A stretch of DNA of 64,000 nucleotides from Nocardia sp. BSTN01 (lineage in GTDB: Bacteria > Actinomycetota > Actinomycetes > Mycobacteriales > Mycobacteriaceae), in contig NZ_JADKYP010000007.1 in NCBI RefSeq assembly GCF_015354405.1, forward strand, positions 1 to 64,000. The letters run 5' to 3'. This document shows positions 1 through 64,000 of this stretch, piece by piece. Each line of letters opens with the position of its first letter. Positions within the stretch are counted from its first letter, which is position 1. The position numbers were made by a program, and so were the translations under genes. The notes below the pieces were generated by a model. The model was not told the DNA's origin. It ran no database searches and saw only the letters and a program-made list of their open reading frames with translations.

Positions 1-75
1 GGCGACCGCCAGCTCGACCAGTTCCCGCGGATCGAACTGTTCCGCCGACGCCTTGTATCCGAGCTTGAGATCCAC
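1..75 (-). CDS. fgd: F420-dependent glucose-6-phosphate dehydrogenase, N-terminal fragment
   Basis: Only the first 25 codons are inside the window; the gene continues past the left edge. The start is GTG at 75, preceded by an AAAGGTG ribosome binding site. The visible residues read [12 protein letters not shown] followed by [10 protein letters not shown], which matches from memory the extreme N terminus of mycobacterial Fgd1, an LLM-fold enzyme that oxidises glucose 6-phosphate and reduces coenzyme F420 in the cytoplasm. It is the last visible gene of the tal-pgi-gnd run, 90 bases after gnd, so it is probably co-transcribed with pentose phosphate genes. The match is short but specific. Confidence 0.85.
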
Positions 76-165
76 TGGGATCGAACACCTTTCAGTTGAA
101 CCGGATGCGGGCAGCGCGCGTCCGCTGCGTGGTCTCACGCATTGCAGTTGTGCGAGCGCCTCGAC

Positions 166-1608
166 TCACGCGGAGATTTCGCTGCGGTCCGCGCTCCACA
201 GGGTGTGGAACTTGCCTTCGGCGTCGACGCGCTCGTAGGTGTGGGCTCCGAAGAAGTCGCGCTGCGCCTGGGTCAGCGCGGCGGGCAGGCGTTCGGCGCG
301 CAGCGCGTCGTAGTAGGACAGGGACGAGGCGAAGGCCGGGACCGGGATTCCCAGCAGGGTCGCGGTGGAGACCACGCGGCGCCAGCTGTCGACGGCCTGC
401 TCGATGGCCGCCCGGAAGTACGGGGCCAGGATCAGGCTCGGCAGGTCCGGATTCTCCTCGTAGGCGTCTTTGATGCGGTTGAGGAAGCGGGCCCGGATGA
501 TGCAGCCCCCGCGCCAGATGGTGGCCAGGTCACCGGGGCGCAGGTTCCAGTCGTATTCGGTGCTGCCCGCCGCGATCTGGTCGAAGCCCTGAGCGTAGGC
601 GACGATCTTGGAGGCATACAACGCCCTGCGAATATCCTCGGTGAATTGCGCTGCGTCGGTCGGCTTTTCGGCCAGCGTCCCGGACGCCAGATCGTGCGCC
701 GCCCGGCGCTGGGCGCGGGAACCGGACAACGCGCGAGCGAAGACCGCCTCGGCGATGCCGGTGACGGGCACGCCGAGATCGAGCGCGGACTTCACCGTCC
801 AGCGGCCGGTGCCCTTCTGCTCGGCGGCATCGACGATCACATCGACGAGCGGCTTGCCAGTCTTGGCGTCGACCTGCTCGAGCACCTGCGCGGTGATCTC
901 CACCAAGTAGCTTTCCAGGTCGCCGGAGTTCCATTCGGTGAACACCCCGGCGATCTGCCCGGCCTCGAAGCCGAGAGCGTCGCGCAGCAGGTGGTAGGCC
1001 TCACCGATCAGCTGCATATCGGCATACTCGATGCCGTTGTGCACCATCTTCACGAAATGACCCGAGCCGTCGGGACCGATGTGGGTGCAGCACGGAGTGC
1101 CGTCGACCTTCGCCGAAATCGATTCCAGCAACGGGCCCAGCGACTCGTAGGATTCCTTCGGCCCGCCCGGCATAATGGCCGGCCCGTTGAGCGCGCCCTC
1201 CTCACCGCCGGAGATGCCCGCGCCCACGAAGTTCAGTCCACGCGCCTTCATGGCCGCTTCGCGGCGGATGGTGTCGGTGTAGAGGGCGTTGCCGCCGTCG
1301 ATGATGATGTCGCCGGGCTCCATGACGGCGGCCAGTTCCTCGATCACCGCATCGGTGGCCTCGCCCGCTTTGACCATGATCAGCACCCGCCGCGGCTTCT
1401 CCAGCGCGCCGACGAATTCCTCGATGGTCTCGGTGCGGACGAACCGGCCGTCGTCCCCGTGCGCGTCGAGCAGCGCATCGGTCTTGGCGACACTGCGGTT
1501 GTGCAGGGCCACGGTGTAACCGTTGCGGGCGAAGTTGCGGGCGATATTGCTGCCCATGACCGCAAGGCCGGTCACACCGATCTGAGCGAGTGCAGAGGAG
1601 GAAGTCAT
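166..1608 (-). CDS. gnd: NADP-dependent 6-phosphogluconate dehydrogenase, decarboxylating
   Basis: 480 residues, the normal length of the long (bacterial/eukaryotic) form. It converts 6-phosphogluconate to ribulose 5-phosphate, CO2 and NADPH. Visible: a Rossmann loop GVTGLAVMGSN at about 11-21, the NRS motif at 37-39 typical of NADP binding, IIDGGNALYTDT near 102-113, the substrate loop GISGGEEGA at 131-139, and GHFVKMVHNGIEY at 183-195 carrying the catalytic Lys187 and Glu194. The ATG at 1608 lies 3 bases after the pgi stop, with no clear Shine-Dalgarno, so translational coupling to pgi is likely. The opposite strand holds a 1023-codon open frame that is only a GC shadow. Confidence 0.96.
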   Translation of the reverse strand: MTSSSALAQIGVTGLAVMGSNIARNFARNGYTVALHNRSVAKTDALLDAHGDDGRFVRTETIEEFVGALEKPRRVLIMVKAGEATDAVIEELAAVMEPGDIIIDGGNALYTDTIRREAAMKARGLNFVGAGISGGEEGALNGPAIMPGGPKESYESLGPLLESISAKVDGTPCCTHIGPDGSGHFVKMVHNGIEYADMQLIGEAYHLLRDALGFEAGQIAGVFTEWNSGDLESYLVEITAQVLEQVDAKTGKPLVDVIVDAAEQKGTGRWTVKSALDLGVPVTGIAEAVFARALSGSRAQRRAAHDLASGTLAEKPTDAAQFTEDIRRALYASKIVAYAQGFDQIAAGSTEYDWNLRPGDLATIWRGGCIIRARFLNRIKDAYEENPDLPSLILAPYFRAAIEQAVDSWRRVVSTATLLGIPVPAFASSLSYYDALRAERLPAALTQAQRDFFGAHTYERVDAEGKFHTLWSADRSEISA

Positions 1609-1611
1609 AGT

Positions 1612-3306
1612 TCAGATCATTTCATCGGTAGTAGCGGTGGCATGGTCGGCCCCACCCGCTGTACGGGCACGTCGGTAGCGCATCATCAGGGCGTTCGTGG
1701 AACTGTCCCAGGCCGGCGCTCTATCGGATTCCAGATCGTCGTGGATACCGGTCGCGAGCTTCTTGCCGAGTTCGACACCCCATTGGTCGAAGGAGTTCAC
1801 TCCCCAGATCCAGCCCTGCACGAACACTTTGTGCTCGTACAACGCGATCAACTGCCCCAGGGTGTAGGGGCTCAGACGCGGCAGCAGGATGGTGTTGCTC
1901 GGCCGGCCGCCCGGGAACCACCGATGCGGGGGCCGCTCGCCCGCGCTGTCGAGGTCGCCGAACGCCAGAGCCCGGGTCTGGGCGAACAGGTTCGCCATCA
2001 GCAGGTCGTGGTGCGCGCGAAAGGGATGCGCGGGTTCGAGCACGCCGATGAAGTCACTCGGCACCGGCGTCGTTCCCTGATGCAGCATCTGGAAGAACGC
2101 GTGCTGCCCGTTAGTGCCCGGCGCACCCCACAGAATCGGCGCGGTATCGACACCCACCGCACTGCCGTGCCGGTCGACGGATTTCCCGTTGCTCTCCATA
2201 TCGAGCTGCTGCAGATACGCCGGCAGCAACGCGAGTCGCTGATCGTACGGCAGCACCGCGAAACCCTGTGCGCCGCAGAAGTTTCGATACCAGATACCGA
2301 GCAGGCCCAGCAGCACCGGCAGGTTCTCCTCGAACGCAGCCGTGCGGAAGTGCCGATCCATGCTGTGGGCTCCGGCCAGGAATTCACGGAACTGTTCGGG
2401 GCCGATGACGATCATGAGCGACAGCCCGATCGCAGACGGCAGCGAATACCGCCCACCGACCCAGTCCCAGAACTCGAACATGTTCGCCGGGTCGATCCCG
2501 AAGGCTGCCACCTGTTCGGCGTTGGTCGACACCGCGACGAAATGCCGGCCCACCGCCTCGTCGCCGAGCCGATCCACCAGCCACGTGCGGGCGGTACGGG
2601 CGTTGGTCAACGTCTCGACCGTGGTGAACGTCTTCGACGCGACGACGAACAACGTCGTGTCCGGGTCCAGGTCTCCCAGGACCCGGTCGATATCGTGACC
2701 GTCGACATTCGACACGAACCGCGCCTCGATGCCGTCCTGCGCGAATTCGCGCAAAGCGTGCCAGGCCATCGCCGGGCCCAGATCCGAGCCGCCGATACCG
2801 ATGTTCACCACCGTCCGAACGCGACGGCCGGTCGCGCCACGCCACCGGCCCGACCGAACCGCGTCGGCGAGACCGCGCATCCGGTCCAGGACCTCGTGCA
2901 CCGGACCGACGACATCGACACCGTCGAGCAGAACGGATTCGCTTGCGGGAGTGCGCAACACGGTGTGGAGCACCGCGCGATCCTCGGTCGTATTGATCCG
3001 CCCACCGTCGAACATCGCCTCGATGCCCACGGCCAAGCCACGATCGCGGGCCAGACGCATCAGGAGGCTCACCGTGCGATCGGTGATCACGTTCTTCGAA
3101 TAATCGAGCACCACACCGTCGTATTCGGCGCACAACTCCGTTCCGCGCCGAGGATCGCGATCGAACAACTCCCCCATCGAGATCGCCGCCGATTCCGCAC
3201 GGTGGGTAGCTAATTCGCGCCACACGGGCAAGGCGGACACGGCTGCGGGGACCTCGCCACCGGGTTGCGAACCGACGCCGAGAGTCTCCGGAAACCCGGA
3301 GCTCAT
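1612..3306 (-). CDS. pgi: glucose-6-phosphate isomerase
   Basis: 564 residues. It interconverts glucose 6-phosphate and fructose 6-phosphate. Both family signatures are present: [14 protein letters not shown] at about 216-229, and [14 protein letters not shown] at 334-347 with the later MESNGKS around 370-376 holding the catalytic Glu371. His402 sits in [10 protein letters not shown]. The open frame extends 49 codons further upstream, but ATG 3306 is preferred because it overlaps the tal stop as ATGA, gives the standard N terminus, and the extension lies entirely inside tal. Its place between tal and gnd puts hexose and pentose phosphate interconversion in one operon. Confidence 0.95.
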
Positions 3307-4412
3307 GAGCGCACCCCTGACAGGAGCCGGTCGACATCCTCGATCAACGCTTGCCACGATGTCTGAAACTTCGCGATCCCCTCGCGTTCGAGCTGCTCGA
3401 GCACATCGTCGAAATCGATACCCAGCTCGCCGAGTTGCGCGAAGACCTCCCACGCGTCGTCATAGTTGGGCCTGATGCGGTCACCCAGAACGGTCCCGTG
3501 TGAAATCACCGCGTCCAGAGTCGCCGCGGGCATCGTGTTCACCGTTCCGGGCGCGACAAGCTCTGTCACATACCGGGTGTCGGCATAGGCAGGGTCCTTC
3601 ACACCGGTCGACGCCCACAGCGGACGCAATGGTGACGCCCCGGCCGCCGCCAACTCCAGCCACCGAGGGTCATGCAGCATGTTCTCGTAGCGCAGATACG
3701 CCAACCGCGCGTTCGCGATCGCAGCGCGCCCACGCAACGCGGCAGCCTCCGACGTCGCGAGCGCGTCCAGACGCCGATCCACCTCGGTATCGACGCGGGA
3801 AATGAAAAACGATGCGACAGCAACGATCTCGGTGAGAGAGCGTCCAGCGGCGCGCGCCTGTTCCAGTCCGGCCAGGAATGCGTCGATGACCTGGTGATAG
3901 CGCCGCACGGAGAAAATCAACGTCACGTTGACACTGATCCCCTCGGCAAGACAGGTCGTGATCGCCGGCAAACCCTCGACAGTGGCGGGAATCTTGATCA
4001 TCACATTGGGCCGATCGATGAGCCGCCACAACTGCCGGGCCTCCTCGAGCGTGCGCCCGGTGTCGTGGGCCCAGCGCGGGTCGACCTCGATCGACACCCG
4101 CCCATCGCGTCCCCCGGTCTCACGGTAGACGGGCCAGAGCACGTCGCAGGCAGAACGAACATCTCCCGTGGTCAACGTCCGAACTGCCTCGAGTGCGGAT
4201 ACGCCTCGCCCGCGCAGAACCTGCAGCTCCTCTTCGTATTCCGCGTCCTGACCCAGCGCGTTGTGAAAGATCGTCGGGTTCGTCGTCAAGCCGACGACCG
4301 TGCCCGACCGGGTTAGTTCGGCCAACTCTCCCGACCGCAACAGGTGCCGGCTCAGGTCGTCCAGCCATACCGACACCCCTTCGTCGGCCAGACCCTTCAG
4401 TGTGCGATTCAT
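3303..4412 (-). CDS. tal: transaldolase
   Basis: 369 residues, the usual length of the actinobacterial long transaldolase. It moves a dihydroxyacetone unit between sugar phosphates in the non-oxidative pentose phosphate pathway. Visible: GLTTNPTIF at 41-49, [12 protein letters not shown] at about 107-118, and NVMIKIPAT with the Schiff-base Lys140. ATG 4412 has a GAGGGATCTG ribosome binding site. It is the first gene of the tal-pgi-gnd-fgd run and its TGA overlaps the pgi ATG by 4 bases. No transketolase or zwf lies inside the window. Confidence 0.95.
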
Positions 4413-4564
4413 CAGATCCCTCGATTATCCGTTGCGCACGAAATCGCGCACCAACTGCTCGAAATCATGCACGCCGATGCGCGAACAAGTCAACACCGCA
4501 CTCGAGTACGATGCAGAAACCGCACGACGCATCGCTGATGCACGACCAGGTCTGGGAGGCAAGG
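4413..4564. promoter_or_regulatory. divergent promoter region between tal operon and DeoR-type regulator
   Basis: About 150 bases between the diverging starts of tal and the DeoR-type gene. It must hold the promoters of both. A short imperfect inverted repeat, TGCGC (4433-4437) and GCGCA (4446-4450), is the only dyad I see. That the adjacent regulator binds here is inference from gene order. Confidence 0.4.
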
Positions 4565-5371
4565 TTGCTGGCGAGCACCCGACGGCGCGAAATCATGCAC
4601 CGATTGGTCACCGACGGCTATGTCGAGGCGAAAGCACTCGCCGACGAGTTGAACGTCGACGCATCGACGATCCGCCGCGACCTGGACGCACTCGAACGAG
4701 CCGGCCAAGCACAACGCACCCACGGCGGCGCGCGCCCGGCCCCCGGAGCCACGGCGAAGCTGCCCTACACCATGAAAGAAGGCGAGCGCCTCGACGAGAA
4801 GGCTGCGATCGGAATCGCCGCCGCGGCGCACGTGCGCGACGGGCAAACGGTGATCCTCGACAGCGGTTCCACCACCTACGAGGTCGCGCGAGCCCTGCGA
4901 AACCACAAGGAACTGACGGTAATCACCAACGACCTGCGCATCGCCAAATATGTTGCGGAAACACCCGGCATGCGCCTGCTGGTCACCGGGGGCGAACTGC
5001 TGGGTTCGGTCTTCACCCTCGTCGGTGAACACGCGATAGCGTTCCTGTCCGACTACACCGCCGACTGGGCCTTCCTCGGCGCCGACGCGGTCGACCTCGA
5101 GGCCGGCATCACCAACATGAACACCCTCGAAGTACCCCTCAAACGAGCGATGCTCACCGCCGCCGCGAACTGCTTCGTCGTGGCGGACAGTTCGAAATTC
5201 GGCAGACGCGCGCTCGCCAAGGTCGCCGGACTCGATGAGATCAGCGGCGTCATCACCGATTCCGATCTCGCCCCCGTCAACGCCCGCCGGTTCGGTGATT
5301 CGATCATCCACGCCGAACCGGCTGCCCACTCATCTCTCGCCACTCCGGCTCCGCGAACCGCGGGAAGGTAA
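4565..5371 (+). CDS. DeoR/GlpR-family transcriptional regulator
   Basis: 268 residues from the proposed TTG start at 4565, which has a good GGGAGG site 5 bases upstream and gives the classic DeoR N terminus LASTRRREIM. ATG codons at 4538 and 4511 are alternatives but lack a ribosome binding site. The N-terminal winged helix reads VEAKALADELNVDASTIRRD at about 19-38, and the C-terminal sugar-phosphate sensor domain shows ILDSGSTTYEV, VTGGELL and VADSSKFG. DeoR proteins usually sense a phosphorylated sugar. Divergent placement suggests it controls the tal-pgi-gnd-fgd operon in response to a hexose or pentose phosphate; that is inferred. Confidence 0.88.
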   Translation: MLASTRRREIMHRLVTDGYVEAKALADELNVDASTIRRDLDALERAGQAQRTHGGARPAPGATAKLPYTMKEGERLDEKAAIGIAAAAHVRDGQTVILDSGSTTYEVARALRNHKELTVITNDLRIAKYVAETPGMRLLVTGGELLGSVFTLVGEHAIAFLSDYTADWAFLGADAVDLEAGITNMNTLEVPLKRAMLTAAANCFVVADSSKFGRRALAKVAGLDEISGVITDSDLAPVNARRFGDSIIHAEPAAHSSLATPAPRTAGR

Positions 5372-5402
5372 CCGTCGGCGGCAGGTTCGCGAGGCGGGGG
5401 CT

Positions 5403-5437
5403 CCGTGGTGCGGGCCGTGGGGCAGCCCGCACCACGG
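5403..5437. terminator. bidirectional hairpin between convergent genes
   Basis: Perfect inverted repeat CCGTGGTGCGGGC (5403-5415) and GCCCGCACCACGG (5425-5437) with a 9-base loop, in the 81-base gap between the convergent DeoR-type and acyl-CoA dehydrogenase genes. There is no T tract, as is common in actinomycetes. Confidence 0.65.
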
Positions 5438-5452
5438 CCGGCCCTTATCCGG

Positions 5453-6601
5453 TCACAGGCCGAGCGATTTACTGATGATCGACTTCATCACCTCGCTGGT
5501 TCCACCGTAGATACGGGTCACGCGGGCGTCGGCGTACAGGCGCGCGATCGGATATTCCAGAACGTACCCGTACCCGCCGAACAGCTGCAGGCAGCGATCG
5601 ACCACGCGGCCCTGCAACTCCGTGCAGAACAGCTTCACCTTGGCGGCATCGACGGGTGTCAGCTCACCTTCGATATGAGCCAGAATCGCCTTGTCCAGCA
5701 AGGCCTGTGCCGCGGTCAGGTCGGTCTCCATGGCCGCGAGCTCGAATTTGGTGTTCTGGAAGTGACTGACGGGCTTTCCGAAGACCGTGCGTTCGGTGAC
5801 GTAGGCGAGGGTGGCGTCGAAGGCGGCACGGGCGGCCGCGAGTCCACCCACGGCGATGGCCAAGCGCTCCTGGGGCAGATTGTGGCCGAGGTAGCCGAAA
5901 CCGGCGCCCTCCTCTCCCAGCAGATTCGCCACGGGAACCCGCACATCGCTGAACGACAGTTCGACGGTGTCCTGGACCTTGATTCCGATCTTCGGCAGCG
6001 CCCGACCGACCTCGAAACCGGGCATCCCCCGCTCCACGACCAGCAGCGACAGGCCGGCGCGACGGTTGCCCTCCACAGTCGAGGTCCGGGCCAGCACGAT
6101 CACCAGATCGGCGTGCAGACCGCCACTGATGAACGTCTTGGCGCCGTTGAGCACGAAGTGGTCGCCCTCGCGCCGCGCGGTGGTCTTCACCCCGGCGAGA
6201 TCGGAACCCGTCGCCGGTTCGGTCATCGCGATAGCGGTGAACAGGTCGCCGGTGGCGAAGCCGGGAAACCACCGCGCCCGCTGTTCGTCGTTGGCCAAGT
6301 GCAGGAAGTAGGGCAGGACGACATCCAGGTGGGTGCGCAAGGTGCCCAGGGTGAACGTCGCGCGATTGATCTCTTCCTGCAGAACCACATTGAAGCGATA
6401 ATCGCTCTGCCCGCTGCCGCCGAATTCCTCCGGGATCGACAAACCCATGATCCCGAGTTCGCCGACCCGTCGATACAGTTCACGCGGAACCGCACCGGCG
6501 TGTTCCCAGTCGGCGAAGTGCGGTTCCACCTCCTTGGCCAGAAAGGCCCGGACAACCTGACGGAAGTCTTCCTGTTCCTGTGTAAAGACCGTGCGTTGCA
6601 T
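5453..6601 (-). CDS. acyl-CoA dehydrogenase (LCAD/IVD-type)
   Basis: 382 residues, full length. This FAD enzyme introduces the alpha-beta double bond in an acyl-CoA. Visible: FTAIAMTEPATGSDLAG at about 121-137 (flavin and substrate loop) and LFGGYGYVLEYPIARLYADA near the C terminus. The usual Glu376 position is Gly (IYGGTSEV), while PQERLAIA places Glu245 where the isovaleryl/long-chain group carries its base, so branched or long acyl-CoA is plausible. ATG 6601 has GAGGAG 8 bases upstream. It follows the acyl-CoA synthetase by 20 bases on the same transcript. Confidence 0.9.
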   Translation of the reverse strand: MQRTVFTQEQEDFRQVVRAFLAKEVEPHFADWEHAGAVPRELYRRVGELGIMGLSIPEEFGGSGQSDYRFNVVLQEEINRATFTLGTLRTHLDVVLPYFLHLANDEQRARWFPGFATGDLFTAIAMTEPATGSDLAGVKTTARREGDHFVLNGAKTFISGGLHADLVIVLARTSTVEGNRRAGLSLLVVERGMPGFEVGRALPKIGIKVQDTVELSFSDVRVPVANLLGEEGAGFGYLGHNLPQERLAIAVGGLAAARAAFDATLAYVTERTVFGKPVSHFQNTKFELAAMETDLTAAQALLDKAILAHIEGELTPVDAAKVKLFCTELQGRVVDRCLQLFGGYGYVLEYPIARLYADARVTRIYGGTSEVMKSIISKSLGL

Positions 6602-6621
6602 GCTGTTTCGCTCCTCGTGGG

Positions 6622-8160
6622 TCAGTCGGTGCCGGATGTCTCGGCGACGGCTCGAATGGCGGCGTAGTCGGGTTTTCCGACATACGTCCGCGGCAGGTGA
6701 TCGACACGGATCCAGGTCTTCGGGCACTTGTACGGCGTCAGCCGGGCCCGGCAGTGTGCGGTCAACTCCGCGTCGGTGACCTCGCCGCGCACGGTGACCA
6801 CGCCGGTCACGCGCTGGCCCCACTTCTCATCCGGCATTCCGATGATCGCGGCGTCGGCGACCGCCGGATGGTCCCGCACCACGATCTCGACCTCTTCCGG
6901 CCAGACCTTCTCGCCGCCGGTATTGATGCAGGCATTACCGCGGCCCAGAATCCGGATGGTCCCGTCCTCGTTGACCATCGCCTCGTCGCCGATCAGCAGG
7001 TACCGAACGCCGTCGACCTCACGGAAGGTCTCGGCGGTTTTGACCGGATCGTTGAGGTAACCCAGCGGCAGCCGCCCCGCGGTGGCCACGACTCCGACCT
7101 GTCCCGACCCCGGCAGCACCGGCCGATTGTCGGCATCGAGCACGACCAGCCCCGGACGAGACTGAAAACCCTTGCCATCGACGTCGCGGCTGACCAGGGC
7201 TTCGGTCGAGCCGAAATTATCGATCAAACGAATAGCCGGCAGGTGGTCGGAGATCCGCTGGCGTACCTCCGGGCTCCACACCGCGCCGGAGGACGACAGC
7301 GCCGCCAGCGAGTCCAAGCGCCCGGCCCACTTCCCGGTGTCCAGTTCCGCCAGCAACGGACGTGCGTACGCGTCCCCGACAATGCCCAGGACCCGGACGC
7401 GATGCTGCTCGACCAACTCGAGGGTTGCGGCCGCGTCGAACGAGGACTGTTCGTGGAGCACCACCACCCCGCCACCGTTGAGTGTGTTGAGCGCCAGTCC
7501 CATCGCGGTGCCGTGCGCCAGCGGTGACGCGGGCAACGTCGTCGGCGCGGGGCGGGAGCCGCCGGCGGCGACCTGGCGCGGCTCCGGCGGATCGACATCC
7601 GGCCGGATCACCTCCCACAGCATGCGGTAATGCGTGTCGACCTCCCAGATCACTCCCCTGGGCCGGCCCGTGGTACCGCCTGTGTACCACAGCAATTGGT
7701 CGCGCGGTGACAACTCCCGCTCCGGCCCCGGCTCGGTCGCCAGTGCCCGCTCGTACTCCGCCGAGTCCACCTCGAGCAGTACCAGCGGACGTCCCAGTAT
7801 TTCCGCCGCCTTCACCGCCTCGGCCGTGGACGCGGGCTCGTGCACCAGCGCGGCCGCATCGCAGTCCTGGAGGATCTCCGCGATTTCCGACGCGGAATAG
7901 CGCGGATTCACGTTCGCCGGCGGCGATCCCAGCATCATCGCCGCGTAGAACGTCTCGACGATCGCCGGCCGGTTGATCAGCATCGCCGCAACCGGACGGC
8001 CCGCGTCCACGCCGCGCGCTCGCAAATACCCGGCGAGACCGCGCGAATTGGCATACAGCTCGGAAGCCGTAATCGTCCGGTGCCGCGTAGCGATCAGCGT
8101 GCGCTGCGGATCTAGCTCGGCAAATGCCTGCAGCGCGCGGACGTAGTGATAGTCGGGCAC
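6622..8160 (-). CDS. acyl-CoA synthetase (AMP-forming, FadD-like)
   Basis: 512 residues. It activates a carboxylic acid to its CoA thioester through an acyl-adenylate. Visible: the P-loop WYTGGTTGRPRG, NFGSTEA in the A5 region, GDEAMVNEDGTIRILGRG with the hinge, INTGGEKVWPEEVE, and the C-terminal catalytic Lys in YVGKPDY. The reading frame is open 95 codons upstream, but GTG 8160 is chosen because AAAGGGGG lies 7 bases before it and the wTGAATTCAA palindrome lies just upstream. Co-transcribed with the acyl-CoA dehydrogenase at 5453. The acid it uses is unknown. Confidence 0.88.
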   Translation of the reverse strand: MPDYHYVRALQAFAELDPQRTLIATRHRTITASELYANSRGLAGYLRARGVDAGRPVAAMLINRPAIVETFYAAMMLGSPPANVNPRYSASEIAEILQDCDAAALVHEPASTAEAVKAAEILGRPLVLLEVDSAEYERALATEPGPERELSPRDQLLWYTGGTTGRPRGVIWEVDTHYRMLWEVIRPDVDPPEPRQVAAGGSRPAPTTLPASPLAHGTAMGLALNTLNGGGVVVLHEQSSFDAAATLELVEQHRVRVLGIVGDAYARPLLAELDTGKWAGRLDSLAALSSSGAVWSPEVRQRISDHLPAIRLIDNFGSTEALVSRDVDGKGFQSRPGLVVLDADNRPVLPGSGQVGVVATAGRLPLGYLNDPVKTAETFREVDGVRYLLIGDEAMVNEDGTIRILGRGNACINTGGEKVWPEEVEIVVRDHPAVADAAIIGMPDEKWGQRVTGVVTVRGEVTDAELTAHCRARLTPYKCPKTWIRVDHLPRTYVGKPDYAAIRAVAETSGTD

Positions 8161-8208
8161 CGTCGGGCCCCCTTTCAATAATGAATTCAACTTGGCTAGC
8201 ATCATGCC
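8161..8208. promoter_or_regulatory. divergent promoter with TGAATTCAA operator (site A)
   Basis: ATGAATTCAA at 8181-8190, followed on the plus strand by CTTGGC and TAGCAT (8197-8202), which fits a -10 box (TANNNT). The thioesterase ATG begins 7 bases after that box, so its mRNA is probably leaderless. The palindrome sits between the starts of the acyl-CoA synthetase and thioesterase genes. The same motif recurs at 13513, 13559, 23885, 26218 and 26243. Confidence 0.75.
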
Positions 8209-8643
8209 ATGACCAACACCGAACAGCGAAGCCGTCACGAGCGTTCGCTGCGCTACATGTTCAACAAGGTGCCCTTCATCACCGCCCTCGGCCTCGAACT
8301 CGTCGAGTGGGAGGACCGGGAAGATCACGTCGTCGTGCGGATGCCGGTGAACGCACTCGCCGACAACGGCGGCGGAACGCCACATGGTGGCGCGATCGCG
8401 ACCCTGCTGGACACCACCGGCGCGGCAGCGGTGTGGAACGGCCACGACTACGAACGCGGAACGCGAGGATCGACGGTCTCTCTGACCGTGAACTACCTGG
8501 GTGCCGCCCGCAACGAGGCGGTCATCGCCACGGGGCGGTGCGTGCGACGGGCGAAGGAACTGAACTTCGCCACGATCGACGCCGTCAGCGAGAGCGGCCG
8601 ACCGGTCGCCAGTGCCGTCCTGACCTATCGGATCGTGCCGTGA
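8209..8643 (+). CDS. PaaI-type hotdog thioesterase
   Basis: 144 residues, single hotdog domain. The motif GTPHGGAIATLLDTTGAAAV is the PaaI-family active-site helix, with the general base expected at the Asp. Such enzymes hydrolyse CoA thioesters and often recycle CoA from dead-end intermediates. There is no Shine-Dalgarno before ATG 8209; the start lies where transcription should begin, so leaderless translation is likely. Its stop overlaps the next gene's GTG start (GTGA). First gene of a five-gene plus-strand run ending at the terminator at 11218. Confidence 0.87.
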   Translation: MTNTEQRSRHERSLRYMFNKVPFITALGLELVEWEDREDHVVVRMPVNALADNGGGTPHGGAIATLLDTTGAAAVWNGHDYERGTRGSTVSLTVNYLGAARNEAVIATGRCVRRAKELNFATIDAVSESGRPVASAVLTYRIVP

Positions 8644-9089
8644 GCGCCCCCGAAACCGCCGACGACCTGGTCGGACGCACCGGGCAGCCGTTCGATTTCC
8701 CGATCGAACCCGGAAAGGTGCGCGAGTTCACCCGCGCCATCGGCACTCGCGATCCCGCCTATGCCGCGGGCGCGGTCACCCCGCCGACGTTCCTGATGGC
8801 CGCCGACCATTGGCAGAGCCGGGCGAACTCCCCCTGGGGAGACCATCCGCGCAATCTGGCCCGCACCCTGCACGCCGAACAAGAATTCATTTTCCATGGT
8901 CCACCGCCTCCGGCCGGCGTACGGCTGCGTGGGCAGGCTCGGATCGACAAGCGCTACACCAAGGAAGGGAAACGGGGAGGGACCATGACCTTCACCGAAA
9001 TCGTCACCGAGTACCGCGACAGCAGCGACCGGTTGGTCGCCGAGGTCCGGGCCACCCTCGTCGAGACGTCCAAGGCGGCGGGAAAATGA
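8640..9089 (+). CDS. MaoC-like dehydratase subunit (FAS1-like N-terminal type)
   Basis: 149 residues, start GTG 8640 overlapping the thioesterase stop. The sequence (FPIEPGKVREFTRAIG, then VTPPTFLMAADHWQ, HAEQEFIFHGPPPPAG) is typical of the non-catalytic hotdog partner of two-subunit enoyl-CoA or acyl-ACP hydratases such as HadA/HadC or ChsH2-type proteins. No D-x4-H pair typical of catalysis is seen. It overlaps the next gene, a MaoC protein that does carry the catalytic pair, by ATGA, so the two probably form one heteromeric hydratase. Confidence 0.85.
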   Translation: MSAPETADDLVGRTGQPFDFPIEPGKVREFTRAIGTRDPAYAAGAVTPPTFLMAADHWQSRANSPWGDHPRNLARTLHAEQEFIFHGPPPPAGVRLRGQARIDKRYTKEGKRGGTMTFTEIVTEYRDSSDRLVAEVRATLVETSKAAGK

Positions 9090-9520
9090 CCGCGGCGCAA
9101 GCGATTTCGGTAGGGACCGAGGCCGAGCCGTATATCGCCAAACCACTGACCATCACCGACTTCGTTCGTTACCAGGGCGCGGCCGGCGACTTCAATCCGA
9201 TCCATCACGACCACGGCAAGGCGACAGCCGCCGGCTTCGAGCAGCCGTTCGCCGTCGGCATGCTGGCCGCGGGTGTACTGGGCGGCTTCGCGGCCGGCTG
9301 GCTCGGCGCCGAGAACATCCGCCGCTACCGGATTCGGTTCGCCGAGCAGGCGTGGCCCGGTGACGTCCTGACCTACACCGGAGTCGTCACCGATGTCCGT
9401 ACCGATGCCGCTCCCGGCACGCGCGAGATCGACGTCGAACTCACCGTGACCCGGCAGACCGGCGGTGTGCACCTGCGCGGGTGGGCCACCTTCGTCCTGC
9501 CCGCCGAGGGCGACGCATGA
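9086..9520 (+). CDS. MaoC-type enoyl-CoA hydratase, catalytic subunit
   Basis: 144 residues. The hydratase-2 motif GDFNPIHHD at about 34-42 supplies the catalytic Asp35 and His40, followed by FAVGMLAAGVLGGFAAGWLG. It would hydrate a trans-2-enoyl-CoA to the (R)-3-hydroxyacyl-CoA, probably with the adjacent hotdog protein as partner. ATG 9086 overlaps the stop of the upstream subunit and its own stop overlaps the alcohol dehydrogenase start at 9517, so coupled translation is expected. Confidence 0.88.
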   Translation: MTAAQAISVGTEAEPYIAKPLTITDFVRYQGAAGDFNPIHHDHGKATAAGFEQPFAVGMLAAGVLGGFAAGWLGAENIRRYRIRFAEQAWPGDVLTYTGVVTDVRTDAAPGTREIDVELTVTRQTGGVHLRGWATFVLPAEGDA

Positions 9521-10605
9521 GCACTGCGACCGTTCTTGTCCTCGAGGCGCCGGAGCGGCTGGTCGCCCACGAATTCGACATTCCCGAGCCTCGACCGGGC
9601 GAGGCCGTGCTCCGGGTCGAAGCCTGCGGACTGTGCGGGACCGATCACGAGATGTTCACCGGGGCCATGCCCGCGCCACTTCCCCTCGTACCCGGCCACG
9701 AGGTGATCGGAACGCTGGAATCGGCGACCCCGGAGTTCCTCGCCGCACGTGGCCTGGCCGCCGGCGATCGGGTCGCGCTGGAGGTCTTCCAGCGCTGCGG
9801 GGAATGCGGCCCCTGCCGCCGCGGCGCGTATCCGCTGTGCCGGCGCCACGGCCTGCGCGACTCGTACGGCAACACGCCCATCTCGGTCGGCTCGGGACTG
9901 TGGGGCGGATACGCCACACACATGCTGCTGACCGCCGACTCCCTGGTGCACCGTGTCCCCGAGGGACTGGACCCCGCCTTCGCCACGCTGTTCAATCCAC
10001 TCGGAGCGGGAGTTCGCTGGGGCACCACCCTGCCGGAGGTGTCGACCGGCGATGTCGTCGTGGTGCTCGGGCCAGGTCTGCGTGGTTTGAGCGCGGTCGC
10101 CTCCGCCTCGCTCGCCGGCGCCGGTTTCGTCATGCTGACCGGTGCGGGCGAGCGGGATGCCGAACGGCTCGAACTCGGTCGAAAACTCGGCGCGACCGAG
10201 GCGATCGATATCACACGAGTCGATCCGAAGGCACTGCTGAAAGAGCGGGTCGGCGGATTGGCCGACGTGGTCGTCGATGTCACCGCCGCGGCGCCCGCGG
10301 CATTCACTCAGGCGCTCGATCTGGTCCGGCCGGGCGGCACCGTGGTGGTGGCGGGCACTCGCGGCAAGAAGGTGCTCGACCACTTCAACCCCGATCGGAT
10401 CGTGCTCAAGGAACTACGTCTGCTCGGGGCCCGTGGGGTCGACGGCGAGGCCTACGCGACCGCGCTCGAACTGCTCGCCACCGACGCGCGCTTCCGGGCG
10501 CTGCCCCGACGCACCGTAGGGCTCGACGTGGCAGCCGTCTCGGATCTGCTGTCCACGATGGCCGGTGGCAACGAGCCGCCCCTGCACGCGGTGGTGGTTC
10601 CGTGA
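9517..10605 (+). CDS. zinc-dependent alcohol dehydrogenase (MDR family)
   Basis: 362 residues, NAD(P)-dependent medium-chain dehydrogenase. Visible: the catalytic zinc ligands in CGLCGTDHE and GHEVIGTLE near the N terminus, the structural zinc cluster CGECGPCRRGAYPLC, and the nucleotide-binding segment VVVLGPGLRGLSAVASASL. It probably oxidises a hydroxyl formed on the CoA substrate or an early alcohol. ATG 9517 overlaps the MaoC stop; the stop overlaps the next GTG. Its substrate cannot be read from the sequence. Confidence 0.88.
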   Translation: MSTATVLVLEAPERLVAHEFDIPEPRPGEAVLRVEACGLCGTDHEMFTGAMPAPLPLVPGHEVIGTLESATPEFLAARGLAAGDRVALEVFQRCGECGPCRRGAYPLCRRHGLRDSYGNTPISVGSGLWGGYATHMLLTADSLVHRVPEGLDPAFATLFNPLGAGVRWGTTLPEVSTGDVVVVLGPGLRGLSAVASASLAGAGFVMLTGAGERDAERLELGRKLGATEAIDITRVDPKALLKERVGGLADVVVDVTAAAPAAFTQALDLVRPGGTVVVAGTRGKKVLDHFNPDRIVLKELRLLGARGVDGEAYATALELLATDARFRALPRRTVGLDVAAVSDLLSTMAGGNEPPLHAVVVP

Positions 10606-11180
10606 GCGACCCACACCGCGGCGCACGCCTGCCGCTCCTCGATCAGGCCGCGGCCGAGGCCGCCGCCGAAAAAATCGGCATCGATCCGAAGTACCTCGTC
10701 CAGCCGATCTGGACGATGCTGCTGGCCCGGCCGAAATATGCCAAGGCAGTCTATGAAGTGCTCACCGACCTGCTGTTTCGGAGTACATTGCCGGTCCGGC
10801 TGCGGGAGTTGCTCATCATGCGGATCGGCTGGGCGACCGCGGCGGAGTTCGAATGGGCGCAGCACTGGCAGGTCGCGACACGGGCCGGCGTCGACCCCGA
10901 CGACCTACTGGCGGTGCGCGATTGGCGCACCAGCGATCGGTTCGACGAGCCCGATCGGGCGGCGCTTGCCGCAGCCGACGAGGTCGTCGCCGAAGGAGAG
11001 ATCGGCGATGCTACCTGGGGCGCGTTACGAGCCCACTATTCGGAATCCGAACTGCTCGAACTCGTCGCGGTCATCGCCACCTGGCACTACGTGAGTGTGC
11101 TGGTGCGAAACCTGCGCGTCCCGCTGGACGAGGGTATGAGCGCCTGGCCACCGGACGGTCGCGAACCGCAGCGTCGCTGA
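10602..11180 (+). CDS. carboxymuconolactone decarboxylase-family protein
   Basis: 192 residues from GTG 10602, overlapping the alcohol dehydrogenase stop. The all-helical CMD/AhpD-like fold is suggested by LRELLIMRIGWATAAEFEWAQHWQVA, which contains the E-W-x-x-H pattern of the decarboxylase-like branch rather than the CxxC of AhpD peroxidase proteins. Members act as decarboxylases, lactonases or unknown enzymes in aromatic and terpenoid breakdown. It closes the five-gene run that starts at 8209 and is followed by a strong hairpin. Confidence 0.8.
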   Translation: MSDPHRGARLPLLDQAAAEAAAEKIGIDPKYLVQPIWTMLLARPKYAKAVYEVLTDLLFRSTLPVRLRELLIMRIGWATAAEFEWAQHWQVATRAGVDPDDLLAVRDWRTSDRFDEPDRAALAAADEVVAEGEIGDATWGALRAHYSESELLELVAVIATWHYVSVLVRNLRVPLDEGMSAWPPDGREPQRR

Positions 11181-11217
11181 GGCGATTCGCAAGGTCCGTC
11201 ATATCCCTGGGGCCGCC

Positions 11218-11266
11218 GACAGAAAAGGGGCGGAGCGCGCACAGCACGCTCCGCCCCTTTTCTGTC
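11218..11266. terminator. strong bidirectional terminator hairpin
   Basis: A perfect 20-base stem: GACAGAAAAGGGGCGGAGCG (11218-11237) pairs with 11247-11266 around a 9-base loop. The stem ends in A4 on one side and T4 on the other, so it works as an intrinsic terminator on both strands. It lies between the convergent CMD-family and acyl-CoA dehydrogenase genes. Confidence 0.9.
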
Positions 11267-11283
11267 TCGTCGCCGGACGGGCG

Positions 11284-12282
11284 TCAGCTCGCGGGGTCGA
11301 GGACGAGCGGATCCAGTTGCGGCGTGACAGCGCTGCGCACCACCATCCGGCCCAACTCGGTACGCAGACCTTCCGCGTGTCCCAGCACGAGGTCCAGTGC
11401 GAAACTGCGGCGGATCAGCCGATGCAGCGGAAACTCCCACGTCGATCCGACCGCCCCGCACACCTGCGCGGCCTGCCGGACGGCAAGGTCGGCGGCATCG
11501 CCCGCCAGTGCCTTCGCGACTGCCGATGCCAGCGGGTCCGGGTCCTGGGCGTAGGCGAGGCGCACCGCCTCGGCCGCGGCTTCGATCGCCACCTTGACCT
11601 CGGCCAGCCGGAAGCGCACCGCCTGAAAGGCACCGATCGGCCGGCCGAACTGATGCCGGTCCGTCACATGCGTAATCGCGAGGTCCAGGGTCGCCCGGGC
11701 CACACCGACGAGTTCGGCCGCCAGCGCGCGGCGTCCGGCTGCCACCGCCTCCGGCCAGGTGGCGGCGGGCAGGGGTTTCACATCGTCGAGAGCGACGACG
11801 CCGGAGATCCTGGACCACCCCCCTTCCGGGTCGAGGCCACCGACCGCGTCCGGAGCGAGCACCGCGGTGGGTATCGAGAACAGCGCGATGCCCGCGTCGG
11901 TCGCGCACGGGACGAGAACGCGCTCGGCCGCGCCACCGGACGTGCGGAGTACCCCGTCGAGCCTCAGCTGCCGGTTGTCGACGGGCATCGTCGGGCCAGA
12001 TTCCGCCGACCGCGGTCCCAGCGGGTAGACAACCGCGCCGGCGTCGGGCCCGGCCGGGTCGATCCCGAGAGCGGCGAGCACAATCTCGTCGAGCAGACCG
12101 GAAACGGCCAGCGACCGCCCCTGCTCCTCGAACAACAACGACGCGGCGGACGGCTCCTCCGCGACCACGTCCTCCCAGCCGAGCTCACGCACCGCGGCGG
12201 ACAGGCCCTCCGGCGCCGCCGCGTACTCGGTGAACAACGACCGCAGACTCTCCCGGAGCAGGCGATATTCGTCGGCGTCCAT
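11284..12282 (-). CDS. acyl-CoA dehydrogenase-like subunit, probably non-catalytic partner
   Basis: 332 residues, shorter than a standard acyl-CoA dehydrogenase. ATG 12282 shares a base with the stop of the upstream dehydrogenase (TGATG) and has AAGGAAGG before it. The central TDRHQFGRPIGAFQAVRFRL and the C-terminal helices are recognisable, but there is no catalytic Glu in the usual C-terminal place and the flavin loop is weak. This matches the small member of two-gene heterotetrameric dehydrogenases such as the FadE26/27 or ChsE pairs for steroid side chains. It likely acts with the next gene. Confidence 0.85.
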   Translation of the reverse strand: MDADEYRLLRESLRSLFTEYAAAPEGLSAAVRELGWEDVVAEEPSAASLLFEEQGRSLAVSGLLDEIVLAALGIDPAGPDAGAVVYPLGPRSAESGPTMPVDNRQLRLDGVLRTSGGAAERVLVPCATDAGIALFSIPTAVLAPDAVGGLDPEGGWSRISGVVALDDVKPLPAATWPEAVAAGRRALAAELVGVARATLDLAITHVTDRHQFGRPIGAFQAVRFRLAEVKVAIEAAAEAVRLAYAQDPDPLASAVAKALAGDAADLAVRQAAQVCGAVGSTWEFPLHRLIRRSFALDLVLGHAEGLRTELGRMVVRSAVTPQLDPLVLDPAS

Positions 12283-13475
12283 CACGAACCTTCCTTGGGC
12301 AAGCCGAGCACACGGTCGGCGATGATGCTGCGTTGAACTTCGGCGGCGCCACCGTAGATGGTCGAGGCGCGGGTGTAGAACCAATTCGAGCGCCACGCTT
12401 CGTCGGCGGCGTCGTCGGAGAAGAGGAAGGCCGAACGACGCAGGCTCAGGGCCGCGTCACAGACCCGTTGCTCGGCGGTGCCGAGTAACACCTTGTCGAT
12501 CGAGATATCCGGGCCGAGAATCTCTCCCGCGCCCAAGCGCTGCACGGTCCTCCCGCAACGAATGCGCAGCGCCTGTTGCGCCAGCCAGGCCGCACCCACC
12601 TCGGCGACAGCCCGATCGTCACTGTCGTCGGTTCCCGCCGCCAGCTCGGTGATCAGGCGACCGATATGCGCCTGGCGGACCCAGGCGTAATTGCCTCGTT
12701 CGTACTGCAGCAGGAACATGGCGACCGCCCATCCCTGTCCCTCGTCACCGACCAGGCGGTCGGCCGGAATCCGCGCGTTGTCGAAGAAGACTTCGGCAAG
12801 TTCGTTGTGGCCGTTGGAGAAGCGAATCGGCCGCACCTCTACACCCGGGGTATCCAGGTCGACCATCAGCATCGACAGCCCTCGGTGGCGGCTCTCGACC
12901 GTACCGGTACGGACCAGGGTGCCCATCCGCGCGGCGCCGATCCCCTGGCTGGTCCAGATCTTTTGCCCGCTCAGTACATAGTCGTCCCCGTCGCGGCGGG
13001 CACGGCACCGCAGGCTGGCCAGGTCGCTACCGGCTTCGGGCTCGGAAAAGCCCTGCGCCCAAGCCTTTTCGCCGGTCAGCGCCGAAGGCAGCAGCCGCGC
13101 GGCGACCTCCGGCGCGAAGGCGAGCACCGCCGGCGCCAGCGTCTCCAGCATCTCGTACTGCACCGGGGCCGGATATCCCGCGCGTTCGAGTTCGTCGTAG
13201 AGAACCGGCCGCAACACGGCCGGACCGCCGAGGCCACCGGCCGCCTCCGGCCAGCCCCACCGTCCCCAGCCGTGATCGTGCAGCAATCGGGTGAAGCGGC
13301 GGCCCGAGTCGAGCGCGGCCTCGGCGCTTTCGGGCTCCAGGCCATGGAACTGCGCCAACTCGTCCGGGCCGTCGAGCAACCACTGGCGTAGCCGGAGTCG
13401 ATGATCGGCCACGGTCGCGGCCGTATCCGGCCCCGTCGTCATGGCCGGGCCTGGCGGGGGTTGGGTCTGCGTCAC
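12282..13475 (-). CDS. acyl-CoA dehydrogenase, probable catalytic subunit
   Basis: 397 residues. Visible: AQGFSEPEAGSDLASLRCRA (flavin/substrate loop), QKIWTSQGIGAARMG, and the C-terminal YGGAAEVQRSIIADRVLGLP. The likely base is the Glu of QYERGNYAW. GTG 13475 is chosen because GAAGGAG lies 5 bases upstream; the frame is open 31 codons further but runs through the operator. It overlaps the small acyl-CoA dehydrogenase subunit, which suggests a heteromeric enzyme. Confidence 0.87.
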   Translation of the reverse strand: MTQTQPPPGPAMTTGPDTAATVADHRLRLRQWLLDGPDELAQFHGLEPESAEAALDSGRRFTRLLHDHGWGRWGWPEAAGGLGGPAVLRPVLYDELERAGYPAPVQYEMLETLAPAVLAFAPEVAARLLPSALTGEKAWAQGFSEPEAGSDLASLRCRARRDGDDYVLSGQKIWTSQGIGAARMGTLVRTGTVESRHRGLSMLMVDLDTPGVEVRPIRFSNGHNELAEVFFDNARIPADRLVGDEGQGWAVAMFLLQYERGNYAWVRQAHIGRLITELAAGTDDSDDRAVAEVGAAWLAQQALRIRCGRTVQRLGAGEILGPDISIDKVLLGTAEQRVCDAALSLRRSAFLFSDDAADEAWRSNWFYTRASTIYGGAAEVQRSIIADRVLGLPKEGS

Positions 13476-13504
13476 GGCTGCTCCTTCGTCGAACGCGCCG
13501 ACAA

Positions 13505-13585
13505 GATCGACTTTGAATTCAATATGGATCGGCGAGGCAATCGTCGCGCAAAAGGATTTTGAATTCAATCTGCTATGCTACATCG
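13505..13585. promoter_or_regulatory. divergent promoter with two TTGAATTCAA operators (sites B, C)
   Basis: Two perfect TTGAATTCAA palindromes at 13513-13522 and 13559-13568, one near each diverging start. After the second, TATGCT (13574-13579) fits a -10 box and the crotonase GTG begins at 13586, exactly 7 bases later, as at site A. This controls the paired dehydrogenases (minus) and two crotonases plus a GntR gene (plus). Confidence 0.78.
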
Positions 13586-14395
13586 GTGTCCGACGAGATA
13601 CTCACCGACCTGGCCGATGGCGTTCTTACCGTCACGCTCAACCGTCCCGACCGCCTCAACGCGTGGACCTACGAACTGGGTGACAGCTACTTCGACGTTC
13701 TCGACCGCGCCGACGACGACCCCGACATTCGTGTGGTCGTCCTGACCGGAGCCGGCCGCGGCTTCTGCTCCGGTCTCGACATGGAGGCATTGAGCGCGGC
13801 CTCGGCGAGTGGTGCGAGACGGACCCCCGCACACGGCCGCCGGATGACCCACGCACAGTCCTTCCGAAAGCCGCTCATCGGCGCGATCAACGGTGCCTGC
13901 GTGGGGTTCGGCCTGGTCCAGGCGCTCGCCTGCGATATCCGGTTCGCCTCCGCGTCGGCGTACTTCGTACCCGCCTTCACGCAGCGCGGACTCAACGCCG
14001 AATACGGAACGAGCTGGCTACTCCCCCGGATGATCGGCCAGACACGGGCGGCCGAGTGGTTGTTCTCCGGCCGGCGCATGGACGTATCGGAAGCCGAACG
14101 GATCGGTCTCGTGAACCGAGTCTGCGCCGCGGACGATCTGATCGCCGAGACCGTCGCCTACGCCCGCAACCTCGCGGCCGCCGCGTCCCCGATCGCCTTG
14201 GCCGATACCAAGGCTCAGATTGCCGGGGACTGGCTGCGCGACCGCGTGACAGCCGAAGACCATGCCAAATCCCTCGGACATCAGCCGGGTCACCGCGTCG
14301 ACTTCGCCGAAGGCGTACGGAGCTTCGTGGAACGCCGGCCACCGCAGTTCCAGCCACTCCCGCCGCGCTCGGCGGACCACGACCGGCACCCCTAG
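13586..14395 (+). CDS. enoyl-CoA hydratase/isomerase-family protein, atypical active site
   Basis: 269 residues from GTG 13586 (no Shine-Dalgarno; probably leaderless). The crotonase fold is clear: VTLNRPDRLNAW near the N terminus, RGFCSGLDMEAL as the first oxyanion segment and NGACVGFGLVQALACD as the second. The Glu residues of true hydratases are absent: the ELxxxCD position reads VQALACD, and the FGxPE position reads FVPAFTQRGLNAEYG. It may act as an isomerase, ring-cleaving hydrolase or other crotonase. It heads the plus-strand run with the next crotonase and GntR regulator. Confidence 0.86.
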   Translation: MSDEILTDLADGVLTVTLNRPDRLNAWTYELGDSYFDVLDRADDDPDIRVVVLTGAGRGFCSGLDMEALSAASASGARRTPAHGRRMTHAQSFRKPLIGAINGACVGFGLVQALACDIRFASASAYFVPAFTQRGLNAEYGTSWLLPRMIGQTRAAEWLFSGRRMDVSEAERIGLVNRVCAADDLIAETVAYARNLAAAASPIALADTKAQIAGDWLRDRVTAEDHAKSLGHQPGHRVDFAEGVRSFVERRPPQFQPLPPRSADHDRHP

Positions 14396-14426
14396 ACCCG
14401 CACCAGTAGTCGCAAGGAGGCGCTCC

Positions 14427-15215
14427 ATGGCGCACACCACCACCGTCACCACGAACGACTCCGTCGTCGTCACCGCCGAAGGCCCGATCCGAACCGTCAC
14501 ACTGAGCCGGCCGGACAACCTCAACGCCGTCGACGCCGCCATGCACCGGCGCTTGTCCCAGATCTGGACCGAGATCGCCGACGACCCCGATGCCAGAGCG
14601 GTCGTATTGACCGGCGCGGGAAGAGCTTTCAGCGCCGGTGGGGACTTCGGATTCATGAGTGGGCATCGTGATCCCGACATCCGCTGGCGGGTTATGGAAG
14701 AGGCGCGGCGCATCATCACCGAAATGCTGCACTTTCCACTTCCCGTGGTAGCCGCGGTGAACGGCCCGGCCGTCGGCCTCGGATCGAGCCTCGCCCTGAT
14801 GTCGGATCTGGTGCTGATGGCCGACACCGCGTTTCTGGCCGATCCGCATGTGCTGGTCGGTCTGGTCGCCGGAGACGGTGGGGCCGCGACACTTCCGGCT
14901 CACACCAGCCTGCTGCACGCCAAGGAGTTCCTGTTCCTGGGCGACCGCGTGAACGCACAGACCGCCGTCGCCCGAGGTATGGCCAATCGTGTCGTCCCGG
15001 CGGCCGATCTCCTCACCGAGGCCAACGCCCTCGCGCAGCGGTTGGCCGCTCTTCCTCAGCACGCGCTCCGGGATACCAAACGCGCCCTGAACCAGAGCGT
15101 CGAGTTGAGCTTCGCCGCCGGCCGTAACTACGGGCTGGCCGCCGAACGCTACAGCATGACCGATCTCGATCATCACGCTTTCCTGGCGGCCGAGGAGCGC
15201 CGGACGGTCGAGTAG
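14427..15215 (+). CDS. enoyl-CoA hydratase/isomerase-family protein
   Basis: 262 residues. ATG 14427 has AAGGAGG 6 bases upstream. Visible: TVTLSRPDNLNAVD, AFSAGGDFGFM, NGPAVGLGSSLALMSD and LVGLVAGDGGAATLP. The hydratase Glu positions are replaced, while an Asp (AGDGG) lies in the second loop as in dienoyl-CoA isomerases. So double-bond movement is as likely as hydration. It lies 31 bases after another crotonase and 46 before a GntR gene. Confidence 0.85.
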   Translation: MAHTTTVTTNDSVVVTAEGPIRTVTLSRPDNLNAVDAAMHRRLSQIWTEIADDPDARAVVLTGAGRAFSAGGDFGFMSGHRDPDIRWRVMEEARRIITEMLHFPLPVVAAVNGPAVGLGSSLALMSDLVLMADTAFLADPHVLVGLVAGDGGAATLPAHTSLLHAKEFLFLGDRVNAQTAVARGMANRVVPAADLLTEANALAQRLAALPQHALRDTKRALNQSVELSFAAGRNYGLAAERYSMTDLDHHAFLAAEERRTVE

Positions 15216-15261
15216 TGTCGCTGTGCACATCACAGCGGGGTGCAACTGAGAAAGGGTGAGG

Positions 15262-15942
15262 ATGCCCAAGCGGTACGGGATCAAGGACCGCGATGTGGCC
15301 GCGGCCTGGGTCATGGAACGTCTGTTCGACGGGCGGCTCCGCCCCGGGGATCGGCTCGATCGCAACCGGATCGCCGAAGGGGTCGGCATCAGCCGGGTGC
15401 CCGTTCAGGAGATGATCGCCCAGCTGGAACGCGACGGCATCGTCACCAGCACCTATCACCGAGGCGCGTACCTCGAACGATTCGATCCCGGCGTGGTCGA
15501 GGAAACCTACGAGCTCTTCGGAATGATCACCGGACATGCGGCCGCGGCGGCCGCTACCGAGATGACGCCCACACTGGCGGGCGAACTGGAGACTTTGGTC
15601 AACGAACTGCGCGACGCGGACAAGGACACCTTCAAGGAATTGACCTGGGAGTTCCGCCGCAAGGTCAACATCGCCGCCAGTGGACCGCGGATGCGGGCGA
15701 TGCTGTCGACATTTCGCACCTTCATGCCCACCGCATACGGTGTGCTCGTCGACCGTCCGCGGTCGCGGTCGCGCATTCTGCACCACTATCGGGCCGAACA
15801 ACGCGCGCTGGCCAAGGGCGACTCCGCCGGAGCCCGGCGCGCGGTCGAGAGCCGGTGCGCCGAAGAGGCCGAACTGCTGGTGGCCGAGCTCGTCCGGCGA
15901 CAGGTGTTCCCGCGTCCGGCCCGGCAGGCGCGGGAGGCCTGA
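15262..15942 (+). CDS. GntR-family (FadR/FCD) transcriptional regulator
   Basis: 226 residues. The N-terminal winged helix reads RLDRNRIAEGVGISRVPVQE at about 33-52, the standard GntR DNA-reading segment. The rest is an all-helical FCD-type ligand domain (YELFGMITGHAAAAAATEM, then AEQRALAKGDSAGARRAVE). FCD proteins bind small carboxylates or acyl-CoA, often with a metal. ATG 15262 is preferred; GTG 15256 is a close alternative. It is the last gene of the run from 13586, so it may tune part of the catabolic cluster. Confidence 0.87.
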   Translation: MPKRYGIKDRDVAAAWVMERLFDGRLRPGDRLDRNRIAEGVGISRVPVQEMIAQLERDGIVTSTYHRGAYLERFDPGVVEETYELFGMITGHAAAAAATEMTPTLAGELETLVNELRDADKDTFKELTWEFRRKVNIAASGPRMRAMLSTFRTFMPTAYGVLVDRPRSRSRILHHYRAEQRALAKGDSAGARRAVESRCAEEAELLVAELVRRQVFPRPARQAREA

Positions 15943-15975
15943 CCCGATCGGCCGGGCCGCCCGCCGTCACCTCCG

Positions 15976-16887
15976 TCAGGCCTTGTCGAAGAACTCTCGA
16001 TAGGCCGGATTGCCGATGTCGTCGAGAATGTCGAGCCGGCTCGGATCCGGTGACCAGCCGAGTTCGGCCCGCGTGCGGGGCCCGCGAGCCCGGCTGCATA
16101 CGCTGAAGTAGATGGTCGTGGGGAACTTGCCCCAGATCTCGACCGCCTCGCCGAAATCGAGGCTGCGGCTGGGAACACCGCAGTCGCGCGCCACCGCCTC
16201 GGCCAGCGTCCGATAGTTCGTCTCGCCGGAGACGGCGTGGTAGACCGCTCCCGCACGACCGGCCTGCAGCGCCCGGCTGTATACCGCCGCAACGTCGTCG
16301 ACGTGCACATTCGAATACAGGTTCAGTCCCCGGCCGAGGTAGCCGACCGAGCCCTTGGTCGCCGCGCTGCGGTAGAACTCCTTGATCATCGGGCATCCGC
16401 CGTGGCCCCAGATCATGCCCGGGCGGAACACCATCCCACGAACCCCGCGTGCGGCGGCATCCACCACCATGCGTTCGGTATCGCACCGGGCCCCGATGTA
16501 CTTCGACGGGACGAAATCGTCGTCCTCGGCGAAAGTGTCTTCACTCCAGTCCCCATCCGTGCGCTGGGACAGCACACCGGTGCCCGACGTGAACAGGAAC
16601 GCAGCATCCGATCCCGCAAGTGCGTCCAACAGGTCTCTCACCACCCGCTGTTCGGCGTCGAGCAGCATCTGTGGTGCGAACACGACCGCGTCCGTGCCGG
16701 CGATCGCCGACCGCGTCGAGGTGAGGTCGTCCAGATCGCCCGTGACAGGGCGGGCACCGGTCTGCCGCACGCTGTCGGCGGCTCGCTCGCTACGCACCAG
16801 ACCGGTCACCTCGTGACCGTCGGCGACGAAGCGGCGGGTCAGCGCCGACCCCAGATAGCCGCCTGCCCCCAGAACAGTTACTTGCAC
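15976..16887 (-). CDS. NAD-dependent epimerase/dehydratase-family (extended SDR) protein
   Basis: 303 residues from GTG 16887, which has AAGGAG 7 bases upstream; a TTG at 16953 overlapping the synthetase stop is possible. The Rossmann motif VTVLGAGGYLGSALTRRF is at the N terminus. A Tyr-x3-Lys pair is not clear (SKYIGARCDTERM stands near that place), so the chemistry is uncertain. Proteins of this kind reduce or dehydrate ketones and sugar-like rings. It ends the eight-gene minus-strand run from 23843. Confidence 0.8.
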   Translation of the reverse strand: MQVTVLGAGGYLGSALTRRFVADGHEVTGLVRSERAADSVRQTGARPVTGDLDDLTSTRSAIAGTDAVVFAPQMLLDAEQRVVRDLLDALAGSDAAFLFTSGTGVLSQRTDGDWSEDTFAEDDDFVPSKYIGARCDTERMVVDAAARGVRGMVFRPGMIWGHGGCPMIKEFYRSAATKGSVGYLGRGLNLYSNVHVDDVAAVYSRALQAGRAGAVYHAVSGETNYRTLAEAVARDCGVPSRSLDFGEAVEIWGKFPTTIYFSVCSRARGPRTRAELGWSPDPSRLDILDDIGNPAYREFFDKA

Positions 16888-16949
16888 CCGATTCTCCTTC
16901 TCTGTGTCGAATTCGGTGACCGCGTCGGCAATTTCAGCCCGAGGCAGGG

Positions 16950-18482
16950 TCAACCGAGGCCTCCGGCCGGGGTCGTGGGAATGTCGCCCAGCCGCTCACG
17001 CAGCTTGGGCTTGACGATCTTTCCGGACGCCGTCAGCGGCAGATCGTCCATGTGCACCAGCCGAGTCGGCAGCTTGAAACGGGCAAGGTGGGGTGCGCAG
17101 AAGTCCCGCAACTCGGTCAGCTCCAAGGTGGAGCCGGCGACGAGTTCGACCACGGCGACGATCGTTTCGCCCCACCGTTCGTGCGGCGCGCCCACGACGG
17201 CGCAACGCGCGACCGCTGGGTGGCTCGCGACCACTTGCTCCACCTCTGCGGCCGCCACGCTCTCACCGCCGGTTTTGATGACGTCCTTCGCCCGGCCGAC
17301 CAGGAACAGGTCACCGTCGTGGTCGAATCTGGCCAAATCGCCGGTGTGGTACCAGCCCTCGGCATCGAATGCGGCGGCAGTCGCGGCCGGGTTGTTCCAA
17401 TACCCGCTGGTCACAGATGGCCCTCGCAGGCAGAGTTCACCCACCGTTTCGGGTCCGTCGACAACCTCACCCGAGTCGGGTGCGACCAGGCGGTAGTCGA
17501 CCAGCGACAGTGGGGTGCCCACCGACCCCGGTTTCGTGGTCACCTTTTCCGGTGCGAGCGCCGAGACCACCGTGCACTCGGTCATCCCGACCGCCATGTA
17601 GATCTGTGCGCCCTGGCGCCGGAACACTTCCACCTGCTCGGCGGGAATCGGCGCACCGCCGACATTCAGCGAGCGAATACTCGAGAGATCGGCCTGCAGG
17701 AATCCGGGCGTCCGGTAGAGAACATTGAGGGCGGCGGTCACCGTGTCTATGCGAGTGACTCCGTACTGCGTGATCGCTGCGAGGGCCTTCGGCCCGTCCA
17801 TCCGCGGCAACAACACGATCTCCCCGCCGTGTGCCCAGAGCTCGACGGTACTGGTGTTGAAACCGGCGGTATGGAACATAGGCGTCATCACCAGTCCCAC
17901 GTCGTCGCGGCCGACACCGAATGTCCGCGCCAAATTGATGCCGTTGGCCAGGATCATCGTGTGGCTGTGCAGCACGCCCTTGGGCCGGCCGGTCGTTCCC
18001 GAGGTGTAGAGGATCAACGCCAGATCCGAGGGACGCACGGGAAGACGTGGTCCGCCGACATGTGCGGCGATCAATCCGGCGACCGACGCCGGGCCGCTCC
18101 CGTCGGCCGTCACCACCGTTACCCGCGGGGCCGCGTCGGCATAGTCGGCCCGGAATTCCTCCGCGACGATGGCTACCACCGGGCGGACATCCTCGAGTAC
18201 CCACGCCCGCTCCGGCCCGGCCAGCCGCGGATCGACCGGGACGAACACCGCTCCCAGGTCCATGACCGCGAAAGCCGCCAGAATCAGGCTCGGATGGTTG
18301 AGCCCGACGTAGAGGACGCGATCACCGCGCCGGACGCCCAATTCGGCCAAACCTGTTGCCAGAGACTCGAATTCGATACGCAATTGCGAATAGGTCCACG
18401 TGCGGCCCTCGAATCTCAGTGCAGGGCGGTGAGGATCGCGCAGAGACCGTCGCCGGAACAACTCCGGATACGAATCATCCAT
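16950..18482 (-). CDS. acyl-CoA synthetase (AMP-forming, FadD-like)
   Basis: 510 residues, complete. Visible: the P-loop YTSGTTGRPKG, AVGMTEC (A5), WYHTGDLARFDHDGDLFLVG (A7/hinge), IKTGGESVAAAEVE and the catalytic Lys in LTASGKIVKPKL. It is the second synthetase in the regulon and might activate a later intermediate or a different acid. It sits 27 bases after the SDR gene at 18510 in the long minus-strand run. Confidence 0.9.
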   Translation of the reverse strand: MDDSYPELFRRRSLRDPHRPALRFEGRTWTYSQLRIEFESLATGLAELGVRRGDRVLYVGLNHPSLILAAFAVMDLGAVFVPVDPRLAGPERAWVLEDVRPVVAIVAEEFRADYADAAPRVTVVTADGSGPASVAGLIAAHVGGPRLPVRPSDLALILYTSGTTGRPKGVLHSHTMILANGINLARTFGVGRDDVGLVMTPMFHTAGFNTSTVELWAHGGEIVLLPRMDGPKALAAITQYGVTRIDTVTAALNVLYRTPGFLQADLSSIRSLNVGGAPIPAEQVEVFRRQGAQIYMAVGMTECTVVSALAPEKVTTKPGSVGTPLSLVDYRLVAPDSGEVVDGPETVGELCLRGPSVTSGYWNNPAATAAAFDAEGWYHTGDLARFDHDGDLFLVGRAKDVIKTGGESVAAAEVEQVVASHPAVARCAVVGAPHERWGETIVAVVELVAGSTLELTELRDFCAPHLARFKLPTRLVHMDDLPLTASGKIVKPKLRERLGDIPTTPAGGLG

Positions 18483-18509
18483 TACGTCCGCCTCCCGCCG
18501 CCGCCCGAC

Positions 18510-19235
18510 TCACCACGGCCGGGTTCCGCCCGCACCGAAGAACCCGCCGGTGGGCCCGTCCGGACCGAGCAGGGCCAACCGCACCGGCTCCGCCGCTCCC
18601 TCGGCCGGGGTCAGGGGTCCGCGCCCCTCGTTCATCTCGGTCCCGACGAAGCCGGGTTCCACGGCGTTGACCTTGATGCCGGAATCGCGCAGCTCCTTGG
18701 CGAAAGCGACCACCACCGCGTTGAGGGCGGTCTTCGAACTGTTGTAGCCGAGCTGGTTGATGCGGGCGAACGGAGTCGTCTCGTCCAGACCCGCGGTCAG
18801 CGAGCCCGTGATGCTGCTGACCATGACCACATTGGCGGACGGCGCCGCCTGTAGCAGCGGGAGAAATGCTTGCGTCACCCGGATGGCACCGAAGACGTTC
18901 ACCTCGTAGATGGCCTTGATCTCGGCCATCGGCTCGCGACTGGGCGGGGTGGACCAGCCGAAGGCGGCCCCCGCGTTGTTCACCAGCACGTCGACCCGAT
19001 CGACCTGCTCGGCCACCGCGGCGGCCGCGGCGGCCACCCCGGCGTCGTCGGTGACGTCGAGTTCCAGGAGCCGTACGTCCGAGCCCGAAGCCACCAACTC
19101 GTCGACCACGGCCTGGCCACGGACGGCGTCACGCGCCCCCAGGTAGACGGTCGATCCCGCTGCGGCGAGCAATTCGGCGATCGCCCGTCCCACACCTTTG
19201 TTCGCGCCCGTGACGACCGCGATTCGTTTGTCCAT
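18510..19235 (-). CDS. short-chain dehydrogenase/reductase
   Basis: 241 residues. Classical SDR: TGANKGVG at 9-16, NNAG at about 86-89, catalytic Ser141 and YNSSK with Tyr164/Lys168. The insertion LTAGLDETTPFARIN before the Tyr and the C-terminal TGGFFGAGG resemble carbonyl-reductase-like SDRs that act on bulky ketones with NADPH. ATG 19235 has AAGGAAG 8 bases upstream. Part of the minus-strand catabolic run; substrate unknown. Confidence 0.88.
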   Translation of the reverse strand: MDKRIAVVTGANKGVGRAIAELLAAAGSTVYLGARDAVRGQAVVDELVASGSDVRLLELDVTDDAGVAAAAAAVAEQVDRVDVLVNNAGAAFGWSTPPSREPMAEIKAIYEVNVFGAIRVTQAFLPLLQAAPSANVVMVSSITGSLTAGLDETTPFARINQLGYNSSKTALNAVVVAFAKELRDSGIKVNAVEPGFVGTEMNEGRGPLTPAEGAAEPVRLALLGPDGPTGGFFGAGGTRPW

Positions 19236-19291
19236 CAAATGCTTCCTTTGTTTCCGGTCCGGCCGACACTGCGGCCTTCTATCGCGCTTCG

Positions 19292-20179
19292 TTACGAGGA
19301 CACCCCACGCAACCGATCGATTTCCGGCATATGCGATGTGACGCTGAGCGGGAGGAACGGGAACCACCCCTCCCCGGACCAGCGGGTGAATCCGGCCGCC
19401 GCGCTGCTGCCGCCGTCGATATGCAGTGCCTGACCGGTCACATACCGGGACAGACCGGAAGCGAGGAAGAGCAGCCCACCCGCCCAGTCGTCGGCGCTAC
19501 CGCCTCGTTCCAGCGGAATCGTGGCGGCGTAGCGGGCCGCCACCGCTTGCTCGCCGGCGGTCTCGTGGCCGAGCAGTCCGACCAGGGCCGGTGTTTCGAC
19601 GATATCGGGCGCGATCGTGTTGACCCGGATATTGCTCGGCGCCAACTCGACTGCCAGCGAGGCGCTCATGCTGGTGAGTGCCGCCTTCATCGCCGCGTAC
19701 ACCGAACACGACGGCGCGCCGCGATGCGCCTCGATCGACGTGACGTTGATGATCGATGCGCCCTGCGTCCCGTTACGCTCGCTCGCCGCGCGCAGCTGCG
19801 GCAGGAATCGCCGGATCGCCTGCACGGGCGCGAGGAAGTTGAGGCGCATCAGGCTGTTGATCGCGTTCTCGCTGAGAGACTCCAGCTCGGCCCAGAAGGT
19901 GCCACCGACGACATTCACCAGGATGTCGACGGTGTCGCCCGCCGCCGCGGCCACCTCGTCCAGCGCCGTCGACTCCCGCGCGTCACCGACCACGAACTGA
20001 ACGTCGGCGCCCAGGTCGGCGCGCAAGGCCGCTACCGCATCGCCGTCACGATCGAGCACGACGAGCTCCGCACCGGCGCGATGCAGGGCGAGCGAACTCA
20101 ACGCGCCGAGTCCGCCGGCGCCGCCGATGATCACCGCCCGCTTGCCGGCGAGACCGCCCAGCTCTTCCAGATAACCCAC
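19292..20179 (-). CDS. short-chain dehydrogenase/reductase
   Basis: 295 residues from GTG 20179, chosen for the CCGGAGG site 5 bases upstream; the open frame extends over 100 codons upstream with no support. SDR features: GGAGGLG at 19-25, NVVGG in place of the usual NNAG at 89-93, Ser148, Tyr161 and Lys165, and the C-terminal GQALHIDGGSSAAAGF. It probably oxidises a 3-hydroxyacyl-CoA or a ring alcohol. A 110-base gap separates it from the thiolase. Confidence 0.87.
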   Translation of the reverse strand: MGYLEELGGLAGKRAVIIGGAGGLGALSSLALHRAGAELVVLDRDGDAVAALRADLGADVQFVVGDARESTALDEVAAAAGDTVDILVNVVGGTFWAELESLSENAINSLMRLNFLAPVQAIRRFLPQLRAASERNGTQGASIINVTSIEAHRGAPSCSVYAAMKAALTSMSASLAVELAPSNIRVNTIAPDIVETPALVGLLGHETAGEQAVAARYAATIPLERGGSADDWAGGLLFLASGLSRYVTGQALHIDGGSSAAAGFTRWSGEGWFPFLPLSVTSHMPEIDRLRGVSS

Positions 20180-20289
20180 AGAAACCTCCGGAGAATGTGC
20201 CGGGATGGCCTGGTCGTGCCACCCCGGCGTCGATATGAATGCGGTCGAGCAGGCGGTGATCGGACCTGCCCGACGACAGCGCGAGCGTC

Positions 20290-21435
20290 CTAATCGACGA
20301 GTTCGACGATCGTCGCGTTCGCGGTGCCGCCACCTTCGCACATCGTCTGCAATCCGTATCGCAAACCCTGAGCGCGCATGTGGTGGATCAGCCTGGTCAT
20401 CAGAATCGCTCCCGACCCACCCAGCGGATGACCGACCGCGATGGCCCCGCCGAGCGGATTCGTCCGCGCCGGGTCGGCGCCGGTTTCGGCGAGCCACGCC
20501 AGTGGGACGGGCGCGAACGCCTCGTTGACCTCGAACGCGCCGATATCGCCGATCGACAGCCCGGAACGCTTCAGCACCTTGGCCGTGGCCGGAATCGGAC
20601 CGGTCAGAACCATCACGGGATCGGCACCGGTGACGGCCCCCGAGTGGTAGCGCACCAACGGCGTCAGGCCGAGGTCGCGGGCCTTCTCAGGGGTCGTCAC
20701 CAGCAGCGCCGCCGCGCCGTCGGAGATCTGCGAGGAATTGCCCGCGTGGATCACCCCATCGGGCCGGAAGGACGGCTTCAGGGCCGCCAGCGTCTCCGGG
20801 GTGGTGCCACGGCGCACCCCCTCGTCGACGGTGACGGTTCCGTTCTCGGTCTCGACCGGCACCGTCTGCCCGGTGAACGCACCGGAATCGATGGCGGCCG
20901 CCGCCCGCGCGTGCGACTCCGACGCATACTCGTCGAGGGCCTGCCGGGACAGGTTCCAGCGTTCGGCGATCATTTCCGCGCCGGTGCCCTGGTTGAAGTC
21001 CGCATCGTCGTAGCGAGCACGCGCAGCCGGGCCGTAAGGCAGGCCGGACTCTCGCGCCGCGCCGAGCGGGACCCGGCTCATGGTCTCCACACCACCGGCG
21101 ACGACAATGTCCTGCTGCCCCGACATCACCGCGAAGGCAGCGTGATCGAGCGCCTGCTGACTGGACCCGCACGCCCGGTTGATGGTCACGCCGGGGACGG
21201 TCTCCGGCCAGCCGGCGGCCAGTACCGCGAATCGTCCGACGTTGCTGGACTGGTCACCGAGCTGGGTGACACAGCCCCACTGGACATCGTCGATATCCGC
21301 GGGATCGATTCCGGTGCGGCGCACCAACTCTCGCAGCACCAGCGCGGACAGATCCACCGGATGAATGCCGGACAACCCGCCTTTGCGCTTGCCGATCGGT
21401 GTCCGCACCGCCTCGACGATTACTGCCTCACGCAT
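20290..21435 (-). CDS. acetyl-CoA acetyltransferase / 3-ketoacyl-CoA thiolase
   Basis: 381 residues, complete thiolase. The acyl-accepting Cys89 is in NRACGSSQQALDHA, His336 in GGAIAVGHPLGGSG, and the second Cys366 in TMCEGGGTANAT. It cleaves a 3-ketoacyl-CoA with CoA, releasing acetyl- or propionyl-CoA. ATG 21435 has GAGGAG 8 bases upstream. Intact catalytic residues argue for classical thiolysis, unlike the SCP2-type thiolases of sterol side chains. Confidence 0.93.
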   Translation of the reverse strand: MREAVIVEAVRTPIGKRKGGLSGIHPVDLSALVLRELVRRTGIDPADIDDVQWGCVTQLGDQSSNVGRFAVLAAGWPETVPGVTINRACGSSQQALDHAAFAVMSGQQDIVVAGGVETMSRVPLGAARESGLPYGPAARARYDDADFNQGTGAEMIAERWNLSRQALDEYASESHARAAAAIDSGAFTGQTVPVETENGTVTVDEGVRRGTTPETLAALKPSFRPDGVIHAGNSSQISDGAAALLVTTPEKARDLGLTPLVRYHSGAVTGADPVMVLTGPIPATAKVLKRSGLSIGDIGAFEVNEAFAPVPLAWLAETGADPARTNPLGGAIAVGHPLGGSGAILMTRLIHHMRAQGLRYGLQTMCEGGGTANATIVELVD

Positions 21436-21462
21436 CCGTCCAACTCCTCGTATCGTTTGTGC

Positions 21463-22245
21463 TCATCGCCCGGTCCATACCGGGGCGCGCCGTTGCGCGA
21501 AGGCGGCCGCGCCCTCCACCGCATCGGCCGAGTCGAAAACCGGCTGCGAGATCGCGGTCTGCCGTGCGAACAATTCGTCGGCAGGCCAGTCCTCGGATTC
21601 GGTGGCGAGCCGCTTCGCTGCGACCACCGCCAGCGGTGCGTTCGCGGCGATGGTTCGCGCCAGCTCGCGTGCCGCGGCGAGTGCCTGTCCCTCCGCCACG
21701 ACTTCGTTCACCAGTCCCCACTCGCGCGCCCGGGCCGCGTCGAACGGTTCCCCGGTCAACAGCGCCTGCATGGCGAACGCGCGCGGGATACGCCGCGGCA
21801 AGCGCACATTGCCGCCACCGCGAGCCAGTAGCCCGCGCTTGACCTCGGGCAACCCGAAGCGAGCGGTTTCCGCGGCCACGACGAGGTCGCACGCGAGGAC
21901 GAGTTCGAGCCCCCCGCCCAGCGCCCACCCCTCGACCGCGGCGATCAACGGTTTGGCCGGTGGCGCCTCGACGAGTCCCCCGAATCCGCGCCCGTCGACT
22001 CGCGGCAGTTCCCCCGCGGCGAATCGCTTCAAATCCATGCCGGCGCAGAAGGTGCCGCCGGCGCCGGTCAGGATCGCGACGGTGAGATCGGACCTCGACT
22101 CGAGCTCGTCCAACGCCGCCGCGATCCGCTCGGACGCGGCCTTCGTCATCGCATTGCGCTGAGCCGGACGGTCGATCGTGATCACCATGATCGCGCCGTC
22201 GACCTCGACCTGGACCTCACCGGCCCCGGAACCGTTCGCCGTCAT
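21463..22245 (-). CDS. enoyl-CoA hydratase (both catalytic Glu present)
   Basis: 260 residues. Unlike the other crotonases here it keeps both glutamates of true hydratases: ALGGGLELVLACD and FGLPEVKRGLL. Also visible: ITIDRPAQRNAM and GTFCAGMDLKRF. It should hydrate trans-2-enoyl-CoA to the (S)-3-hydroxyacyl-CoA. ATG 22245 overlaps the stop of the SDR at 22242 (ATGA), which suits the next step of beta-oxidation by that dehydrogenase. Confidence 0.9.
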   Translation of the reverse strand: MTANGSGAGEVQVEVDGAIMVITIDRPAQRNAMTKAASERIAAALDELESRSDLTVAILTGAGGTFCAGMDLKRFAAGELPRVDGRGFGGLVEAPPAKPLIAAVEGWALGGGLELVLACDLVVAAETARFGLPEVKRGLLARGGGNVRLPRRIPRAFAMQALLTGEPFDAARAREWGLVNEVVAEGQALAAARELARTIAANAPLAVVAAKRLATESEDWPADELFARQTAISQPVFDSADAVEGAAAFAQRRAPVWTGR

Positions 22246-23003
22246 CGCGGTGCCATCCGGATCGCGCCGTCCAAGCGAATGGTCTGGCCGTTCAGATACG
22301 AGTTCTCGAGCATCTCCACCGCGAGCCGGCCGTACTCCTCGGGACGGCCCAGGCGCTTCGGATGCGGGACCGACGCCGCCAGCCCCTCGCGGATATCGTC
22401 GCGCAGCCGTCCGAGCATCGGTGTCTCGAAGGTGCCCGGGGCGATGGTATTGACCCGGATGGACCAGCTCGCGAGGTCGCGGGCGGCGACGAGTGTGATG
22501 CCGTGGACGGCCGCCTTGGACGCCGTGTACGACGTCTGCCCGATCTGGCCGTCGAACGCGGCGACAGAAGCCGTCATGACGATCGCGCCGCGATCACCGT
22601 CGAGTTCCTCGTTTCCCGCCATCCGCTGCGCGGCCAGCCGCAGGACGTTGTAGGTGCCGAGCAGGTTGACGCGCAACACCTCCTCGAAACCTTCCAGCGT
22701 TCCGGGCACCCGGTTGCGGTCGATGATGCGGGTACGGTCACCGCCGCGACCGGCGCAGTGCACCACACCCCGGACCGGACCGGCCTGCTCCGCGGCGTCC
22801 AAGGCCGCCACCATCTGCTCTTCGCTGGTGACGTCGGCCGGCACGAAACGCACGCCCAGATCGGCCGCGGTCTTCTCGCCGGGCGACTCGGGCAGATCCG
22901 CGATCACCACGGACGCACCCCGGGCTACGAGGGCTGCCGCGGTAGCGCGTCCCAGACCCGAGCCTCCTCCTGTGACCAGTGTGGATGTGCCTTCGAGTCG
23001 CAT
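22242..23003 (-). CDS. SDR, probable 3-hydroxyacyl-CoA dehydrogenase (type II)
   Basis: 253 residues. TGGGSGLG at 11-18, Ser146, Tyr159, Lys163. The overall shape (IADLPES after beta2, then TASVAAFDGQIGQTSYTASK, and IAPGTFETPML) resembles HSD10-type 3-hydroxyacyl-CoA dehydrogenases. It would oxidise the product of the adjacent hydratase, with which it shares an ATGA overlap. ATG 23003 has TGGAGGT 6 bases upstream. Confidence 0.88.
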   Translation of the reverse strand: MRLEGTSTLVTGGGSGLGRATAAALVARGASVVIADLPESPGEKTAADLGVRFVPADVTSEEQMVAALDAAEQAGPVRGVVHCAGRGGDRTRIIDRNRVPGTLEGFEEVLRVNLLGTYNVLRLAAQRMAGNEELDGDRGAIVMTASVAAFDGQIGQTSYTASKAAVHGITLVAARDLASWSIRVNTIAPGTFETPMLGRLRDDIREGLAASVPHPKRLGRPEEYGRLAVEMLENSYLNGQTIRLDGAIRMAPR

Positions 23004-23054
23004 TTTTACCTCCAGATTTCGGTGTTGGTGAAGCTATATCCGGCGTAGCGGATA

Positions 23055-23843
23055 TCAGGTGCCGGGGAATCGAGCCGGTCGCTTCTGCGCGAAAGCCGCG
23101 ATTCCCTCGGCGAAGTCGTCGGTGTCCATCAGTTCGGCCTGTATCGCGGTCTCACGATCCAGTGCGGCGTGCAGATCCGCCGGTGGATCGGCGAACAGCC
23201 CTTTGATCAGAGCCAGCGCCCGGGGCGGGCCGGAAGCGAAGAGCTGGGCCTCTGCCATGGCGGTCGCGAGTACGTCGGCGGGCTCGACCACAGCATCGAC
23301 CATGCCCAGCCGCAGCGCCTCCTCCGCCTGGATCAGGCCGCCGAGCATCATCAGGTGACGTGCGCGCGCGACACCGATCCGTCGGGGCAGCGACCAGGAG
23401 ATACCGAGGTCGGCAGCCAGCCCCACGCCGGTGAACCGCGCGGAGAACCGTGCCGTCGAGGACGCCACGATGCGGTCGCAGGCCAGAGCCAGACCCAGTC
23501 CCGCGGCGAGAGCTACGCCGTCGACCGCGGCGACGACCGGGGTGGAGCCGCCGGCGATCGACCGGACGATCCGCTGCGCGGCCTCGAGCCGCGGCACGGC
23601 TACATCCGGCGTCATCCGTTCCATCAGCGATACGTCACCGCCGGAACAGAACGCCCCGTCCCGCCCGGTCAGAACGATCGCCCGCACCGCGGGATCGGCA
23701 TCGGCCTTTTCGAAGACCTCCGCGAGCACCGGACGGACTGCGAGATCCAACGCGTTACGGCGTTCCGGCCGATCGAGGGTGACGATCCGCACCGCGTTCT
23801 CGTCACGCACTCGGACGCCGTAGAGCGTCTGCTCCGCACCCAT
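23055..23843 (-). CDS. enoyl-CoA hydratase/isomerase-family protein, atypical active site
   Basis: 262 residues. Crotonase features: VTLDRPERRNALDL, GAFCSGGDVSLME, DGVALAAGLGLALACD. The catalytic Glu positions are lost (LGLALACD; RFTGVGLAADLG) and an Asp sits near the second, so isomerase activity is possible. ATG 23843 has GGAGGAG 3-9 bases upstream. It is the first gene of the eight-gene minus-strand run transcribed from the site D promoter. Confidence 0.86.
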   Translation of the reverse strand: MGAEQTLYGVRVRDENAVRIVTLDRPERRNALDLAVRPVLAEVFEKADADPAVRAIVLTGRDGAFCSGGDVSLMERMTPDVAVPRLEAAQRIVRSIAGGSTPVVAAVDGVALAAGLGLALACDRIVASSTARFSARFTGVGLAADLGISWSLPRRIGVARARHLMMLGGLIQAEEALRLGMVDAVVEPADVLATAMAEAQLFASGPPRALALIKGLFADPPADLHAALDRETAIQAELMDTDDFAEGIAAFAQKRPARFPGT

Positions 23844-23879
23844 TCATCTCCTCCGCTTCCCGGCTCGTGGTCTACGATC

Positions 23880-23945
23880 GCATTTTGAATTCAACTTCGC
23901 CAGTATCGCAGAATTGAATACATCTTGGCTAGTACCGTTTCCCGC
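23880..23945. promoter_or_regulatory. divergent promoter with TTGAATTCAA operator (site D)
   Basis: A perfect TTGAATTCAA at 23885-23894, and a degenerate copy TTGAATACAT at 23914-23923 followed by CTTGGC and TAGTAC (23930-23935), which copies the spacing to the -10 box seen at site A. It lies between the crotonase run (minus) and the racemase gene (plus). Confidence 0.75.
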
Positions 23946-23987
23946 GGCACCGCCCGCCCGGCGGACCGCGGGCAGAAAGGGCTCTCA

Positions 23988-25151
23988 ATGACATCTCGCG
24001 ACAACTCCGCCGGCGCGGAACCTTCCGCCTCCGGCCCGCTGTCGGGCCTGCGCGTGCTCGAGCTCGGCGGCATCGGCCCGGGGCCGTTCGCCGCGATGCT
24101 GCTCGCCGATCTCGGCGCCGACGTCGTGCGTATCGACCGCAAGGGACAACCGACACTGTTCCCCGGTACTCCGGCGCAAAATCTGCTGCATCGCGGAAAG
24201 CGGTCGGTGGATCTCGACCTCAAGTCCGACTCCGGGCTCACCGCCGCACACGGTCTCGTCGCGGCCGCGGACGCGATCATCGAGGGATTCCGGCCGGGAG
24301 TCGCCGAACGGCTGGGATTGGGCCCCGCCGACTGCCTGGAACTCAATCCGGCACTGGTCTACGGCCGGATGACGGGATGGGGCCAAGACGGCCCACTGGC
24401 GCACACCGCCGGCCACGACCTGAACTACATCGCGGTGACCGGGGCGCTGCACGCCATCGGCACGGCGGGCGGTCCACCGCAGATCCCCGTCAATTTGCTC
24501 GGCGACTTCGGCGGTGGCGGTCTCTACCTGGTCGTCGGCTTGCTGGCGGCACTGCGCGAGTCGGCCCGCACCGGCCGGGGCCAAGTAGTCGACGCGGCGA
24601 TCGTGGACGGCGTTTCGCATCTGCTGGCCGGAACGCACGCCCGGATGGCATCGGGGACGTGGGCCGACGAGAGGGGCGTCAATCTGTTCGACGGCGGCGC
24701 CCCGTTCTACTCCGTATACGACACCGCCGACGGCACCTACATGGCGGTAGGCGCCGTCGAACCCCAGTTCTACGCGGCCTTCGTCACCGGTCTGGGACTG
24801 GACGTCGATCTCGGTCGGCAACACGATCGGTCGACCTGGCCCGAACTCCGGGCGCGAATCGCGGAGACATTTCGCTCACGGACACGGGCCGAATGGATCG
24901 AGATCTTCGCAGGCACCGACGCCTGCGTATCCCCGGTACGCAGTCTGCGCGAGGCGGCGACAGATCCGCAGATCGCGGCTCGCGGCAGCGTGGCCTCGCC
25001 CGGCGGAGTTCTGCAGCCCGGCCGCGCACCGCGATTCTCCGCCCACCCACACGTCGGCGTCGGTGTCGCGCCGGAACCGGGTATGCACACCGAGGAAGTG
25101 CTGGAGGAATGGATCGGCATCCGCGAGGAGGCCCCGCGGATGCCGAGTTGA
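23988..25151 (+). CDS. alpha-methylacyl-CoA racemase (CaiB/BaiF family)
   Basis: 387 residues. The known triad of mycobacterial MCR (His126, Asp156, Glu241) is matched by His143 (AGHDLNYIAVTG), Asp173 (LLGDFGGGG) and Glu258 (MAVGAVEPQFYAAF); the gaps of 30 and 115 residues are the same. Racemases of this type interconvert (R)- and (S)-2-methylacyl-CoA so that the S-specific dehydrogenases can act. Plain CoA transferases lack this set. ATG 23988 has AGAAAGG 7 bases upstream. It lies alone on the plus strand across from the long beta-oxidation run and strongly suggests a methyl-branched substrate. Confidence 0.92.
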   Translation: MTSRDNSAGAEPSASGPLSGLRVLELGGIGPGPFAAMLLADLGADVVRIDRKGQPTLFPGTPAQNLLHRGKRSVDLDLKSDSGLTAAHGLVAAADAIIEGFRPGVAERLGLGPADCLELNPALVYGRMTGWGQDGPLAHTAGHDLNYIAVTGALHAIGTAGGPPQIPVNLLGDFGGGGLYLVVGLLAALRESARTGRGQVVDAAIVDGVSHLLAGTHARMASGTWADERGVNLFDGGAPFYSVYDTADGTYMAVGAVEPQFYAAFVTGLGLDVDLGRQHDRSTWPELRARIAETFRSRTRAEWIEIFAGTDACVSPVRSLREAATDPQIAARGSVASPGGVLQPGRAPRFSAHPHVGVGVAPEPGMHTEEVLEEWIGIREEAPRMPS

Positions 25152-25162
25152 CCCGAGGCTTG

Positions 25163-26200
25163 TCAGCCGACCGGGCGCGTGGCGCCCGTCAGCCGCGCGA
25201 CTTCCGCGGCGACATCGCGCCACACCGTCCGGTCGTGCTGATACGGCGTCGAGAACGACACCGAGCGGGCGATCGGACCATATCGCTCGACGAGCTGCCG
25301 TGCCACGGCATCCGGTTCGCCCACGACGGCGACCGCATCCAGGATCTCGTCGTCGATCAGGGTTGCCAGTTCGGACCAGCGCCCCTGCTTCGTCATCGCC
25401 GTGAGCTCACCAGCGACAGCCTCCCAGCCGTGCAGCTCCAAAACCCCCCGATAGGAGGGAGTGGAGGCGTAGAACGCGATCTGCGCGCGCACCCCGGCCG
25501 TTGCCGCCGCGAGTTCCTCCTCGGTACGGCCCGTGGCCGCGAGAACCGGGCCACACAGAGCGAACTCGTCGATGTCGCGCCCGGCACGCGCCCGCCCGCG
25601 CGCGACCGCGGGGAGAGTGACCTCCCGCAGATATCGCGTCGTGGTGAACGGATGGAACGCCAAGCCGTCGCACACCTCCCCCGCCACTTCGGTCATGCGC
25701 TCCCCCACCGCTGCGAGGAAGATCTCGGGCACACCGAATTCGTGCGCGGCCGGCCGGAAGAAGGGAGGCATCAACGTGTGGGTGTAGAAATCACCGGCGA
25801 AATCCAGGTTCTTGTCTTCCTGCCAGGACTCCCAGATGGCGCGTACCGCGGTCACATACTCGCGCATGCGCGCGGCAGGATGCGACCACGGCATCGAGAA
25901 GCGGCGTTCGATATGCGACTTGACCTGCGAGCCGAGGCCCAGGGTGAACCGGCCACGGCTGTAGCGCGCCAGGTCGTAGGCAGCACTCGCCGTGGTCAGC
26001 GGACTACGACCGAAGGCGATGGCCACCGCCGTTCCGACACGCAACCGCTCCGTAGCCGCGGCGGCGGACAGGCAGCGCAGGAACGGATCGTATTTGGACT
26101 CACCACACCACGCCGTAGCGAAGCCTTCGGATTCCATCCGCCGAGCTTCCGCACCCGTGCCTTCCAAATCCTCACTGAGGGACGCATCGAGACGCAACAT
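25163..26200 (-). CDS. LLM-class (F420-type) oxidoreductase
   Basis: 345 residues, luciferase-like TIM barrel. Visible: FGRSPLTTASAAYDLARYSRGRFTLGLGSQ in the region that contacts F420 in this class, and AARMREYVTAVRAIWESW after it. ATG 26200 is proposed; it has no Shine-Dalgarno but lies 7 bases after TACATT, a fitting -10 box, so it may be leaderless. A TTG at 26227 inside the operator is possible but unlikely. It links the regulon to the F420H2 made by Fgd at the left edge. Substrate unknown. Confidence 0.85.
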   Translation of the reverse strand: MLRLDASLSEDLEGTGAEARRMESEGFATAWCGESKYDPFLRCLSAAAATERLRVGTAVAIAFGRSPLTTASAAYDLARYSRGRFTLGLGSQVKSHIERRFSMPWSHPAARMREYVTAVRAIWESWQEDKNLDFAGDFYTHTLMPPFFRPAAHEFGVPEIFLAAVGERMTEVAGEVCDGLAFHPFTTTRYLREVTLPAVARGRARAGRDIDEFALCGPVLAATGRTEEELAAATAGVRAQIAFYASTPSYRGVLELHGWEAVAGELTAMTKQGRWSELATLIDDEILDAVAVVGEPDAVARQLVERYGPIARSVSFSTPYQHDRTVWRDVAAEVARLTGATRPVG

Positions 26201-26209
26201 GCAGGTCAA

Positions 26210-26255
26210 TGTAGCAGATGAATTCAAGTTAGACTTCCATGAATGAATTCAACTT
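26210..26255. promoter_or_regulatory. divergent promoter with two TGAATTCAA operators (site E)
   Basis: ATGAATTCAA occurs at 26218-26227 and again at 26243-26252; the second overlaps the first codons of the TetR gene. TAGACT (26230-26235) fits a -10 box 7 bases before ATG 26243, and TACATT on the other strand fits one for the LLM gene. Two operators over the regulator's own promoter suggest autoregulation. Confidence 0.75.
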
Positions 26256-26893
26256 TGACACAGTCGTGCCATCTGCGGCCGGAATCGCGGCCACCACGGT
26301 TCGAGGTCGCACCCAGCGAAGACGCAGTCGCACGCCACCGAATCCTATGCGCCGCACGGGAAGTGCTCGAACGTTCGAACTTCCGGTCATTGAAGATCCG
26401 ACAGGTGCTGGCGGCTTCCGGCATATCGGCGCGCAGGTTCTACTGTCTCTTTCCCAGCAAGGGGCATCTGCTGCTCGCATTGCTCACCGACGAGGTCAGA
26501 GCAGCCAACGCGCGATTGCGCCGAACCCTCCGCACCGCTCCCACGGCGTCGCAACAGTTGCGAGGCTGGGTCGCGTTCACCATCGCACATGGGTACGACG
26601 CCTCCCGGGCGGAACGCCTTCGGATGTTCCGCAGCCCCGAACTGCTGGACGAATTACCCGAGCAGACCCGCTCGGTGCATCGCGTCCTCAACCGGCAATT
26701 GGCCGACATTCTCGCCCGCGGAATGCGCGACCACGAGTTCCGACCGGGAAACCCCGAGGCCGACGCGATCATGGTGCAGTATCTCGTGCGCGGGGTTCTC
26801 GATGATCTCCTGCTTGCGCCCCTACCTCACGCCGAGGAGGAAATCGTCTCCGCCACATACGCATTCGTTCTCAACGCGCTCCGGCCGGGCTAA
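26243..26893 (+). CDS. TetR-family repressor, candidate regulator of the TGAATTCAA regulon
   Basis: 216 residues. The N-terminal helix-turn-helix reads LKIRQVLAASGISARRFYCL at about 50-69, followed by a helical ligand domain (VQYLVRGVLDDLLLAPLPH). ATG 26243 lies inside the second operator and 7 bases after a -10 box; ATG 26239 is in another frame. As the only TetR gene in the 5.4-26.9 kb block, sitting on two copies of the shared palindrome, it is the best candidate for the repressor of all four divergent promoters, probably released by an acyl-CoA. Its last 4 bases overlap the convergent thioesterase stop. Confidence 0.88.
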   Translation: MNSTLTQSCHLRPESRPPRFEVAPSEDAVARHRILCAAREVLERSNFRSLKIRQVLAASGISARRFYCLFPSKGHLLLALLTDEVRAANARLRRTLRTAPTASQQLRGWVAFTIAHGYDASRAERLRMFRSPELLDELPEQTRSVHRVLNRQLADILARGMRDHEFRPGNPEADAIMVQYLVRGVLDDLLLAPLPHAEEEIVSATYAFVLNALRPG

Positions 26894-27795
26894 TGCGAAC
26901 CTCCCGGAATCCGTCTCCCGGCGCGCAGGGTGTAGCACGCCACCGCCGCCGGATGGTCTGTACCCACGCCGATCGACGCGCTGACCCGCACCCGCGACCC
27001 GGCCCGTCCGGTGACGGCAGCGGTTACTTCGATGTCGGAAGCCAACGGAACCGGCGCGTAGTAGTCGACCGAAACGTCCACGACCCGGTTGTCGAAGAGG
27101 TCACCGCCGGGATCCTCGCGCAGCTGATGCAACCCGACGTCACACATCGCCGCGACGGCACCGCCGTGCATGTAGCCGTACGAGTTGCCCAGCTCGCGGC
27201 CCACGGGAATGCGCACCCGCACCGCGGACGGCGCCGGACGGACCACGTCGAGACCACCGTCGAGCATCTCGCGGATCGAGAGAACCGACCCCGGCCGGTC
27301 CGGCCGAGGGGCACGCGGCATCCCCCGATCGGCATCGAGAACGACCAGGCGCCCCGTCGCGGATCCCACGATCGCGCCGGTCAGGCGGTCCCGAATCACG
27401 CTGTTGGCGATATGCCGCCGGCCGGCAACCGCGACACCGCATGCGGTCGTCTCCAACTCGCCGCTGTGCGGAGCCAGCACATCGACCCGCAACGCCTCCG
27501 TCAGCACCGCGCCGGACCGGACTCCGGCGACGGCAGCTCCGATCGCGAAATCGGCCAGGATCACCAGTGGAGCGGGCAGTCTCGCCGCGGCGGCCCCCTC
27601 CAGCCACGGCGACCTGCCCAGCCGAAAACGAGACCCGCCGGCCGGATCATCCGTTGTGGATGCGCCTGAACCTCCCGCGCTGATCGCCAGCAGAGAGCTG
27701 AACGGAATCGGCGAACCACCCGCACCGCGAAGGCAATCGGCGCCGCGCGCACTCGCCTCGCCGGATCGGATTTCGGATGAGCTGCTAGTGCTCAC
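26890..27795 (-). CDS. PaaI-family double-hotdog thioesterase
   Basis: 301 residues from GTG 27795, which has GGAGAGG 8 bases upstream; the upstream open frame of 42 codons has no support. Two hotdog halves are visible: one around LVILADFAIGAAVAGV and LTEALRVDVLAPHSGE, and a second with GYMHGGAVAAMCDVG and VDVSVDYYAPVPLAS. The HGG motif of the second half is the active helix of PaaI enzymes. It faces the TetR gene convergently and might remove acyl groups from CoA when the pathway stalls. Confidence 0.83.
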   Translation of the reverse strand: MSTSSSSEIRSGEASARGADCLRGAGGSPIPFSSLLAISAGGSGASTTDDPAGGSRFRLGRSPWLEGAAAARLPAPLVILADFAIGAAVAGVRSGAVLTEALRVDVLAPHSGELETTACGVAVAGRRHIANSVIRDRLTGAIVGSATGRLVVLDADRGMPRAPRPDRPGSVLSIREMLDGGLDVVRPAPSAVRVRIPVGRELGNSYGYMHGGAVAAMCDVGLHQLREDPGGDLFDNRVVDVSVDYYAPVPLASDIEVTAAVTGRAGSRVRVSASIGVGTDHPAAVACYTLRAGRRIPGGSH

Positions 27796-28207
27796 TGCCG
27801 ACGCCTCTCCGTTGCGCCACGATCCGCCCGGACACGCCCACGGCCCGACCACCCGCTTCCGCCCGGCCCCGTACGCGAAGGTATGTGCTTGTGCTCGGAT
27901 CCACGGCGTTCTCCTGACCATCTCCGGTTGAACGGATTTCAGAGTCGACCGTGATCATGCCCGACATTTCCGCCGAAATCGGCGGTGGCGAAACAATTCC
28001 CTGCGGAACCCGGTTCCGCGACTTTCCTGTTTCGGACGTCGATTGTCCGCCGGAATGAGGTTCCGTATTTCTCACCTGCGCCGTCCCTTCCGCGCCGAGC
28101 GATCCCTCCGATCGGGACCGTCGGACAGTTAGGCTCGAAGGCGAACAACGTGCGGAATTCCAGAAGGGATCGAAACGACGTCGAGCTTCGGAAAGCCGAC
28201 TCGCTCG
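27796..28207. other. 412-base non-coding stretch upstream of the LuxR-type regulator
   Basis: No gene can be supported here. It holds a short dyad, CCGCCGAAATCGGCGG near 27970-27985, and a possible -10 box TAGGCT about 75 bases before the regulator start. It probably carries the promoters of the diverging thioesterase and LuxR-type genes. Confidence 0.4.
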
Positions 28208-30562
28208 GTGGCGAGCGGGATCGATCGAGGGAACGGCCACCTACCGGCAGAGGTCACCAATTTTGTCGGCAGGGAGGTCGAGCTGGGCGATATCAAGCGC
28301 TCGCTGACCCTGGCCCGGTTGGTGACGCTCATCGGTCCGGGCGGGGTCGGTAAGACCCGGCTGGCACTTCGCACTGCGATGACGGCGCGACGCGCCTTCC
28401 CCGACGGTGTCTGGTTCGTCGACCTGTCCACTCTGCACGACGAGGAGCTGCTCACATCCACCATCGCCAGAGCGCTGAAACTACAGAATCGAGCTTCCGG
28501 CTGGGCGCCCGCGGTCTTGAGCAACCAACTCCACGATCGGTCCCTGCTACTTGTCCTCGACAACTGCGAACACCTCGTCGACGCGTGTGCCGCGGTCGTC
28601 CACATTCTGCTCGAAAGCTGTCCGCTACTCCGTGTTCTCGCAACGAGCAGACAACCGCTGGGCATCCCCGGCGAACACCTTCACACCATCCGCCCACTCC
28701 CTTTTCCCGAGACCCGAGGCGCACGTGGGCCGTCGGGACGACAAGCGGTTCGGACGGGTCTCACGCCGGCCGAACTCGAGCAATTCGATGCCGTCACGTT
28801 GTTCGTCGAGCGCAGCCGGGCCCTGGATCCGCGGTTCCTCCTCGTGGCGGAAAACGCGGAAGCCGTTGCGGCCCTGTGCGATCGACTCGACGGACTTCCC
28901 CTGGCCATCGAACTCGCCGCCGCTCGTACCCGGCACTTCTCACCGCAGCAGATCCTGGCTCGCCTGGACGAAACCTACGGTCTGCTCCAGACCACCAGCA
29001 CAGTCACCGCGGTCCGGCAGCGCAGCCTCCGGTCTCTGATCATGTGGAGCTTCGACCTCTGCACTCCCCAGGAGCAGACACTGTGGGCTCGACTGAGTGT
29101 GTTCGCCGGAAGTTTCACCGCCGAGGCAGCCGAGGCGACATGCTCCGACGATCAATTGCCGCCGGAAAGCGTGACAGCAGCGCTCATCGGTTTGGTCGAC
29201 AAATCGATCATTGCGACCGAGCCGAGCGGGCCCGAGGTCCGTTACCGAATGCTGACGACAATCCGGGCGTTCGGCATGGAGAACCTGAGAGGAGCGGGGG
29301 CCGAAATCGCCTTCCGCCGTCGGCACCGCGACTATTTCCGCGCACTCGCGTCGGCGTCGTATGCCAACTGGTTCGGTCCGAACCAGCTCACTCGACAGGT
29401 TTCGGACCCGACCGAGCGCGACGATCTCTGCGCGGCCCTGGATTTCGCCCTGTCCGAGAACGACGGGGGCGAGGCGACCGCGATGATCGCGGCCGCATTG
29501 GTGGCAGCGTCGTCCAACGCCGGGTTGCTCGGAGACGCGCAACACTGGATCGACCGCGTCCGTGCGGTGCTGACACGACCTTCCCCCGCATTGTCGGTGA
29601 CGCTCTGGCTGGACGGGTGGTCCGCGATGCAGCAGGGCGATCTGGACCGCGCCGAACCGCTGTTGCTTCGAGCCAGGGACATGGCGCAACACGTCGGCGA
29701 TTCCCACGAGTCGGCGATCGCCACGGCGTTTCTGGGTATGTGCCGGATGCTGCAAGGCCGATTACGGGAGGCACTCACCATTTTCGACGAGGCAGTCGAA
29801 CGAGCCGACGCGGACGACGCGATGTGCCATGCCATCGTTGCCGCTCGGCGCGGCGTAACGCTGTTCCTTCTCGGTGACACCGAGCGTGCCATCAGCGAAT
29901 GCCGGCGAGCCATCGCGGTCAGTGAGGCGCACGGCGAACTGTGGCATCACGCGGAAGCGACGTGGTTGCTGGCCACGATTCGCTGGCAGCAGGGTGAACT
30001 CGACGAGTCCGAGGATCTGACCCGAGACGCCCTGCGAACGCATCGCCTCTTCGACAATGCCGTCGGCACGGCTCAATGCTTGGAAACGCTTGCGTGGATC
30101 GCCGGTTCACGTACGGATCACCATCGTGCTGCACGTTTGCTCGGGGCCGCGGACTCGCTGTGGGACGCTACCGATACCACGATCTTCCCCTACATGACCG
30201 GTTTCACAACCGAATGCACCGAGCAGGCCCGGAGCGCGCTCGGCGATCGCTCGTTCCGCGAGGATCACCACACCGGGCTCCGGGCCCGCCTCGAAGCCAA
30301 TGTGGCCTTCGCCCTCGGACGCGCCGGCGCCGGAGCCTCCGGCGAGGTCGCGGCGTTGACCGCGGTTCTCACCAAGCGTGAAGCGGAGATCGCGGAATTG
30401 GTCGCGAACGGCGCGAGCAACAAGGAGATCGCTACGAAGCTGGTGATCTCTCCCCGAACTGTCGACGGGCATATCGCGCACATATTCGACAAACTCGGAT
30501 TCACGTCGCGAGTTCAGATCGCGGCGTGGGTGACGTCGTCACGCACCGGAAGCAGGTCGTGA
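28208..30562 (+). CDS. large ATPase-LuxR transcriptional regulator
   Basis: 784 residues, cytoplasmic. Order: an AfsR/LAL-like NTPase domain with Walker A GPGGVGKT at 43-50 and Walker B LLLVLDNCEH near 116-125, a winged region after SLRSLIMWSF, a long TPR-like helical part (about 410-700), and a C-terminal LuxR helix-turn-helix (LTKREAEIAELVANGASNKE, then ISPRTVDGHIAHIFDKLG, about 720-765). These large switch regulators turn on secondary metabolism or catabolism after binding an inducer and ATP. GTG 28208 is the first in-frame start and lacks a strong ribosome binding site. No target site is visible. Confidence 0.88.
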   Translation: MASGIDRGNGHLPAEVTNFVGREVELGDIKRSLTLARLVTLIGPGGVGKTRLALRTAMTARRAFPDGVWFVDLSTLHDEELLTSTIARALKLQNRASGWAPAVLSNQLHDRSLLLVLDNCEHLVDACAAVVHILLESCPLLRVLATSRQPLGIPGEHLHTIRPLPFPETRGARGPSGRQAVRTGLTPAELEQFDAVTLFVERSRALDPRFLLVAENAEAVAALCDRLDGLPLAIELAAARTRHFSPQQILARLDETYGLLQTTSTVTAVRQRSLRSLIMWSFDLCTPQEQTLWARLSVFAGSFTAEAAEATCSDDQLPPESVTAALIGLVDKSIIATEPSGPEVRYRMLTTIRAFGMENLRGAGAEIAFRRRHRDYFRALASASYANWFGPNQLTRQVSDPTERDDLCAALDFALSENDGGEATAMIAAALVAASSNAGLLGDAQHWIDRVRAVLTRPSPALSVTLWLDGWSAMQQGDLDRAEPLLLRARDMAQHVGDSHESAIATAFLGMCRMLQGRLREALTIFDEAVERADADDAMCHAIVAARRGVTLFLLGDTERAISECRRAIAVSEAHGELWHHAEATWLLATIRWQQGELDESEDLTRDALRTHRLFDNAVGTAQCLETLAWIAGSRTDHHRAARLLGAADSLWDATDTTIFPYMTGFTTECTEQARSALGDRSFREDHHTGLRARLEANVAFALGRAGAGASGEVAALTAVLTKREAEIAELVANGASNKEIATKLVISPRTVDGHIAHIFDKLGFTSRVQIAAWVTSSRTGSRS

Positions 30563-30571
30563 ACTCGAATG

Positions 30572-31831
30572 TCACCTCGGTTGACCGGCGCCCGCCCACA
30601 CCTCGAGGTGGCCGTCGGCACGTAACCGGCCCCGGTCCCCGGTCCGGAACCATCCGTCGTCTGTGAATGCTTTGTCGTTCAAGGACGTATCGGTGTATCC
30701 CCGAAACAATGCCGCACCCGAGACCTCGATTTCGCCCCAGCGTCCCAGCGCCGTCTCGACTCCGCGTTCGACGATGCGCACCCTGAGACTCTGGATCGGA
30801 GCGCCGTCGGTGTTCGTCAACTGCTCAGTCGTGTGGTACTGCCCGGATGCGCTGATCACCGGTGCCTCCGCCATCCCGTAGTCGTGCGCGACGACGACGC
30901 CGAGTTCGCGCTCGACCGCCTTGAACAGATCCGGCGAACACGGCTCGACCGAGCCCTTCAGCATCCTCAGGTCGGGCAACAGCGAACTGCTGCGAGGTAA
31001 ACCGCGCTGGCGGTCCAGCAACGCCTGGTAGATCCTCGGGGAGCCGTGAACGATCGTGACTCCGTTCTGCCGTAGAACACCCACAGCATGGCCCGGGTCG
31101 AAGTGTTCCATGAGGATCAAGCCGACTCCGGCCTGTAGTGCCGCCAGCAGGGCCACCGCACTCTGGGCACACGCGATGGGAAGCCCGAGGGCGGCGATAT
31201 CCTCGACGACTTCGCCGAGTCGCGCCCGAAGTGCCAGTCCACGCGCTGCGGCAAGGAGCGACGCGTCGGTGTGGTAGGCGCCTTTCGGCAGCCCGGTCTT
31301 CCCCGCCGAGAAGAAGATCCAGCGCTTCTCCCAACTACCCGACCGTTGCTGTGAGGGCTTCCACTGCCCCGTTCCCGCCGGCGCGTCAGGGCCTATGGTG
31401 AGGACGCGCGATACTCCCGAGACCGCCGAGGCGCGCGCCCGATAGTCGATGCCACGCCACGTGCCGGGTACCAGCAGGAACTCGGCCTGCGCCGCGGCAA
31501 TCGCTGCCCCCGTCTCGCGGCGGCCGAGCAGCGGGTCGATCGGCGCCTGAACAGCACCCAGCCGGGACAACGCCAACATCACCAGCACCGTGCTCAACCT
31601 GGTCGGAAGCTGCCACGCGACTCGCGTACCGGGACCGATTCCCATGTCGTGCAGGGCCGAAGCGACCCGGCCGGCTTGTTCCGCGACCTGCGTGTAATCG
31701 AGTCGCTCACCGGTTTCGCTGACAAGCATCGTCCTGCGACCACTCACCGCTGCTCGGTCGGTGAGCAGCCGCCAGACGCTGTCGGAATCGAGCAGCCGCG
31801 GCCCGAATGCGAGCACCTTCCCGCGGGGCAC
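30572..31831 (-). pseudogene. acyl-CoA synthetase lacking its C-terminal domain
   Basis: About 419 residues from GTG 31831; the start is uncertain because the frame is open to 32038 and no start has a convincing ribosome binding site. The large N-terminal adenylation domain is present: FFSAGKTGLPKGAYHT (P-loop altered from SGTTGxPKG), YGMAEAP (A5) and WFRTGDRGRLRADGHLEV (A7). The protein then stops at AGAGQPR, just where the hinge and the small C-terminal domain with the catalytic Lys should follow. The stop lies 9 bases from the convergent LuxR-type gene, so a rearrangement may have removed the 3' end. Probably inactive as a ligase. Confidence 0.7.
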
Positions 31832-32053
31832 GGCACCAGCACGTCTCTTCGGTCGGCTGTCAACTACTCTCGCCAAGGGCTTTCCATCCACTTGCTCCGG
31901 GCGCGGCGGGCTACCACCGGCCGTATATCGATGCTCAGGCCGGTGCCGCGCGTATCGACTATCGCGCGCGGTGGTGCGCGCCACACCCGTAGAACCACCT
32001 ATGCGGATACCTGTTTCCGGGTCGGGCGATCCGAGCACGCCCCTGACTTCTCG

Positions 32054-32743
32054 CTACAACACCTCGAGAAGCGCGGCGGCCAGCGGTGCCGACGAGGCCG
32101 GGTTTTGTCCCGTGTACACGTTGCGGTCGATTTCGATGTGCGGTGCCCACGCCGGTCCCTCGCGGTAGTCCGCGCCCAGGGCGATCAAACGATCCTGCAG
32201 CAGCCATTCAGCCTTGTCGGCGAAACCGACCTGTGTCTCTTCGACATTGCTGAACGCGGTCAACCGGTAGCCGGCGAACGGCGACTCGCCGTCGGCGGCG
32301 GTCGCCAGCAGCGCGGCGGGCGCATGGCAGACGATCCCCAACGGAATGCCGGCCGCGAGCGCGGATTCGAGCAACTTCGCGGAGTCGGGATTCACCGCCA
32401 GATCTTCCATCGGGCCGTGACCGCCCGGATAATAGAGGGCGTTGTAGTCGTGCGGCTGCACGTCTTCCAGACGCACGGGATTGTTCAATTCCCCTGCGCT
32501 GTCGAGGATTTCGGTGATACGCCGGACACCGTCGGGGCCACCGGCGACAGCTTCCGCCAGGCTGCCGTGGTCGACGGTCGGCACCACTGCGCCGGGAGTG
32601 GCGATGGTGATGCGGTGACCGGCCCCGGTGAAGGCAGCATAGGGCGCGGTGAACTCTTCTGCCCAGTACCCGGTGGGGTGACGAGTGCCATCGGCCAAGG
32701 TCCAATGGTCGGCGCCGGTCATCACGAACAGGATTTCGGCCAT
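32054..32743 (-). CDS. DJ-1/PfpI (Hsp31-like) family protein
   Basis: 229 residues. The nucleophile elbow holds Cys139-His140 in GIVCHAPAALL, and Glu30 in GYWAEEF is the partner acid. YYPGGHGPMEDL gives the oxyanion loop. Proteins of this group act as glyoxalase III/deglycase-like or chaperone proteins, and respond to carbonyl stress. The next gene upstream, 30 bases away, is a close paralogue. Confidence 0.86.
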   Translation of the reverse strand: MAEILFVMTGADHWTLADGTRHPTGYWAEEFTAPYAAFTGAGHRITIATPGAVVPTVDHGSLAEAVAGGPDGVRRITEILDSAGELNNPVRLEDVQPHDYNALYYPGGHGPMEDLAVNPDSAKLLESALAAGIPLGIVCHAPAALLATAADGESPFAGYRLTAFSNVEETQVGFADKAEWLLQDRLIALGADYREGPAWAPHIEIDRNVYTGQNPASSAPLAAALLEVL

Positions 32744-32773
32744 ACCAGTATGCCTCCGTACTCGTTGCGGCGG

Positions 32774-33469
32774 TTACAGGTCGGCTACCAGTCGCGTCGC
32801 CAGAGCGTGCGACGACTGCGGGTTCTGGCCCGTATAGACGTTCCGATCAACCGTGACGTACGGGCGCAGCGGGAGGAAGGCCTTCACGTACTCCACGCCG
32901 GCCTCCTTCATCCGGTCTTCGAGCAGCCAAGGCGCCTTCTTCGAGAACCGGTTGAGCAGCTCTTCGCGATTCGACAGCCCGGTCATGCGGTAGCCCGCGA
33001 AGGCCGATGTGCCGTCGGCCCGAGTGGCGGCCAGAATCGCGGCGGGGGCGTGGCACAGCAGCGCGAGAGGTTTGTCGGCTGCCACCCGTGCGGTGAGCAG
33101 TGCGCCGGATACCTCGTCGTAGGCGAGATCTTCCATGGGCCCGTGACCGCCTGGGTAGAAGACGAGATCGAAGTCGTCGGCATTCACTTCGGCGAGCACA
33201 TGCGGATGGTCGAGCTGGTCGCTGATGCTGTCGAGATAGCCCTTGACCTCACGGCGTTTCCAAGGCATGCCGCCGGCGAAGCCGAGGCTCAGCTGGTCCA
33301 CCGTCGGCGCCTTGCCACCAGGTGTGGCGATCGTGATGTCCCACCCCGCCTCGGCGAAGATCCGGTGCGGGACAGCCAACTCTTCCGCCCAGTATCCGGA
33401 TGGGTGAATCGTGCCGTCGTTCAAGGTCCAGCGGTCCGCTGCCGAGACGACGAACAGAACCTTCTTCAT
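32774..33469 (-). CDS. DJ-1/PfpI (Hsp31-like) family protein, tandem paralogue
   Basis: 231 residues. Catalytic Cys139-His140 (ALLCHAPAAIL) and Glu30 (GYWAEEL) are at the same positions as in the neighbouring copy, as are YPGGHGPMEDL and DRNVYTGQNP. So the pair arose by tandem duplication followed by clear divergence. ATG 33469 has GGAGGCACGGGGC upstream. Probably detoxifies reactive aldehydes such as methylglyoxal; the exact reaction is not visible. Confidence 0.86.
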   Translation of the reverse strand: MKKVLFVVSAADRWTLNDGTIHPSGYWAEELAVPHRIFAEAGWDITIATPGGKAPTVDQLSLGFAGGMPWKRREVKGYLDSISDQLDHPHVLAEVNADDFDLVFYPGGHGPMEDLAYDEVSGALLTARVAADKPLALLCHAPAAILAATRADGTSAFAGYRMTGLSNREELLNRFSKKAPWLLEDRMKEAGVEYVKAFLPLRPYVTVDRNVYTGQNPQSSHALATRLVADL

Positions 33470-33790
33470 GCCCCGTGCCTCCTTCTGTGTTCGTTTTCTG
33501 CCGTTGTCGACTTCTCAAGCATCCGCCCCGCGGAGGAAAAGATGGATGGGCGGCGGGACGGAATTCGAGCGCGGTGGTTTATGCACCCGCACAGGTCTGC
33601 GGGACGAAGCTGCTTTCAGCGAGGCGATGCGCTTACCCGAACCGCACGTACGGGTTCTACCAGGACCTCAATGTACCGCGATTCCGTCAATCCGGGCCGT
33701 CATACCTCTGCGGCGACACATATAGCCCGGACCCGCGGACGTCGCAAAGGCCCGGTGGTCGCCGACCACCGGGCCTTCGTACAGCACCGC
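33470..33790. other. 321-base intergenic stretch holding a terminator
   Basis: No gene can be supported. There is a good ribosome-binding-site-like run before an ATG near 33542, but the resulting frame is arginine-rich, runs through a terminator hairpin and into the antisense of the MMPL gene. The only clear structure is the hairpin at 33747-33777. Confidence 0.5.
33747..33777 (-). terminator. terminator hairpin downstream of the MMPL gene
   Basis: Perfect 14-base stem: AAGGCCCGGTGGTC (33747-33760) pairs with 33764-33777 around a 3-base loop. It lies 13 bases past the MMPL stop. Confidence 0.85.
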
Positions 33791-35959
33791 TCAGGCGGAC
33801 ACAAGCTCTCGCCGCTCCTGCGCGTCCTCGTCCTGTGCCCCTTCGATACTCACCTTCGGCAGGCGGCGGTCCAGCCAGCCCGGCAGCCACCACGCCCGTT
33901 TGCCGAGTAGCGCCAGAATCGCCGGCACGAGTGTCAACCGCACCACGAAGGCATCCACCAGGACCCCCACCGCCAAGGCGAACGCGATCGGCTTCACCAC
34001 CGCGTCATCGGTCGGCACGAAGGAGGCGAAGACCACGACCATGATCGTCGCCGCTGCCGTTACCACCCGGGCGTTGTGGCGGGTGCCCTCGACAACCGAA
34101 TCGGCAGCGTTTCGAGTCCGCTCCCATTGCTCGCGGATGCCGGAGACCAGGAACACTTGGTAGTCCATGGCCAGACCGAAGAGCACTCCGACCAGAATGA
34201 TGGGCAGGAAGCTCACCACCGGCCCGGTGCGCGAGACTCCGAAAAAGTCCGCACCCCAACCCCATTGGAAGACCGCGACCGTTGCGCCCAGGGCTGCCGC
34301 CACCGAGAGCAGGAAGGTAGCCGTTGCCTTCACCGGCACGGCGATGGACCGGAACACCACGACCAGCAACAGCAGACTGAGTCCGACCACGATGCCGATG
34401 AACGGCAGCAGCGAAGCGGCGAGCCGGTCGGAGACGTCGATCGTCACCGCGGTATCTCCGGTCACCGCGATATCGGCACCCGGGACCGCGCGGGCCACGT
34501 CGTCGCGTATCGCGTGGACCAGATCGGAGGTCTCCTGCGACTCGGGAGCCGTCGCGGGAACGACCACGACTACGGACTGCCCGGCCGCCCGCGTCGGCTG
34601 TGGCGGTGCGACGAACGCGACATTCGGTAACGTCCGCACCGCAGCCGCAGCCTCGGTCGCGGCGTCGGAGCCGCCGTTGGGTGCGTCGACAACCATCACC
34701 AGCGGCCCGTTGAATCCTTGCCCGAATTTCTCGGCGATGGTGTCGTATGCCTGGCGCTGGCCGGAACTCTCGGCCGCGGACCCGTTGTTGGGCAAGGCTT
34801 CACGCAGCGAGACCACCGGGGCGGCGATCAGTCCCAGAGCGGCCACCACCGTCACCACGGTCACCACGGGCCGCCGAATCACCAGCCGGGCCCAGCGCGC
34901 ACCCATGCTGTCCGCACCCGCGCCGGTCGCTCGCGTGTGTGCCCGCGATCCGATGCGGGGCCTCAACCGCTCACCGGCGAAGCCGGCCAGCGCGGGCAGC
35001 AGAGTCGTGGCCACGGCGACCGCCACGAGCACCGCTCCCGCGGCCGCCAGCCCCATGACGCTCAGGAACGGAATGCCGATCACGGTCAGCGCGGCCAGGG
35101 CGATGATCACCGTTGTGCCCGCGAACACCACCGCGCCGCCGGCGGTCGCATTCGCCCGCGCGGCCGATTCTGCGGGCGACATTCCCGTCGCCAGCTGGGC
35201 CCGGTGCCGAGACAGAATGAACAGGGCGTAGTCGATGCCGACGGCGAGACCCAGCATGAGGGCCAGGGTCATTGCGGTGGAGGACACCGACGCCACCGCG
35301 GATGCCGCCAGCAGCCCACCGACCGCGGTCCCGATACCGATCAGGGCCGACAGCAACGGCATGCCCGCCGCCAGCAGCGACCCGAAGGTGATGAACAGCA
35401 CCACGACGGCGACCGCGAGGCCCAGCACCTCGGTCATGCCCGGCTGCATTTCGCCGCCCCGGTAGATGGAACCACCCACGGCGACATCGAGTCCCGCCTC
35501 ACGGGCGGGATCGGCCGCACCTTCGACGACCGTGCGGGCGTCCTTGTCGACCTGCGACGGATCTCCGCGGAAATGCACGACACCCACCGCGGTCCGCTGA
35601 TCGGCGGAAACGAGACCGGCCTGCTGCGGAGCCGATACGCCCACCGCCCCGGGTGCGGCGCCTGCGGATTCGAGGGAGCGCTGGATGGCCGGTTGGTAGG
35701 CCGGCTCGGTGATGGCACGACCGGCAGGGGCGGTGAAGACCAGCTGTGCGGTCGCGCCGGCCGCATCCGGCGCGGTGGTGCTCAGCGTGTCCAGTGCCCG
35801 TTGGGATTCCGTGCCCGGCACGGTGAACCGGTCGTTGAGCTTGCCACCTGCGACGGCCGCACCGCCGACGAGAGCTATCAGGACGGCTACCCAGACGGTG
35901 AGGACCAATCGACGGCGGCGAAAGGCGAAACCGCCCAGCCGTCCCAGTAATCCGCTCAT
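33791..35959 (-). CDS. MMPL-family (RND) membrane transporter
   Basis: 722 residues, inner membrane. ATG 35959 has AGGGAG 7 bases upstream; an upstream in-frame start lies over the operator. One TM near residues 18-38 (LVLTVWVAVLIALVGGAAV), a large external loop to about 165, a bundle of about five TM segments to 350, another near 375, a second loop (about 400-520), and a second five-TM bundle to about 690 with GLAMDYQVFLVSGIREQWER, the typical MMPL signature. Size is that of the short MmpL-like proteins that export lipids or drugs. It is divergent from a TetR gene with a palindrome between them, so it is probably induced by its substrate. Confidence 0.92.
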   Translation of the reverse strand: MSGLLGRLGGFAFRRRRLVLTVWVAVLIALVGGAAVAGGKLNDRFTVPGTESQRALDTLSTTAPDAAGATAQLVFTAPAGRAITEPAYQPAIQRSLESAGAAPGAVGVSAPQQAGLVSADQRTAVGVVHFRGDPSQVDKDARTVVEGAADPAREAGLDVAVGGSIYRGGEMQPGMTEVLGLAVAVVVLFITFGSLLAAGMPLLSALIGIGTAVGGLLAASAVASVSSTAMTLALMLGLAVGIDYALFILSRHRAQLATGMSPAESAARANATAGGAVVFAGTTVIIALAALTVIGIPFLSVMGLAAAGAVLVAVAVATTLLPALAGFAGERLRPRIGSRAHTRATGAGADSMGARWARLVIRRPVVTVVTVVAALGLIAAPVVSLREALPNNGSAAESSGQRQAYDTIAEKFGQGFNGPLVMVVDAPNGGSDAATEAAAAVRTLPNVAFVAPPQPTRAAGQSVVVVVPATAPESQETSDLVHAIRDDVARAVPGADIAVTGDTAVTIDVSDRLAASLLPFIGIVVGLSLLLLVVVFRSIAVPVKATATFLLSVAAALGATVAVFQWGWGADFFGVSRTGPVVSFLPIILVGVLFGLAMDYQVFLVSGIREQWERTRNAADSVVEGTRHNARVVTAAATIMVVVFASFVPTDDAVVKPIAFALAVGVLVDAFVVRLTLVPAILALLGKRAWWLPGWLDRRLPKVSIEGAQDEDAQERRELVSA

Positions 35960-36004
35960 CAATGACTCCCTTCGAATGCGCGGCAAAATGTTTACGGACG
36001 TGAA

Positions 36005-36055
36005 CTTTATGGGTGTTAACTTGCCAGCTATGTTGACTAGTGTCAACATCGAGGT
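36005..36055. promoter_or_regulatory. TetR operator between MMPL exporter and TetR gene
   Basis: TGTTGAC and GTCAACA (36031-36037 and 36042-36048) form a perfect 7-base inverted repeat with 4 bases between. A further half-site GTGTTAAC lies at 36013-36020. The dyad sits just before the TetR ATG and about 75 bases before that of the exporter. Confidence 0.72.
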
Positions 36056-36769
36056 ATGGCGACCTCCGACACAGTGGCGAGCACCGGCGCATCATCAACC
36101 GGGCGGCAGGTCCGCGAAAGCTCGTACCACCACGGCGACCTTCGCAATGCTCTGGTGCGCGCCTCGTCCGAACTGGCCGAGGCGGGTGGTCCCACGGCCG
36201 TCACCGTCCGAGCGGCGGCCCGTGCGGTGGGAGTCACCGCCACCGCCGCCTATCGCCACTTCAAAGGGCACGAGGAACTACTTGCGGCGGTCCACGAAGA
36301 GGCTGCCCGGGTGCTGTTCCAGGCGATCGACGGCGCCATGAAAGCCGTTGCCGACCAAGGCGACCCAACCGCCACCGCGATCTCGCACCTGGCCGCCATC
36401 GCCCGCGCCTACATCGAATTCGCCAGTCGTGAACGCGGCCTGTTCCGGACCGCATTCGGTGCCGTCGAGCACTACGTCGACAAGGACATCCACCAGGATC
36501 CGATCTTCCGATTGCTGGCCGTCACCCTCGACACTCTGGTCGAGACGGGGTTCATGGATATCCGCCAGCGCCCGGGCGCGGAGTTCACCGCGTGGGCCGC
36601 CGTCCACGGCCTGGCCGCGCTGATCGTGGACGGTCCCCTCTCCTGCGTCGCCGACAACGAGCGGGAAGTAGCCATCCGGCACACCACCGCGACCGTGCTG
36701 CGGGGCTTCGCCACCGGCCCCGAGGCCGGCCCGTACTGCTCGGCCAACCCGCATATCGCGCTGATCTGA
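36056..36769 (+). CDS. TetR-family regulator of the MMPL exporter
   Basis: 237 residues, start ATG 36056 with GAGGT upstream. HTH: TVRAAARAVGVTATAAYRHF at about 49-68, preceded by ESSYHHGDLRNALVRAS, the pattern of the TetR group with a C-terminal WHG-like domain. It probably represses itself and the divergent exporter through the palindrome at 36031-36048, and is released by a lipophilic ligand. The link is inferred from arrangement, which is typical. Confidence 0.88.
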   Translation: MATSDTVASTGASSTGRQVRESSYHHGDLRNALVRASSELAEAGGPTAVTVRAAARAVGVTATAAYRHFKGHEELLAAVHEEAARVLFQAIDGAMKAVADQGDPTATAISHLAAIARAYIEFASRERGLFRTAFGAVEHYVDKDIHQDPIFRLLAVTLDTLVETGFMDIRQRPGAEFTAWAAVHGLAALIVDGPLSCVADNEREVAIRHTTATVLRGFATGPEAGPYCSANPHIALI

Positions 36770-36980
36770 GGCGCGCGCACGAAGCGGCCTCCGCGAGCCG
36801 ATCAGCCTTGTGCTCGCGCACAGCGACTCGCGTGCAATCGCCTATGCGATCTGGGGCCGCATCCGTTCACACTGAGAGGGACACGGCGGGAAACCGGTGT
36901 GCCACACGCGCCCTCCAGGCATGCACGGCCGGAGGGGACGGTCATCGGCATCTCGTCACAGACACCCGAATCGAGGACAT

Positions 36981-38234
36981 ATGGAATTCGCACCGAGCCC
37001 TCGCGCCGCCGATTTGATCGAGCGGGTGAAGCGTTTCATCGACGAAGAGATCACACCCGTCGAGGGGGCCTATCACCAGCAGCTGGCCGCATTGCGAGAA
37101 GGCGATGGCGATCCGTGGACCCCGCTGCCGCTGCTCGCCGAACTCCGCTCGAAGGCGCGCGCCGAGGGGTTGTGGAATTTGTTTCTGCCTTATGCGCATG
37201 CGGGAGAGTACGCGGCACGCTTCGGCACCGACGGCGGTACGGGCCTGACCAACAGCGACTACGCGCCGATCGCCGAACTCACCGGGCGTTCCTTTCTCGC
37301 ACCCTACGTATTCAACTGCAACGCGCCGGATTCCGGGAACATGGAGGTCCTGCTCCAATACGGAAACCAAGCCCAGCGCGACCGCTGGCTGGACCCGCTG
37401 CTCGACGGCACCATTCGGTCGGCTTTCGGGATGACCGAGCCCGGGGTGGCCTCCTCCGACGCGACGAATATGGCCGCCACAGCCGTGATAGACGGTGACG
37501 AGGTCGTGATCAACGGTCGCAAGTGGTGGACGACCGGCATCGGGCATCCCGATTGCGAGGTCATCATCTTCATGGGGCTGACCGATCCCGAGGCCGACAG
37601 ACATCGGCGCCACACCATGGTGCTCGTCCCCGTCGACACGCCCGGCGTCAAGATCGAGCGGATGCTGCCGGCGATGGGCCGCTACGACGAGCCGTTCGGC
37701 CATGGCGAGGTCTCGTTCACCGATGTGCGTGTGCCCGCGGAGAATATTCTGCTGGGCCCCGGCCGCGCGTACGAAATCGCACAGGGACGGCTGGGCCCGG
37801 GCCGGGTCCACCACTGCATGCGGCTGATCGGTCTCGCCGAGACTGCGCTGGAAGCAGCGTGCCGTCGCGGTCTGGATCGCACCGCGTTCGGCAAGCCGCT
37901 GGCGAACCTGGGCGGCAATCGCGAGCGAATCGCCCGCGCACGCATCGCCATCGATTCCGCCCGGCTGTTGGTGCTCAATGCCGCGTGGAAGCTCGACACC
38001 GTCGGCGCGTTCGGCGCACTCAGCGAGATCAGCCAGATCAAGGCCCACGTCCCCACCATGGCGCAGGAAGTCATCGACTTCGCGATGCAGATTCACGGTG
38101 GCGCCGGCGTCTCCGACGATGTCCCGTTGTCCGCGGCGTGGTCCACAGCCCGCGCGATCCGGCTCGCCGACGGTCCCGACGAGGTGCATCTGGACCTCGT
38201 CGGACGGCTCGAACTTGCCAAGCACCGGAAATAG
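36981..38234 (+). CDS. ACAD10/11-like acyl-CoA dehydrogenase
   Basis: 417 residues. ATG 36981 has GAGGACAT upstream. The sequence has the marks of the human ACAD10/11 dehydrogenase domain: GPGRVHHCMRLIGLAE at the substrate helix, QIHGGAGVSDDVPL, and RLADGPDEVHLD near the C terminus. The flavin loop is AFGMTEPGVASSDATN. In ACAD10/11, and in LvaC of Pseudomonas levulinate breakdown, this domain acts on a phosphorylated 4-hydroxyacyl-CoA made by an APH-fold kinase. It is followed by an SDR and such a kinase gene in one transcript, so the same chemistry is the leading idea. Confidence 0.9.
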   Translation: MEFAPSPRAADLIERVKRFIDEEITPVEGAYHQQLAALREGDGDPWTPLPLLAELRSKARAEGLWNLFLPYAHAGEYAARFGTDGGTGLTNSDYAPIAELTGRSFLAPYVFNCNAPDSGNMEVLLQYGNQAQRDRWLDPLLDGTIRSAFGMTEPGVASSDATNMAATAVIDGDEVVINGRKWWTTGIGHPDCEVIIFMGLTDPEADRHRRHTMVLVPVDTPGVKIERMLPAMGRYDEPFGHGEVSFTDVRVPAENILLGPGRAYEIAQGRLGPGRVHHCMRLIGLAETALEAACRRGLDRTAFGKPLANLGGNRERIARARIAIDSARLLVLNAAWKLDTVGAFGALSEISQIKAHVPTMAQEVIDFAMQIHGGAGVSDDVPLSAAWSTARAIRLADGPDEVHLDLVGRLELAKHRK

Positions 38235-38253
38235 AACAGAGGACCACCACACA

Positions 38254-39003
38254 ATGAGCAAGGGAACCATCGTCATCACCGGAGCCAGCTCCGGGTTGGG
38301 CGAGGAGATGGCCCGCCAATTCGCCGCGCTGGGTTACGACCTCGGTTTGTGCGCGCGCCGGACCGATCGTCTCGCCGCGCTGCGCAGCGAGATTCTCGAG
38401 ACCCATCCGGACCGCAGGATCGAAATCGCCGCTCTCGACGTCACCGACGACGACGCCGTCCACTCGGTATTCGAGGAGTTCCGCGCGAGCTTCGGCAGCC
38501 TGGACCGGGTCATCGTCAACGCCGGTAGCGGCGTGGGCGCCGCGCTCGGCACGGGCGGCAACGCCGCCAACCGCCGCACCGCGATGACGAATTTCGTCGG
38601 GGCGCTGTCGCAGAGCGAATATGCCCTGTCGATTTTCCGAGCGCAGGGCCGCGGTCACCTGGTGTTGATCTCGTCCTTTTCTGCCGTGCGCGGCATGCGC
38701 CGCTCGATGACCACATACGCGGCAAGTAAAGCGGGCGTCGCGGCGCTGGCCGAAGGGTTGCGCTCGGAACGCATTCCCGGGGTGGATGTGTCGCTGATCT
38801 GCCCCGGCTACATCCGTTCCGAGATGAACGCCGCGGCTGCCGACCGGACGAAGTTCATGGTCGACACCGAGCCGGGTGTCGCGGCCATGGTGCGCGCTAT
38901 CGAGTCGCGGAAATCCACCGCCTACGTCCCGAGCTGGCCCTGGGTGCCGCTCGCCGTTGCCATGAAGCTGTTGCCACTATCGATCGTGAGGAAGCTGACA
39001 TGA
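38254..39003 (+). CDS. short-chain dehydrogenase/reductase
   Basis: 249 residues. TGASSGLG at 9-16, Ser141, Tyr155 and Lys159 (TYAASKAG). The C-terminal hydrophobic stretch (WPWVPLAVAMKLLPLSIV) is typical of SDRs that touch membranes or bind long acyl chains. It starts 19 bases after the dehydrogenase and its stop overlaps the kinase start (ATGA). It could make or remove a 3- or 4-keto group, as LvaD does in the Lva pathway. Confidence 0.87.
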   Translation: MSKGTIVITGASSGLGEEMARQFAALGYDLGLCARRTDRLAALRSEILETHPDRRIEIAALDVTDDDAVHSVFEEFRASFGSLDRVIVNAGSGVGAALGTGGNAANRRTAMTNFVGALSQSEYALSIFRAQGRGHLVLISSFSAVRGMRRSMTTYAASKAGVAALAEGLRSERIPGVDVSLICPGYIRSEMNAAAADRTKFMVDTEPGVAAMVRAIESRKSTAYVPSWPWVPLAVAMKLLPLSIVRKLT

Positions 39004-40085
39004 CACGCTCACCTGCATCGACCGCCGCCGGCGCGGCCGCAGTTCGCTCCGAAGATGCTTTCGACGTCGACGCGATGGCGGCCTGGTTGCGGGCGGCCAC
39101 CGACGACGAACTGACCGGAATTCCGGAGGTTCACCAATTCTCCGGCGGCGCATCGAATCTGACCTATCTGCTGCACTACCCGCACCGCGACCTCATTCTG
39201 CGGCGGCCGCCGAACGGGCATCGGGCCGAAGGCGCTCACGACATGGCTCGGGAATATCGCGTCCAAGCGGCATTGGAGCCGGTCTTCGACTATGCGCCCG
39301 CGCCCGTCGCGCTGTGCGAGGACCCGGCGATCATCGGCACCCCGTTCTATCTCATGGAACGACTCGACGGTGTGATTCCCCGGAAAGATCTGCCGTCCGA
39401 TCTGAACCTGACTCCGGCACAGGTCAACAGGCTGTGCGTCAATGTCCTCGACGTGCTCGTCGACCTGCACACCATCGACCCGGACAGCGCCGGACTGCTG
39501 TGGATGTCCAAAGGGCCCGGGTACGTCGCGCGTCAGGTGTCCGGATGGTCGAAACGTTACAGGCAGGCCAAGACCTGGAATGTCGGCTCGTTCGAATCCG
39601 TCATGTCGTGGTTGACTGACAACCAGCCTCCGGATCATGGCGCGGTTGTCATTCACAACGACTTCCGATTCGACAACATCGTTCTCGATCGCACCACACC
39701 GACGGAGCCGATCGGACTGCTCGATTGGGAGATGGCAACCATCGGCGATCCGCTGATGGACCTCGGGAGCGCCCTCGCGTATTGGGTGCAGGCCGACGAC
39801 AGCGCGACATTCAAGTTCTTCCGCCGCCAGCCGACCCACACCCAGGGGATGCTCACCCGCCGCGAGGTTGTCGAATACTATTGCGGCCGAACCGGAATCG
39901 GCCTGACCGAGCGCGAGTGGGCCTTCTACGAAGTCTTCGGACTGTTCCGGCTCGCGGTGATCTGCCAACAGATCTACTACCGCTACCACCACAAGCAGAC
40001 CACCAACCCGGCCTTCCGATTCTTCGGTGTCGCGGTCGTTCTGCTGGAACGCCGTTGCCGCAGCATCATTCGCAGGAACAGATGA
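39000..40085 (+). CDS. APH-fold kinase, ACAD10/11-type phosphotransferase
   Basis: 361 residues. The N-terminal nucleotide loop is FSGGASNLTYLL at about 47-58, the catalytic loop VIHNDFRFDNIV has His219, Asp221 and Asn226, and LLDWEMATIGDPLMDLG supplies the metal-binding Asp242. This is the family whose ACAD10/11 and LvaA members phosphorylate the hydroxyl of 4-hydroxyacyl-CoA; it is not an antibiotic resistance gene. It overlaps the SDR stop by ATGA and closes the ACAD-SDR-kinase operon. Confidence 0.88.
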   Translation: MTRSPASTAAGAAAVRSEDAFDVDAMAAWLRAATDDELTGIPEVHQFSGGASNLTYLLHYPHRDLILRRPPNGHRAEGAHDMAREYRVQAALEPVFDYAPAPVALCEDPAIIGTPFYLMERLDGVIPRKDLPSDLNLTPAQVNRLCVNVLDVLVDLHTIDPDSAGLLWMSKGPGYVARQVSGWSKRYRQAKTWNVGSFESVMSWLTDNQPPDHGAVVIHNDFRFDNIVLDRTTPTEPIGLLDWEMATIGDPLMDLGSALAYWVQADDSATFKFFRRQPTHTQGMLTRREVVEYYCGRTGIGLTEREWAFYEVFGLFRLAVICQQIYYRYHHKQTTNPAFRFFGVAVVLLERRCRSIIRRNR

Positions 40086-40201
40086 CGTCACAGCCGGCCG
40101 GTCACAGAGTCGCCGAGCCCGCGGAGAAGTCTCAACCTCAGAAATAGATAGATATTTATGCTAATTTAGGGGTTGTGAATCATCGAATGGAGGGCTCCCC
40201 C

Positions 40202-40639
40202 ATGACTGCTGCGCGTTTCCCGGTCGAAGCCGGACACGTTCTCACATTCCGGCGCGCCGTGGGATATCCGGATTCGGAGGCCGGCGCAGACACCACCGAC
40301 GTGGCCGTGCCGCCGACCTTCGTACAGGCATCAGCCCAATTCGATCCTGAATTCCCCATGCGTCCCGGCGTGGGCCCCTGGTGGGGTTCCGCCGCCGACG
40401 CGGGGACGATGCCCGAAGGCCGCGGTGGTCTGCACGCCGAGCAGCACTACACCTACCATCGGCCGGTGCGGGTCGGAGATGTGCTGTCCACCTCGACCCG
40501 CGACGGCCGGACATGGGAGAAGAACGGCCGATCGGGCCGTCTGCAATTCTCCGAACTCATCACCGAGTATCGCGACCAGAACGGCGAATTGGTGGTGACA
40601 TCCCTATCCGTGGGGGTTCTGACGATCCCTCACGAATAG
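40202..40639 (+). CDS. MaoC-like hotdog protein (FAS1-like dehydratase N-terminal type)
   Basis: 145 residues. ATG 40202 has GGAGGG 6 bases upstream; GTG 40175 is less likely. FPVEAGHVLTFRRAVG, VPPTFVQASAQFDPEF and GLHAEQHYTYHRPVRVGDV resemble the non-catalytic MaoC partner at 8640, and likewise no catalytic D-x4-H pair is seen. No catalytic partner is adjacent, so it may pair with a distant one or act alone. An AT-rich stretch (40141-40170) upstream probably holds its promoter. Confidence 0.8.
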   Translation: MTAARFPVEAGHVLTFRRAVGYPDSEAGADTTDVAVPPTFVQASAQFDPEFPMRPGVGPWWGSAADAGTMPEGRGGLHAEQHYTYHRPVRVGDVLSTSTRDGRTWEKNGRSGRLQFSELITEYRDQNGELVVTSLSVGVLTIPHE

Positions 40640-40648
40640 GGATTCCGT

Positions 40649-40665
40649 GGCCGCGCGGAGCGGCC
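40649..40665. terminator. short hairpin between convergent genes
   Basis: GGCCGC (40649-40654) and GCGGCC (40660-40665) around a 5-base loop in the 29-base gap between the convergent MaoC-like and P450 genes. Small, so only a weak candidate. Confidence 0.35.
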
Positions 40666-40668
40666 GGC

Positions 40669-41916
40669 TCACAGGGTGAAGTCGCTACCGATCCGCGGGC
40701 CCGGCGTGAAGGTCACGGGCATACTGTCCCAGCCGTTGACAATTCCGATGCTGTCGTATGACCGGGCCCGATCGAAATCCACCTGGAAGTCCGGAATTCG
40801 CGCGAGCACCTCTTCCAGCACGATCCTGATATCCAGCCTGGCCAGGTTGGAACCGAGACACCGATGCAGACCGAGCCCGAATGCCGCGTGACGATTCGGG
40901 AAGCGGTCGATGACGACGTCGTCCGGCCGGTCGAAAATCTCGGGATCCGAATTGGCCGACGCGAACGACAGCAGAACACGTGCTCCCTCCGGGATAGGGC
41001 ACCCGCTGATTTCGGTGGGACGCGTCACCGTCCGCGCCAGCCCCTGAGTCGGACTGAAGTACCGCAGGAATTCCTCGACGGCCAATGGAATGAGCGATGG
41101 ATCCGCGATCAGCCGGTCCCGTTGGTCCGGATTACGCGACAGCCAGGCGAACGCGTGAGCGAGTAGACCGGTCGTGGTGTCATTTCCCCCCACGATCAAC
41201 AAGGTGCAGATTTCCATCACCCGCTGATCGGACAACACTTCGCCGTCCACTTCGGCCGTCACGATCGCGCTGATCAGATCATCCAGCGGCTCTTCCCTCC
41301 GCTGCGTCGCGGTTATCATGCATCGCTGCAGTACCGCACCCAGTTCCGCTACCGCCTGCTGGAATTCCGGAGTATCCGGCCGAAACGCGACGATATGGTG
41401 GGACGCGTCGGAGTAGAGCCGCCAATCTTCGAGCGGCAGACCCAGGAATTTAGCGGTCAGCAGCGCCGGAACCGGGCTGGTCAAATCCGAAATGAAGTCC
41501 ATTTCCCCGCGCTCGATGACGTCGTCCAGCAGCGCGGTCGTCACCGAACGAATGAACGGCTCGTACGTCGCCGCCCGTGACGGCGCAAACCAAGGGTTCA
41601 GCAACTTCCGATACGGGGTGTACTGCGGAGGGTCCATTTCGATCGGCGTGGAGACCTGCGGATTGGGTGGGATGGTGATTCCGCCGAACGGCGAATCGGG
41701 ATCCACTTCATGACGTGACGCGAAGAGGTCATCGTCCCTCAGCGCATTCGCGACATCCTCATACCGGTTCAGGACGAAGAAGCCCCCATAACTGTCCGAA
41801 TGCGCCACGGGACATGCCGAACGCAAGTCGGAATAAATGGTACGCCAGTTGCTCGCGTACTCGACGGAATGGTGGTCGAACGACACCGAGGGTGCCGATT
41901 GCTTGACATCCGACAT
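40669..41916 (-). CDS. cytochrome P450
   Basis: 415 residues, soluble bacterial class. The haem loop FGLGLHRCLG holds the iron ligand Cys353; the I helix shows GGNDTTTGLLAHA with the oxygen-activating acid-Thr pair, and EFLR is the ExxR pair of the K helix. It would hydroxylate an unactivated carbon using electrons from a ferredoxin and reductase, none of which is in the window. ATG 41916 has AGGAAG upstream. It lies between two APH-kinase modules, so it could put in the hydroxyl that those modules act on; that is inference. Confidence 0.93.
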   Translation of the reverse strand: MSDVKQSAPSVSFDHHSVEYASNWRTIYSDLRSACPVAHSDSYGGFFVLNRYEDVANALRDDDLFASRHEVDPDSPFGGITIPPNPQVSTPIEMDPPQYTPYRKLLNPWFAPSRAATYEPFIRSVTTALLDDVIERGEMDFISDLTSPVPALLTAKFLGLPLEDWRLYSDASHHIVAFRPDTPEFQQAVAELGAVLQRCMITATQRREEPLDDLISAIVTAEVDGEVLSDQRVMEICTLLIVGGNDTTTGLLAHAFAWLSRNPDQRDRLIADPSLIPLAVEEFLRYFSPTQGLARTVTRPTEISGCPIPEGARVLLSFASANSDPEIFDRPDDVVIDRFPNRHAAFGLGLHRCLGSNLARLDIRIVLEEVLARIPDFQVDFDRARSYDSIGIVNGWDSMPVTFTPGPRIGSDFTL

Positions 41917-42208
41917 GTTTCACTTCCTGAGATTCTTTGCATACTCGACGCGAAGGGTTCGTCGCCGAGCGGCAGCTGCCGACACGGACGCCACAGATCT
42001 GAAGCGCCGCAGCGGCAGCCATTCAACGTGGGGTCGGTTCGATAGTACGTGTTAAGCTCAATAATATGACTGTTTTCGGGGAACTTAGCAAGATCTTTCC
42101 GAACAACCGACGGAGATAGAGGATATACATCTAACTATATGATCTAATGTTGATCACCACCGAGCCGACCGCATTCGCGGCAGGGAACTCCCGAGAACGG
42201 ATATATAC
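41917..42208. promoter_or_regulatory. AT-rich divergent promoter region of P450 and SRPBCC-SnoaL genes
   Basis: 292 bases, with two clearly AT-rich parts (about 42040-42080 and 42120-42150) in otherwise GC-rich DNA. No gene is supported. It probably holds the promoters of both diverging genes; no clean palindrome was found. Confidence 0.45.
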
Positions 42209-43045
42209 ATGCGCGAACAAGCAATTCGAATCGAACGGCATTCCTCCGCCGGACCCGAAGTCGTGTATCGACTCCTGACCGATATCGCCGGCTGGCCCCG
42301 ATGGGCGCCGCGGATCGTTCACGGTGCGACGGTGTCGACATTCGGCAACTCCGAACCCGGTGCCGTGGGCACGATCCGCCATATCGGTGGCGTCGATGAA
42401 GAAATTGTCGACGCACAGCCGCCACATCTCCAGCGCTATACGATCAATCGCGGCCTACCGGTGAGCAACTACGACGGATGCGTTCGCATCTCACCCGACG
42501 GCGCGGGCAGCCACGTGTCGTGGACGGCACGATTCACCGGCCGATTCCCGTTGATCGGCCCCGCGGTCCGCCTCCTGTGCCACCTGTCGATCAGCGCGTT
42601 GGCATCCGCTCTCGTGAAGGCCGCAGACGAAGAAGCGATCATCGAGCCTCCGATTAGCGACCCTGCCGTTCCGGATATCGACACCTTCGCCGAACGTTTC
42701 ATCACCGCGATCGAAAGTTCGAATCTCGACGCCATTCGCACCTTGTTCGCCGACGATGCGACACTGCTTCACCCCTTCGGCCGCGTCGAGGGCATCGCGG
42801 ACATCGAGCGCTTCTACACGAATCTGTTTTCCCAAGCTCCGGTATCAGCGCGTGTGGGTTCGGTCATCGTCTCCGGTACGAGCGTCGTGTTCGAAATCTG
42901 TAGTGCCGACGCACCCGACGATGCCGGCCCCATGGCGATCGACCACGCCACACTCGACGATAACGGCCGAATCCGGCGTTTGATCGCCGCGTACCGCCCC
43001 GGCGGCCCGGTGTCGGGCCACCAACTCCCGGGCGACGGACGGTAA
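42209..43045 (+). CDS. SRPBCC domain fused to SnoaL/NTF2-like domain
   Basis: 278 residues, two domains. Residues 1-145 look like a polyketide cyclase/dehydrase-type SRPBCC domain (ERHSSAGPEVVYRLLTDIAG, WPRWAPRIVHG, SHVSWTARFTGRFPL). Residues 155-265 look like a SnoaL/ketosteroid-isomerase-like domain (FAERFITAIESSNLDAIRTL, LLHPFGRVEGIADIERFY). Both folds are open cones that bind hydrophobic ring compounds. The fusion suggests two steps or binding plus isomerisation on one bulky substrate. It is divergent from the P450. No catalytic residues can be assigned with confidence. Confidence 0.78.
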   Translation: MREQAIRIERHSSAGPEVVYRLLTDIAGWPRWAPRIVHGATVSTFGNSEPGAVGTIRHIGGVDEEIVDAQPPHLQRYTINRGLPVSNYDGCVRISPDGAGSHVSWTARFTGRFPLIGPAVRLLCHLSISALASALVKAADEEAIIEPPISDPAVPDIDTFAERFITAIESSNLDAIRTLFADDATLLHPFGRVEGIADIERFYTNLFSQAPVSARVGSVIVSGTSVVFEICSADAPDDAGPMAIDHATLDDNGRIRRLIAAYRPGGPVSGHQLPGDGR

Positions 43046-43204
43046 CGGGACAACACGGGCGTATGCGGTCCCGGTTCGGATGTGCACGGCAGGTCGGAGG
43101 CCGAGCGGCACACGTGGCGACTCATCGTAAGCGTTCCATCTCATCCTGACAGTCGCCGTGATCGCCATCACCTGGCAATCACGGCACTAGTTGACAGTAA
43201 CCGT

Positions 43205-43262
43205 TGAGTTTGTCGGTGACTGACACTACAGTCTCTAACTGACGTTGACAATGGTTTGAGGA
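43205..43262. promoter_or_regulatory. promoter with TGTC-N7-GACA dyad
   Basis: TGTCGGTGACTGACA at 43211-43225, and AACTGACGTTGACA close after it, just before the kinase gene at 43270. Similar TGTC/GACA elements lie upstream of the synthetase/TetR pair (49868-49884) and of the 62506 operon (62579-62601). Confidence 0.5.
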
Positions 43263-43269
43263 GGTGTCC

Positions 43270-44310
43270 GTGGGTAACGCCGTAGCCGACCCGGAACTGG
43301 ATATGCGTGCACTCGAGGAGTGGCTGGGTGATCGCCTCGGCGACCCCGATGTTCCGCTGGTCGCACACCGGCTGGGAGCGGGGGTCGGAGTCGCCAACGC
43401 GCTCTTCGAACTGCGCCGGGGCGACCGGTCATGGGTGCTGCGCCGGCCTCCGGCGGTGCTCAACGACAAGAGCGCCTCCGACATGACCCGCGAATATCGG
43501 ATCCTGCGGGCGCTGGACGGTTCGCCGGTTCCGCATCCGACCGCGCGCCTGCTGTGCGACGACCGCGCGGTTCTCGGCGCACCGTTTCTGATCATGGACA
43601 AGATCGACGGATTCACCCCCGGTTTCGAACTGCCCGAGCCGTTCCACAGCGACAGCGCGCTGCGGCGCGGGCTGGCGGAGGCCTATGTGGACGGACTGGT
43701 CGAGCTGGCCGCGGTCGACTGGCGCGCCCGGGACCTGGACGGTTTGGGGAAACCGGAGGGCTTCCTCGAACGCCAGGTCCCGCGGTGGCTCGCTCAGCTG
43801 GAGCGATACCGCGTGCGCGACCTGCCGGAGCTGGATTTCGTGACCGACTGGCTGGAGCGCAACCGGCCGATGATGAGCGAACCCGCTCTCATGCACGGCG
43901 ACTACAGTCCGTTCAACGTGATGGTGGCACCGGATGCGCCCGCCCGGTTGGCCGCCATCATCGATTGGGACACCGGCACGATCGGCGATCCTTTGCTCGA
44001 CATCGGCCACCTGCTGGCCCGGTGGACCAACCCCGGCGAGGAACCCGTGCTACAAGCGCAAGCCGGCGGAACGTCGCACTACCCGACCCGCGCCGAATTG
44101 GCCGCCCGGTACGCCGAGCGGTCCGGTCGGGACCTGTCGGCGCTGCCGTACTACGAGTGCCTGGCCCTGTTCAAACTCGCCGTCATCCTCGAGGGCATGT
44201 ACGCCCGCAAATATGCGGCGGGTGTGCCCGACTCCGACAATATGATGGCCGATCTGGTCCCTCGCCTGATGGGCGCCTCGGCGAGCTTCGCGCGTGGAGA
44301 ACGACAGTGA
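43270..44310 (+). CDS. APH-fold kinase, ACAD10/11-type phosphotransferase
   Basis: 346 residues from GTG 43270, with GGAGG 5 bases upstream. The catalytic loop is LMHGDYSPFNVMV with His209 and Asp211, and IIDWDTGTIGDPLLDIGHLL carries the metal Asp232. The N-terminal loop LGAGVGVANALFEL replaces the GGxSN loop of the copy at 39000. It belongs to the same family (acyl-CoA hydroxyl kinases such as LvaA and the ACAD10/11 kinase domain) and starts an operon with an SDR, a dehydrogenase and a quinone oxidoreductase. Its GTGA overlap with the SDR implies coupled translation. Confidence 0.87.
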   Translation: MGNAVADPELDMRALEEWLGDRLGDPDVPLVAHRLGAGVGVANALFELRRGDRSWVLRRPPAVLNDKSASDMTREYRILRALDGSPVPHPTARLLCDDRAVLGAPFLIMDKIDGFTPGFELPEPFHSDSALRRGLAEAYVDGLVELAAVDWRARDLDGLGKPEGFLERQVPRWLAQLERYRVRDLPELDFVTDWLERNRPMMSEPALMHGDYSPFNVMVAPDAPARLAAIIDWDTGTIGDPLLDIGHLLARWTNPGEEPVLQAQAGGTSHYPTRAELAARYAERSGRDLSALPYYECLALFKLAVILEGMYARKYAAGVPDSDNMMADLVPRLMGASASFARGERQ

Positions 44311-45068
44311 CGGAACGGAATATGAGCGGCAAGGTCGCTGTCATCACCGGCGGCAGCCGCGGAATCGGCCGCGCCGTCGCGGAGGGTTTCGCCGCCGCCG
44401 GTGCGAATGTGGTCATCGCCAGCCGCAAGCTGGACAACTGTGCGGCGGTCGCCGAATTCTTGACCACGACGTACGGCGTGCGCGCTCTGCCCGTGGCCTA
44501 TCACGCCGCGAAATGGGAAGACAGTGATCGTTTGGCGCAGGCGGTACTGGACGAATTCGGCCGCTGCGACATTCTGGTCAACAATGCCGGGATGTCGCCG
44601 CCGCACGGCGGGTTGCGGACGATCGACGAGGCCTACTACGACAAAGTCTCCGGGGTCAACCTGAAGGGCCCGTTCCGGCTGTCCGTCCTGCTCGGCGAGC
44701 AGATGGCCGCGGCGTCGGGCGGTTCGATCATCAACATCAGCACCATCGGTTCGCTGCGCCCCTCGGCATCGGAGCTGGTGTACGCGTGCGCGAAGGCGGG
44801 ACTGAACGCGCTGACCATCGGTCTCGCCGGGGAATTCGCGCCGTCGGTCCGTGTGAACGCCCTGCTGCCCGGCGCTGTCGACACCGATATCGCCACCGCG
44901 TGGTCCCCGCAGATGCGGGAGGCCGCCGTGGCCGGAGTCCCGTTGGCACGCATAGGAGTTCCCGACGACTTCGTCGCGCCCGCGCTCTGGCTCGCGTCCG
45001 ACGCTTCGGCGTTCGTTACCGGCACCCTGATCCGCGTCGATGGCGGCGCATATCGCCAGATGTCTTGA
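44307..45068 (+). CDS. short-chain dehydrogenase/reductase
   Basis: 253 residues from GTG 44307, overlapping the kinase stop; ATG 44322 is an alternative. TGGSRGIG at 14-21, NNAG at 92-95, Ser145, Tyr159 and Lys163 (YACAKAG), and a typical C terminus TGTLIRVDGGAY. It is the counterpart of the SDR at 38254 but a different subgroup, closer to FabG-like ketoreductases. It is followed by the dehydrogenase at 45079. Confidence 0.88.
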   Translation: MTERNMSGKVAVITGGSRGIGRAVAEGFAAAGANVVIASRKLDNCAAVAEFLTTTYGVRALPVAYHAAKWEDSDRLAQAVLDEFGRCDILVNNAGMSPPHGGLRTIDEAYYDKVSGVNLKGPFRLSVLLGEQMAAASGGSIINISTIGSLRPSASELVYACAKAGLNALTIGLAGEFAPSVRVNALLPGAVDTDIATAWSPQMREAAVAGVPLARIGVPDDFVAPALWLASDASAFVTGTLIRVDGGAYRQMS

Positions 45069-45078
45069 GGAGATAACC

Positions 45079-46392
45079 ATGTGGGACTTCAGCACCGAGC
45101 CGGAGTTCGAAAAACAGCTCGAGTGGATCCGCGCCTTCGTCACCGAGGAGGTGGCACCCCTCGACCTGTTGTGGCCGCATCATCATCACAAGCAGCCATC
45201 CCCCTGGCTGAAGAAGGTGATCGACCCGCTGAAGGACGCGGTGCGCGAACGAGGATTGTGGGCATGTCATCTCGGCCCGGAACTCGGCGGGCAAGGTTTC
45301 GGACAGGTCAAGCTCTGTTTGATCAACGAAATCATCTCGCCCTTCTCCTGGGGCCCGACGATCTTCGGGGTACAGGGGCCTGATACCGGCAACGCCGAGA
45401 TCATCGCGCATTACGGAACTCCCGAACAGAAGCGGCGCTACCTTCAGCCGCTCCTCGATGGCGAACTGTTCTCGGCCTTTTCGATGACCGAGCCGCAAGG
45501 CGGCGCCGACCCGCTGGGATTCCGGTGTGCGGCTGTCGCGGACGGTGACGACTGGGTGATCACCGGTGAGAAGTTCTTCACCTCCAACTCCGAGGATGCG
45601 GCCTTTCTCATCGTCATGGCCGTGACCGATCCCGACGCCGATCCGCACCAGCGCATGTCGATGTTCCTGGTACCCCGCGACACTCCCGGCATCGAGACGG
45701 TTCGCCGCACGAGATATATGGGCGAGCCGGAGGAGGCGATGGACCATGCGCTGATTCGGTACAACGGGGTGCGCGTTCCGGCGGAGGGACTGCTGGGCGA
45801 ACGCGGCCGCGGATTCGAGATCGCGCAGACACGCCTGTCCGGCGGCCGGATCCACCACGCGATGCGTGCGGTCGGACAGGCCAAATACGCCTTCGACATG
45901 GCCTGCGAACGAGTTCTGAGCCGCGTGTTGCGCGGACGGCCGCTCGCCGACCAGCAACTCGTGCAGCAGGCGATCACGGAGAGCTACGCCCAGATCGAAC
46001 AGTTCCGGCTCTTCGTCATGCGCGCGGCGTGGCGTATCGACCACGGCGACGGATACAACCACGAGGTCCGCCGCGACATCGCGGTGGCGAAGGTGCTGTC
46101 CGCCCGGATCGCTCATGACGTGACGCAACGTGCCATGCATCTGCACGGTGCCCTCGGACTCTCGAACGAGATGCCGTTCGGCCAGATGTGGCTGCTCGCC
46201 CCCGGGTACGGCATCTGGGACGGGCCGACGGAGTCCCATGTGAGCGCCGCGGCGCGGCTCATTCTCCGCGAGCACGAGCCCGCGCCGGCCGATCTGCCGA
46301 CGCAGTGGCTGCCGGCCCGGATCGAGGCGGCCCGATCGAGATATGCCGACGCGCTCGCCGAACAGGCCGCCGAGGAGTCGGTGACGTCATGA
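45079..46392 (+). CDS. ACAD10/11-related acyl-CoA dehydrogenase
   Basis: 437 residues. ATG 45079 has GAGGAGAT upstream. Visible: FSAFSMTEPQGGADPLGFR (flavin loop), SGGRIHHAMRAVGQA (as in ACAD10/11) and MHLHGALGLSNEMP. The C-terminal RLADGPDEVH of the copy at 36981 is replaced by YGIWDGPTESHVSAA, so the two are related but not recent duplicates. It probably works on the phosphorylated or hydroxylated acyl-CoA made by the kinase at 43270. Its stop overlaps the next ATG. Confidence 0.88.
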   Translation: MWDFSTEPEFEKQLEWIRAFVTEEVAPLDLLWPHHHHKQPSPWLKKVIDPLKDAVRERGLWACHLGPELGGQGFGQVKLCLINEIISPFSWGPTIFGVQGPDTGNAEIIAHYGTPEQKRRYLQPLLDGELFSAFSMTEPQGGADPLGFRCAAVADGDDWVITGEKFFTSNSEDAAFLIVMAVTDPDADPHQRMSMFLVPRDTPGIETVRRTRYMGEPEEAMDHALIRYNGVRVPAEGLLGERGRGFEIAQTRLSGGRIHHAMRAVGQAKYAFDMACERVLSRVLRGRPLADQQLVQQAITESYAQIEQFRLFVMRAAWRIDHGDGYNHEVRRDIAVAKVLSARIAHDVTQRAMHLHGALGLSNEMPFGQMWLLAPGYGIWDGPTESHVSAAARLILREHEPAPADLPTQWLPARIEAARSRYADALAEQAAEESVTS

Positions 46393-47369
46393 GGGCGGCC
46401 ATCTGTCACCGGTACGGGCCACCGGAGAACGTCGAATTGACGGTACTACCGAATCCCGTTGCCGGAGAAGGCGAAATCGTCGTCGACGTGCACGCCGCCG
46501 CGGTCAATTTTCCGGATGTGCTGCTGATCGCGAACAAATATCAACTCCCGATGCCGCTGCCGTATGTTCCCGGAGCCGAACTGGCCGGCGTGGTCCGCAG
46601 CGTAGGAGCCGGCAGCGACCTGTCCGTCGGTGACCGGGTGTACGGACTGCTTCCCGGCGGTGGTGCGTTCGCCGAGCAGGCGGTGCTGCCGGCCAAGGAG
46701 GTGATGCCGATCCCTGCCGGCATGGAATATGCCGAAGCGGCGGCCAGCGGTGTCACGTACCAGACCGCGTTGCACGCTCTCCGATCGGTTGCCCTTGTCC
46801 AGCCCGGTGAATGGGTGGTTGTGCTCGGAGCCGCCGGCGGGGTGGGCTCTGCCACGCTCGATATCGCCCGATTACTCGGGGCGGAAACGGTCGCCGTGGT
46901 CTCCACTGCCGAGAAGGCGCGGTGGTGTCGTGACCGCGGGGCCACAGCGGCGATCGACTACTCGTCCGAAGATCTGCGCGCGCGCATCCGGGAGGCCACG
47001 AACGGTGGCGCACATGTCGTGATCGACCCGGTCGGGGGAAGCCTGTCCGAACCCTGCCTCCGCTCGATGCGCCGGGGCGGGCGCTTCGTGACCCTCGGAT
47101 TCGCTTCCGGGACGATTCCCGCACTGCCACTGAATCTCATCCTGCTCAAAGGGGTGACCGTCATGGGCATGGAAATGCGGACATTCCCCGAGCATGCGCC
47201 CGAGCAATCCCGCTCGGACCTGCAGGAGCTTCGACACCTGTTGGCGCAAGGGCTGATTCGCCCGCATATCGGCGCGCGATTCGATCTGAACCAGACGGCC
47301 GCGGCGCTGCGGTACGTCGCCGACCGGCGCGTGCTGGGCAAGGTCGTGATCGACATCGCCCGCGAGTGA
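46389..47369 (+). CDS. NADPH:quinone oxidoreductase-like MDR protein
   Basis: 326 residues, zinc-free medium-chain reductase. AAAVNFPDVLLIANKYQ, PYVPGAELAGVV and the nucleotide motif VLGAAGGVGSATLDIA are typical of the QOR group, and no zinc-binding Cys cluster is present. It could reduce an enoyl-CoA or enone with NADPH. ATG 46389 overlaps the dehydrogenase stop (ATGA). Last gene of the 43270-47369 operon, followed by a long hairpin. Confidence 0.87.
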   Translation: MRAAICHRYGPPENVELTVLPNPVAGEGEIVVDVHAAAVNFPDVLLIANKYQLPMPLPYVPGAELAGVVRSVGAGSDLSVGDRVYGLLPGGGAFAEQAVLPAKEVMPIPAGMEYAEAAASGVTYQTALHALRSVALVQPGEWVVVLGAAGGVGSATLDIARLLGAETVAVVSTAEKARWCRDRGATAAIDYSSEDLRARIREATNGGAHVVIDPVGGSLSEPCLRSMRRGGRFVTLGFASGTIPALPLNLILLKGVTVMGMEMRTFPEHAPEQSRSDLQELRHLLAQGLIRPHIGARFDLNQTAAALRYVADRRVLGKVVIDIARE

Positions 47370-47386
47370 ATCCGATCCTGCGCACC

Positions 47387-47440
47387 GCGGACCCGGTGTG
47401 ACGAGCTGGTGCCACCAGCGACTCGTCATACCGGGTCCGC
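47387..47440. terminator. long bidirectional terminator hairpin
   Basis: GCGGACCCGGTGTGACGAG (47387-47405) pairs with 47422-47440, 18 of 19 bases, and the loop itself contains TGGTGCCACCA, a second small dyad. It lies between the convergent quinone oxidoreductase and crotonase genes and overlaps the crotonase stop codon. Confidence 0.8.
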
Positions 47441-48229
47441 ACCCACGTTTCCCGTCCAGCGGGGCCGGCGCTTCTCGAGGAATGCGGCAACACCCTCCGC
47501 GGCGTCCGGCTCCGCTGCCAAGCGCATGAACATTTCGGTCTCGTAGGCACGCGATGCGCGAAAGTCGGTTCCCTGTGAATGTGCGAGCAGATATTTGCTC
47601 GCGGCTACCGCCCGGGGCGCGGTTCTCTCGACGATATCCCGGGCGATATCCATCGCCCTGTGCAGGACCTCGCCACGGTCGACACATTCGTTGCAGACCC
47701 CGAGGCGGACGGCCTCGGCACCATCGATGCGGCGACCGGTGAGCAGGAGATCACTGGCTACCCCATGGCCGGCGATTCGCGGCAGTATCCAGTGGGCCCC
47801 CATTTCGGGGGTGACGCCCAGCCGGGTCATCGGTATGGCAAGCCGCGCGTCGCGGGCCACGATCCGCAGATCGCACAGCAGACTCGAGGTGAGGCCGATA
47901 CCGATCGCGTCTCCGTTGATAGCGGCGATGACAGGTTTGCGCACATCGTTCGGTGTCACCAGCTCACGCAGTATCTCGTCGGGCCGTTCGTCCGAACCGG
48001 GTGAGGAGATCGGCCCATCGTCCAGGTCCGCGCCGGCCGAGAAGGTATCCCCGGCCCCGGTGATCACGACAACGCGCACCGAGTCGCTGTTGTCGCAGCG
48101 CCGCAGGGCATCCGACATCTCGTGGATCATCGGAACGGTCCAGCTGTTGCGGCGTTCCGGTCGGTCGAGAGTCACCACCGCGATTCCCTCGGCGGATGAG
48201 AACCGGAGATTGTCGTATCGCACCGTCAC
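47426..48229 (-). CDS. enoyl-CoA hydratase/isomerase-family protein
   Basis: 267 residues from GTG 48229, one base after the synthetase stop; GTG 48223 is an alternative. VTLDRPERRNSW, DTFSAGADLDDG and NGDAIGIGLTSSLLCD mark the crotonase fold. The first Glu is lost (LTSSLLCD) while a Glu occurs in the second loop (LGVTPEMGAHW), the pattern seen in enoyl-CoA isomerases. It is co-transcribed with the acyl-CoA synthetase. Confidence 0.87.
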   Translation of the reverse strand: MTVRYDNLRFSSAEGIAVVTLDRPERRNSWTVPMIHEMSDALRRCDNSDSVRVVVITGAGDTFSAGADLDDGPISSPGSDERPDEILRELVTPNDVRKPVIAAINGDAIGIGLTSSLLCDLRIVARDARLAIPMTRLGVTPEMGAHWILPRIAGHGVASDLLLTGRRIDGAEAVRLGVCNECVDRGEVLHRAMDIARDIVERTAPRAVAASKYLLAHSQGTDFRASRAYETEMFMRLAAEPDAAEGVAAFLEKRRPRWTGNVGADPV

Positions 48230-48230
48230 G

Positions 48231-49775
48231 TCAGTGATCCGCCGGGCCGTCGGCGAGGACCCACGCTCGCAAGTCGTGTTTGCGCAGTTTGCCGGTAGGG
48301 GTGCGGGGCAACTCCTCGGTGACCCGCACCTCGCGTGGCACTTTGTATCCAGCCAGCCGGGAACGGGCGAATTCGATGATGTCCTGGGTGGCCGCTGTCC
48401 CGTCCCGGTTACCGTCGCGGAGTTCGACGACAGCCACGACGCGCTCACCCATCTCCGCATCCGGAATTCCGACGACGCCGACATCCGCGACGGCCGGATG
48501 CATGATCAGCGCGTCCTCGATCTCCTGCGGATAGATGTTGACTCCTCCGGAGATGATCAGATGCGGCCGCCTGTCGCTGAGGTAGAGGTATCCCTCGTCG
48601 TCGAGGTACCCGACATCACCGACCGAGACGCCGCCTCGGCTGTCGGTAGTCGCCGCGGTCTTGCCGGGATCACCGTGATACTCGAACGGCTCGCCACCGG
48701 TGAACCAGATCGTCCCCACTTCGCCTGGCGCCACCTCGTTGCCGTGGTCGTCGGTGACATACGGCGTGCCGATGAGTGGTTTTCCGACCGAGCCGGGCTT
48801 ACGCAGCCACTCCGCTGAGGTGATGGAGGTCGCCCCCATCCCCTCGGTGCTGGAGTAGAACTCGAACAGAATCGGCCCCCACCACTCGATCATCGCCCGC
48901 TTGACCTCGACCGGACACGGCGCCGCGGCGTGTACCGCATGCCGCAGGCTGGACAGGTCGTACCGAGCGCGCAGACTCGCATCGAGTTTCAACATCCGCA
49001 CGAACATCGTGGGAACCCATTGGCTGTGCGTCACGCGATGACGCTCGATCAATGCCAGCGCCTGCTCCGGATCGAACTTCCGCATGACCACGACCGTTCC
49101 GCCACTGCGGTGCACCGCCATGGACCAGCCCAGCGGGGCCGCGTGATACAACGGCGCGGGACAGAGATAGACATCACCCGGCAGGAAACCGAGGCCACCG
49201 CGAAGCCACCGGCCGGGCAGATCGGGATACGTGCCGAGCGGCCCGCCCGGCAGCGGCCGCTGAATGCCCTTGGGGCGGCCGGTCGTTCCCGACGAGTACA
49301 GCAGGAAGTCGCCCTCGCATTCGTCGGCGATCGGCGTTGCCGGTTGACCGTCTCGAATCTCCTCGTAGCTCTCCCAGCCGTCGACCGCGGCACCGATCAT
49401 CAGACGGCCGCTCGGTGCGAAGGCGGCGTCGGCGACAACCGCAGCGGCAACGTCGGCGAGAGTGTCCGACGCGACGATCATGTCCGCGCCACTGTCGCCG
49501 ACAATGTAGCCGGCCTCCGAGGGCGTCAAATGGGAGTTGACCAACACGTAGTAGAGGCCGGCCCGCTGAGCGCCCCATGCCAGTTCGAGAACCTCCACCC
49601 TGTTCTCGGCGAGAATCGCGAGACATCGGCCGGGGCCGAGTCCGCGGGCACGGAGGAGCCGCGCCACCTGATTGGAACGTTCATCGAGCTGACGGTAGGT
49701 GAGAGTATGCCCACCGGGTTCCACTACAACCGCAATCCGGTTCGGATCGCCGACGGCACAAAGTCCCGGATGCAT
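48231..49775 (-). CDS. acyl-CoA synthetase (AMP-forming, FadD-like)
   Basis: 514 residues from ATG 49775, with GAAGGGAAA upstream. Visible: LLYSSGTTGRPKGIQR (P-loop), FYSSTEGMG (A5), RRPHLIISGGVNIYPQEIED (hinge and A8), and catalytic Lys in TPTGKLRKHDLR. It is complete, unlike the truncated copy at 30572. It shares a short promoter region with a TetR gene and probably supplies the CoA ester for the kinase/dehydrogenase modules. Confidence 0.9.
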   Translation of the reverse strand: MHPGLCAVGDPNRIAVVVEPGGHTLTYRQLDERSNQVARLLRARGLGPGRCLAILAENRVEVLELAWGAQRAGLYYVLVNSHLTPSEAGYIVGDSGADMIVASDTLADVAAAVVADAAFAPSGRLMIGAAVDGWESYEEIRDGQPATPIADECEGDFLLYSSGTTGRPKGIQRPLPGGPLGTYPDLPGRWLRGGLGFLPGDVYLCPAPLYHAAPLGWSMAVHRSGGTVVVMRKFDPEQALALIERHRVTHSQWVPTMFVRMLKLDASLRARYDLSSLRHAVHAAAPCPVEVKRAMIEWWGPILFEFYSSTEGMGATSITSAEWLRKPGSVGKPLIGTPYVTDDHGNEVAPGEVGTIWFTGGEPFEYHGDPGKTAATTDSRGGVSVGDVGYLDDEGYLYLSDRRPHLIISGGVNIYPQEIEDALIMHPAVADVGVVGIPDAEMGERVVAVVELRDGNRDGTAATQDIIEFARSRLAGYKVPREVRVTEELPRTPTGKLRKHDLRAWVLADGPADH

Positions 49776-49859
49776 GTCGTTTCCCTTCTTCGCCGGCGGC
49801 ATGGGTCGGACACCCGCACGAGAATCGAGCCGTGGTCCCGGCGCGACCTCAGCCGAACA

Positions 49860-49900
49860 CCACCGACTTGACACTGACTGACAAAATAGACATGGTATGA
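49860..49900. promoter_or_regulatory. divergent promoter with TTGACA/TGACAA dyad
   Basis: TTGACACTGACTGACAA at 49868-49884, an imperfect inverted repeat, lies between the acyl-CoA synthetase start and the TetR start. It resembles elements at 43211 and 62579, which suggests shared control. Confidence 0.5.
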
Positions 49901-49984
49901 CCCTCATGTCAATGGGGATAGGCTCCCGATGGCAGGCATGCCGATGCCACGATGACACTGCACATTCGCTATCCGAGGAGCCGT

Positions 49985-50620
49985 ATGCTTCCCGATCCCT
50001 CCGGATCCGCCGACTCGGGGCCCGAAGGGCTTCCGGGACGCCAGACGCTTCGAACTCGACGCCGCCAGTTGATCCAGGACGATATTGCCCGAATAGCAAT
50101 TCGGATGTTTCTGGAACGCGGCTACGACGCCGTGTCGGTCGATGACATAGCGGCGGCAGCGGGAATGTCGCAACGCACCTTCTTCCGGTACTTCCCGACG
50201 AAAGACGAGGTGCTGCGCCGCTACCGGCGTTCGTTGCGAGAGGCACTGCTGAGCGCTCTGCAGGGGCGGCCCGCGCAGGAAGGCGCCGTCGCGGCCCTGC
50301 GCGCCGCGTACGGGCAGACGTCGGAGGTGGATGCCAGTAGCCGTCCGCGCGTGCACGCGTTGGCGCGCCTTCTCATCGAGGCGTCCGATGTCTGGGCCAA
50401 GGACATGGGCGAAACCATCCTCGACGACTCCGTCCCTGCGGAACTTTCGCGGCGCGCCGGCGCGGACACCGACGGTCTGCGCGTGACAGTGCTCGCCGCG
50501 GCGATATCCAGTGCCGCGCTCATCGGCTGGAACAACTGGGTCACCTCGGACGGAACCGATAATCCGGCGGACTACGTGGTTGCCGCGATCGACATGCTCG
50601 GGCTCGACATCAGCGATTGA
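49985..50620 (+). CDS. TetR-family regulator
   Basis: 211 residues. ATG 49985 has GAGGAG upstream. HTH: VDDIAAAAGMSQRTFFRYFP at about 52-71, with the preceding helix AIRMFLERGYDAVS; this is the AcrR-like group with the TFFRYF signature. It probably controls the divergent synthetase-crotonase pair and perhaps the other two operons with the TGTC/GACA element. Its 3' end overlaps the convergent CoA transferase gene by 11 bases. Confidence 0.87.
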   Translation: MLPDPSGSADSGPEGLPGRQTLRTRRRQLIQDDIARIAIRMFLERGYDAVSVDDIAAAAGMSQRTFFRYFPTKDEVLRRYRRSLREALLSALQGRPAQEGAVAALRAAYGQTSEVDASSRPRVHALARLLIEASDVWAKDMGETILDDSVPAELSRRAGADTDGLRVTVLAAAISSAALIGWNNWVTSDGTDNPADYVVAAIDMLGLDISD

Positions 50621-52013
50621 TCGAGTACCGGCGCAGCACCGCGGCGGTATCGGCACCAAGTGGCCGAGCGGTAGCGCTCACCTGCGGCGGCAACGGCGGC
50701 AGGACGGCCTGCCCGCGGCGCAGCCGGGGACAATCGACTACCCATTGCGTCCCGGTTCGGGTGACCTCGTGAATCCCGTGACCCCGATACGGCGCAGCCG
50801 CGAACGAAGCCGCTACATCTCTCATCGACAGGTCGATCAGGTGGCCGCCGCCGCGGGCGACCGATGCTGCCACGCCGAGTGCCGCACTCAGTCCGCTCAA
50901 CGGATCGGCGACCGCGTCGGCGCAGAAGACGGGCTGATTGCGACTCCAGCCGACCAATGCGCCCGCAACGGCCGCGTCATCGCCGAATGCGACCCACTCG
51001 GGTCGCTTGCGCCCGTAGCCGGTGATGCTCACCCATACCTTCCCCGGTCGGTGAGTGAGCGCTTCGGGCGCCAGACCCAGGTGTGCGAGGGCTCTGGGCC
51101 GAGAGGCCTCGATCACGATGTCTGCCGCCGCGATCAGATCCGCCACCACCGCTCGACCGGACGGCGAATGGAAGTCGACGGCCACGCTCTCATGGCCGGC
51201 GTGGAGCCAGTCGAAGAACATCGGGTTTCCGCGCCGCGCACCGTCCGGGCGTCGTGTGCTCTCGACCTTCACCACTGTTGCCCCCGCCTGTCCGAGCAGA
51301 TGCGCGCACAACGGCCCCGCCCACAGCGACGACAAATCGACAACGAGCGATCGATCCAGCCGGGTAGTCGAACGCGGTGGCGCGATCCGGGTCACCCGCC
51401 ATGGTCGTTCCGGACAGTCGGGCTCGGTGGGCAACGCGGCCGCCGGCATCCCGAGTGAGCGAACCCGGGCCGCGAAATCACCGGCGTCTTCGACCGACGC
51501 GGCTGCCGACATCTCGTCCCACGGATCCCCGACCTCGGCTCTCCCGACCACAGCCGGCACCAGGTCGACATCATCCTCACGCGCCAAAGTCACTGCGCAC
51601 CAACCTGTTCGAGCACGCAGCAGCCGGGTCGCCCCACCCGCCGAGGTGTGACCTCGCCGAGTGAATCCCAGCAGACCCGCCCGACCTGTCAGCAAGCGAG
51701 CCGGATCGGGCGTGACGTCGCGGCCCGTCCAGGCGGCCAGAGCACCGAACGCATTCGCCACGTCGACCAGTAACGCCGGCAGGGCCGCAGGGCCGAGAAC
51801 CGGTGCGCCATCCGCATGACCGGACAACGCCACCGCCCCGGAACCGGCCCAATCCATGACCGGGCACGACAGTCCCGCATCCGATTTCGTCGCCGTGCTC
51901 GGCACCGAGCCGATCGGCTCCAGCCAACGGCGCAAGAGTCCGGCAAGCCCATCGTCGAACACAATGGCACGGTATCCCGACCGGCTACCTGGTGCGAGCC
52001 GGTTCCCTTGCAT
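50610..52013 (-). CDS. CaiB/BaiF-family CoA transferase with swapped halves
   Basis: 467 residues. The motif that normally starts a CaiB protein, VVDLSSLWAGPLCAHLLG followed by VVKVES, is here at about residue 225. The first 220 residues (SGAVALSGHADGAPVLGPA, then LRARTGWCAVTLAREDDVDL) look like the portion normally placed C-terminally. This order occurs in a recognised actinobacterial subgroup. The family moves CoA between acids or acts as racemase; the racemase triad of the 23988 protein is not evident. ATG 52013 has only a weak ribosome binding site, so the start could be lower. Confidence 0.78.
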   Translation of the reverse strand: MQGNRLAPGSRSGYRAIVFDDGLAGLLRRWLEPIGSVPSTATKSDAGLSCPVMDWAGSGAVALSGHADGAPVLGPAALPALLVDVANAFGALAAWTGRDVTPDPARLLTGRAGLLGFTRRGHTSAGGATRLLRARTGWCAVTLAREDDVDLVPAVVGRAEVGDPWDEMSAAASVEDAGDFAARVRSLGMPAAALPTEPDCPERPWRVTRIAPPRSTTRLDRSLVVDLSSLWAGPLCAHLLGQAGATVVKVESTRRPDGARRGNPMFFDWLHAGHESVAVDFHSPSGRAVVADLIAAADIVIEASRPRALAHLGLAPEALTHRPGKVWVSITGYGRKRPEWVAFGDDAAVAGALVGWSRNQPVFCADAVADPLSGLSAALGVAASVARGGGHLIDLSMRDVAASFAAAPYRGHGIHEVTRTGTQWVVDCPRLRRGQAVLPPLPPQVSATARPLGADTAAVLRRYSINR

Positions 52014-52330
52014 TTCCGAGAATCACCGGTCCGCCGGCGGTAGACAGACCCTCGCAGGGAACCGGTCCGAGCCGCTGGTTGGGCAGGTCGCAACGGCTGT
52101 GAAACCGAAACGAGCCCACCCCAGGTGGCCGCGGACGTGACAGCGTTGACATCCCCCTGCCCGACCGACCGGAGCCGAGGTCGTGTCCGACGCCATCAGC
52201 GGAGGCGGCCACACGTGGCCCTGGCACCGTTCGCCGAGAACGGTGTCGGTATCACATGCCCCGTCTCGCCCGGCGGCTCTTTCAACTCGGTGAGTAACGG
52301 TCCCGCACCCGCGACACGACGGCTCCCCGG
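52014..52330. other. 317-base intergenic stretch without a supported gene
   Basis: Lies between the starts of the CoA transferase (minus) and the stop of the PucR-like gene (minus). Only short low-quality open frames are present. No hairpin, repeat or operator stands out; it presumably holds the promoter of the CoA transferase gene. Confidence 0.4.
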
Positions 52331-53374
52331 CTACGTCGACACGGACGGGCCCGTCGGTTCGATGCGCGCGATGACGGCAGAGCGAAGGTAACACTGGCCG
52401 CTGGGCGTGAACGGGTCCAGGCCCGTCAACTCCCGGATCCGCCTGAGCCGGTAGTCGACCGTATTCACGTGGATGTTCAACATTCGCGCCACTCGTCGTC
52501 GTGAAAGGTTGTCACGCAGGTGCAGTCGCAAGGTGTCGACGAGGATGGGATACTTCTCGAGCGGATCCAGCAAGGCGGCCAGTCGATCACGGGCCGGGCT
52601 CTGGCGGGTCAGCTGGTATTCCAATGCGAGGTCGTCGAAGGTGTACAGCCGTCCGAACCGGCCGCAGGAGAGCGCTACCGCGAGCAGTTCGTGGGCTTGG
52701 CGCGCCGCCAGCGGAATGTCCGTCGTCGCGGCTTCGACCGCGGCCGCCGTCAACGGTGCCCCCACAACTTCGGTCAGACGAGGAATCGCTTTCGCCGCAA
52801 CGTCATCGGTTCCCGCATCGGGCCACAGGACGGTGCCGCCCTCCGTGGACAACCTCGACAGCACGCCTTCGCCATGGTCGGCCAGCGCGATTCGGATTCG
52901 ATCCGCGACATGCGTCGAGCCGGGGCGATACGCACGCGAGGACGGCGGAATGGACAGCGCCACCACACAATAGGATCGAGCTACGCCGATGCCGCAGTCA
53001 CGAGCCAGGCCGTCGGGCCAATCGCCGGCGAGCAGGGCCGCGGTAAGCAGCCGCAACTTCGGATCCGGTGGATCACATCTCTCGCCGAGATACACCTCGG
53101 ACAGCACCGCTGTCGCGACCGCGAAGTCGTCGACGATGGCTTCGACACCACGGATCGTCGTCGCGCGCTGAGGAATCTGCAGGAGAGCGAAATTCAAGCC
53201 TTTGCGCAATTCGGACTGAACCGTCGCCAGCGAAACGCCGGCGGCCGCCCAGCGAGCCGCAAGCTCTTCGAGGCGCCGAGTTGTGGCGGTCCTGTTTCTG
53301 CCGATCACCATCGAAGAGACGAGGTCACGGCAGATGAGTGACAGCCGGCCTTCACAGTCCGGACCGCTCACCAC
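52331..53374 (-). CDS. PucR/CdaR-like transcriptional regulator
   Basis: About 347 residues; the start is unsure (GTG 53374 or 53371, or TTG 53392). The C-terminal HTH is clear: LHLRDNLSRRRVARMLNIHV followed by NTVDYRLRRIRELTGLDP (about 298-335), the PucR-type DNA-binding end. The middle has the GGDEF-like CdaR fold region (YCVVALSIPPSS, then LWPDAGTDDVAAKA), and the N-terminal part is helical. Such proteins activate catabolic genes for purines, amino acids or other small molecules. It is divergent from the 53538 operon across a strong palindrome, so it may control that operon. Confidence 0.83.
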   Translation of the reverse strand: MVSGPDCEGRLSLICRDLVSSMVIGRNRTATTRRLEELAARWAAAGVSLATVQSELRKGLNFALLQIPQRATTIRGVEAIVDDFAVATAVLSEVYLGERCDPPDPKLRLLTAALLAGDWPDGLARDCGIGVARSYCVVALSIPPSSRAYRPGSTHVADRIRIALADHGEGVLSRLSTEGGTVLWPDAGTDDVAAKAIPRLTEVVGAPLTAAAVEAATTDIPLAARQAHELLAVALSCGRFGRLYTFDDLALEYQLTRQSPARDRLAALLDPLEKYPILVDTLRLHLRDNLSRRRVARMLNIHVNTVDYRLRRIRELTGLDPFTPSGQCYLRSAVIARIEPTGPSVST

Positions 53375-53484
53375 GTCGCCCGACCGGCGCAATAGCCGAC
53401 GATCATGCTCCCCGCGCTGAGAAAATCCATAGATCCGTCACACACGATCACATCACCATCGGTACGTTTCATTGCTTCGAACCT

Positions 53485-53515
53485 CACAGAACTAGCCGAT
53501 CGACTAGTATTACAG
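53485..53515. promoter_or_regulatory. 18-base palindrome in divergent promoter
   Basis: ACTAGCCGATCGACTAGT at 53491-53508 is an inverted repeat with one mismatched pair. TAGTAT at 53505-53510 fits a -10 box, so a bound protein would block or position RNA polymerase for the gene at 53538. The PucR-like gene across the region is the nearest candidate regulator. Confidence 0.6.
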
Positions 53516-53537
53516 GACACACGATAGCACTCTCTCC

Positions 53538-54638
53538 ATGTTCGTGAATGCCGATCTCGAGCACGGACGTCACCTCGATGCGGAGCCGTATAGCCTGTGG
53601 CACGTGCACCCGGTCGAGATCGATTCCCTCACCCTGCAGCAGGACGGCCGGCTGAACGGCGCAATCCGGCATCTGGTCCTGGAAGAGTGGCACGGCGCCG
53701 ACCCGGCAGCGATCGCGCGCGCGGCCGCCGCGATGAATCGCTCGTTGCCCCTCACGATCGGTATAGCGACCACGAATCCGCCCGTCGACCTGGAGCCCTT
53801 GCTTTCGGCCACAGCGTGGACTCTGTGCGGCCCCCACGTGGACGCCGACGCACCTCAACTCGTGCGAGTGGACGACCCCTGGCACACGTACGGCGAGATC
53901 GAAGATATCGCCGGCAGGTTCCCGCAGACGGTCGTCGCACTGGGTCAGCTGCTGCGACAAACACCGATGCTGGACACACTCCCAGGGCTGGCGGCCGAAG
54001 CGAGCACCTACTCGATGTTGCTGGGCGGCAAGGAATTCGCCGCGTGGTCGGCCGCGCGGAAACCGGCACAGCCGGTGCGACCGACGCAACGCCCGCTCGT
54101 ATCCGCGGCGCGTCACGGCGGGCTGCTGTCGGTGGTACTGGACGACCCTCGACGCCGCAATCCCCTGAGTTTTCGCCTGCGCGACGAACTGTTCGACGTG
54201 CTCGAGGTCGCCGCACTGGACGAGACCGTGGAACAGGTCGAACTGACCGGCAGCGGACCGATCTTCTGCAGTGGCGGCGATCTTAGCGAATTCGGCACGG
54301 CCACGGACTTGGTCGCCGCCTACCTCGTGCGATTGCACCGGGCGCCGTGGCGGCTCATCGACCGAGTCCGGGACAAGGTCACCGTCCACACGCACGGAGC
54401 GGCGATCGGCGCCGGAATCGAAATGGCCGCTTTCGCCGGCCGCATCACCGCCACCGCGGACACATTCTTCCAACTCCCCGAGGTCACGATGGGTCTCGTT
54501 CCAGGCGCCGGCGGCACCGTCGGTGTCACGCGCAGGATCGGCCGCTGGCGCGCCGCATGGATGATGGTGAGCGGTCGGCGTATCGACTCCGCCACCGCAG
54601 TGCACTGGGGTTTGGTCGATGAACTCCGCGAAGCGTGA
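53538..54638 (+). CDS. enoyl-CoA hydratase/isomerase-family protein with long N-terminal part
   Basis: 366 residues. A crotonase domain fills the second half, from about 190: LLSVVLDDPRRRNPLS, GPIFCSGGDLSEF, HGAAIGAGIEMAAFAG, and FFQLPEVTMGLVPGAGG. Both hydratase Glu positions are filled (GIEMAAF, LPEVTMG), so hydratase activity is possible. The first 190 residues are unlike a standard crotonase and carry SLPLTIGIATTNPP and TYSMLLGGKEFAAW; they may be a degenerate crotonase-like half. ATG 53538 has no Shine-Dalgarno. Its last 20 bases overlap the amidohydrolase. Confidence 0.8.
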   Translation: MFVNADLEHGRHLDAEPYSLWHVHPVEIDSLTLQQDGRLNGAIRHLVLEEWHGADPAAIARAAAAMNRSLPLTIGIATTNPPVDLEPLLSATAWTLCGPHVDADAPQLVRVDDPWHTYGEIEDIAGRFPQTVVALGQLLRQTPMLDTLPGLAAEASTYSMLLGGKEFAAWSAARKPAQPVRPTQRPLVSAARHGGLLSVVLDDPRRRNPLSFRLRDELFDVLEVAALDETVEQVELTGSGPIFCSGGDLSEFGTATDLVAAYLVRLHRAPWRLIDRVRDKVTVHTHGAAIGAGIEMAAFAGRITATADTFFQLPEVTMGLVPGAGGTVGVTRRIGRWRAAWMMVSGRRIDSATAVHWGLVDELREA

Positions 54639-56034
54639 CGTCCCCGCGCTGCTCCTGCGTCGAGCCGATCTGTTCGGCCACGGCCTGGGCGACTGTCGTC
54701 TCCGGAACGGTCTCATCGCGGAAGTCGGCCCGATATTGCGACCGCATCCCGACGAGACGGTGATCGACTGCGACAACGGCGCCCTCCTTCCGGGCCTGGC
54801 CGACCACCACCTGCACCTGGCCGCGATGGCCGCGGCTGCCGAGTCCTTCGACATCGCGCGAGTGTCGCGCTCCACGCTCGCCACGGTGATGTCGCGCGTC
54901 CCCCCCGGCCCCGACGGTTGGGTGCGCGTCGTCGGCTACGACGACGAGACGCACGGCTTTCTCGACCGCTACTCCCTCGATGAATGGCGATGTATCGGCC
55001 CTGTTCGAGTCCAGCACCGATCGGGAGCGCTGTGGGTGGTCGATTCCGATGCGCTTCGAGAGCTGGGCGCCGACACCGCTGACCACCCGGGCGTCGAACG
55101 TGATGAATTGGGCAGACCGACAGGGAGGTTGTGGCGTGCCGATTCCTGGCTCCGGGAAACTCTGGGCGGCCATCGGCCCGACATGGCAGCGGTCAGTCGC
55201 CGGCTGGTGGCCGTAGGGATCACTCATGTCGCGGACGCATCACCCGACGCGGGCCCGGCAACGGTCGCGGCCGACGCCGTGGCCGGAGATCACATCGTCC
55301 AGCACGTCATGGTCATGGCAGAAGCGTCCGGCCCGGCAGACCACCCGCGGCTCGCGGTGGGGCCCGTCAAGATCGTGGTCGCCGACCATGACCTTCCGGA
55401 ATTGGGCACTCTCGTCTCCCGCATCCGCCGAGCGCACGCACAACACAGATCCGTCGCGCTGCATTGCGTCAGCCGCGTGGCTCTGGCCCTGACACTGGCC
55501 GCACTCCGGGACGCCGGGCACCGTGAGGGCGACCGGATCGAGCACTGCGCGGTCGCCGATGACGCGGCCCTCGCCGAAATCGCCGCCCTCCAGCTGCGTG
55601 TGATCACTCAGCCGACGCTGGTCGCGCGTCGCGGTGACGACTACTGGGCTCGTGCCGAGCCACAGGATCGAGCCGACCTGTGGCGCTACGGCAGCCTGCT
55701 GCGCGCGGGCATTCGTACCGCACCCAGCAGCGACGCACCCTACGGCGATCCCGACCCGTGGTTCTGCTTGCGCGCTGCGGCTACCCGCCGCACCGCCTCC
55801 GGCCGTGTGCTCGGCTCCGATGAGCGCGTCGAGGGCCGAATTGCCCTGCGGGGCATGCTGTCACGTCTGTCCGACCCCGGTGGCGCGGCTCGCCGGATCG
55901 AGCGGGGACATGCGGCCGACCTGGTGCTACTCGACCGACCGCTGCGTGACGCGCTCCTGAATCCGCGAGCCGAGCATGTCCGAGGCACCTTCATCATGGG
56001 CGAGATCCGGTACGACGCGGGCGATTTAGTTTAA
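54619..56034 (+). CDS. YtcJ-like metal-dependent amidohydrolase
   Basis: 471 residues. The N-terminal metal motif is GLADHHLHLAAM with His64 and His66, further His residues lie in SVALHCVSR and RIEHCAVAD, and the last metal Asp is in APSSDAPYGDPDPW. This amidohydrolase_3 group hydrolyses amides, lactams or similar ring bonds, but many members have no known substrate. It starts inside the preceding crotonase gene (20-base overlap), so the two are translated together. The pairing suggests ring opening followed by hydration. Confidence 0.82.
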   Translation: MNSAKRDVPALLLRRADLFGHGLGDCRLRNGLIAEVGPILRPHPDETVIDCDNGALLPGLADHHLHLAAMAAAAESFDIARVSRSTLATVMSRVPPGPDGWVRVVGYDDETHGFLDRYSLDEWRCIGPVRVQHRSGALWVVDSDALRELGADTADHPGVERDELGRPTGRLWRADSWLRETLGGHRPDMAAVSRRLVAVGITHVADASPDAGPATVAADAVAGDHIVQHVMVMAEASGPADHPRLAVGPVKIVVADHDLPELGTLVSRIRRAHAQHRSVALHCVSRVALALTLAALRDAGHREGDRIEHCAVADDAALAEIAALQLRVITQPTLVARRGDDYWARAEPQDRADLWRYGSLLRAGIRTAPSSDAPYGDPDPWFCLRAAATRRTASGRVLGSDERVEGRIALRGMLSRLSDPGGAARRIERGHAADLVLLDRPLRDALLNPRAEHVRGTFIMGEIRYDAGDLV

Positions 56035-56192
56035 TAATACAAAGGTTAAGCTTCAAGAATAGGGCGACAGAGCCGAATTTCGCGGAATTGCGATAAATCA
56101 TATGACTCTTAAGGGAGGATGGCGGCAGCCGCGCAGAGACCATCGAAAGTCTCCCGGCGCGGCCTTCTCGACACGGTACGAACGGAGATTTC
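56035..56192. other. 158-base AT-richer leader before the cupin gene
   Basis: The first 70 bases are AT-rich for this genome and likely hold the cupin promoter. An ATG at 56102 and GGGAGG after it could be read as a tiny gene, but the frame gives only an arginine-rich peptide. Confidence 0.35.
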
Positions 56193-56600
56193 ATGCCGCA
56201 CAGCACATTGGAGAACCTGCCGGCCGGAGGCGGAGGGCGGTGGCCGTCCGCGGCCTCATCTTTCAGATCCGTGCACTGGGGTGACATGGAGGTCGGGTTC
56301 ACCACGGTCCACACCCCAGTGGACTGCACCGATATCTACCAGAACCTGCCCGGTGGCGTATGCCCGTGCCCGCACTTCGGCTACATCATCAGCGGCCGGC
56401 TGCGATGCACATACCCCGGTACCGACATCCCCGATGAGGTGGCCGGGCCGGGCGAGGTGTATTACTTCCCGGCCGGACACGTTCTCGTATACGACGAGCC
56501 GACGAACGCGATCGAGTTCAACCCGGCGTCGGGACTACAGCAGCTGATGAACGCGGTCGAGCGCAACCTCGCACAGAACCCCGAGGTCGTCGGTAGCTGA
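56193..56600 (+). CDS. small cupin-domain protein
   Basis: 135 residues, a single cupin barrel. GYIISGRLRCTYPG and GPGEVYYFPAGHVLVYDEPT are the two cupin motifs; His in PHFGY and in PAGHVL are possible metal ligands, but the set is incomplete, so it may bind a ligand rather than catalyse. Start ATG 56193 has CGGAGA upstream. It faces a TetR gene convergently. Confidence 0.8.
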   Translation: MPHSTLENLPAGGGGRWPSAASSFRSVHWGDMEVGFTTVHTPVDCTDIYQNLPGGVCPCPHFGYIISGRLRCTYPGTDIPDEVAGPGEVYYFPAGHVLVYDEPTNAIEFNPASGLQQLMNAVERNLAQNPEVVGS

Positions 56601-56619
56601 CAGAGCGAGCGGGCGGATG

Positions 56620-57255
56620 TCACCACCGGCCGAACAGGGCGCGTACCAAGACCTCGCGCAGGTCTTGGACCGCCCGTCTCGGGTCGTTGTGCGACAGCCC
56701 CCACCACACGCCGAGCTGGCCGTGCAGACCGGTCCAGAGCAGCCGGGCAGCCTCCACCGCGGTGAGACCACCCGGCGTCAGGGAGTCGCCCAGGTAGGCA
56801 CCGACAGTGTCCTCCCACACCTCGAGGACGCGGAGCGCAGGATGCCCGGCCGACTCCTGCTGCACAAGCAGCATGGGCCCCATATGAAATATCAACTGGT
56901 AGCGAAGGCGTTCCCCGGTCGCGAAATGCCAGTACGCGTCGATGACCGCGCGCAGCGCTGTCCACGAATCTCCTTGCGGCACAGAACGAGCCGCCAACCG
57001 CATCGCCTCGGCCAGATCCGTATAGACCTCGTCGAGGACCGCCGCCAGCAGCTCGGTCTTGTCCTGGAAGTGGTTGTAGACCGAGGGTGCCGCGATGCCT
57101 GCCTCGCGAGCGATCGCGCGCAACGTGATCTCGTCGGGCCGGCCGTTCTCCTGCAGAAGACGATTGGCCGCATCCAGGATTTCCCGGCGCAACCGCTGAC
57201 CCTCACCCCAGCGGTTCGGCATCCGGGAACGGCCGTTCGCGCGTTCGGTCGTCAT
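56620..57255 (-). CDS. TetR-family regulator
   Basis: 211 residues. HTH: TLRAIAREAGIAAPSVYNHF at about 44-63, preceded by REILDAANRLLQENGRPDEI; the C-terminal part matches the TetR_C_33-like helical domain (HMGPMLLVQQESAGH). ATG 57255 has GAAGGGG upstream. It is divergent from the unrecognised protein at 57398 and probably represses it. Confidence 0.87.
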   Translation of the reverse strand: MTTERANGRSRMPNRWGEGQRLRREILDAANRLLQENGRPDEITLRAIAREAGIAAPSVYNHFQDKTELLAAVLDEVYTDLAEAMRLAARSVPQGDSWTALRAVIDAYWHFATGERLRYQLIFHMGPMLLVQQESAGHPALRVLEVWEDTVGAYLGDSLTPGGLTAVEAARLLWTGLHGQLGVWWGLSHNDPRRAVQDLREVLVRALFGRW

Positions 57256-57339
57256 CAGCTCACCCCTTCGGCTCGGTGCACCCAGTGTGCGGCACCCCCC
57301 GCCGGACCCGCCGAGGGGGGTTGTGCGCGGATGGCAAAC

Positions 57340-57390
57340 GACTTACAGTGTTAGCCGAGTTGGTTAACAACGTTAGTTGATTCAACAAGG
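57340..57390. promoter_or_regulatory. candidate TetR operator upstream of 57398
   Basis: GTTAGCC (57350-57356) and GGTTAAC (57362-57368) form an inverted repeat with one mismatch and a 5-base spacer; further GTTAG and CAAC half-sites follow to 57386. Located between the TetR gene and the 57398 gene. Confidence 0.5.
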
Positions 57391-57397
57391 AGATGTG

Positions 57398-58474
57398 ATG
57401 ACGACATCACAGGCAAGCATCCCCACTGCTACAGCTCCGGCCGCGAGCGGAAGCGCCGCGGCCCTGCCCTGGCCGATCGCGGGACGTTTTTCCGGCAAGA
57501 TGATGCTCGGCCCGCACGAGCCGAGCGCCACCGAGATGCTGTCCCACGACGATCTACTCGGTCTGCCCCTGTGGGGCCGGTTCGCCTACGGCAATCTCAA
57601 GGACGAGGACGGCGAACTCCAGGAGTGGTTGCGGTTGCTGGCTCCCGGCGCGCATTCCAAGTTCTTCGTGCAGTCGAGCGCGGGTGCCGACACCCTGCGC
57701 CTGCAGCACGACCTGTGCGCCGCCGCCGCGACGTCGTATACCGAGCGCGCCGATGACGGCACCGCCGTCTGGACGAAACCAGAAGGAGCCGAAGGCAATT
57801 CGTTCGATATGCGCATGGCGCCGGACGGTAGCCGGTTCACCTGGCAGGAGGAGGGAATCCTCGACATCACCGGCGTCCTGCTGGGTCCGGGCCTGCAGTG
57901 GTACCTGCCCGACCGGCAGGGCAGCCAGCTGTACGTCTCACAACTCTACGAGGTGTCCGGTACCGCGCTCGGGAAGACAGTCAAGGGCGTCATCGCCTTC
58001 GACAAGACCTATCTGCCGGCCGGGCAGAATCTCTACAGCGGTGACGATCCGCTGTTCCGCCCCGACCAGCACCACCGGACGTGGTACACGTGGGCCACCG
58101 TGTACACCGACGGCACCTTCGACGGCGGCCATTTCATTCTCGGATCCGACCGAATGGCGATGGCGCTCCTGACGAACGAGCGCGGTGAACTCACGCTGGA
58201 TACCGACATCACCGGCGAAGTCCGGCTGGCCCCCGACGGCGCCACCGAGCACATCCTCATCCGCACCAGCGCCGGAGCGGAATGGGAATTCTTCCCGGAC
58301 CCCAAGGGGGCGATGCCCGATATGGACCATGTCGGAATCAACGATGTGGCCACCCCTCAGCGAGAGGGACGCTGGGCACTCGTCGGCGACAAACGAGAGC
58401 CCTCGGCCTGGTTCGCCTGGGGCGAAGTGGCGAGCCACGAGAGCACCGACTACATCCGCCACTATCGGCACTGA
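57398..58474 (+). CDS. conserved protein, paralogue of the 61517 protein; function unknown
   Basis: 358 residues. I do not recognise an enzyme family. It shares a clear framework with the 329-residue protein at 61517-62506: a W-Y/H-LP segment, YVSQLYEVSGT against YVSQLYEVEGT, WYTWATVYTDGTFDGGHF against WYTWATRYADGTLDAGHF, and a final EFFPDPKG against EFLPDPRG. Many Trp, Tyr and alternating hydrophobic residues suggest an all-beta, lipocalin-like (AttH/CrtC-like) fold that binds a hydrophobic ligand. ATG 57398 has AAGGAG upstream. It is divergent from a TetR gene and ends in a terminator, so it is expressed alone. Confidence 0.75.
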   Translation: MTTSQASIPTATAPAASGSAAALPWPIAGRFSGKMMLGPHEPSATEMLSHDDLLGLPLWGRFAYGNLKDEDGELQEWLRLLAPGAHSKFFVQSSAGADTLRLQHDLCAAAATSYTERADDGTAVWTKPEGAEGNSFDMRMAPDGSRFTWQEEGILDITGVLLGPGLQWYLPDRQGSQLYVSQLYEVSGTALGKTVKGVIAFDKTYLPAGQNLYSGDDPLFRPDQHHRTWYTWATVYTDGTFDGGHFILGSDRMAMALLTNERGELTLDTDITGEVRLAPDGATEHILIRTSAGAEWEFFPDPKGAMPDMDHVGINDVATPQREGRWALVGDKREPSAWFAWGEVASHESTDYIRHYRH

Positions 58475-58518
58475 ATTACGGCACGTAATTCGGTATCACG
58501 GTAAGAAATTCAGCATGA

Positions 58519-58563
58519 AAAGAACGTGATGCCCCGTCCTCGGAACGGCGCATCACGTTCTTT
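58519..58563. terminator. bidirectional terminator hairpin
   Basis: AAAGAACGTGATGC (58519-58532) pairs perfectly with GCATCACGTTCTTT (58550-58563). A4 and T3 tracts flank it. Located between the convergent 57398 gene and thioesterase gene. Confidence 0.85.
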
Positions 58564-58595
58564 CTGTACCGCCATGACGAACACCGAGGGACCGG

Positions 58596-59261
58596 CTACG
58601 CCCGACCGCTCTGTGCCGGCCGGCGATCTCGGTCGTCGGCAGGGTAGATGGGGTCGTCGCGGCGGCCTGCGGCTTTGTGCACGCTGACCGCGGACACCGT
58701 CACCCGGCCCTCGTGCCGAATCTCGGCCGAGGTCAACAGCACCCCGCCGGCCGTCCCCGCGGTCTGCGCCCACAGTTCCAGCGCGGGACCGAGCGGAGTG
58801 GGCCGGCGGTAGTCGATGGTCAGACTTTTGGTGTAACCCACGTGCCCCGTCGCCAGAACGGCGAGACTGGTGAGTTCGTCGAGTACCGACGCAACCACGC
58901 CGCCGTGCACCGACCCCAGCGGGCCCGCGTGAATCGGATCGGCCCGCAGGGTGCCGCGAATGACGTCGCCGTCCGCCCACACCCTCGCCTCACCTGACAT
59001 GGGGTTCAGATCGCCCAGCACCGGACTGTAGGGAATGGTCCGGCGAAGATCCGCCGGCTCCCACGCCAGCAGCCGGTTGGCCGGTGGCGCAAGCTGTTCG
59101 ACCGCGTACGGCCCGGACCAGGCATGTGCGTCGAGCAACTCACATGCCTGGCGGCTCAACATGCCCACCTTCTCGGCAACATCCTCGGGCGGGGCTGACA
59201 CCCGCGCGGAGTTGGCGAGCCGGCCCAGCTCCCTGGCCATCGCCGCGAGGTGAGATTTCAC
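58596..59261 (-). CDS. PaaI-family thioesterase
   Basis: 221 residues from GTG 59261, which overlaps the stop of the upstream gene (GTGA) and has GGAGATG before it. The hotdog motif GSVHGGVVASVLDELTSLAV at about 130-150 and LTIDYRRPTPLGPALE follow a 100-residue N-terminal helical part. The general base is probably the Asp of VLDEL. Last gene of the four-gene operon starting at 62506; it may release the product acid from CoA. Confidence 0.84.
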   Translation of the reverse strand: MKSHLAAMARELGRLANSARVSAPPEDVAEKVGMLSRQACELLDAHAWSGPYAVEQLAPPANRLLAWEPADLRRTIPYSPVLGDLNPMSGEARVWADGDVIRGTLRADPIHAGPLGSVHGGVVASVLDELTSLAVLATGHVGYTKSLTIDYRRPTPLGPALELWAQTAGTAGGVLLTSAEIRHEGRVTVSAVSVHKAAGRRDDPIYPADDRDRRPAQSGRA

Positions 59262-60430
59262 CCCAGCATCTCCTCGGTGATGCCGTAGCGGGGAAGCGCA
59301 CCGATAGCCCACGGCTCGATCACTCCGTAGCCGACTTCATCGCCGCACACACAGTCCACCGCGATCTCCTCACAGCCGTAGAGCTCATCGAGGACAGCTT
59401 TCTCGCGGAGGTCGAGCGCCTCACCGGCGACATCGAGTGCACCTCGGTAACCGCCCTGCCACCAACCACGGAAACCGAAGTAGCCGCCCCCGCGGAAGTA
59501 GTAGACGAGATCCTTCCATGAGCAGGTAATCTCGCGCTTGCTTCCGTCCTCCAATCCGACCCTCGCCTGCAGCGAACGTCCTCGGCGGGAATTCGGCCAG
59601 AACTCGAAGTCCAGGTCGAGGCTGGTGATCCGTAGCCGCGGCCGATCGGTGCCCGGAAAGACGACGAAGCCTTCGGACACACCGGTACTCGACTGGATCG
59701 GACGGCCGTCCGGCCCCTGAGTGAAGGTGGTCGACAGGGCCCAGCTGCCGAAATTGAGATTGATATAGCCGTGCAGCACCCCCTGGCCATGTGCGGGGGC
59801 CGGCCGCAAGCCGTCCTCGGGACGTCCCTTCGGGTCGTTGTACCAGAAGGCTCCCGTGTTGGGGATTCCCGTCATCGAGCGAATCCCCCATGAGCGGTCC
59901 TTGTAGGCGTAGGTGCGCTCCGGATCCAGACGGTAGGACTTCCCCTCCACGGTCACCTCGCCCGACGCTCGACCGGGCTGGAAGTAGCGAATCGTATGGT
60001 TGGTGGTGATTCCCTTCTCCCGCCGTACTCCGGCGCTGCCGACAATGGGCTGGAACTCGCTCTCGAAGGTCACATCGAAGCTGACGCCCAACTCGTTCTC
60101 GGCGAGGACGACCCGGTTTTCGGTCGGAGGGGAAATGATCTCCCAGGTCACAGGGCCGACCACAGTGTTGTCGATCTGCGGTCGCAACTCTCGCGAGGCG
60201 CGCACGTTCCACTGCCGACCGGGGACGGCGACGCCCGCGAAAGCATCCATGACGTCGCGATTGGTGTATTTGCCGATGCCCACGGCGATCATGACGGTGC
60301 CGGAGGTGTCGTAGGCGACGACGTACCCTTTCTCCGTCCAGTTGCGATCGGTGGTCGTCACTTGCTCGAAACTGGAGACGGTTTGATGGCAGAGATACTC
60401 GTCGGCGGCGGTGAGAACGATGTCGTTCAC
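59258..60430 (-). CDS. conserved beta-rich protein, possible two-barrel lipocalin-like; function unknown
   Basis: 390 residues from GTG 60430, with AGAGGA 6 bases upstream. Not recognised with certainty. It starts TAADEYLCHQTVSSFEQVTT, has TYAYKDRSWGIRSMTG and GVLHGYINLNFGSWALSTTF, and a C-terminal YFGFRGWWQGGYRGALDV. The pattern recalls actinobacterial hypothetical proteins with an AttH/CrtC-like two-barrel fold that are often found beside APH-type kinases. Its neighbours are an APH kinase and a thioesterase. It may bind or process the lipid or terpenoid substrate. Confidence 0.65.
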   Translation of the reverse strand: MNDIVLTAADEYLCHQTVSSFEQVTTTDRNWTEKGYVVAYDTSGTVMIAVGIGKYTNRDVMDAFAGVAVPGRQWNVRASRELRPQIDNTVVGPVTWEIISPPTENRVVLAENELGVSFDVTFESEFQPIVGSAGVRREKGITTNHTIRYFQPGRASGEVTVEGKSYRLDPERTYAYKDRSWGIRSMTGIPNTGAFWYNDPKGRPEDGLRPAPAHGQGVLHGYINLNFGSWALSTTFTQGPDGRPIQSSTGVSEGFVVFPGTDRPRLRITSLDLDFEFWPNSRRGRSLQARVGLEDGSKREITCSWKDLVYYFRGGGYFGFRGWWQGGYRGALDVAGEALDLREKAVLDELYGCEEIAVDCVCGDEVGYGVIEPWAIGALPRYGITEEMLG

Positions 60431-60447
60431 GATATTCCTCTCTTCTC

Positions 60448-61515
60448 TCAGGCGTAGGTGCCCAGCAGGGCGGCGAGTCGTCGGGTCGGGACGTTGTCGG
60501 TCAGATAACTTGCCGGGAACGTCAATTCGGGCGGGCTCAGCCGAACGGTCAGCACCAGTAACGCGGCCAGTCGCAGCGCCTGCATGATGCTGTGGAACTC
60601 CAGGCACTGCACCGTCCGCGACGTCCGCGACTCGTAGTGGGCAATGGTCTCGTCGGCATCGGGCAGGCCAGGCAGGCGTGGCACATCGTTGAGTTCGGCC
60701 ACGACTTGATCGACGAGAAGGAAGTAGGCGAGATCGCCTTCCGGCGCCCCGAGGTGGGCCAACTCCCAGTCCAGTACGGATATGACCTCCCCGTCGCGGT
60801 ACACGATGTTTCCGGGGCGCGCGTCGCCCCAGCACAACACCGTTTCCGCGCTATTCGGCAGATTCTTTCGCAAATAGCCCAGGGCCTCACGCAGAACCGG
60901 CAGTGGTCCCATGTCCGCCCAGTCCAGCTGGCTCTCGATGACGTCGAGCATGCGTGTGAGCGCTTCCGTGCCGCCGACACGCGGGCCGAGGCCGGCCGGG
61001 AGTTCCACGCCGTCGATACCCACGCTGTGCAATGCCGCCATCGCGTCGACGGCGCCGAACCACATGTCACGGCGCTGGGCGATCGAGGCTTCGAAGAACA
61101 ATCCGTGCCCGTGAAAACCCGGCCGGAAACCGGAGGCGACCTCGCCGTGGACACGATGCATCAGATACGCGGGCGCACCGAGCACGGCCACGTCGTCGAC
61201 GAACCAGGCGACCTCCGGCACCGGGACCGGGCTGTCGTGCAGAAACGCCATCACGTCGTACTGCAGACGCAGATCGTAGTCGGGGAACAACCCCACGCTT
61301 CCCGGTTGTGCGCGCAGGACCAGCTCGGACGAATATTCTCCGGCACTGTCGCGCCAGGTCAGTTCGGTGAACAGCGAGACGTTCGAGAAGCCGGAGGTAG
61401 CCGGCACGAACGGCGACAGCTCGACCGAGGTCGCGTCCGGCATTGTCGCGGCAATCCACCGTTCCAGTGAACTTCGGCGATCTTGCAGGTCGGCAGTCGT
61501 GGAATCGCGGGTCAT
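60448..61515 (-). CDS. APH-fold kinase, third copy (WGD catalytic loop)
   Basis: 355 residues. The catalytic loop reads VLCWGDARPGNIVYRDG, with Trp229 in place of the usual His and Asp231 as base; SVLDWELAHLG carries Asp249. This W-G-D form is common in one actinobacterial subgroup. It begins one base after the stop of the 61517 gene. The closest role is phosphorylation of a small hydroxylated molecule or acyl-CoA; no dehydrogenase is adjacent, unlike the copies at 39000 and 43270. Confidence 0.85.
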   Translation of the reverse strand: MTRDSTTADLQDRRSSLERWIAATMPDATSVELSPFVPATSGFSNVSLFTELTWRDSAGEYSSELVLRAQPGSVGLFPDYDLRLQYDVMAFLHDSPVPVPEVAWFVDDVAVLGAPAYLMHRVHGEVASGFRPGFHGHGLFFEASIAQRRDMWFGAVDAMAALHSVGIDGVELPAGLGPRVGGTEALTRMLDVIESQLDWADMGPLPVLREALGYLRKNLPNSAETVLCWGDARPGNIVYRDGEVISVLDWELAHLGAPEGDLAYFLLVDQVVAELNDVPRLPGLPDADETIAHYESRTSRTVQCLEFHSIMQALRLAALLVLTVRLSPPELTFPASYLTDNVPTRRLAALLGTYA

Positions 61516-61516
61516 C

Positions 61517-62506
61517 TCACGCCCTCCGCGACTTGTCCGGCTCCGTACCGTGGGAAGGAGCTATCTCGCCGTAGGCGAACCAGTGGACCGGCGCGCGATC
61601 GTCGCCCACGCGGCGCCACCGGCCCTCGGTCTGCGGGTTCGGCATCGGCATGAAGTCGACCATGCGGCCTCGCGGGTCGGGCAGGAACTCCCAGACCTCG
61701 CCGGCGGCACGGATTTCGATGCGATCCGGCCAGGTACCGGACTCGTCCAGCGTGACGGACCCGTGGACATCGGTGGTACGCCGAACCGCGCCCGTCTCGT
61801 CGCAGAGCAGCATCATCCCCAGCCCGTCGTGGCCGAGCATGAAGTGTCCGGCGTCGAGGGTGCCGTCGGCATACCGGGTCGCCCAGGTGTACCAGGCGAC
61901 ATGAAGCTTTTCGCCGATGAGCAGATCGTTGTCGTAGATACGTCCCCGCATGTACATGTCGTCGGCGCCGAAGAAGCCCCGGACCGGGTGATCGAGGATC
62001 GTTCCCTCGACCTCGTAGAGCTGGGAGACGTAGTAGTAGCCGTCCTCACCGTGTGGCAGGTGCCAGTGCAGACCCGGCTCCACCAGTCTTCCGCGCAGGT
62101 CCATCACGCCGTGCTCGGACCACCGCGTCTCGGTTGCGTCGACTTCGAATCGGAACGGGTGTCCCTGGGCGCCGGGCGAACTCTCCAGTACCGTCGTTCC
62201 CTCTCGGTGGGTCCGGACGAAATCGGTGCACCGTGCCGAGCGCCGGCTCGCTTCGTGTACGCGAAGGTCGTCCGAACCGAGCGTCGTCTGAAGGATGAAC
62301 CGCTGGCGTCCACCGTCCCCGCTCTCGGGGATACGGAGAACGGTGTAGAGATTTGCCGCGTCGTCGCGAAGCGACCCGTAGAGATAGAGCGCGGACCACG
62401 GGAGTCCGAACCAGTCCCGGGCGAGCGCGACCTGAGCCGGATCCGAGGAATGTTCCCCCAGTATCAATTGATAGTGGAAATGTCCGCGCTCGGAAAGTGA
62501 GCCCAT
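61517..62506 (-). CDS. conserved protein, paralogue of the 57398 protein; function unknown
   Basis: 329 residues. ATG 62506 has AAGGAG upstream. Shares with the 57398 protein the segments YVSQLYEVEGT, WYTWATRYADGTLDAGHF and WEFLPDPRGRM, and a final HWFAYGEIAP. No signal peptide or membrane segment. It heads an operon with a WGD kinase, a beta-rich protein and a thioesterase, preceded by a TGTC/GACA dyad. A binding or isomerase-like role on a hydrophobic substrate is a guess from fold impression only. Confidence 0.75.
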   Translation of the reverse strand: MGSLSERGHFHYQLILGEHSSDPAQVALARDWFGLPWSALYLYGSLRDDAANLYTVLRIPESGDGGRQRFILQTTLGSDDLRVHEASRRSARCTDFVRTHREGTTVLESSPGAQGHPFRFEVDATETRWSEHGVMDLRGRLVEPGLHWHLPHGEDGYYYVSQLYEVEGTILDHPVRGFFGADDMYMRGRIYDNDLLIGEKLHVAWYTWATRYADGTLDAGHFMLGHDGLGMMLLCDETGAVRRTTDVHGSVTLDESGTWPDRIEIRAAGEVWEFLPDPRGRMVDFMPMPNPQTEGRWRRVGDDRAPVHWFAYGEIAPSHGTEPDKSRRA

Positions 62507-62578
62507 CGGATCTCCTTCTTGCCAGATTTACCTGCCAGAAAAATTATGAAGAAGATCCGCGGCGTTGAATAGATTTCG

Positions 62579-62601
62579 AACTGTCACTGTCACTGACAGT
62601 T
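62579..62601. promoter_or_regulatory. AACTGTCA-N7-TGACAGTT palindrome upstream of the 62506 operon
   Basis: Perfect 8-base inverted repeat, AACTGTCA (62579-62586) and TGACAGTT (62594-62601), 73 bases before the operon start. The centre CTGTCAC adds a third half-site. Related elements occur at 43211 and 49868. Confidence 0.65.
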
Positions 62602-62611
62602 TCTTCCGTGA

Positions 62612-63742
62612 TTATCTGATCCGTCCGGCCCAGGCGAAGACCGCATCCCGGTACGCCGCGTTTCCGGACATGAGATTAAGGATGTGCCCCGCGTCGGGAA
62701 GCACATACGTCCGGTAATCAGCCGCCGGGCCGTAGAAGCCCGCCTCACGGGCGCGAAATATGTCGTCATCGACGCAGTCACCCGAATTTCCGCAGAAAAC
62801 CGAGTCTCGCCGGCCGATCACACCGAGCACCGGAACGCGCAGGTCACGCGTGAGCGGAGTAACGATCGTCAGGAGAGCCTGCGCCGTCATGGCAGCCGGC
62901 ATCACGCTCTTGGTCGCCTCGTCCGCGTCGACCACAGCGGGTTCGGGCGATGCCGGGGCGTAGAAGGCCGCCTGGCGAGAACCCGGCCGTGTCGTGAGAT
63001 ATCCGGGATCGCGATAGCGCACCCCGAGTTGCGGATCCGCGGTGGCAGGAATGAAGGAGGCCGAACCGAGCGCCGACTGCACCGGATTCACCTCATGACT
63101 GAAACCCGTCAGCACCAGGCCGTCCACGTCACCGAACCGGGACGCTTCGAGTACGGCGACCATCGAGCCTTCCGAGTGGCCGACGAGGACAATCCGGCCG
63201 GGCCGGTAGGACCCGATCCCCGAACGAACGTATGAGACGACGTCGTGAACAGCGAGAGCTTGTGCGTCACCGCTGATTTCGAGGCTGGGCGGCTCGGCAC
63301 TGGCGCCCGTTCCCAGGGCATCCAGCGTGAGCGTGGCGAAGCCGGCGGCATTGGCGGCGCGCCGGTAGGAATACCGTTCGGGGTCGACCGGGAAATCCCA
63401 ATACGTGCTGTCGTAGGTCGCGCCGGGGAGCAGGATCTGCAGAGGACCGCGGGCCACCGCCGGCACGCACACCGTGATGTGCACGAAAGCATCGGCGGCA
63501 CCGGCGATCGGTGTGGGCACATCCTTCGCCGAGCAGCTCGCGGCACCGGTCGCCGCCGATGGCGGCGCCATCACCACCGCCGCAACGGCGACCACGAATG
63601 CCGTCCCCGCTACGCGCAGGGCAGCCGCATTCGTGTGGCGACGCACCGCCGATCCGACACAACGAACAACCGCACCGATTTTCCGCGCCACCGCCGGCCC
63701 TTCCGATTCGGTCGAAGCGTCCTCGCTTCGCCCGTTGGTCAT
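62612..63742 (-). CDS. exported alpha/beta hydrolase
   Basis: 376 residues. A membrane or signal segment AALRVAGTAFVVAVAAVVMA lies at about 40-59, after a long basic N-terminal part, followed by APPSAATGAASC, a plausible signal peptidase I (or lipobox-like) region. The nucleophile elbow is GHSEG with Ser190; the acid is likely Asp in IGRRDSVFCG and the base His353 in LPDAGHILN. It would hydrolyse esters outside the membrane, perhaps releasing the acid that the cytoplasmic pathway consumes. The upstream neighbour is a partial gene at the window edge. Confidence 0.85.
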   Translation of the reverse strand: MTNGRSEDASTESEGPAVARKIGAVVRCVGSAVRRHTNAAALRVAGTAFVVAVAAVVMAPPSAATGAASCSAKDVPTPIAGAADAFVHITVCVPAVARGPLQILLPGATYDSTYWDFPVDPERYSYRRAANAAGFATLTLDALGTGASAEPPSLEISGDAQALAVHDVVSYVRSGIGSYRPGRIVLVGHSEGSMVAVLEASRFGDVDGLVLTGFSHEVNPVQSALGSASFIPATADPQLGVRYRDPGYLTTRPGSRQAAFYAPASPEPAVVDADEATKSVMPAAMTAQALLTIVTPLTRDLRVPVLGVIGRRDSVFCGNSGDCVDDDIFRAREAGFYGPAADYRTYVLPDAGHILNLMSGNAAYRDAVFAWAGRIR

Positions 63743-63818
63743 TCAAGCTATTTCGGAATTCGGGAGTTGCCGACGCCCGGAAGCAAATGTCTGCGCGCAG
63801 GGGTCGACAAATCCTCTG

Positions 63819-64000
63819 CTAATCGCTCGCCGGAAGCGGCTTGGCCGCTTTGGAAACGACAGCTGCGCCATCGACAGCGATTCCGTACTCGCCGGCCTTG
63901 GTCACGAGAAATTCGAAATCCGTGCGACCCTCGACGATGTAACGCTTCCCGATTTTGATATCCGCGTCCGCACCGGATCCGGGAACGAGCCCGGACGCGG
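63819..64000 (-). CDS. hypothetical protein, C-terminal fragment
   Basis: The last 59 codons of a minus-strand gene that continues past the right edge; stop TAG at 63819-63821. The visible part reads DADIKIGKRYIVEGRTDFEF, then LVTKAGEYGIAVDG, and ends KPLPASD. The frame has sensible codon use and the alternating pattern of a beta-rich domain. I do not recognise it. It ends 76 bases before the exported hydrolase start, so they could be co-transcribed. Confidence 0.6.
   Translation of the reverse strand, partial: ASGLVPGSGADADIKIGKRYIVEGRTDFEFLVTKAGEYGIAVDGAAVVSKAAKPLPASD

Follow-up and report, generated by a model that had tools for sequence, protein, structure and literature searches.

Seven nearly identical short palindromes, located in the control regions of a 23-gene catabolic block within the 64-kb stretch of Nocardia DNA analyzed here (the window), very probably serve a single local repressor as docking sites. 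Judged from sequence, the palindrome is probably the operator of an autoregulated repressor, the leading candidate being the TetR-family protein encoded at 26243. The motif, A or T followed by TGAATTCAA (WTGAATTCAA), has six exact copies and no other in the window; all six sites of the original prediction were recovered, together with its degenerate seventh copy (Table 1). The predicted layout of four hubs and 23 genes is borne out by open reading frames and domains, with four divergent gaps serving all 23 genes. These gaps account for ∼343 of 21,441 bp and hold the seven copies (that at 26243 at a gap edge). The further claim that every copy lies between diverging genes and none within a gene body holds generally, except that the copy at 26243 would make up the opening codons of tetR, should ATG 26243 be the translation start; by inspection, TTG 26255 is an in-frame alternative. 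The racemase-like gene suggests that the substrate of the block is perhaps an alpha-methyl-branched acyl-CoA, and a sterol- or isoprenoid-like compound would be a guess.

Table 1. Genes of the block and copies of the putative operator (window coordinates).
Feature	Position	Strand	Remarks
Acyl-CoA dehydrogenase (acad1)	5453..6823	-	ORF limits
AMP-dependent acyl-CoA ligase (ligA)	6622..8160	-	GTG start at 8160 by inspection
Operator copy 1, ATGAATTCAA	8181..8190		alone in 48-bp gap, ligA (-) / 4HBT gene (+)
4HBT thioesterase-like	8209..8643	+	apparently leaderless
FAS1_DH/MaoC-like subunit	8640..9089	+	start approximate
MaoC-like dehydratase	9086..9520	+	start approximate
Zinc-type alcohol dehydrogenase	9481..10605	+	
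Carboxymuconolactone decarboxylase-like protein	10620..11180	+	start approximate
Acyl-CoA dehydrogenase-like protein (acadC)	11284..12396	-	
Acyl-CoA dehydrogenase-like protein (acad2)	12282..13475	-	best matches Tcur3483, 4x28 chain A
Operator copy 2, perfect palindrome TTGAATTCAA	13513..13522		acad2 (-) promoter
Operator copy 3, perfect palindrome TTGAATTCAA	13559..13568		5 bp before -10-like TATGCT, ech1-ech2-gntR
Enoyl-CoA hydratase (ech1)	13586..14395	+	GTG start, apparently leaderless
Enoyl-CoA hydratase (ech2)	14262..15215	+	ORF limits; domain from residue 58-75
GntR/FCD (FadR-subfamily) regulator, 228 aa	15256..15942	+	candidate rival operator reader
NAD-dependent epimerase-like	15976..16953	-	
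Acyl-CoA ligase (ligB)	16950..18482	-	
SDR (sdr1)	18510..19367	-	
SDR (sdr2)	19292..20497	-	ORF limits
Acyl-CoA thiolase	20290..21435	-	
Enoyl-CoA hydratase (ech3)	21463..22245	-	
SDR (sdr3)	22242..23003	-	
Enoyl-CoA hydratase (ech4)	23055..23843	-	
Operator copy 4, perfect palindrome TTGAATTCAA	23885..23894		gap ech4 (-) / caiB (+)
Degenerate operator copy TTGAATACAT	23914..23923		6 bp before -10-like TAGTAC of caiB
Alpha-methylacyl-CoA racemase-like CoA-transferase III (caiB)	23988..25151	+	ATG 23988 by inspection
F420-type LLM oxidoreductase (llm, TIGR03617)	25163..26200	-	ATG 26200, apparently leaderless
Operator copy 5, ATGAATTCAA	26218..26227		upstream of -10-like hexamers, both llm (-) and tetR (+)
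Operator copy 6, ATGAATTCAA	26243..26252		overlaps likely TetR start codon
TetR-family regulator, 216 aa	26243..26893	+	putative, most likely operator reader

Motif Structure and Rarity

Weight-matrix scoring puts the six exact sites on top (20.7–22.0) and the copy at 23914 seventh (17.2), followed by a site at 13.0; because the matrix derives from these same seven sites, the gap to the next score alone is informative. A longer symmetric form, ANNwTGAATTCAwNNT, has four copies, and an exact core flanked on both sides by the outer A and T, each 8 positions from the centre, occurs genome-wide only at 8181, 13513, 13559, and 23885. This outer position is mainly one-sided (T after the core in all seven copies, A before it in four of the seven), which could reflect promoter bases. 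The extended motif WTGAATTCAWNNT was also found on one strand at C126, C163, and C167 in a whole-genome search, so that of the two forms, the two-sided one alone is confined to the block.

Across the genome (7,791,454 bp, 206 contigs), the count proposed with the original prediction gave nine distinct exact sites versus one for a reversed control pattern: six within the 18-kb block and three elsewhere, namely in a ferritin-like gene, before an ABC exporter gene, and before an SDR gene. All three occurrences of the perfect palindrome TTGAATTCAA fall in the block. Were nine sites placed at random, at least six would fall within one fixed span of 18,072 bp with a probability of ∼1e-14; as the block itself supplied the motif, this figure is too favourable. 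A search tolerating one mismatch counted 38 sites (control pattern, 10), which shows that looser matches are frequent and that specificity is limited to the exact motif; the nearest further one-mismatch site on the window's contig is at 131,740. The other exact copies belong to other things, a caution for motif-based regulon prediction.

The site before the SDR gene (C126) may be a further target; relatives of this SDR at E ≤ 1e-60 were absent from the 59 other genomes searched. Among the literature matches listed for TTGAATTCAA, none was recognizable by title as a bacterial operator, although absence from print is not claimed, and the matches in the excerpt of PMC10304680 are primers.

Promoter Anatomy and Proposed Regulation

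By inspection, the operator precedes a -10-like hexamer by 2–6 bp at five predicted promoters (ech1, 4HBT, caiB, llm, and tetR), four of which appear leaderless, and the distance from operator centre to start codon is 22.5–23.5 bp at 4HBT, ech1, and llm. The copy at 13513 lies just downstream of the likely acad2 -10. A sigma-70 consensus scan of positions 5400–25399 (hub 4 lies outside) returned no promoters versus 1.2 expected, so the -10 assignments rest on inspection. This anatomy suits an occluding repressor.

In the mechanism we propose, a TetR dimer would bind wTGAATTCAw at each of the four divergent promoters. At ech1, 4HBT, caiB, llm, and tetR it would sit just upstream of the -10-like hexamer, where RNA polymerase sits, and would block polymerase on eight transcripts, that of tetR among them. 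An acyl-CoA of the pathway may then bind the TetR C-terminal domain and release the repressor, whereupon the 23 genes would be switched on together. The operator, two candidate regulators, and eight transcripts offer a testable handle on this catabolic block.

The TetR-Family Regulator and Its Relatives

The protein encoded at 26243 has a TetR_N helix-turn-helix (PF00440; 27.6 bits versus a cut-off of 24), and by position two operator copies lie at its own promoter, with others at the flanking operons. The uninterrupted core, at 10 bp, is shorter than TetR operators tend to be, and this, like the mainly one-sided outer position, counts against TetR as the reader. It was originally called the only TetR gene in the block, which is true within what was scanned but left the GntR/FCD regulator (15256–15942) unweighed. 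The idea of a local, autoregulated TetR regulon likewise stands in part: the operator is shared, block-specific, and placed for repression and autoregulation, whereas TetR as its binder is something we infer.

Relatives of this TetR at E ≤ 1e-20 were found in 4/149 genomes of the genus and 4/401 of the family (samples of larger groups; each count includes the window's own), and a search of genome contigs, from which records near the window's own were possibly excluded, returned three TetR loci, including those of N. flavorosea and Nocardia sp. alder85J. Homologues in six genomes are 36–51% identical, and neither the samples nor the contig search held a closer orthologue; the 23-gene acyl-CoA pathway was found in no other genome searched. 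The expected conservation of the motif in orthologous clusters thus failed to appear, with no such cluster found and no copy within one mismatch near the TetR homologues. This withholds phylogenetic support for TetR. The recognition helix of the window's TetR differs from those of all three homologues aligned, and we therefore read the missing motif as divergence of a private operator.

Five of the six TetR homologue loci lie near related beta-oxidation, block-like genes (46–64% identity): three or four genes in G097, G086, and G355, one in G264 and L098, and none in G123, a 14-kb contig. None of ten GntR homologue loci has a block-like gene (best other match 39%), a comparison that is uneven (TetR loci 14–40 kb, GntR loci 20 kb) and less telling because this genus is rich in beta-oxidation genes.

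Possible Alternative Readers of the Operator

The main rival to TetR is the GntR/FCD protein encoded at 15256 (GntR helix-turn-helix and FCD domains, 36.7 and 39.1 bits), which would read the palindrome with the usual two-base spacing and an altered half-site, TTGA for TTGT, and regulate itself through two perfect copies before ech1-ech2-gntR, where its gene is third in the operon. We regard this as unlikely. Regulators of the FadR subfamily bind compact TKGT/ACMA palindromes whose halves are 2–3 bp apart (PMC4494728), and TTGA-AT-TCAA shares this geometry; the analysis in that paper used only regulators with consensus-fitting sites and names NanR and BioR as exceptions. One side of the degenerate copy TTGAATACAT carries an AC. 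An FCD protein of 33% identity that keeps the SRVPV helix, encoded in another genome of the genus (L051), adjoins paired TTGTATACAA sites, and one of ten wider homologue loci (L096) has TTGAATCCAA 406 bp ahead of gntR.

The motif nevertheless has GA...TC in place of the usual GT...AC boxes of the subfamily, and exact TKGT-N2-3-ACMA is missing from every hub, its one occurrence in the block (18976) being intragenic. The search for GntR homologues gave 39 matches, own included, and 19 from genus g29 (by inference Mycobacterium) were fetched. Although the recognition residues DRN, SRVP, and YHRG of the window's GntR are identical in all 19 (40–45% identity), their loci (∼3.6 kb each) contain no motif within one mismatch. 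Of the ten 20-kb loci (nine from g29, one from another family), four have a one-mismatch match, namely the L096 site and three TTGAATTCGA sites ∼6 kb off, and all ten neighbourhoods lack block-like genes above 39% identity besides gntR. A TGAGAAACT-like sequence near gntR, within one mismatch at 17/19 g29 loci, looks like a promoter element, and TGAGARACT occurs once in the window (TGAGAGACT, 19873), inside a gene; an operator reading was dropped. That a GntR/FCD protein re-specified from TTGT/ACAA to TTGA/TCAA reads the operator, with TetR and GntR sharing or dividing control of the pathway, is likewise a doubtful prospect.

Still less probable is that both regulators act, TetR reading wTGAATTCAA while GntR reads another, unrecognized site or tunes one operon; two regulator genes do share the block, and hub 3 has a near-consensus GntR site (TGGTCTACGA at 23868), but this is a single near match.

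A regulator encoded elsewhere, such as the TetR-like protein adjoining the C167 exporter, is very unlikely to read the block sites. The C167 promoter does contain TGAATTCA-type copies, but sites of this type form 16-bp-period arrays at 4/4 loci compared, as against spacings of 46, 29, and 25 and one single-site hub in the block. A scan for TGAATTCA-N8-38-TGAATTCA detected 4/149 genus and 12/401 family genomes (own included), versus one genome (G076) in each set for the reversed control. Among 13 non-own loci compared with the block proteins, one had a match (a 31% ligase, L106), and we dropped the pair as a marker of the block elsewhere; closer reading covered L101, L111, L113, and L003.

Lastly, it is scarcely credible that the repeats are a shared promoter element or a chance clustering of GAATTC, for while the right flanks at 8181 and 23914 are similar (CTTGGCTAG), the distance to the -10-like hexamer varies, one copy lies downstream of its likely -10, the exact motif has just three other places in the genome, and 100 dinucleotide shuffles of the window gave no match.

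Comparison With Known Regulatory Systems

The KstR and KstR2 regulons of mycobacteria and rhodococci are under TetR-family control. Our preferred TetR regulon resembles them in its TetR repressor, divergent promoters, and large acyl-CoA-degrading gene block, and differs in that, as originally claimed, the window has no match to either consensus operator and its TetR is weakly similar to KstR (26.7 bits versus a model cut-off of 280). A further parallel is BkaR (Rv2506/MSMEG_4718), an autoregulatory TetR whose divergent promoter carries two operator copies and whose regulon is local and catabolic; the BkaR site, GTTA(N)T(N4)A(N)TAAC (PMC3920632), is absent from the window. The TetR-family efflux regulator MSMEG_3765/Rv1685c is a repressor that binds a site of TTCAT/ATGAA elements, but this 36-bp site precedes an ABC exporter operon (PMC5660060, PMC10663510); its match in this genome is C167:11501, outside the block, and the block spacings depart from the 16-bp period measured here before the exporter. 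FadR-subfamily GntR regulators, of which the block encodes a member, share compact palindromes and divergons with single or double sites, with TKGT/ACMA boxes (PMC4494728) rather than the TTGA/TCAA of the block motif. Though well supported, this is an ordinary, known kind of gene switch, of which the proposed regulon would be an added example.

Operator Copies and Promoter Architecture

A shared operator and a regulon in the block between 5.45 and 26.9 kb are well supported by the sequence. The original prediction had placed six exact copies of the WTGAATTCAA-type palindrome there, along with a degenerate seventh, and all were confirmed. In the 7.79-Mb Nocardia sp. BSTN01 genome (G000) the exact motif occurs at nine sites, three of them outside the block, and all three genomic occurrences of TTGAATTCAA lie within it. 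Only the exact motif is specific, because one-mismatch matches are common (38 sites genome-wide, against 10 for a control pattern). A T stands three bases 3′ of the core in all seven copies, and an A three bases 5′ of it in four; exact sites with both flanking bases are found genome-wide only at 8181, 13513, 13559, and 23885, and one-sided extensions are also present on contigs C126, C163, and C167. The C126 site is a possible additional target.

Features of the block and of related sites (C, contig; L, fetched locus)
Feature	Position	Description
Exact copies	8181, 13513, 13559, 23885, 26218, 26243	
Degenerate copy	23914	
Outside exact site	C13:146013	inside ferritin-like gene
Outside exact site	C126:68893 (L002)	∼50 bp 5′ of SDR gene, adjoining a TTGACA
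Outside exact site	C167:11501	5′ of ABC exporter gene; also L025, C167:11485-11510
ech1 promoter		TTGAATTCAA, 5 bp, putative -10 TATGCT, 6 bp, GTG start
4HBT promoter		ATGAATTCAA, 6 bp, putative -10 TAGCAT, 6 bp, ATG
llm promoter		TTGAATTCAT, 4 bp, putative -10 TACATT, 7 bp, ATG
tetR promoter		ATGAATTCAA, 2 bp, putative -10 TAGACT, 7 bp, ATG
caiB promoter		TTGAATACAT, 6 bp, putative -10 TAGTAC, 52 bp, ATG
gntR (GntR/FCD)	15256-15942	third gene of operon behind the two perfect copies
4HBT-like ORF	26890-27921 (-)	end overlaps the stop codon of tetR; promoter side has no motif copy
LuxR-type regulator	28208-30562	large; AAA and TPR domains; just past block
Paired TTTGTATACAAAT palindromes	L051:2162-2171, 2246-2255	directly 3′ of FCD-type GntR gene

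Four divergent gaps, 48, 110, 144, and 41 bp long (the last 42 bp if llm starts at 26200), are the presumed origins of eight transcripts that together carry the 23 genes, with tail-to-tail gene meetings between these hubs. Putative -10 elements were picked by inspection, with none assigned for ligA or ech4, and they are only putative because an automatic sigma-70 scan of 5400-25399 found no promoter. By inspection, the acad2 palindrome follows a CATATT. Four of the five starts with an assigned element look leaderless, and the operator placements fit polymerase occlusion.

Gene Content and Possible Substrate

Domain reading assigns two acyl-CoA ligases, three acyl-CoA dehydrogenases, a thioesterase-like protein, two MaoC-like proteins, an alcohol dehydrogenase, a CMD protein, four enoyl-CoA hydratases, an epimerase-like protein, three SDRs, a thiolase, a CoA-transferase III, an F420-type LLM oxidoreductase, and two regulators (GntR/FCD and TetR). 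The CoA-transferase III matches alpha-methylacyl-CoA racemases (E 2e-117), and acad2 best matches Tcur3483 and 4x28 chain A, which we take to be steroid-type heteromeric dehydrogenases. Less telling is acadC, whose best matches are ordinary short-chain dehydrogenases, the partner chains ranking lower (Tcur3481, 18th of 41, E 1.7e-12; 4x28 chain D, 2.6e-7). An alpha-methyl-branched acyl-CoA substrate is thus suggested; that it is sterol- or isoprenoid-like is a guess.

Candidate Regulators

The original prediction named TetR as the reader of the operator. The operator and regulon in the original prediction stand, but binding by TetR is only probable, and we moderately favor this protein, whose gene has two motif copies at its own promoter. 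Five of six TetR homologue loci (G097, G086, G264, G355, and L098) lie near block-like genes of 46-64% identity. Three of these loci have three or four such genes and the other two a single one each; the sixth locus, G123, a 14-kb contig, has none. Motif conservation, which the prediction had proposed to check in orthologous clusters, was not found among the TetR and GntR homologue loci examined. Counting against TetR, no TetR homologue locus, L098 included, has the motif within one mismatch. Instead, G097 and G086 (L011, L012) share a GGGAACRTTGTTC palindrome 5′ of tetR, possibly a different operator. In the aligned proteins the window TetR has SGISARRFYCLF where three homologues have S.TSASNFYRRF, a difference that allows for a changed operator.

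We consider it unlikely that GntR/FCD, rather than TetR, reads the palindrome. Since its gene, too, belongs to an operon with motif copies in front, either regulator would be autoregulated. In favor of GntR, the motif is compact and palindromic with a two-base spacer, as are the TKGT/ACMA sites of the FadR subfamily (PMC4494728); one side of copy 23914 has an AC; and in a congeneric genome (L051) an FCD protein with 33% identity has paired TTGTATACAA sites beside it. Against GntR, the boxes of the motif are GA/TC, although the published consensus excluded non-conforming regulators. The residues DRN, SRVP, and YHRG are common to the window GntR and all 19 homologues examined from one genus, probably Mycobacterium (L058-L076), yet none of those 3.6-kb loci has the motif within one mismatch. 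A TGAGAAACT-like element, within one mismatch, lies 5′ of gntR in 17 of the 19. Among ten wider 20-kb loci (nine of that genus, one of another family), four have a one-mismatch match, three being TTGAATTCGA ∼6 kb away and the fourth TTGAATCCAA, 406 bp 5′ of gntR in L096; none of the ten has a block-like neighbor above 39% identity. That TetR and GntR both act on the block seems quite improbable.

Comparison With Known Systems

Elements of TGAATTCA type with a 16-bp period lie 5′ of ABC exporter genes in four genomes: G000 (L003, the C167 site), G020 (L101), G409 (L111), and G337 (L113), the exporter being identified by Pfam in G000 and by eye in the others. Also by eye, the divergent gene in L101 and L111 encodes a 3-methyladenine DNA glycosylase, and a TetR-like protein is encoded close by, downstream of the G000 site. 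These loci resemble a published efflux locus that includes a TetR gene, MSMEG_3762/63/65, whose 36-bp operator is bound by MSMEG_3765 (PMC5660060, PMC10663510), and the C167 site is therefore explicable without the block. The regulon in the block itself belongs to an already well-known kind of system.
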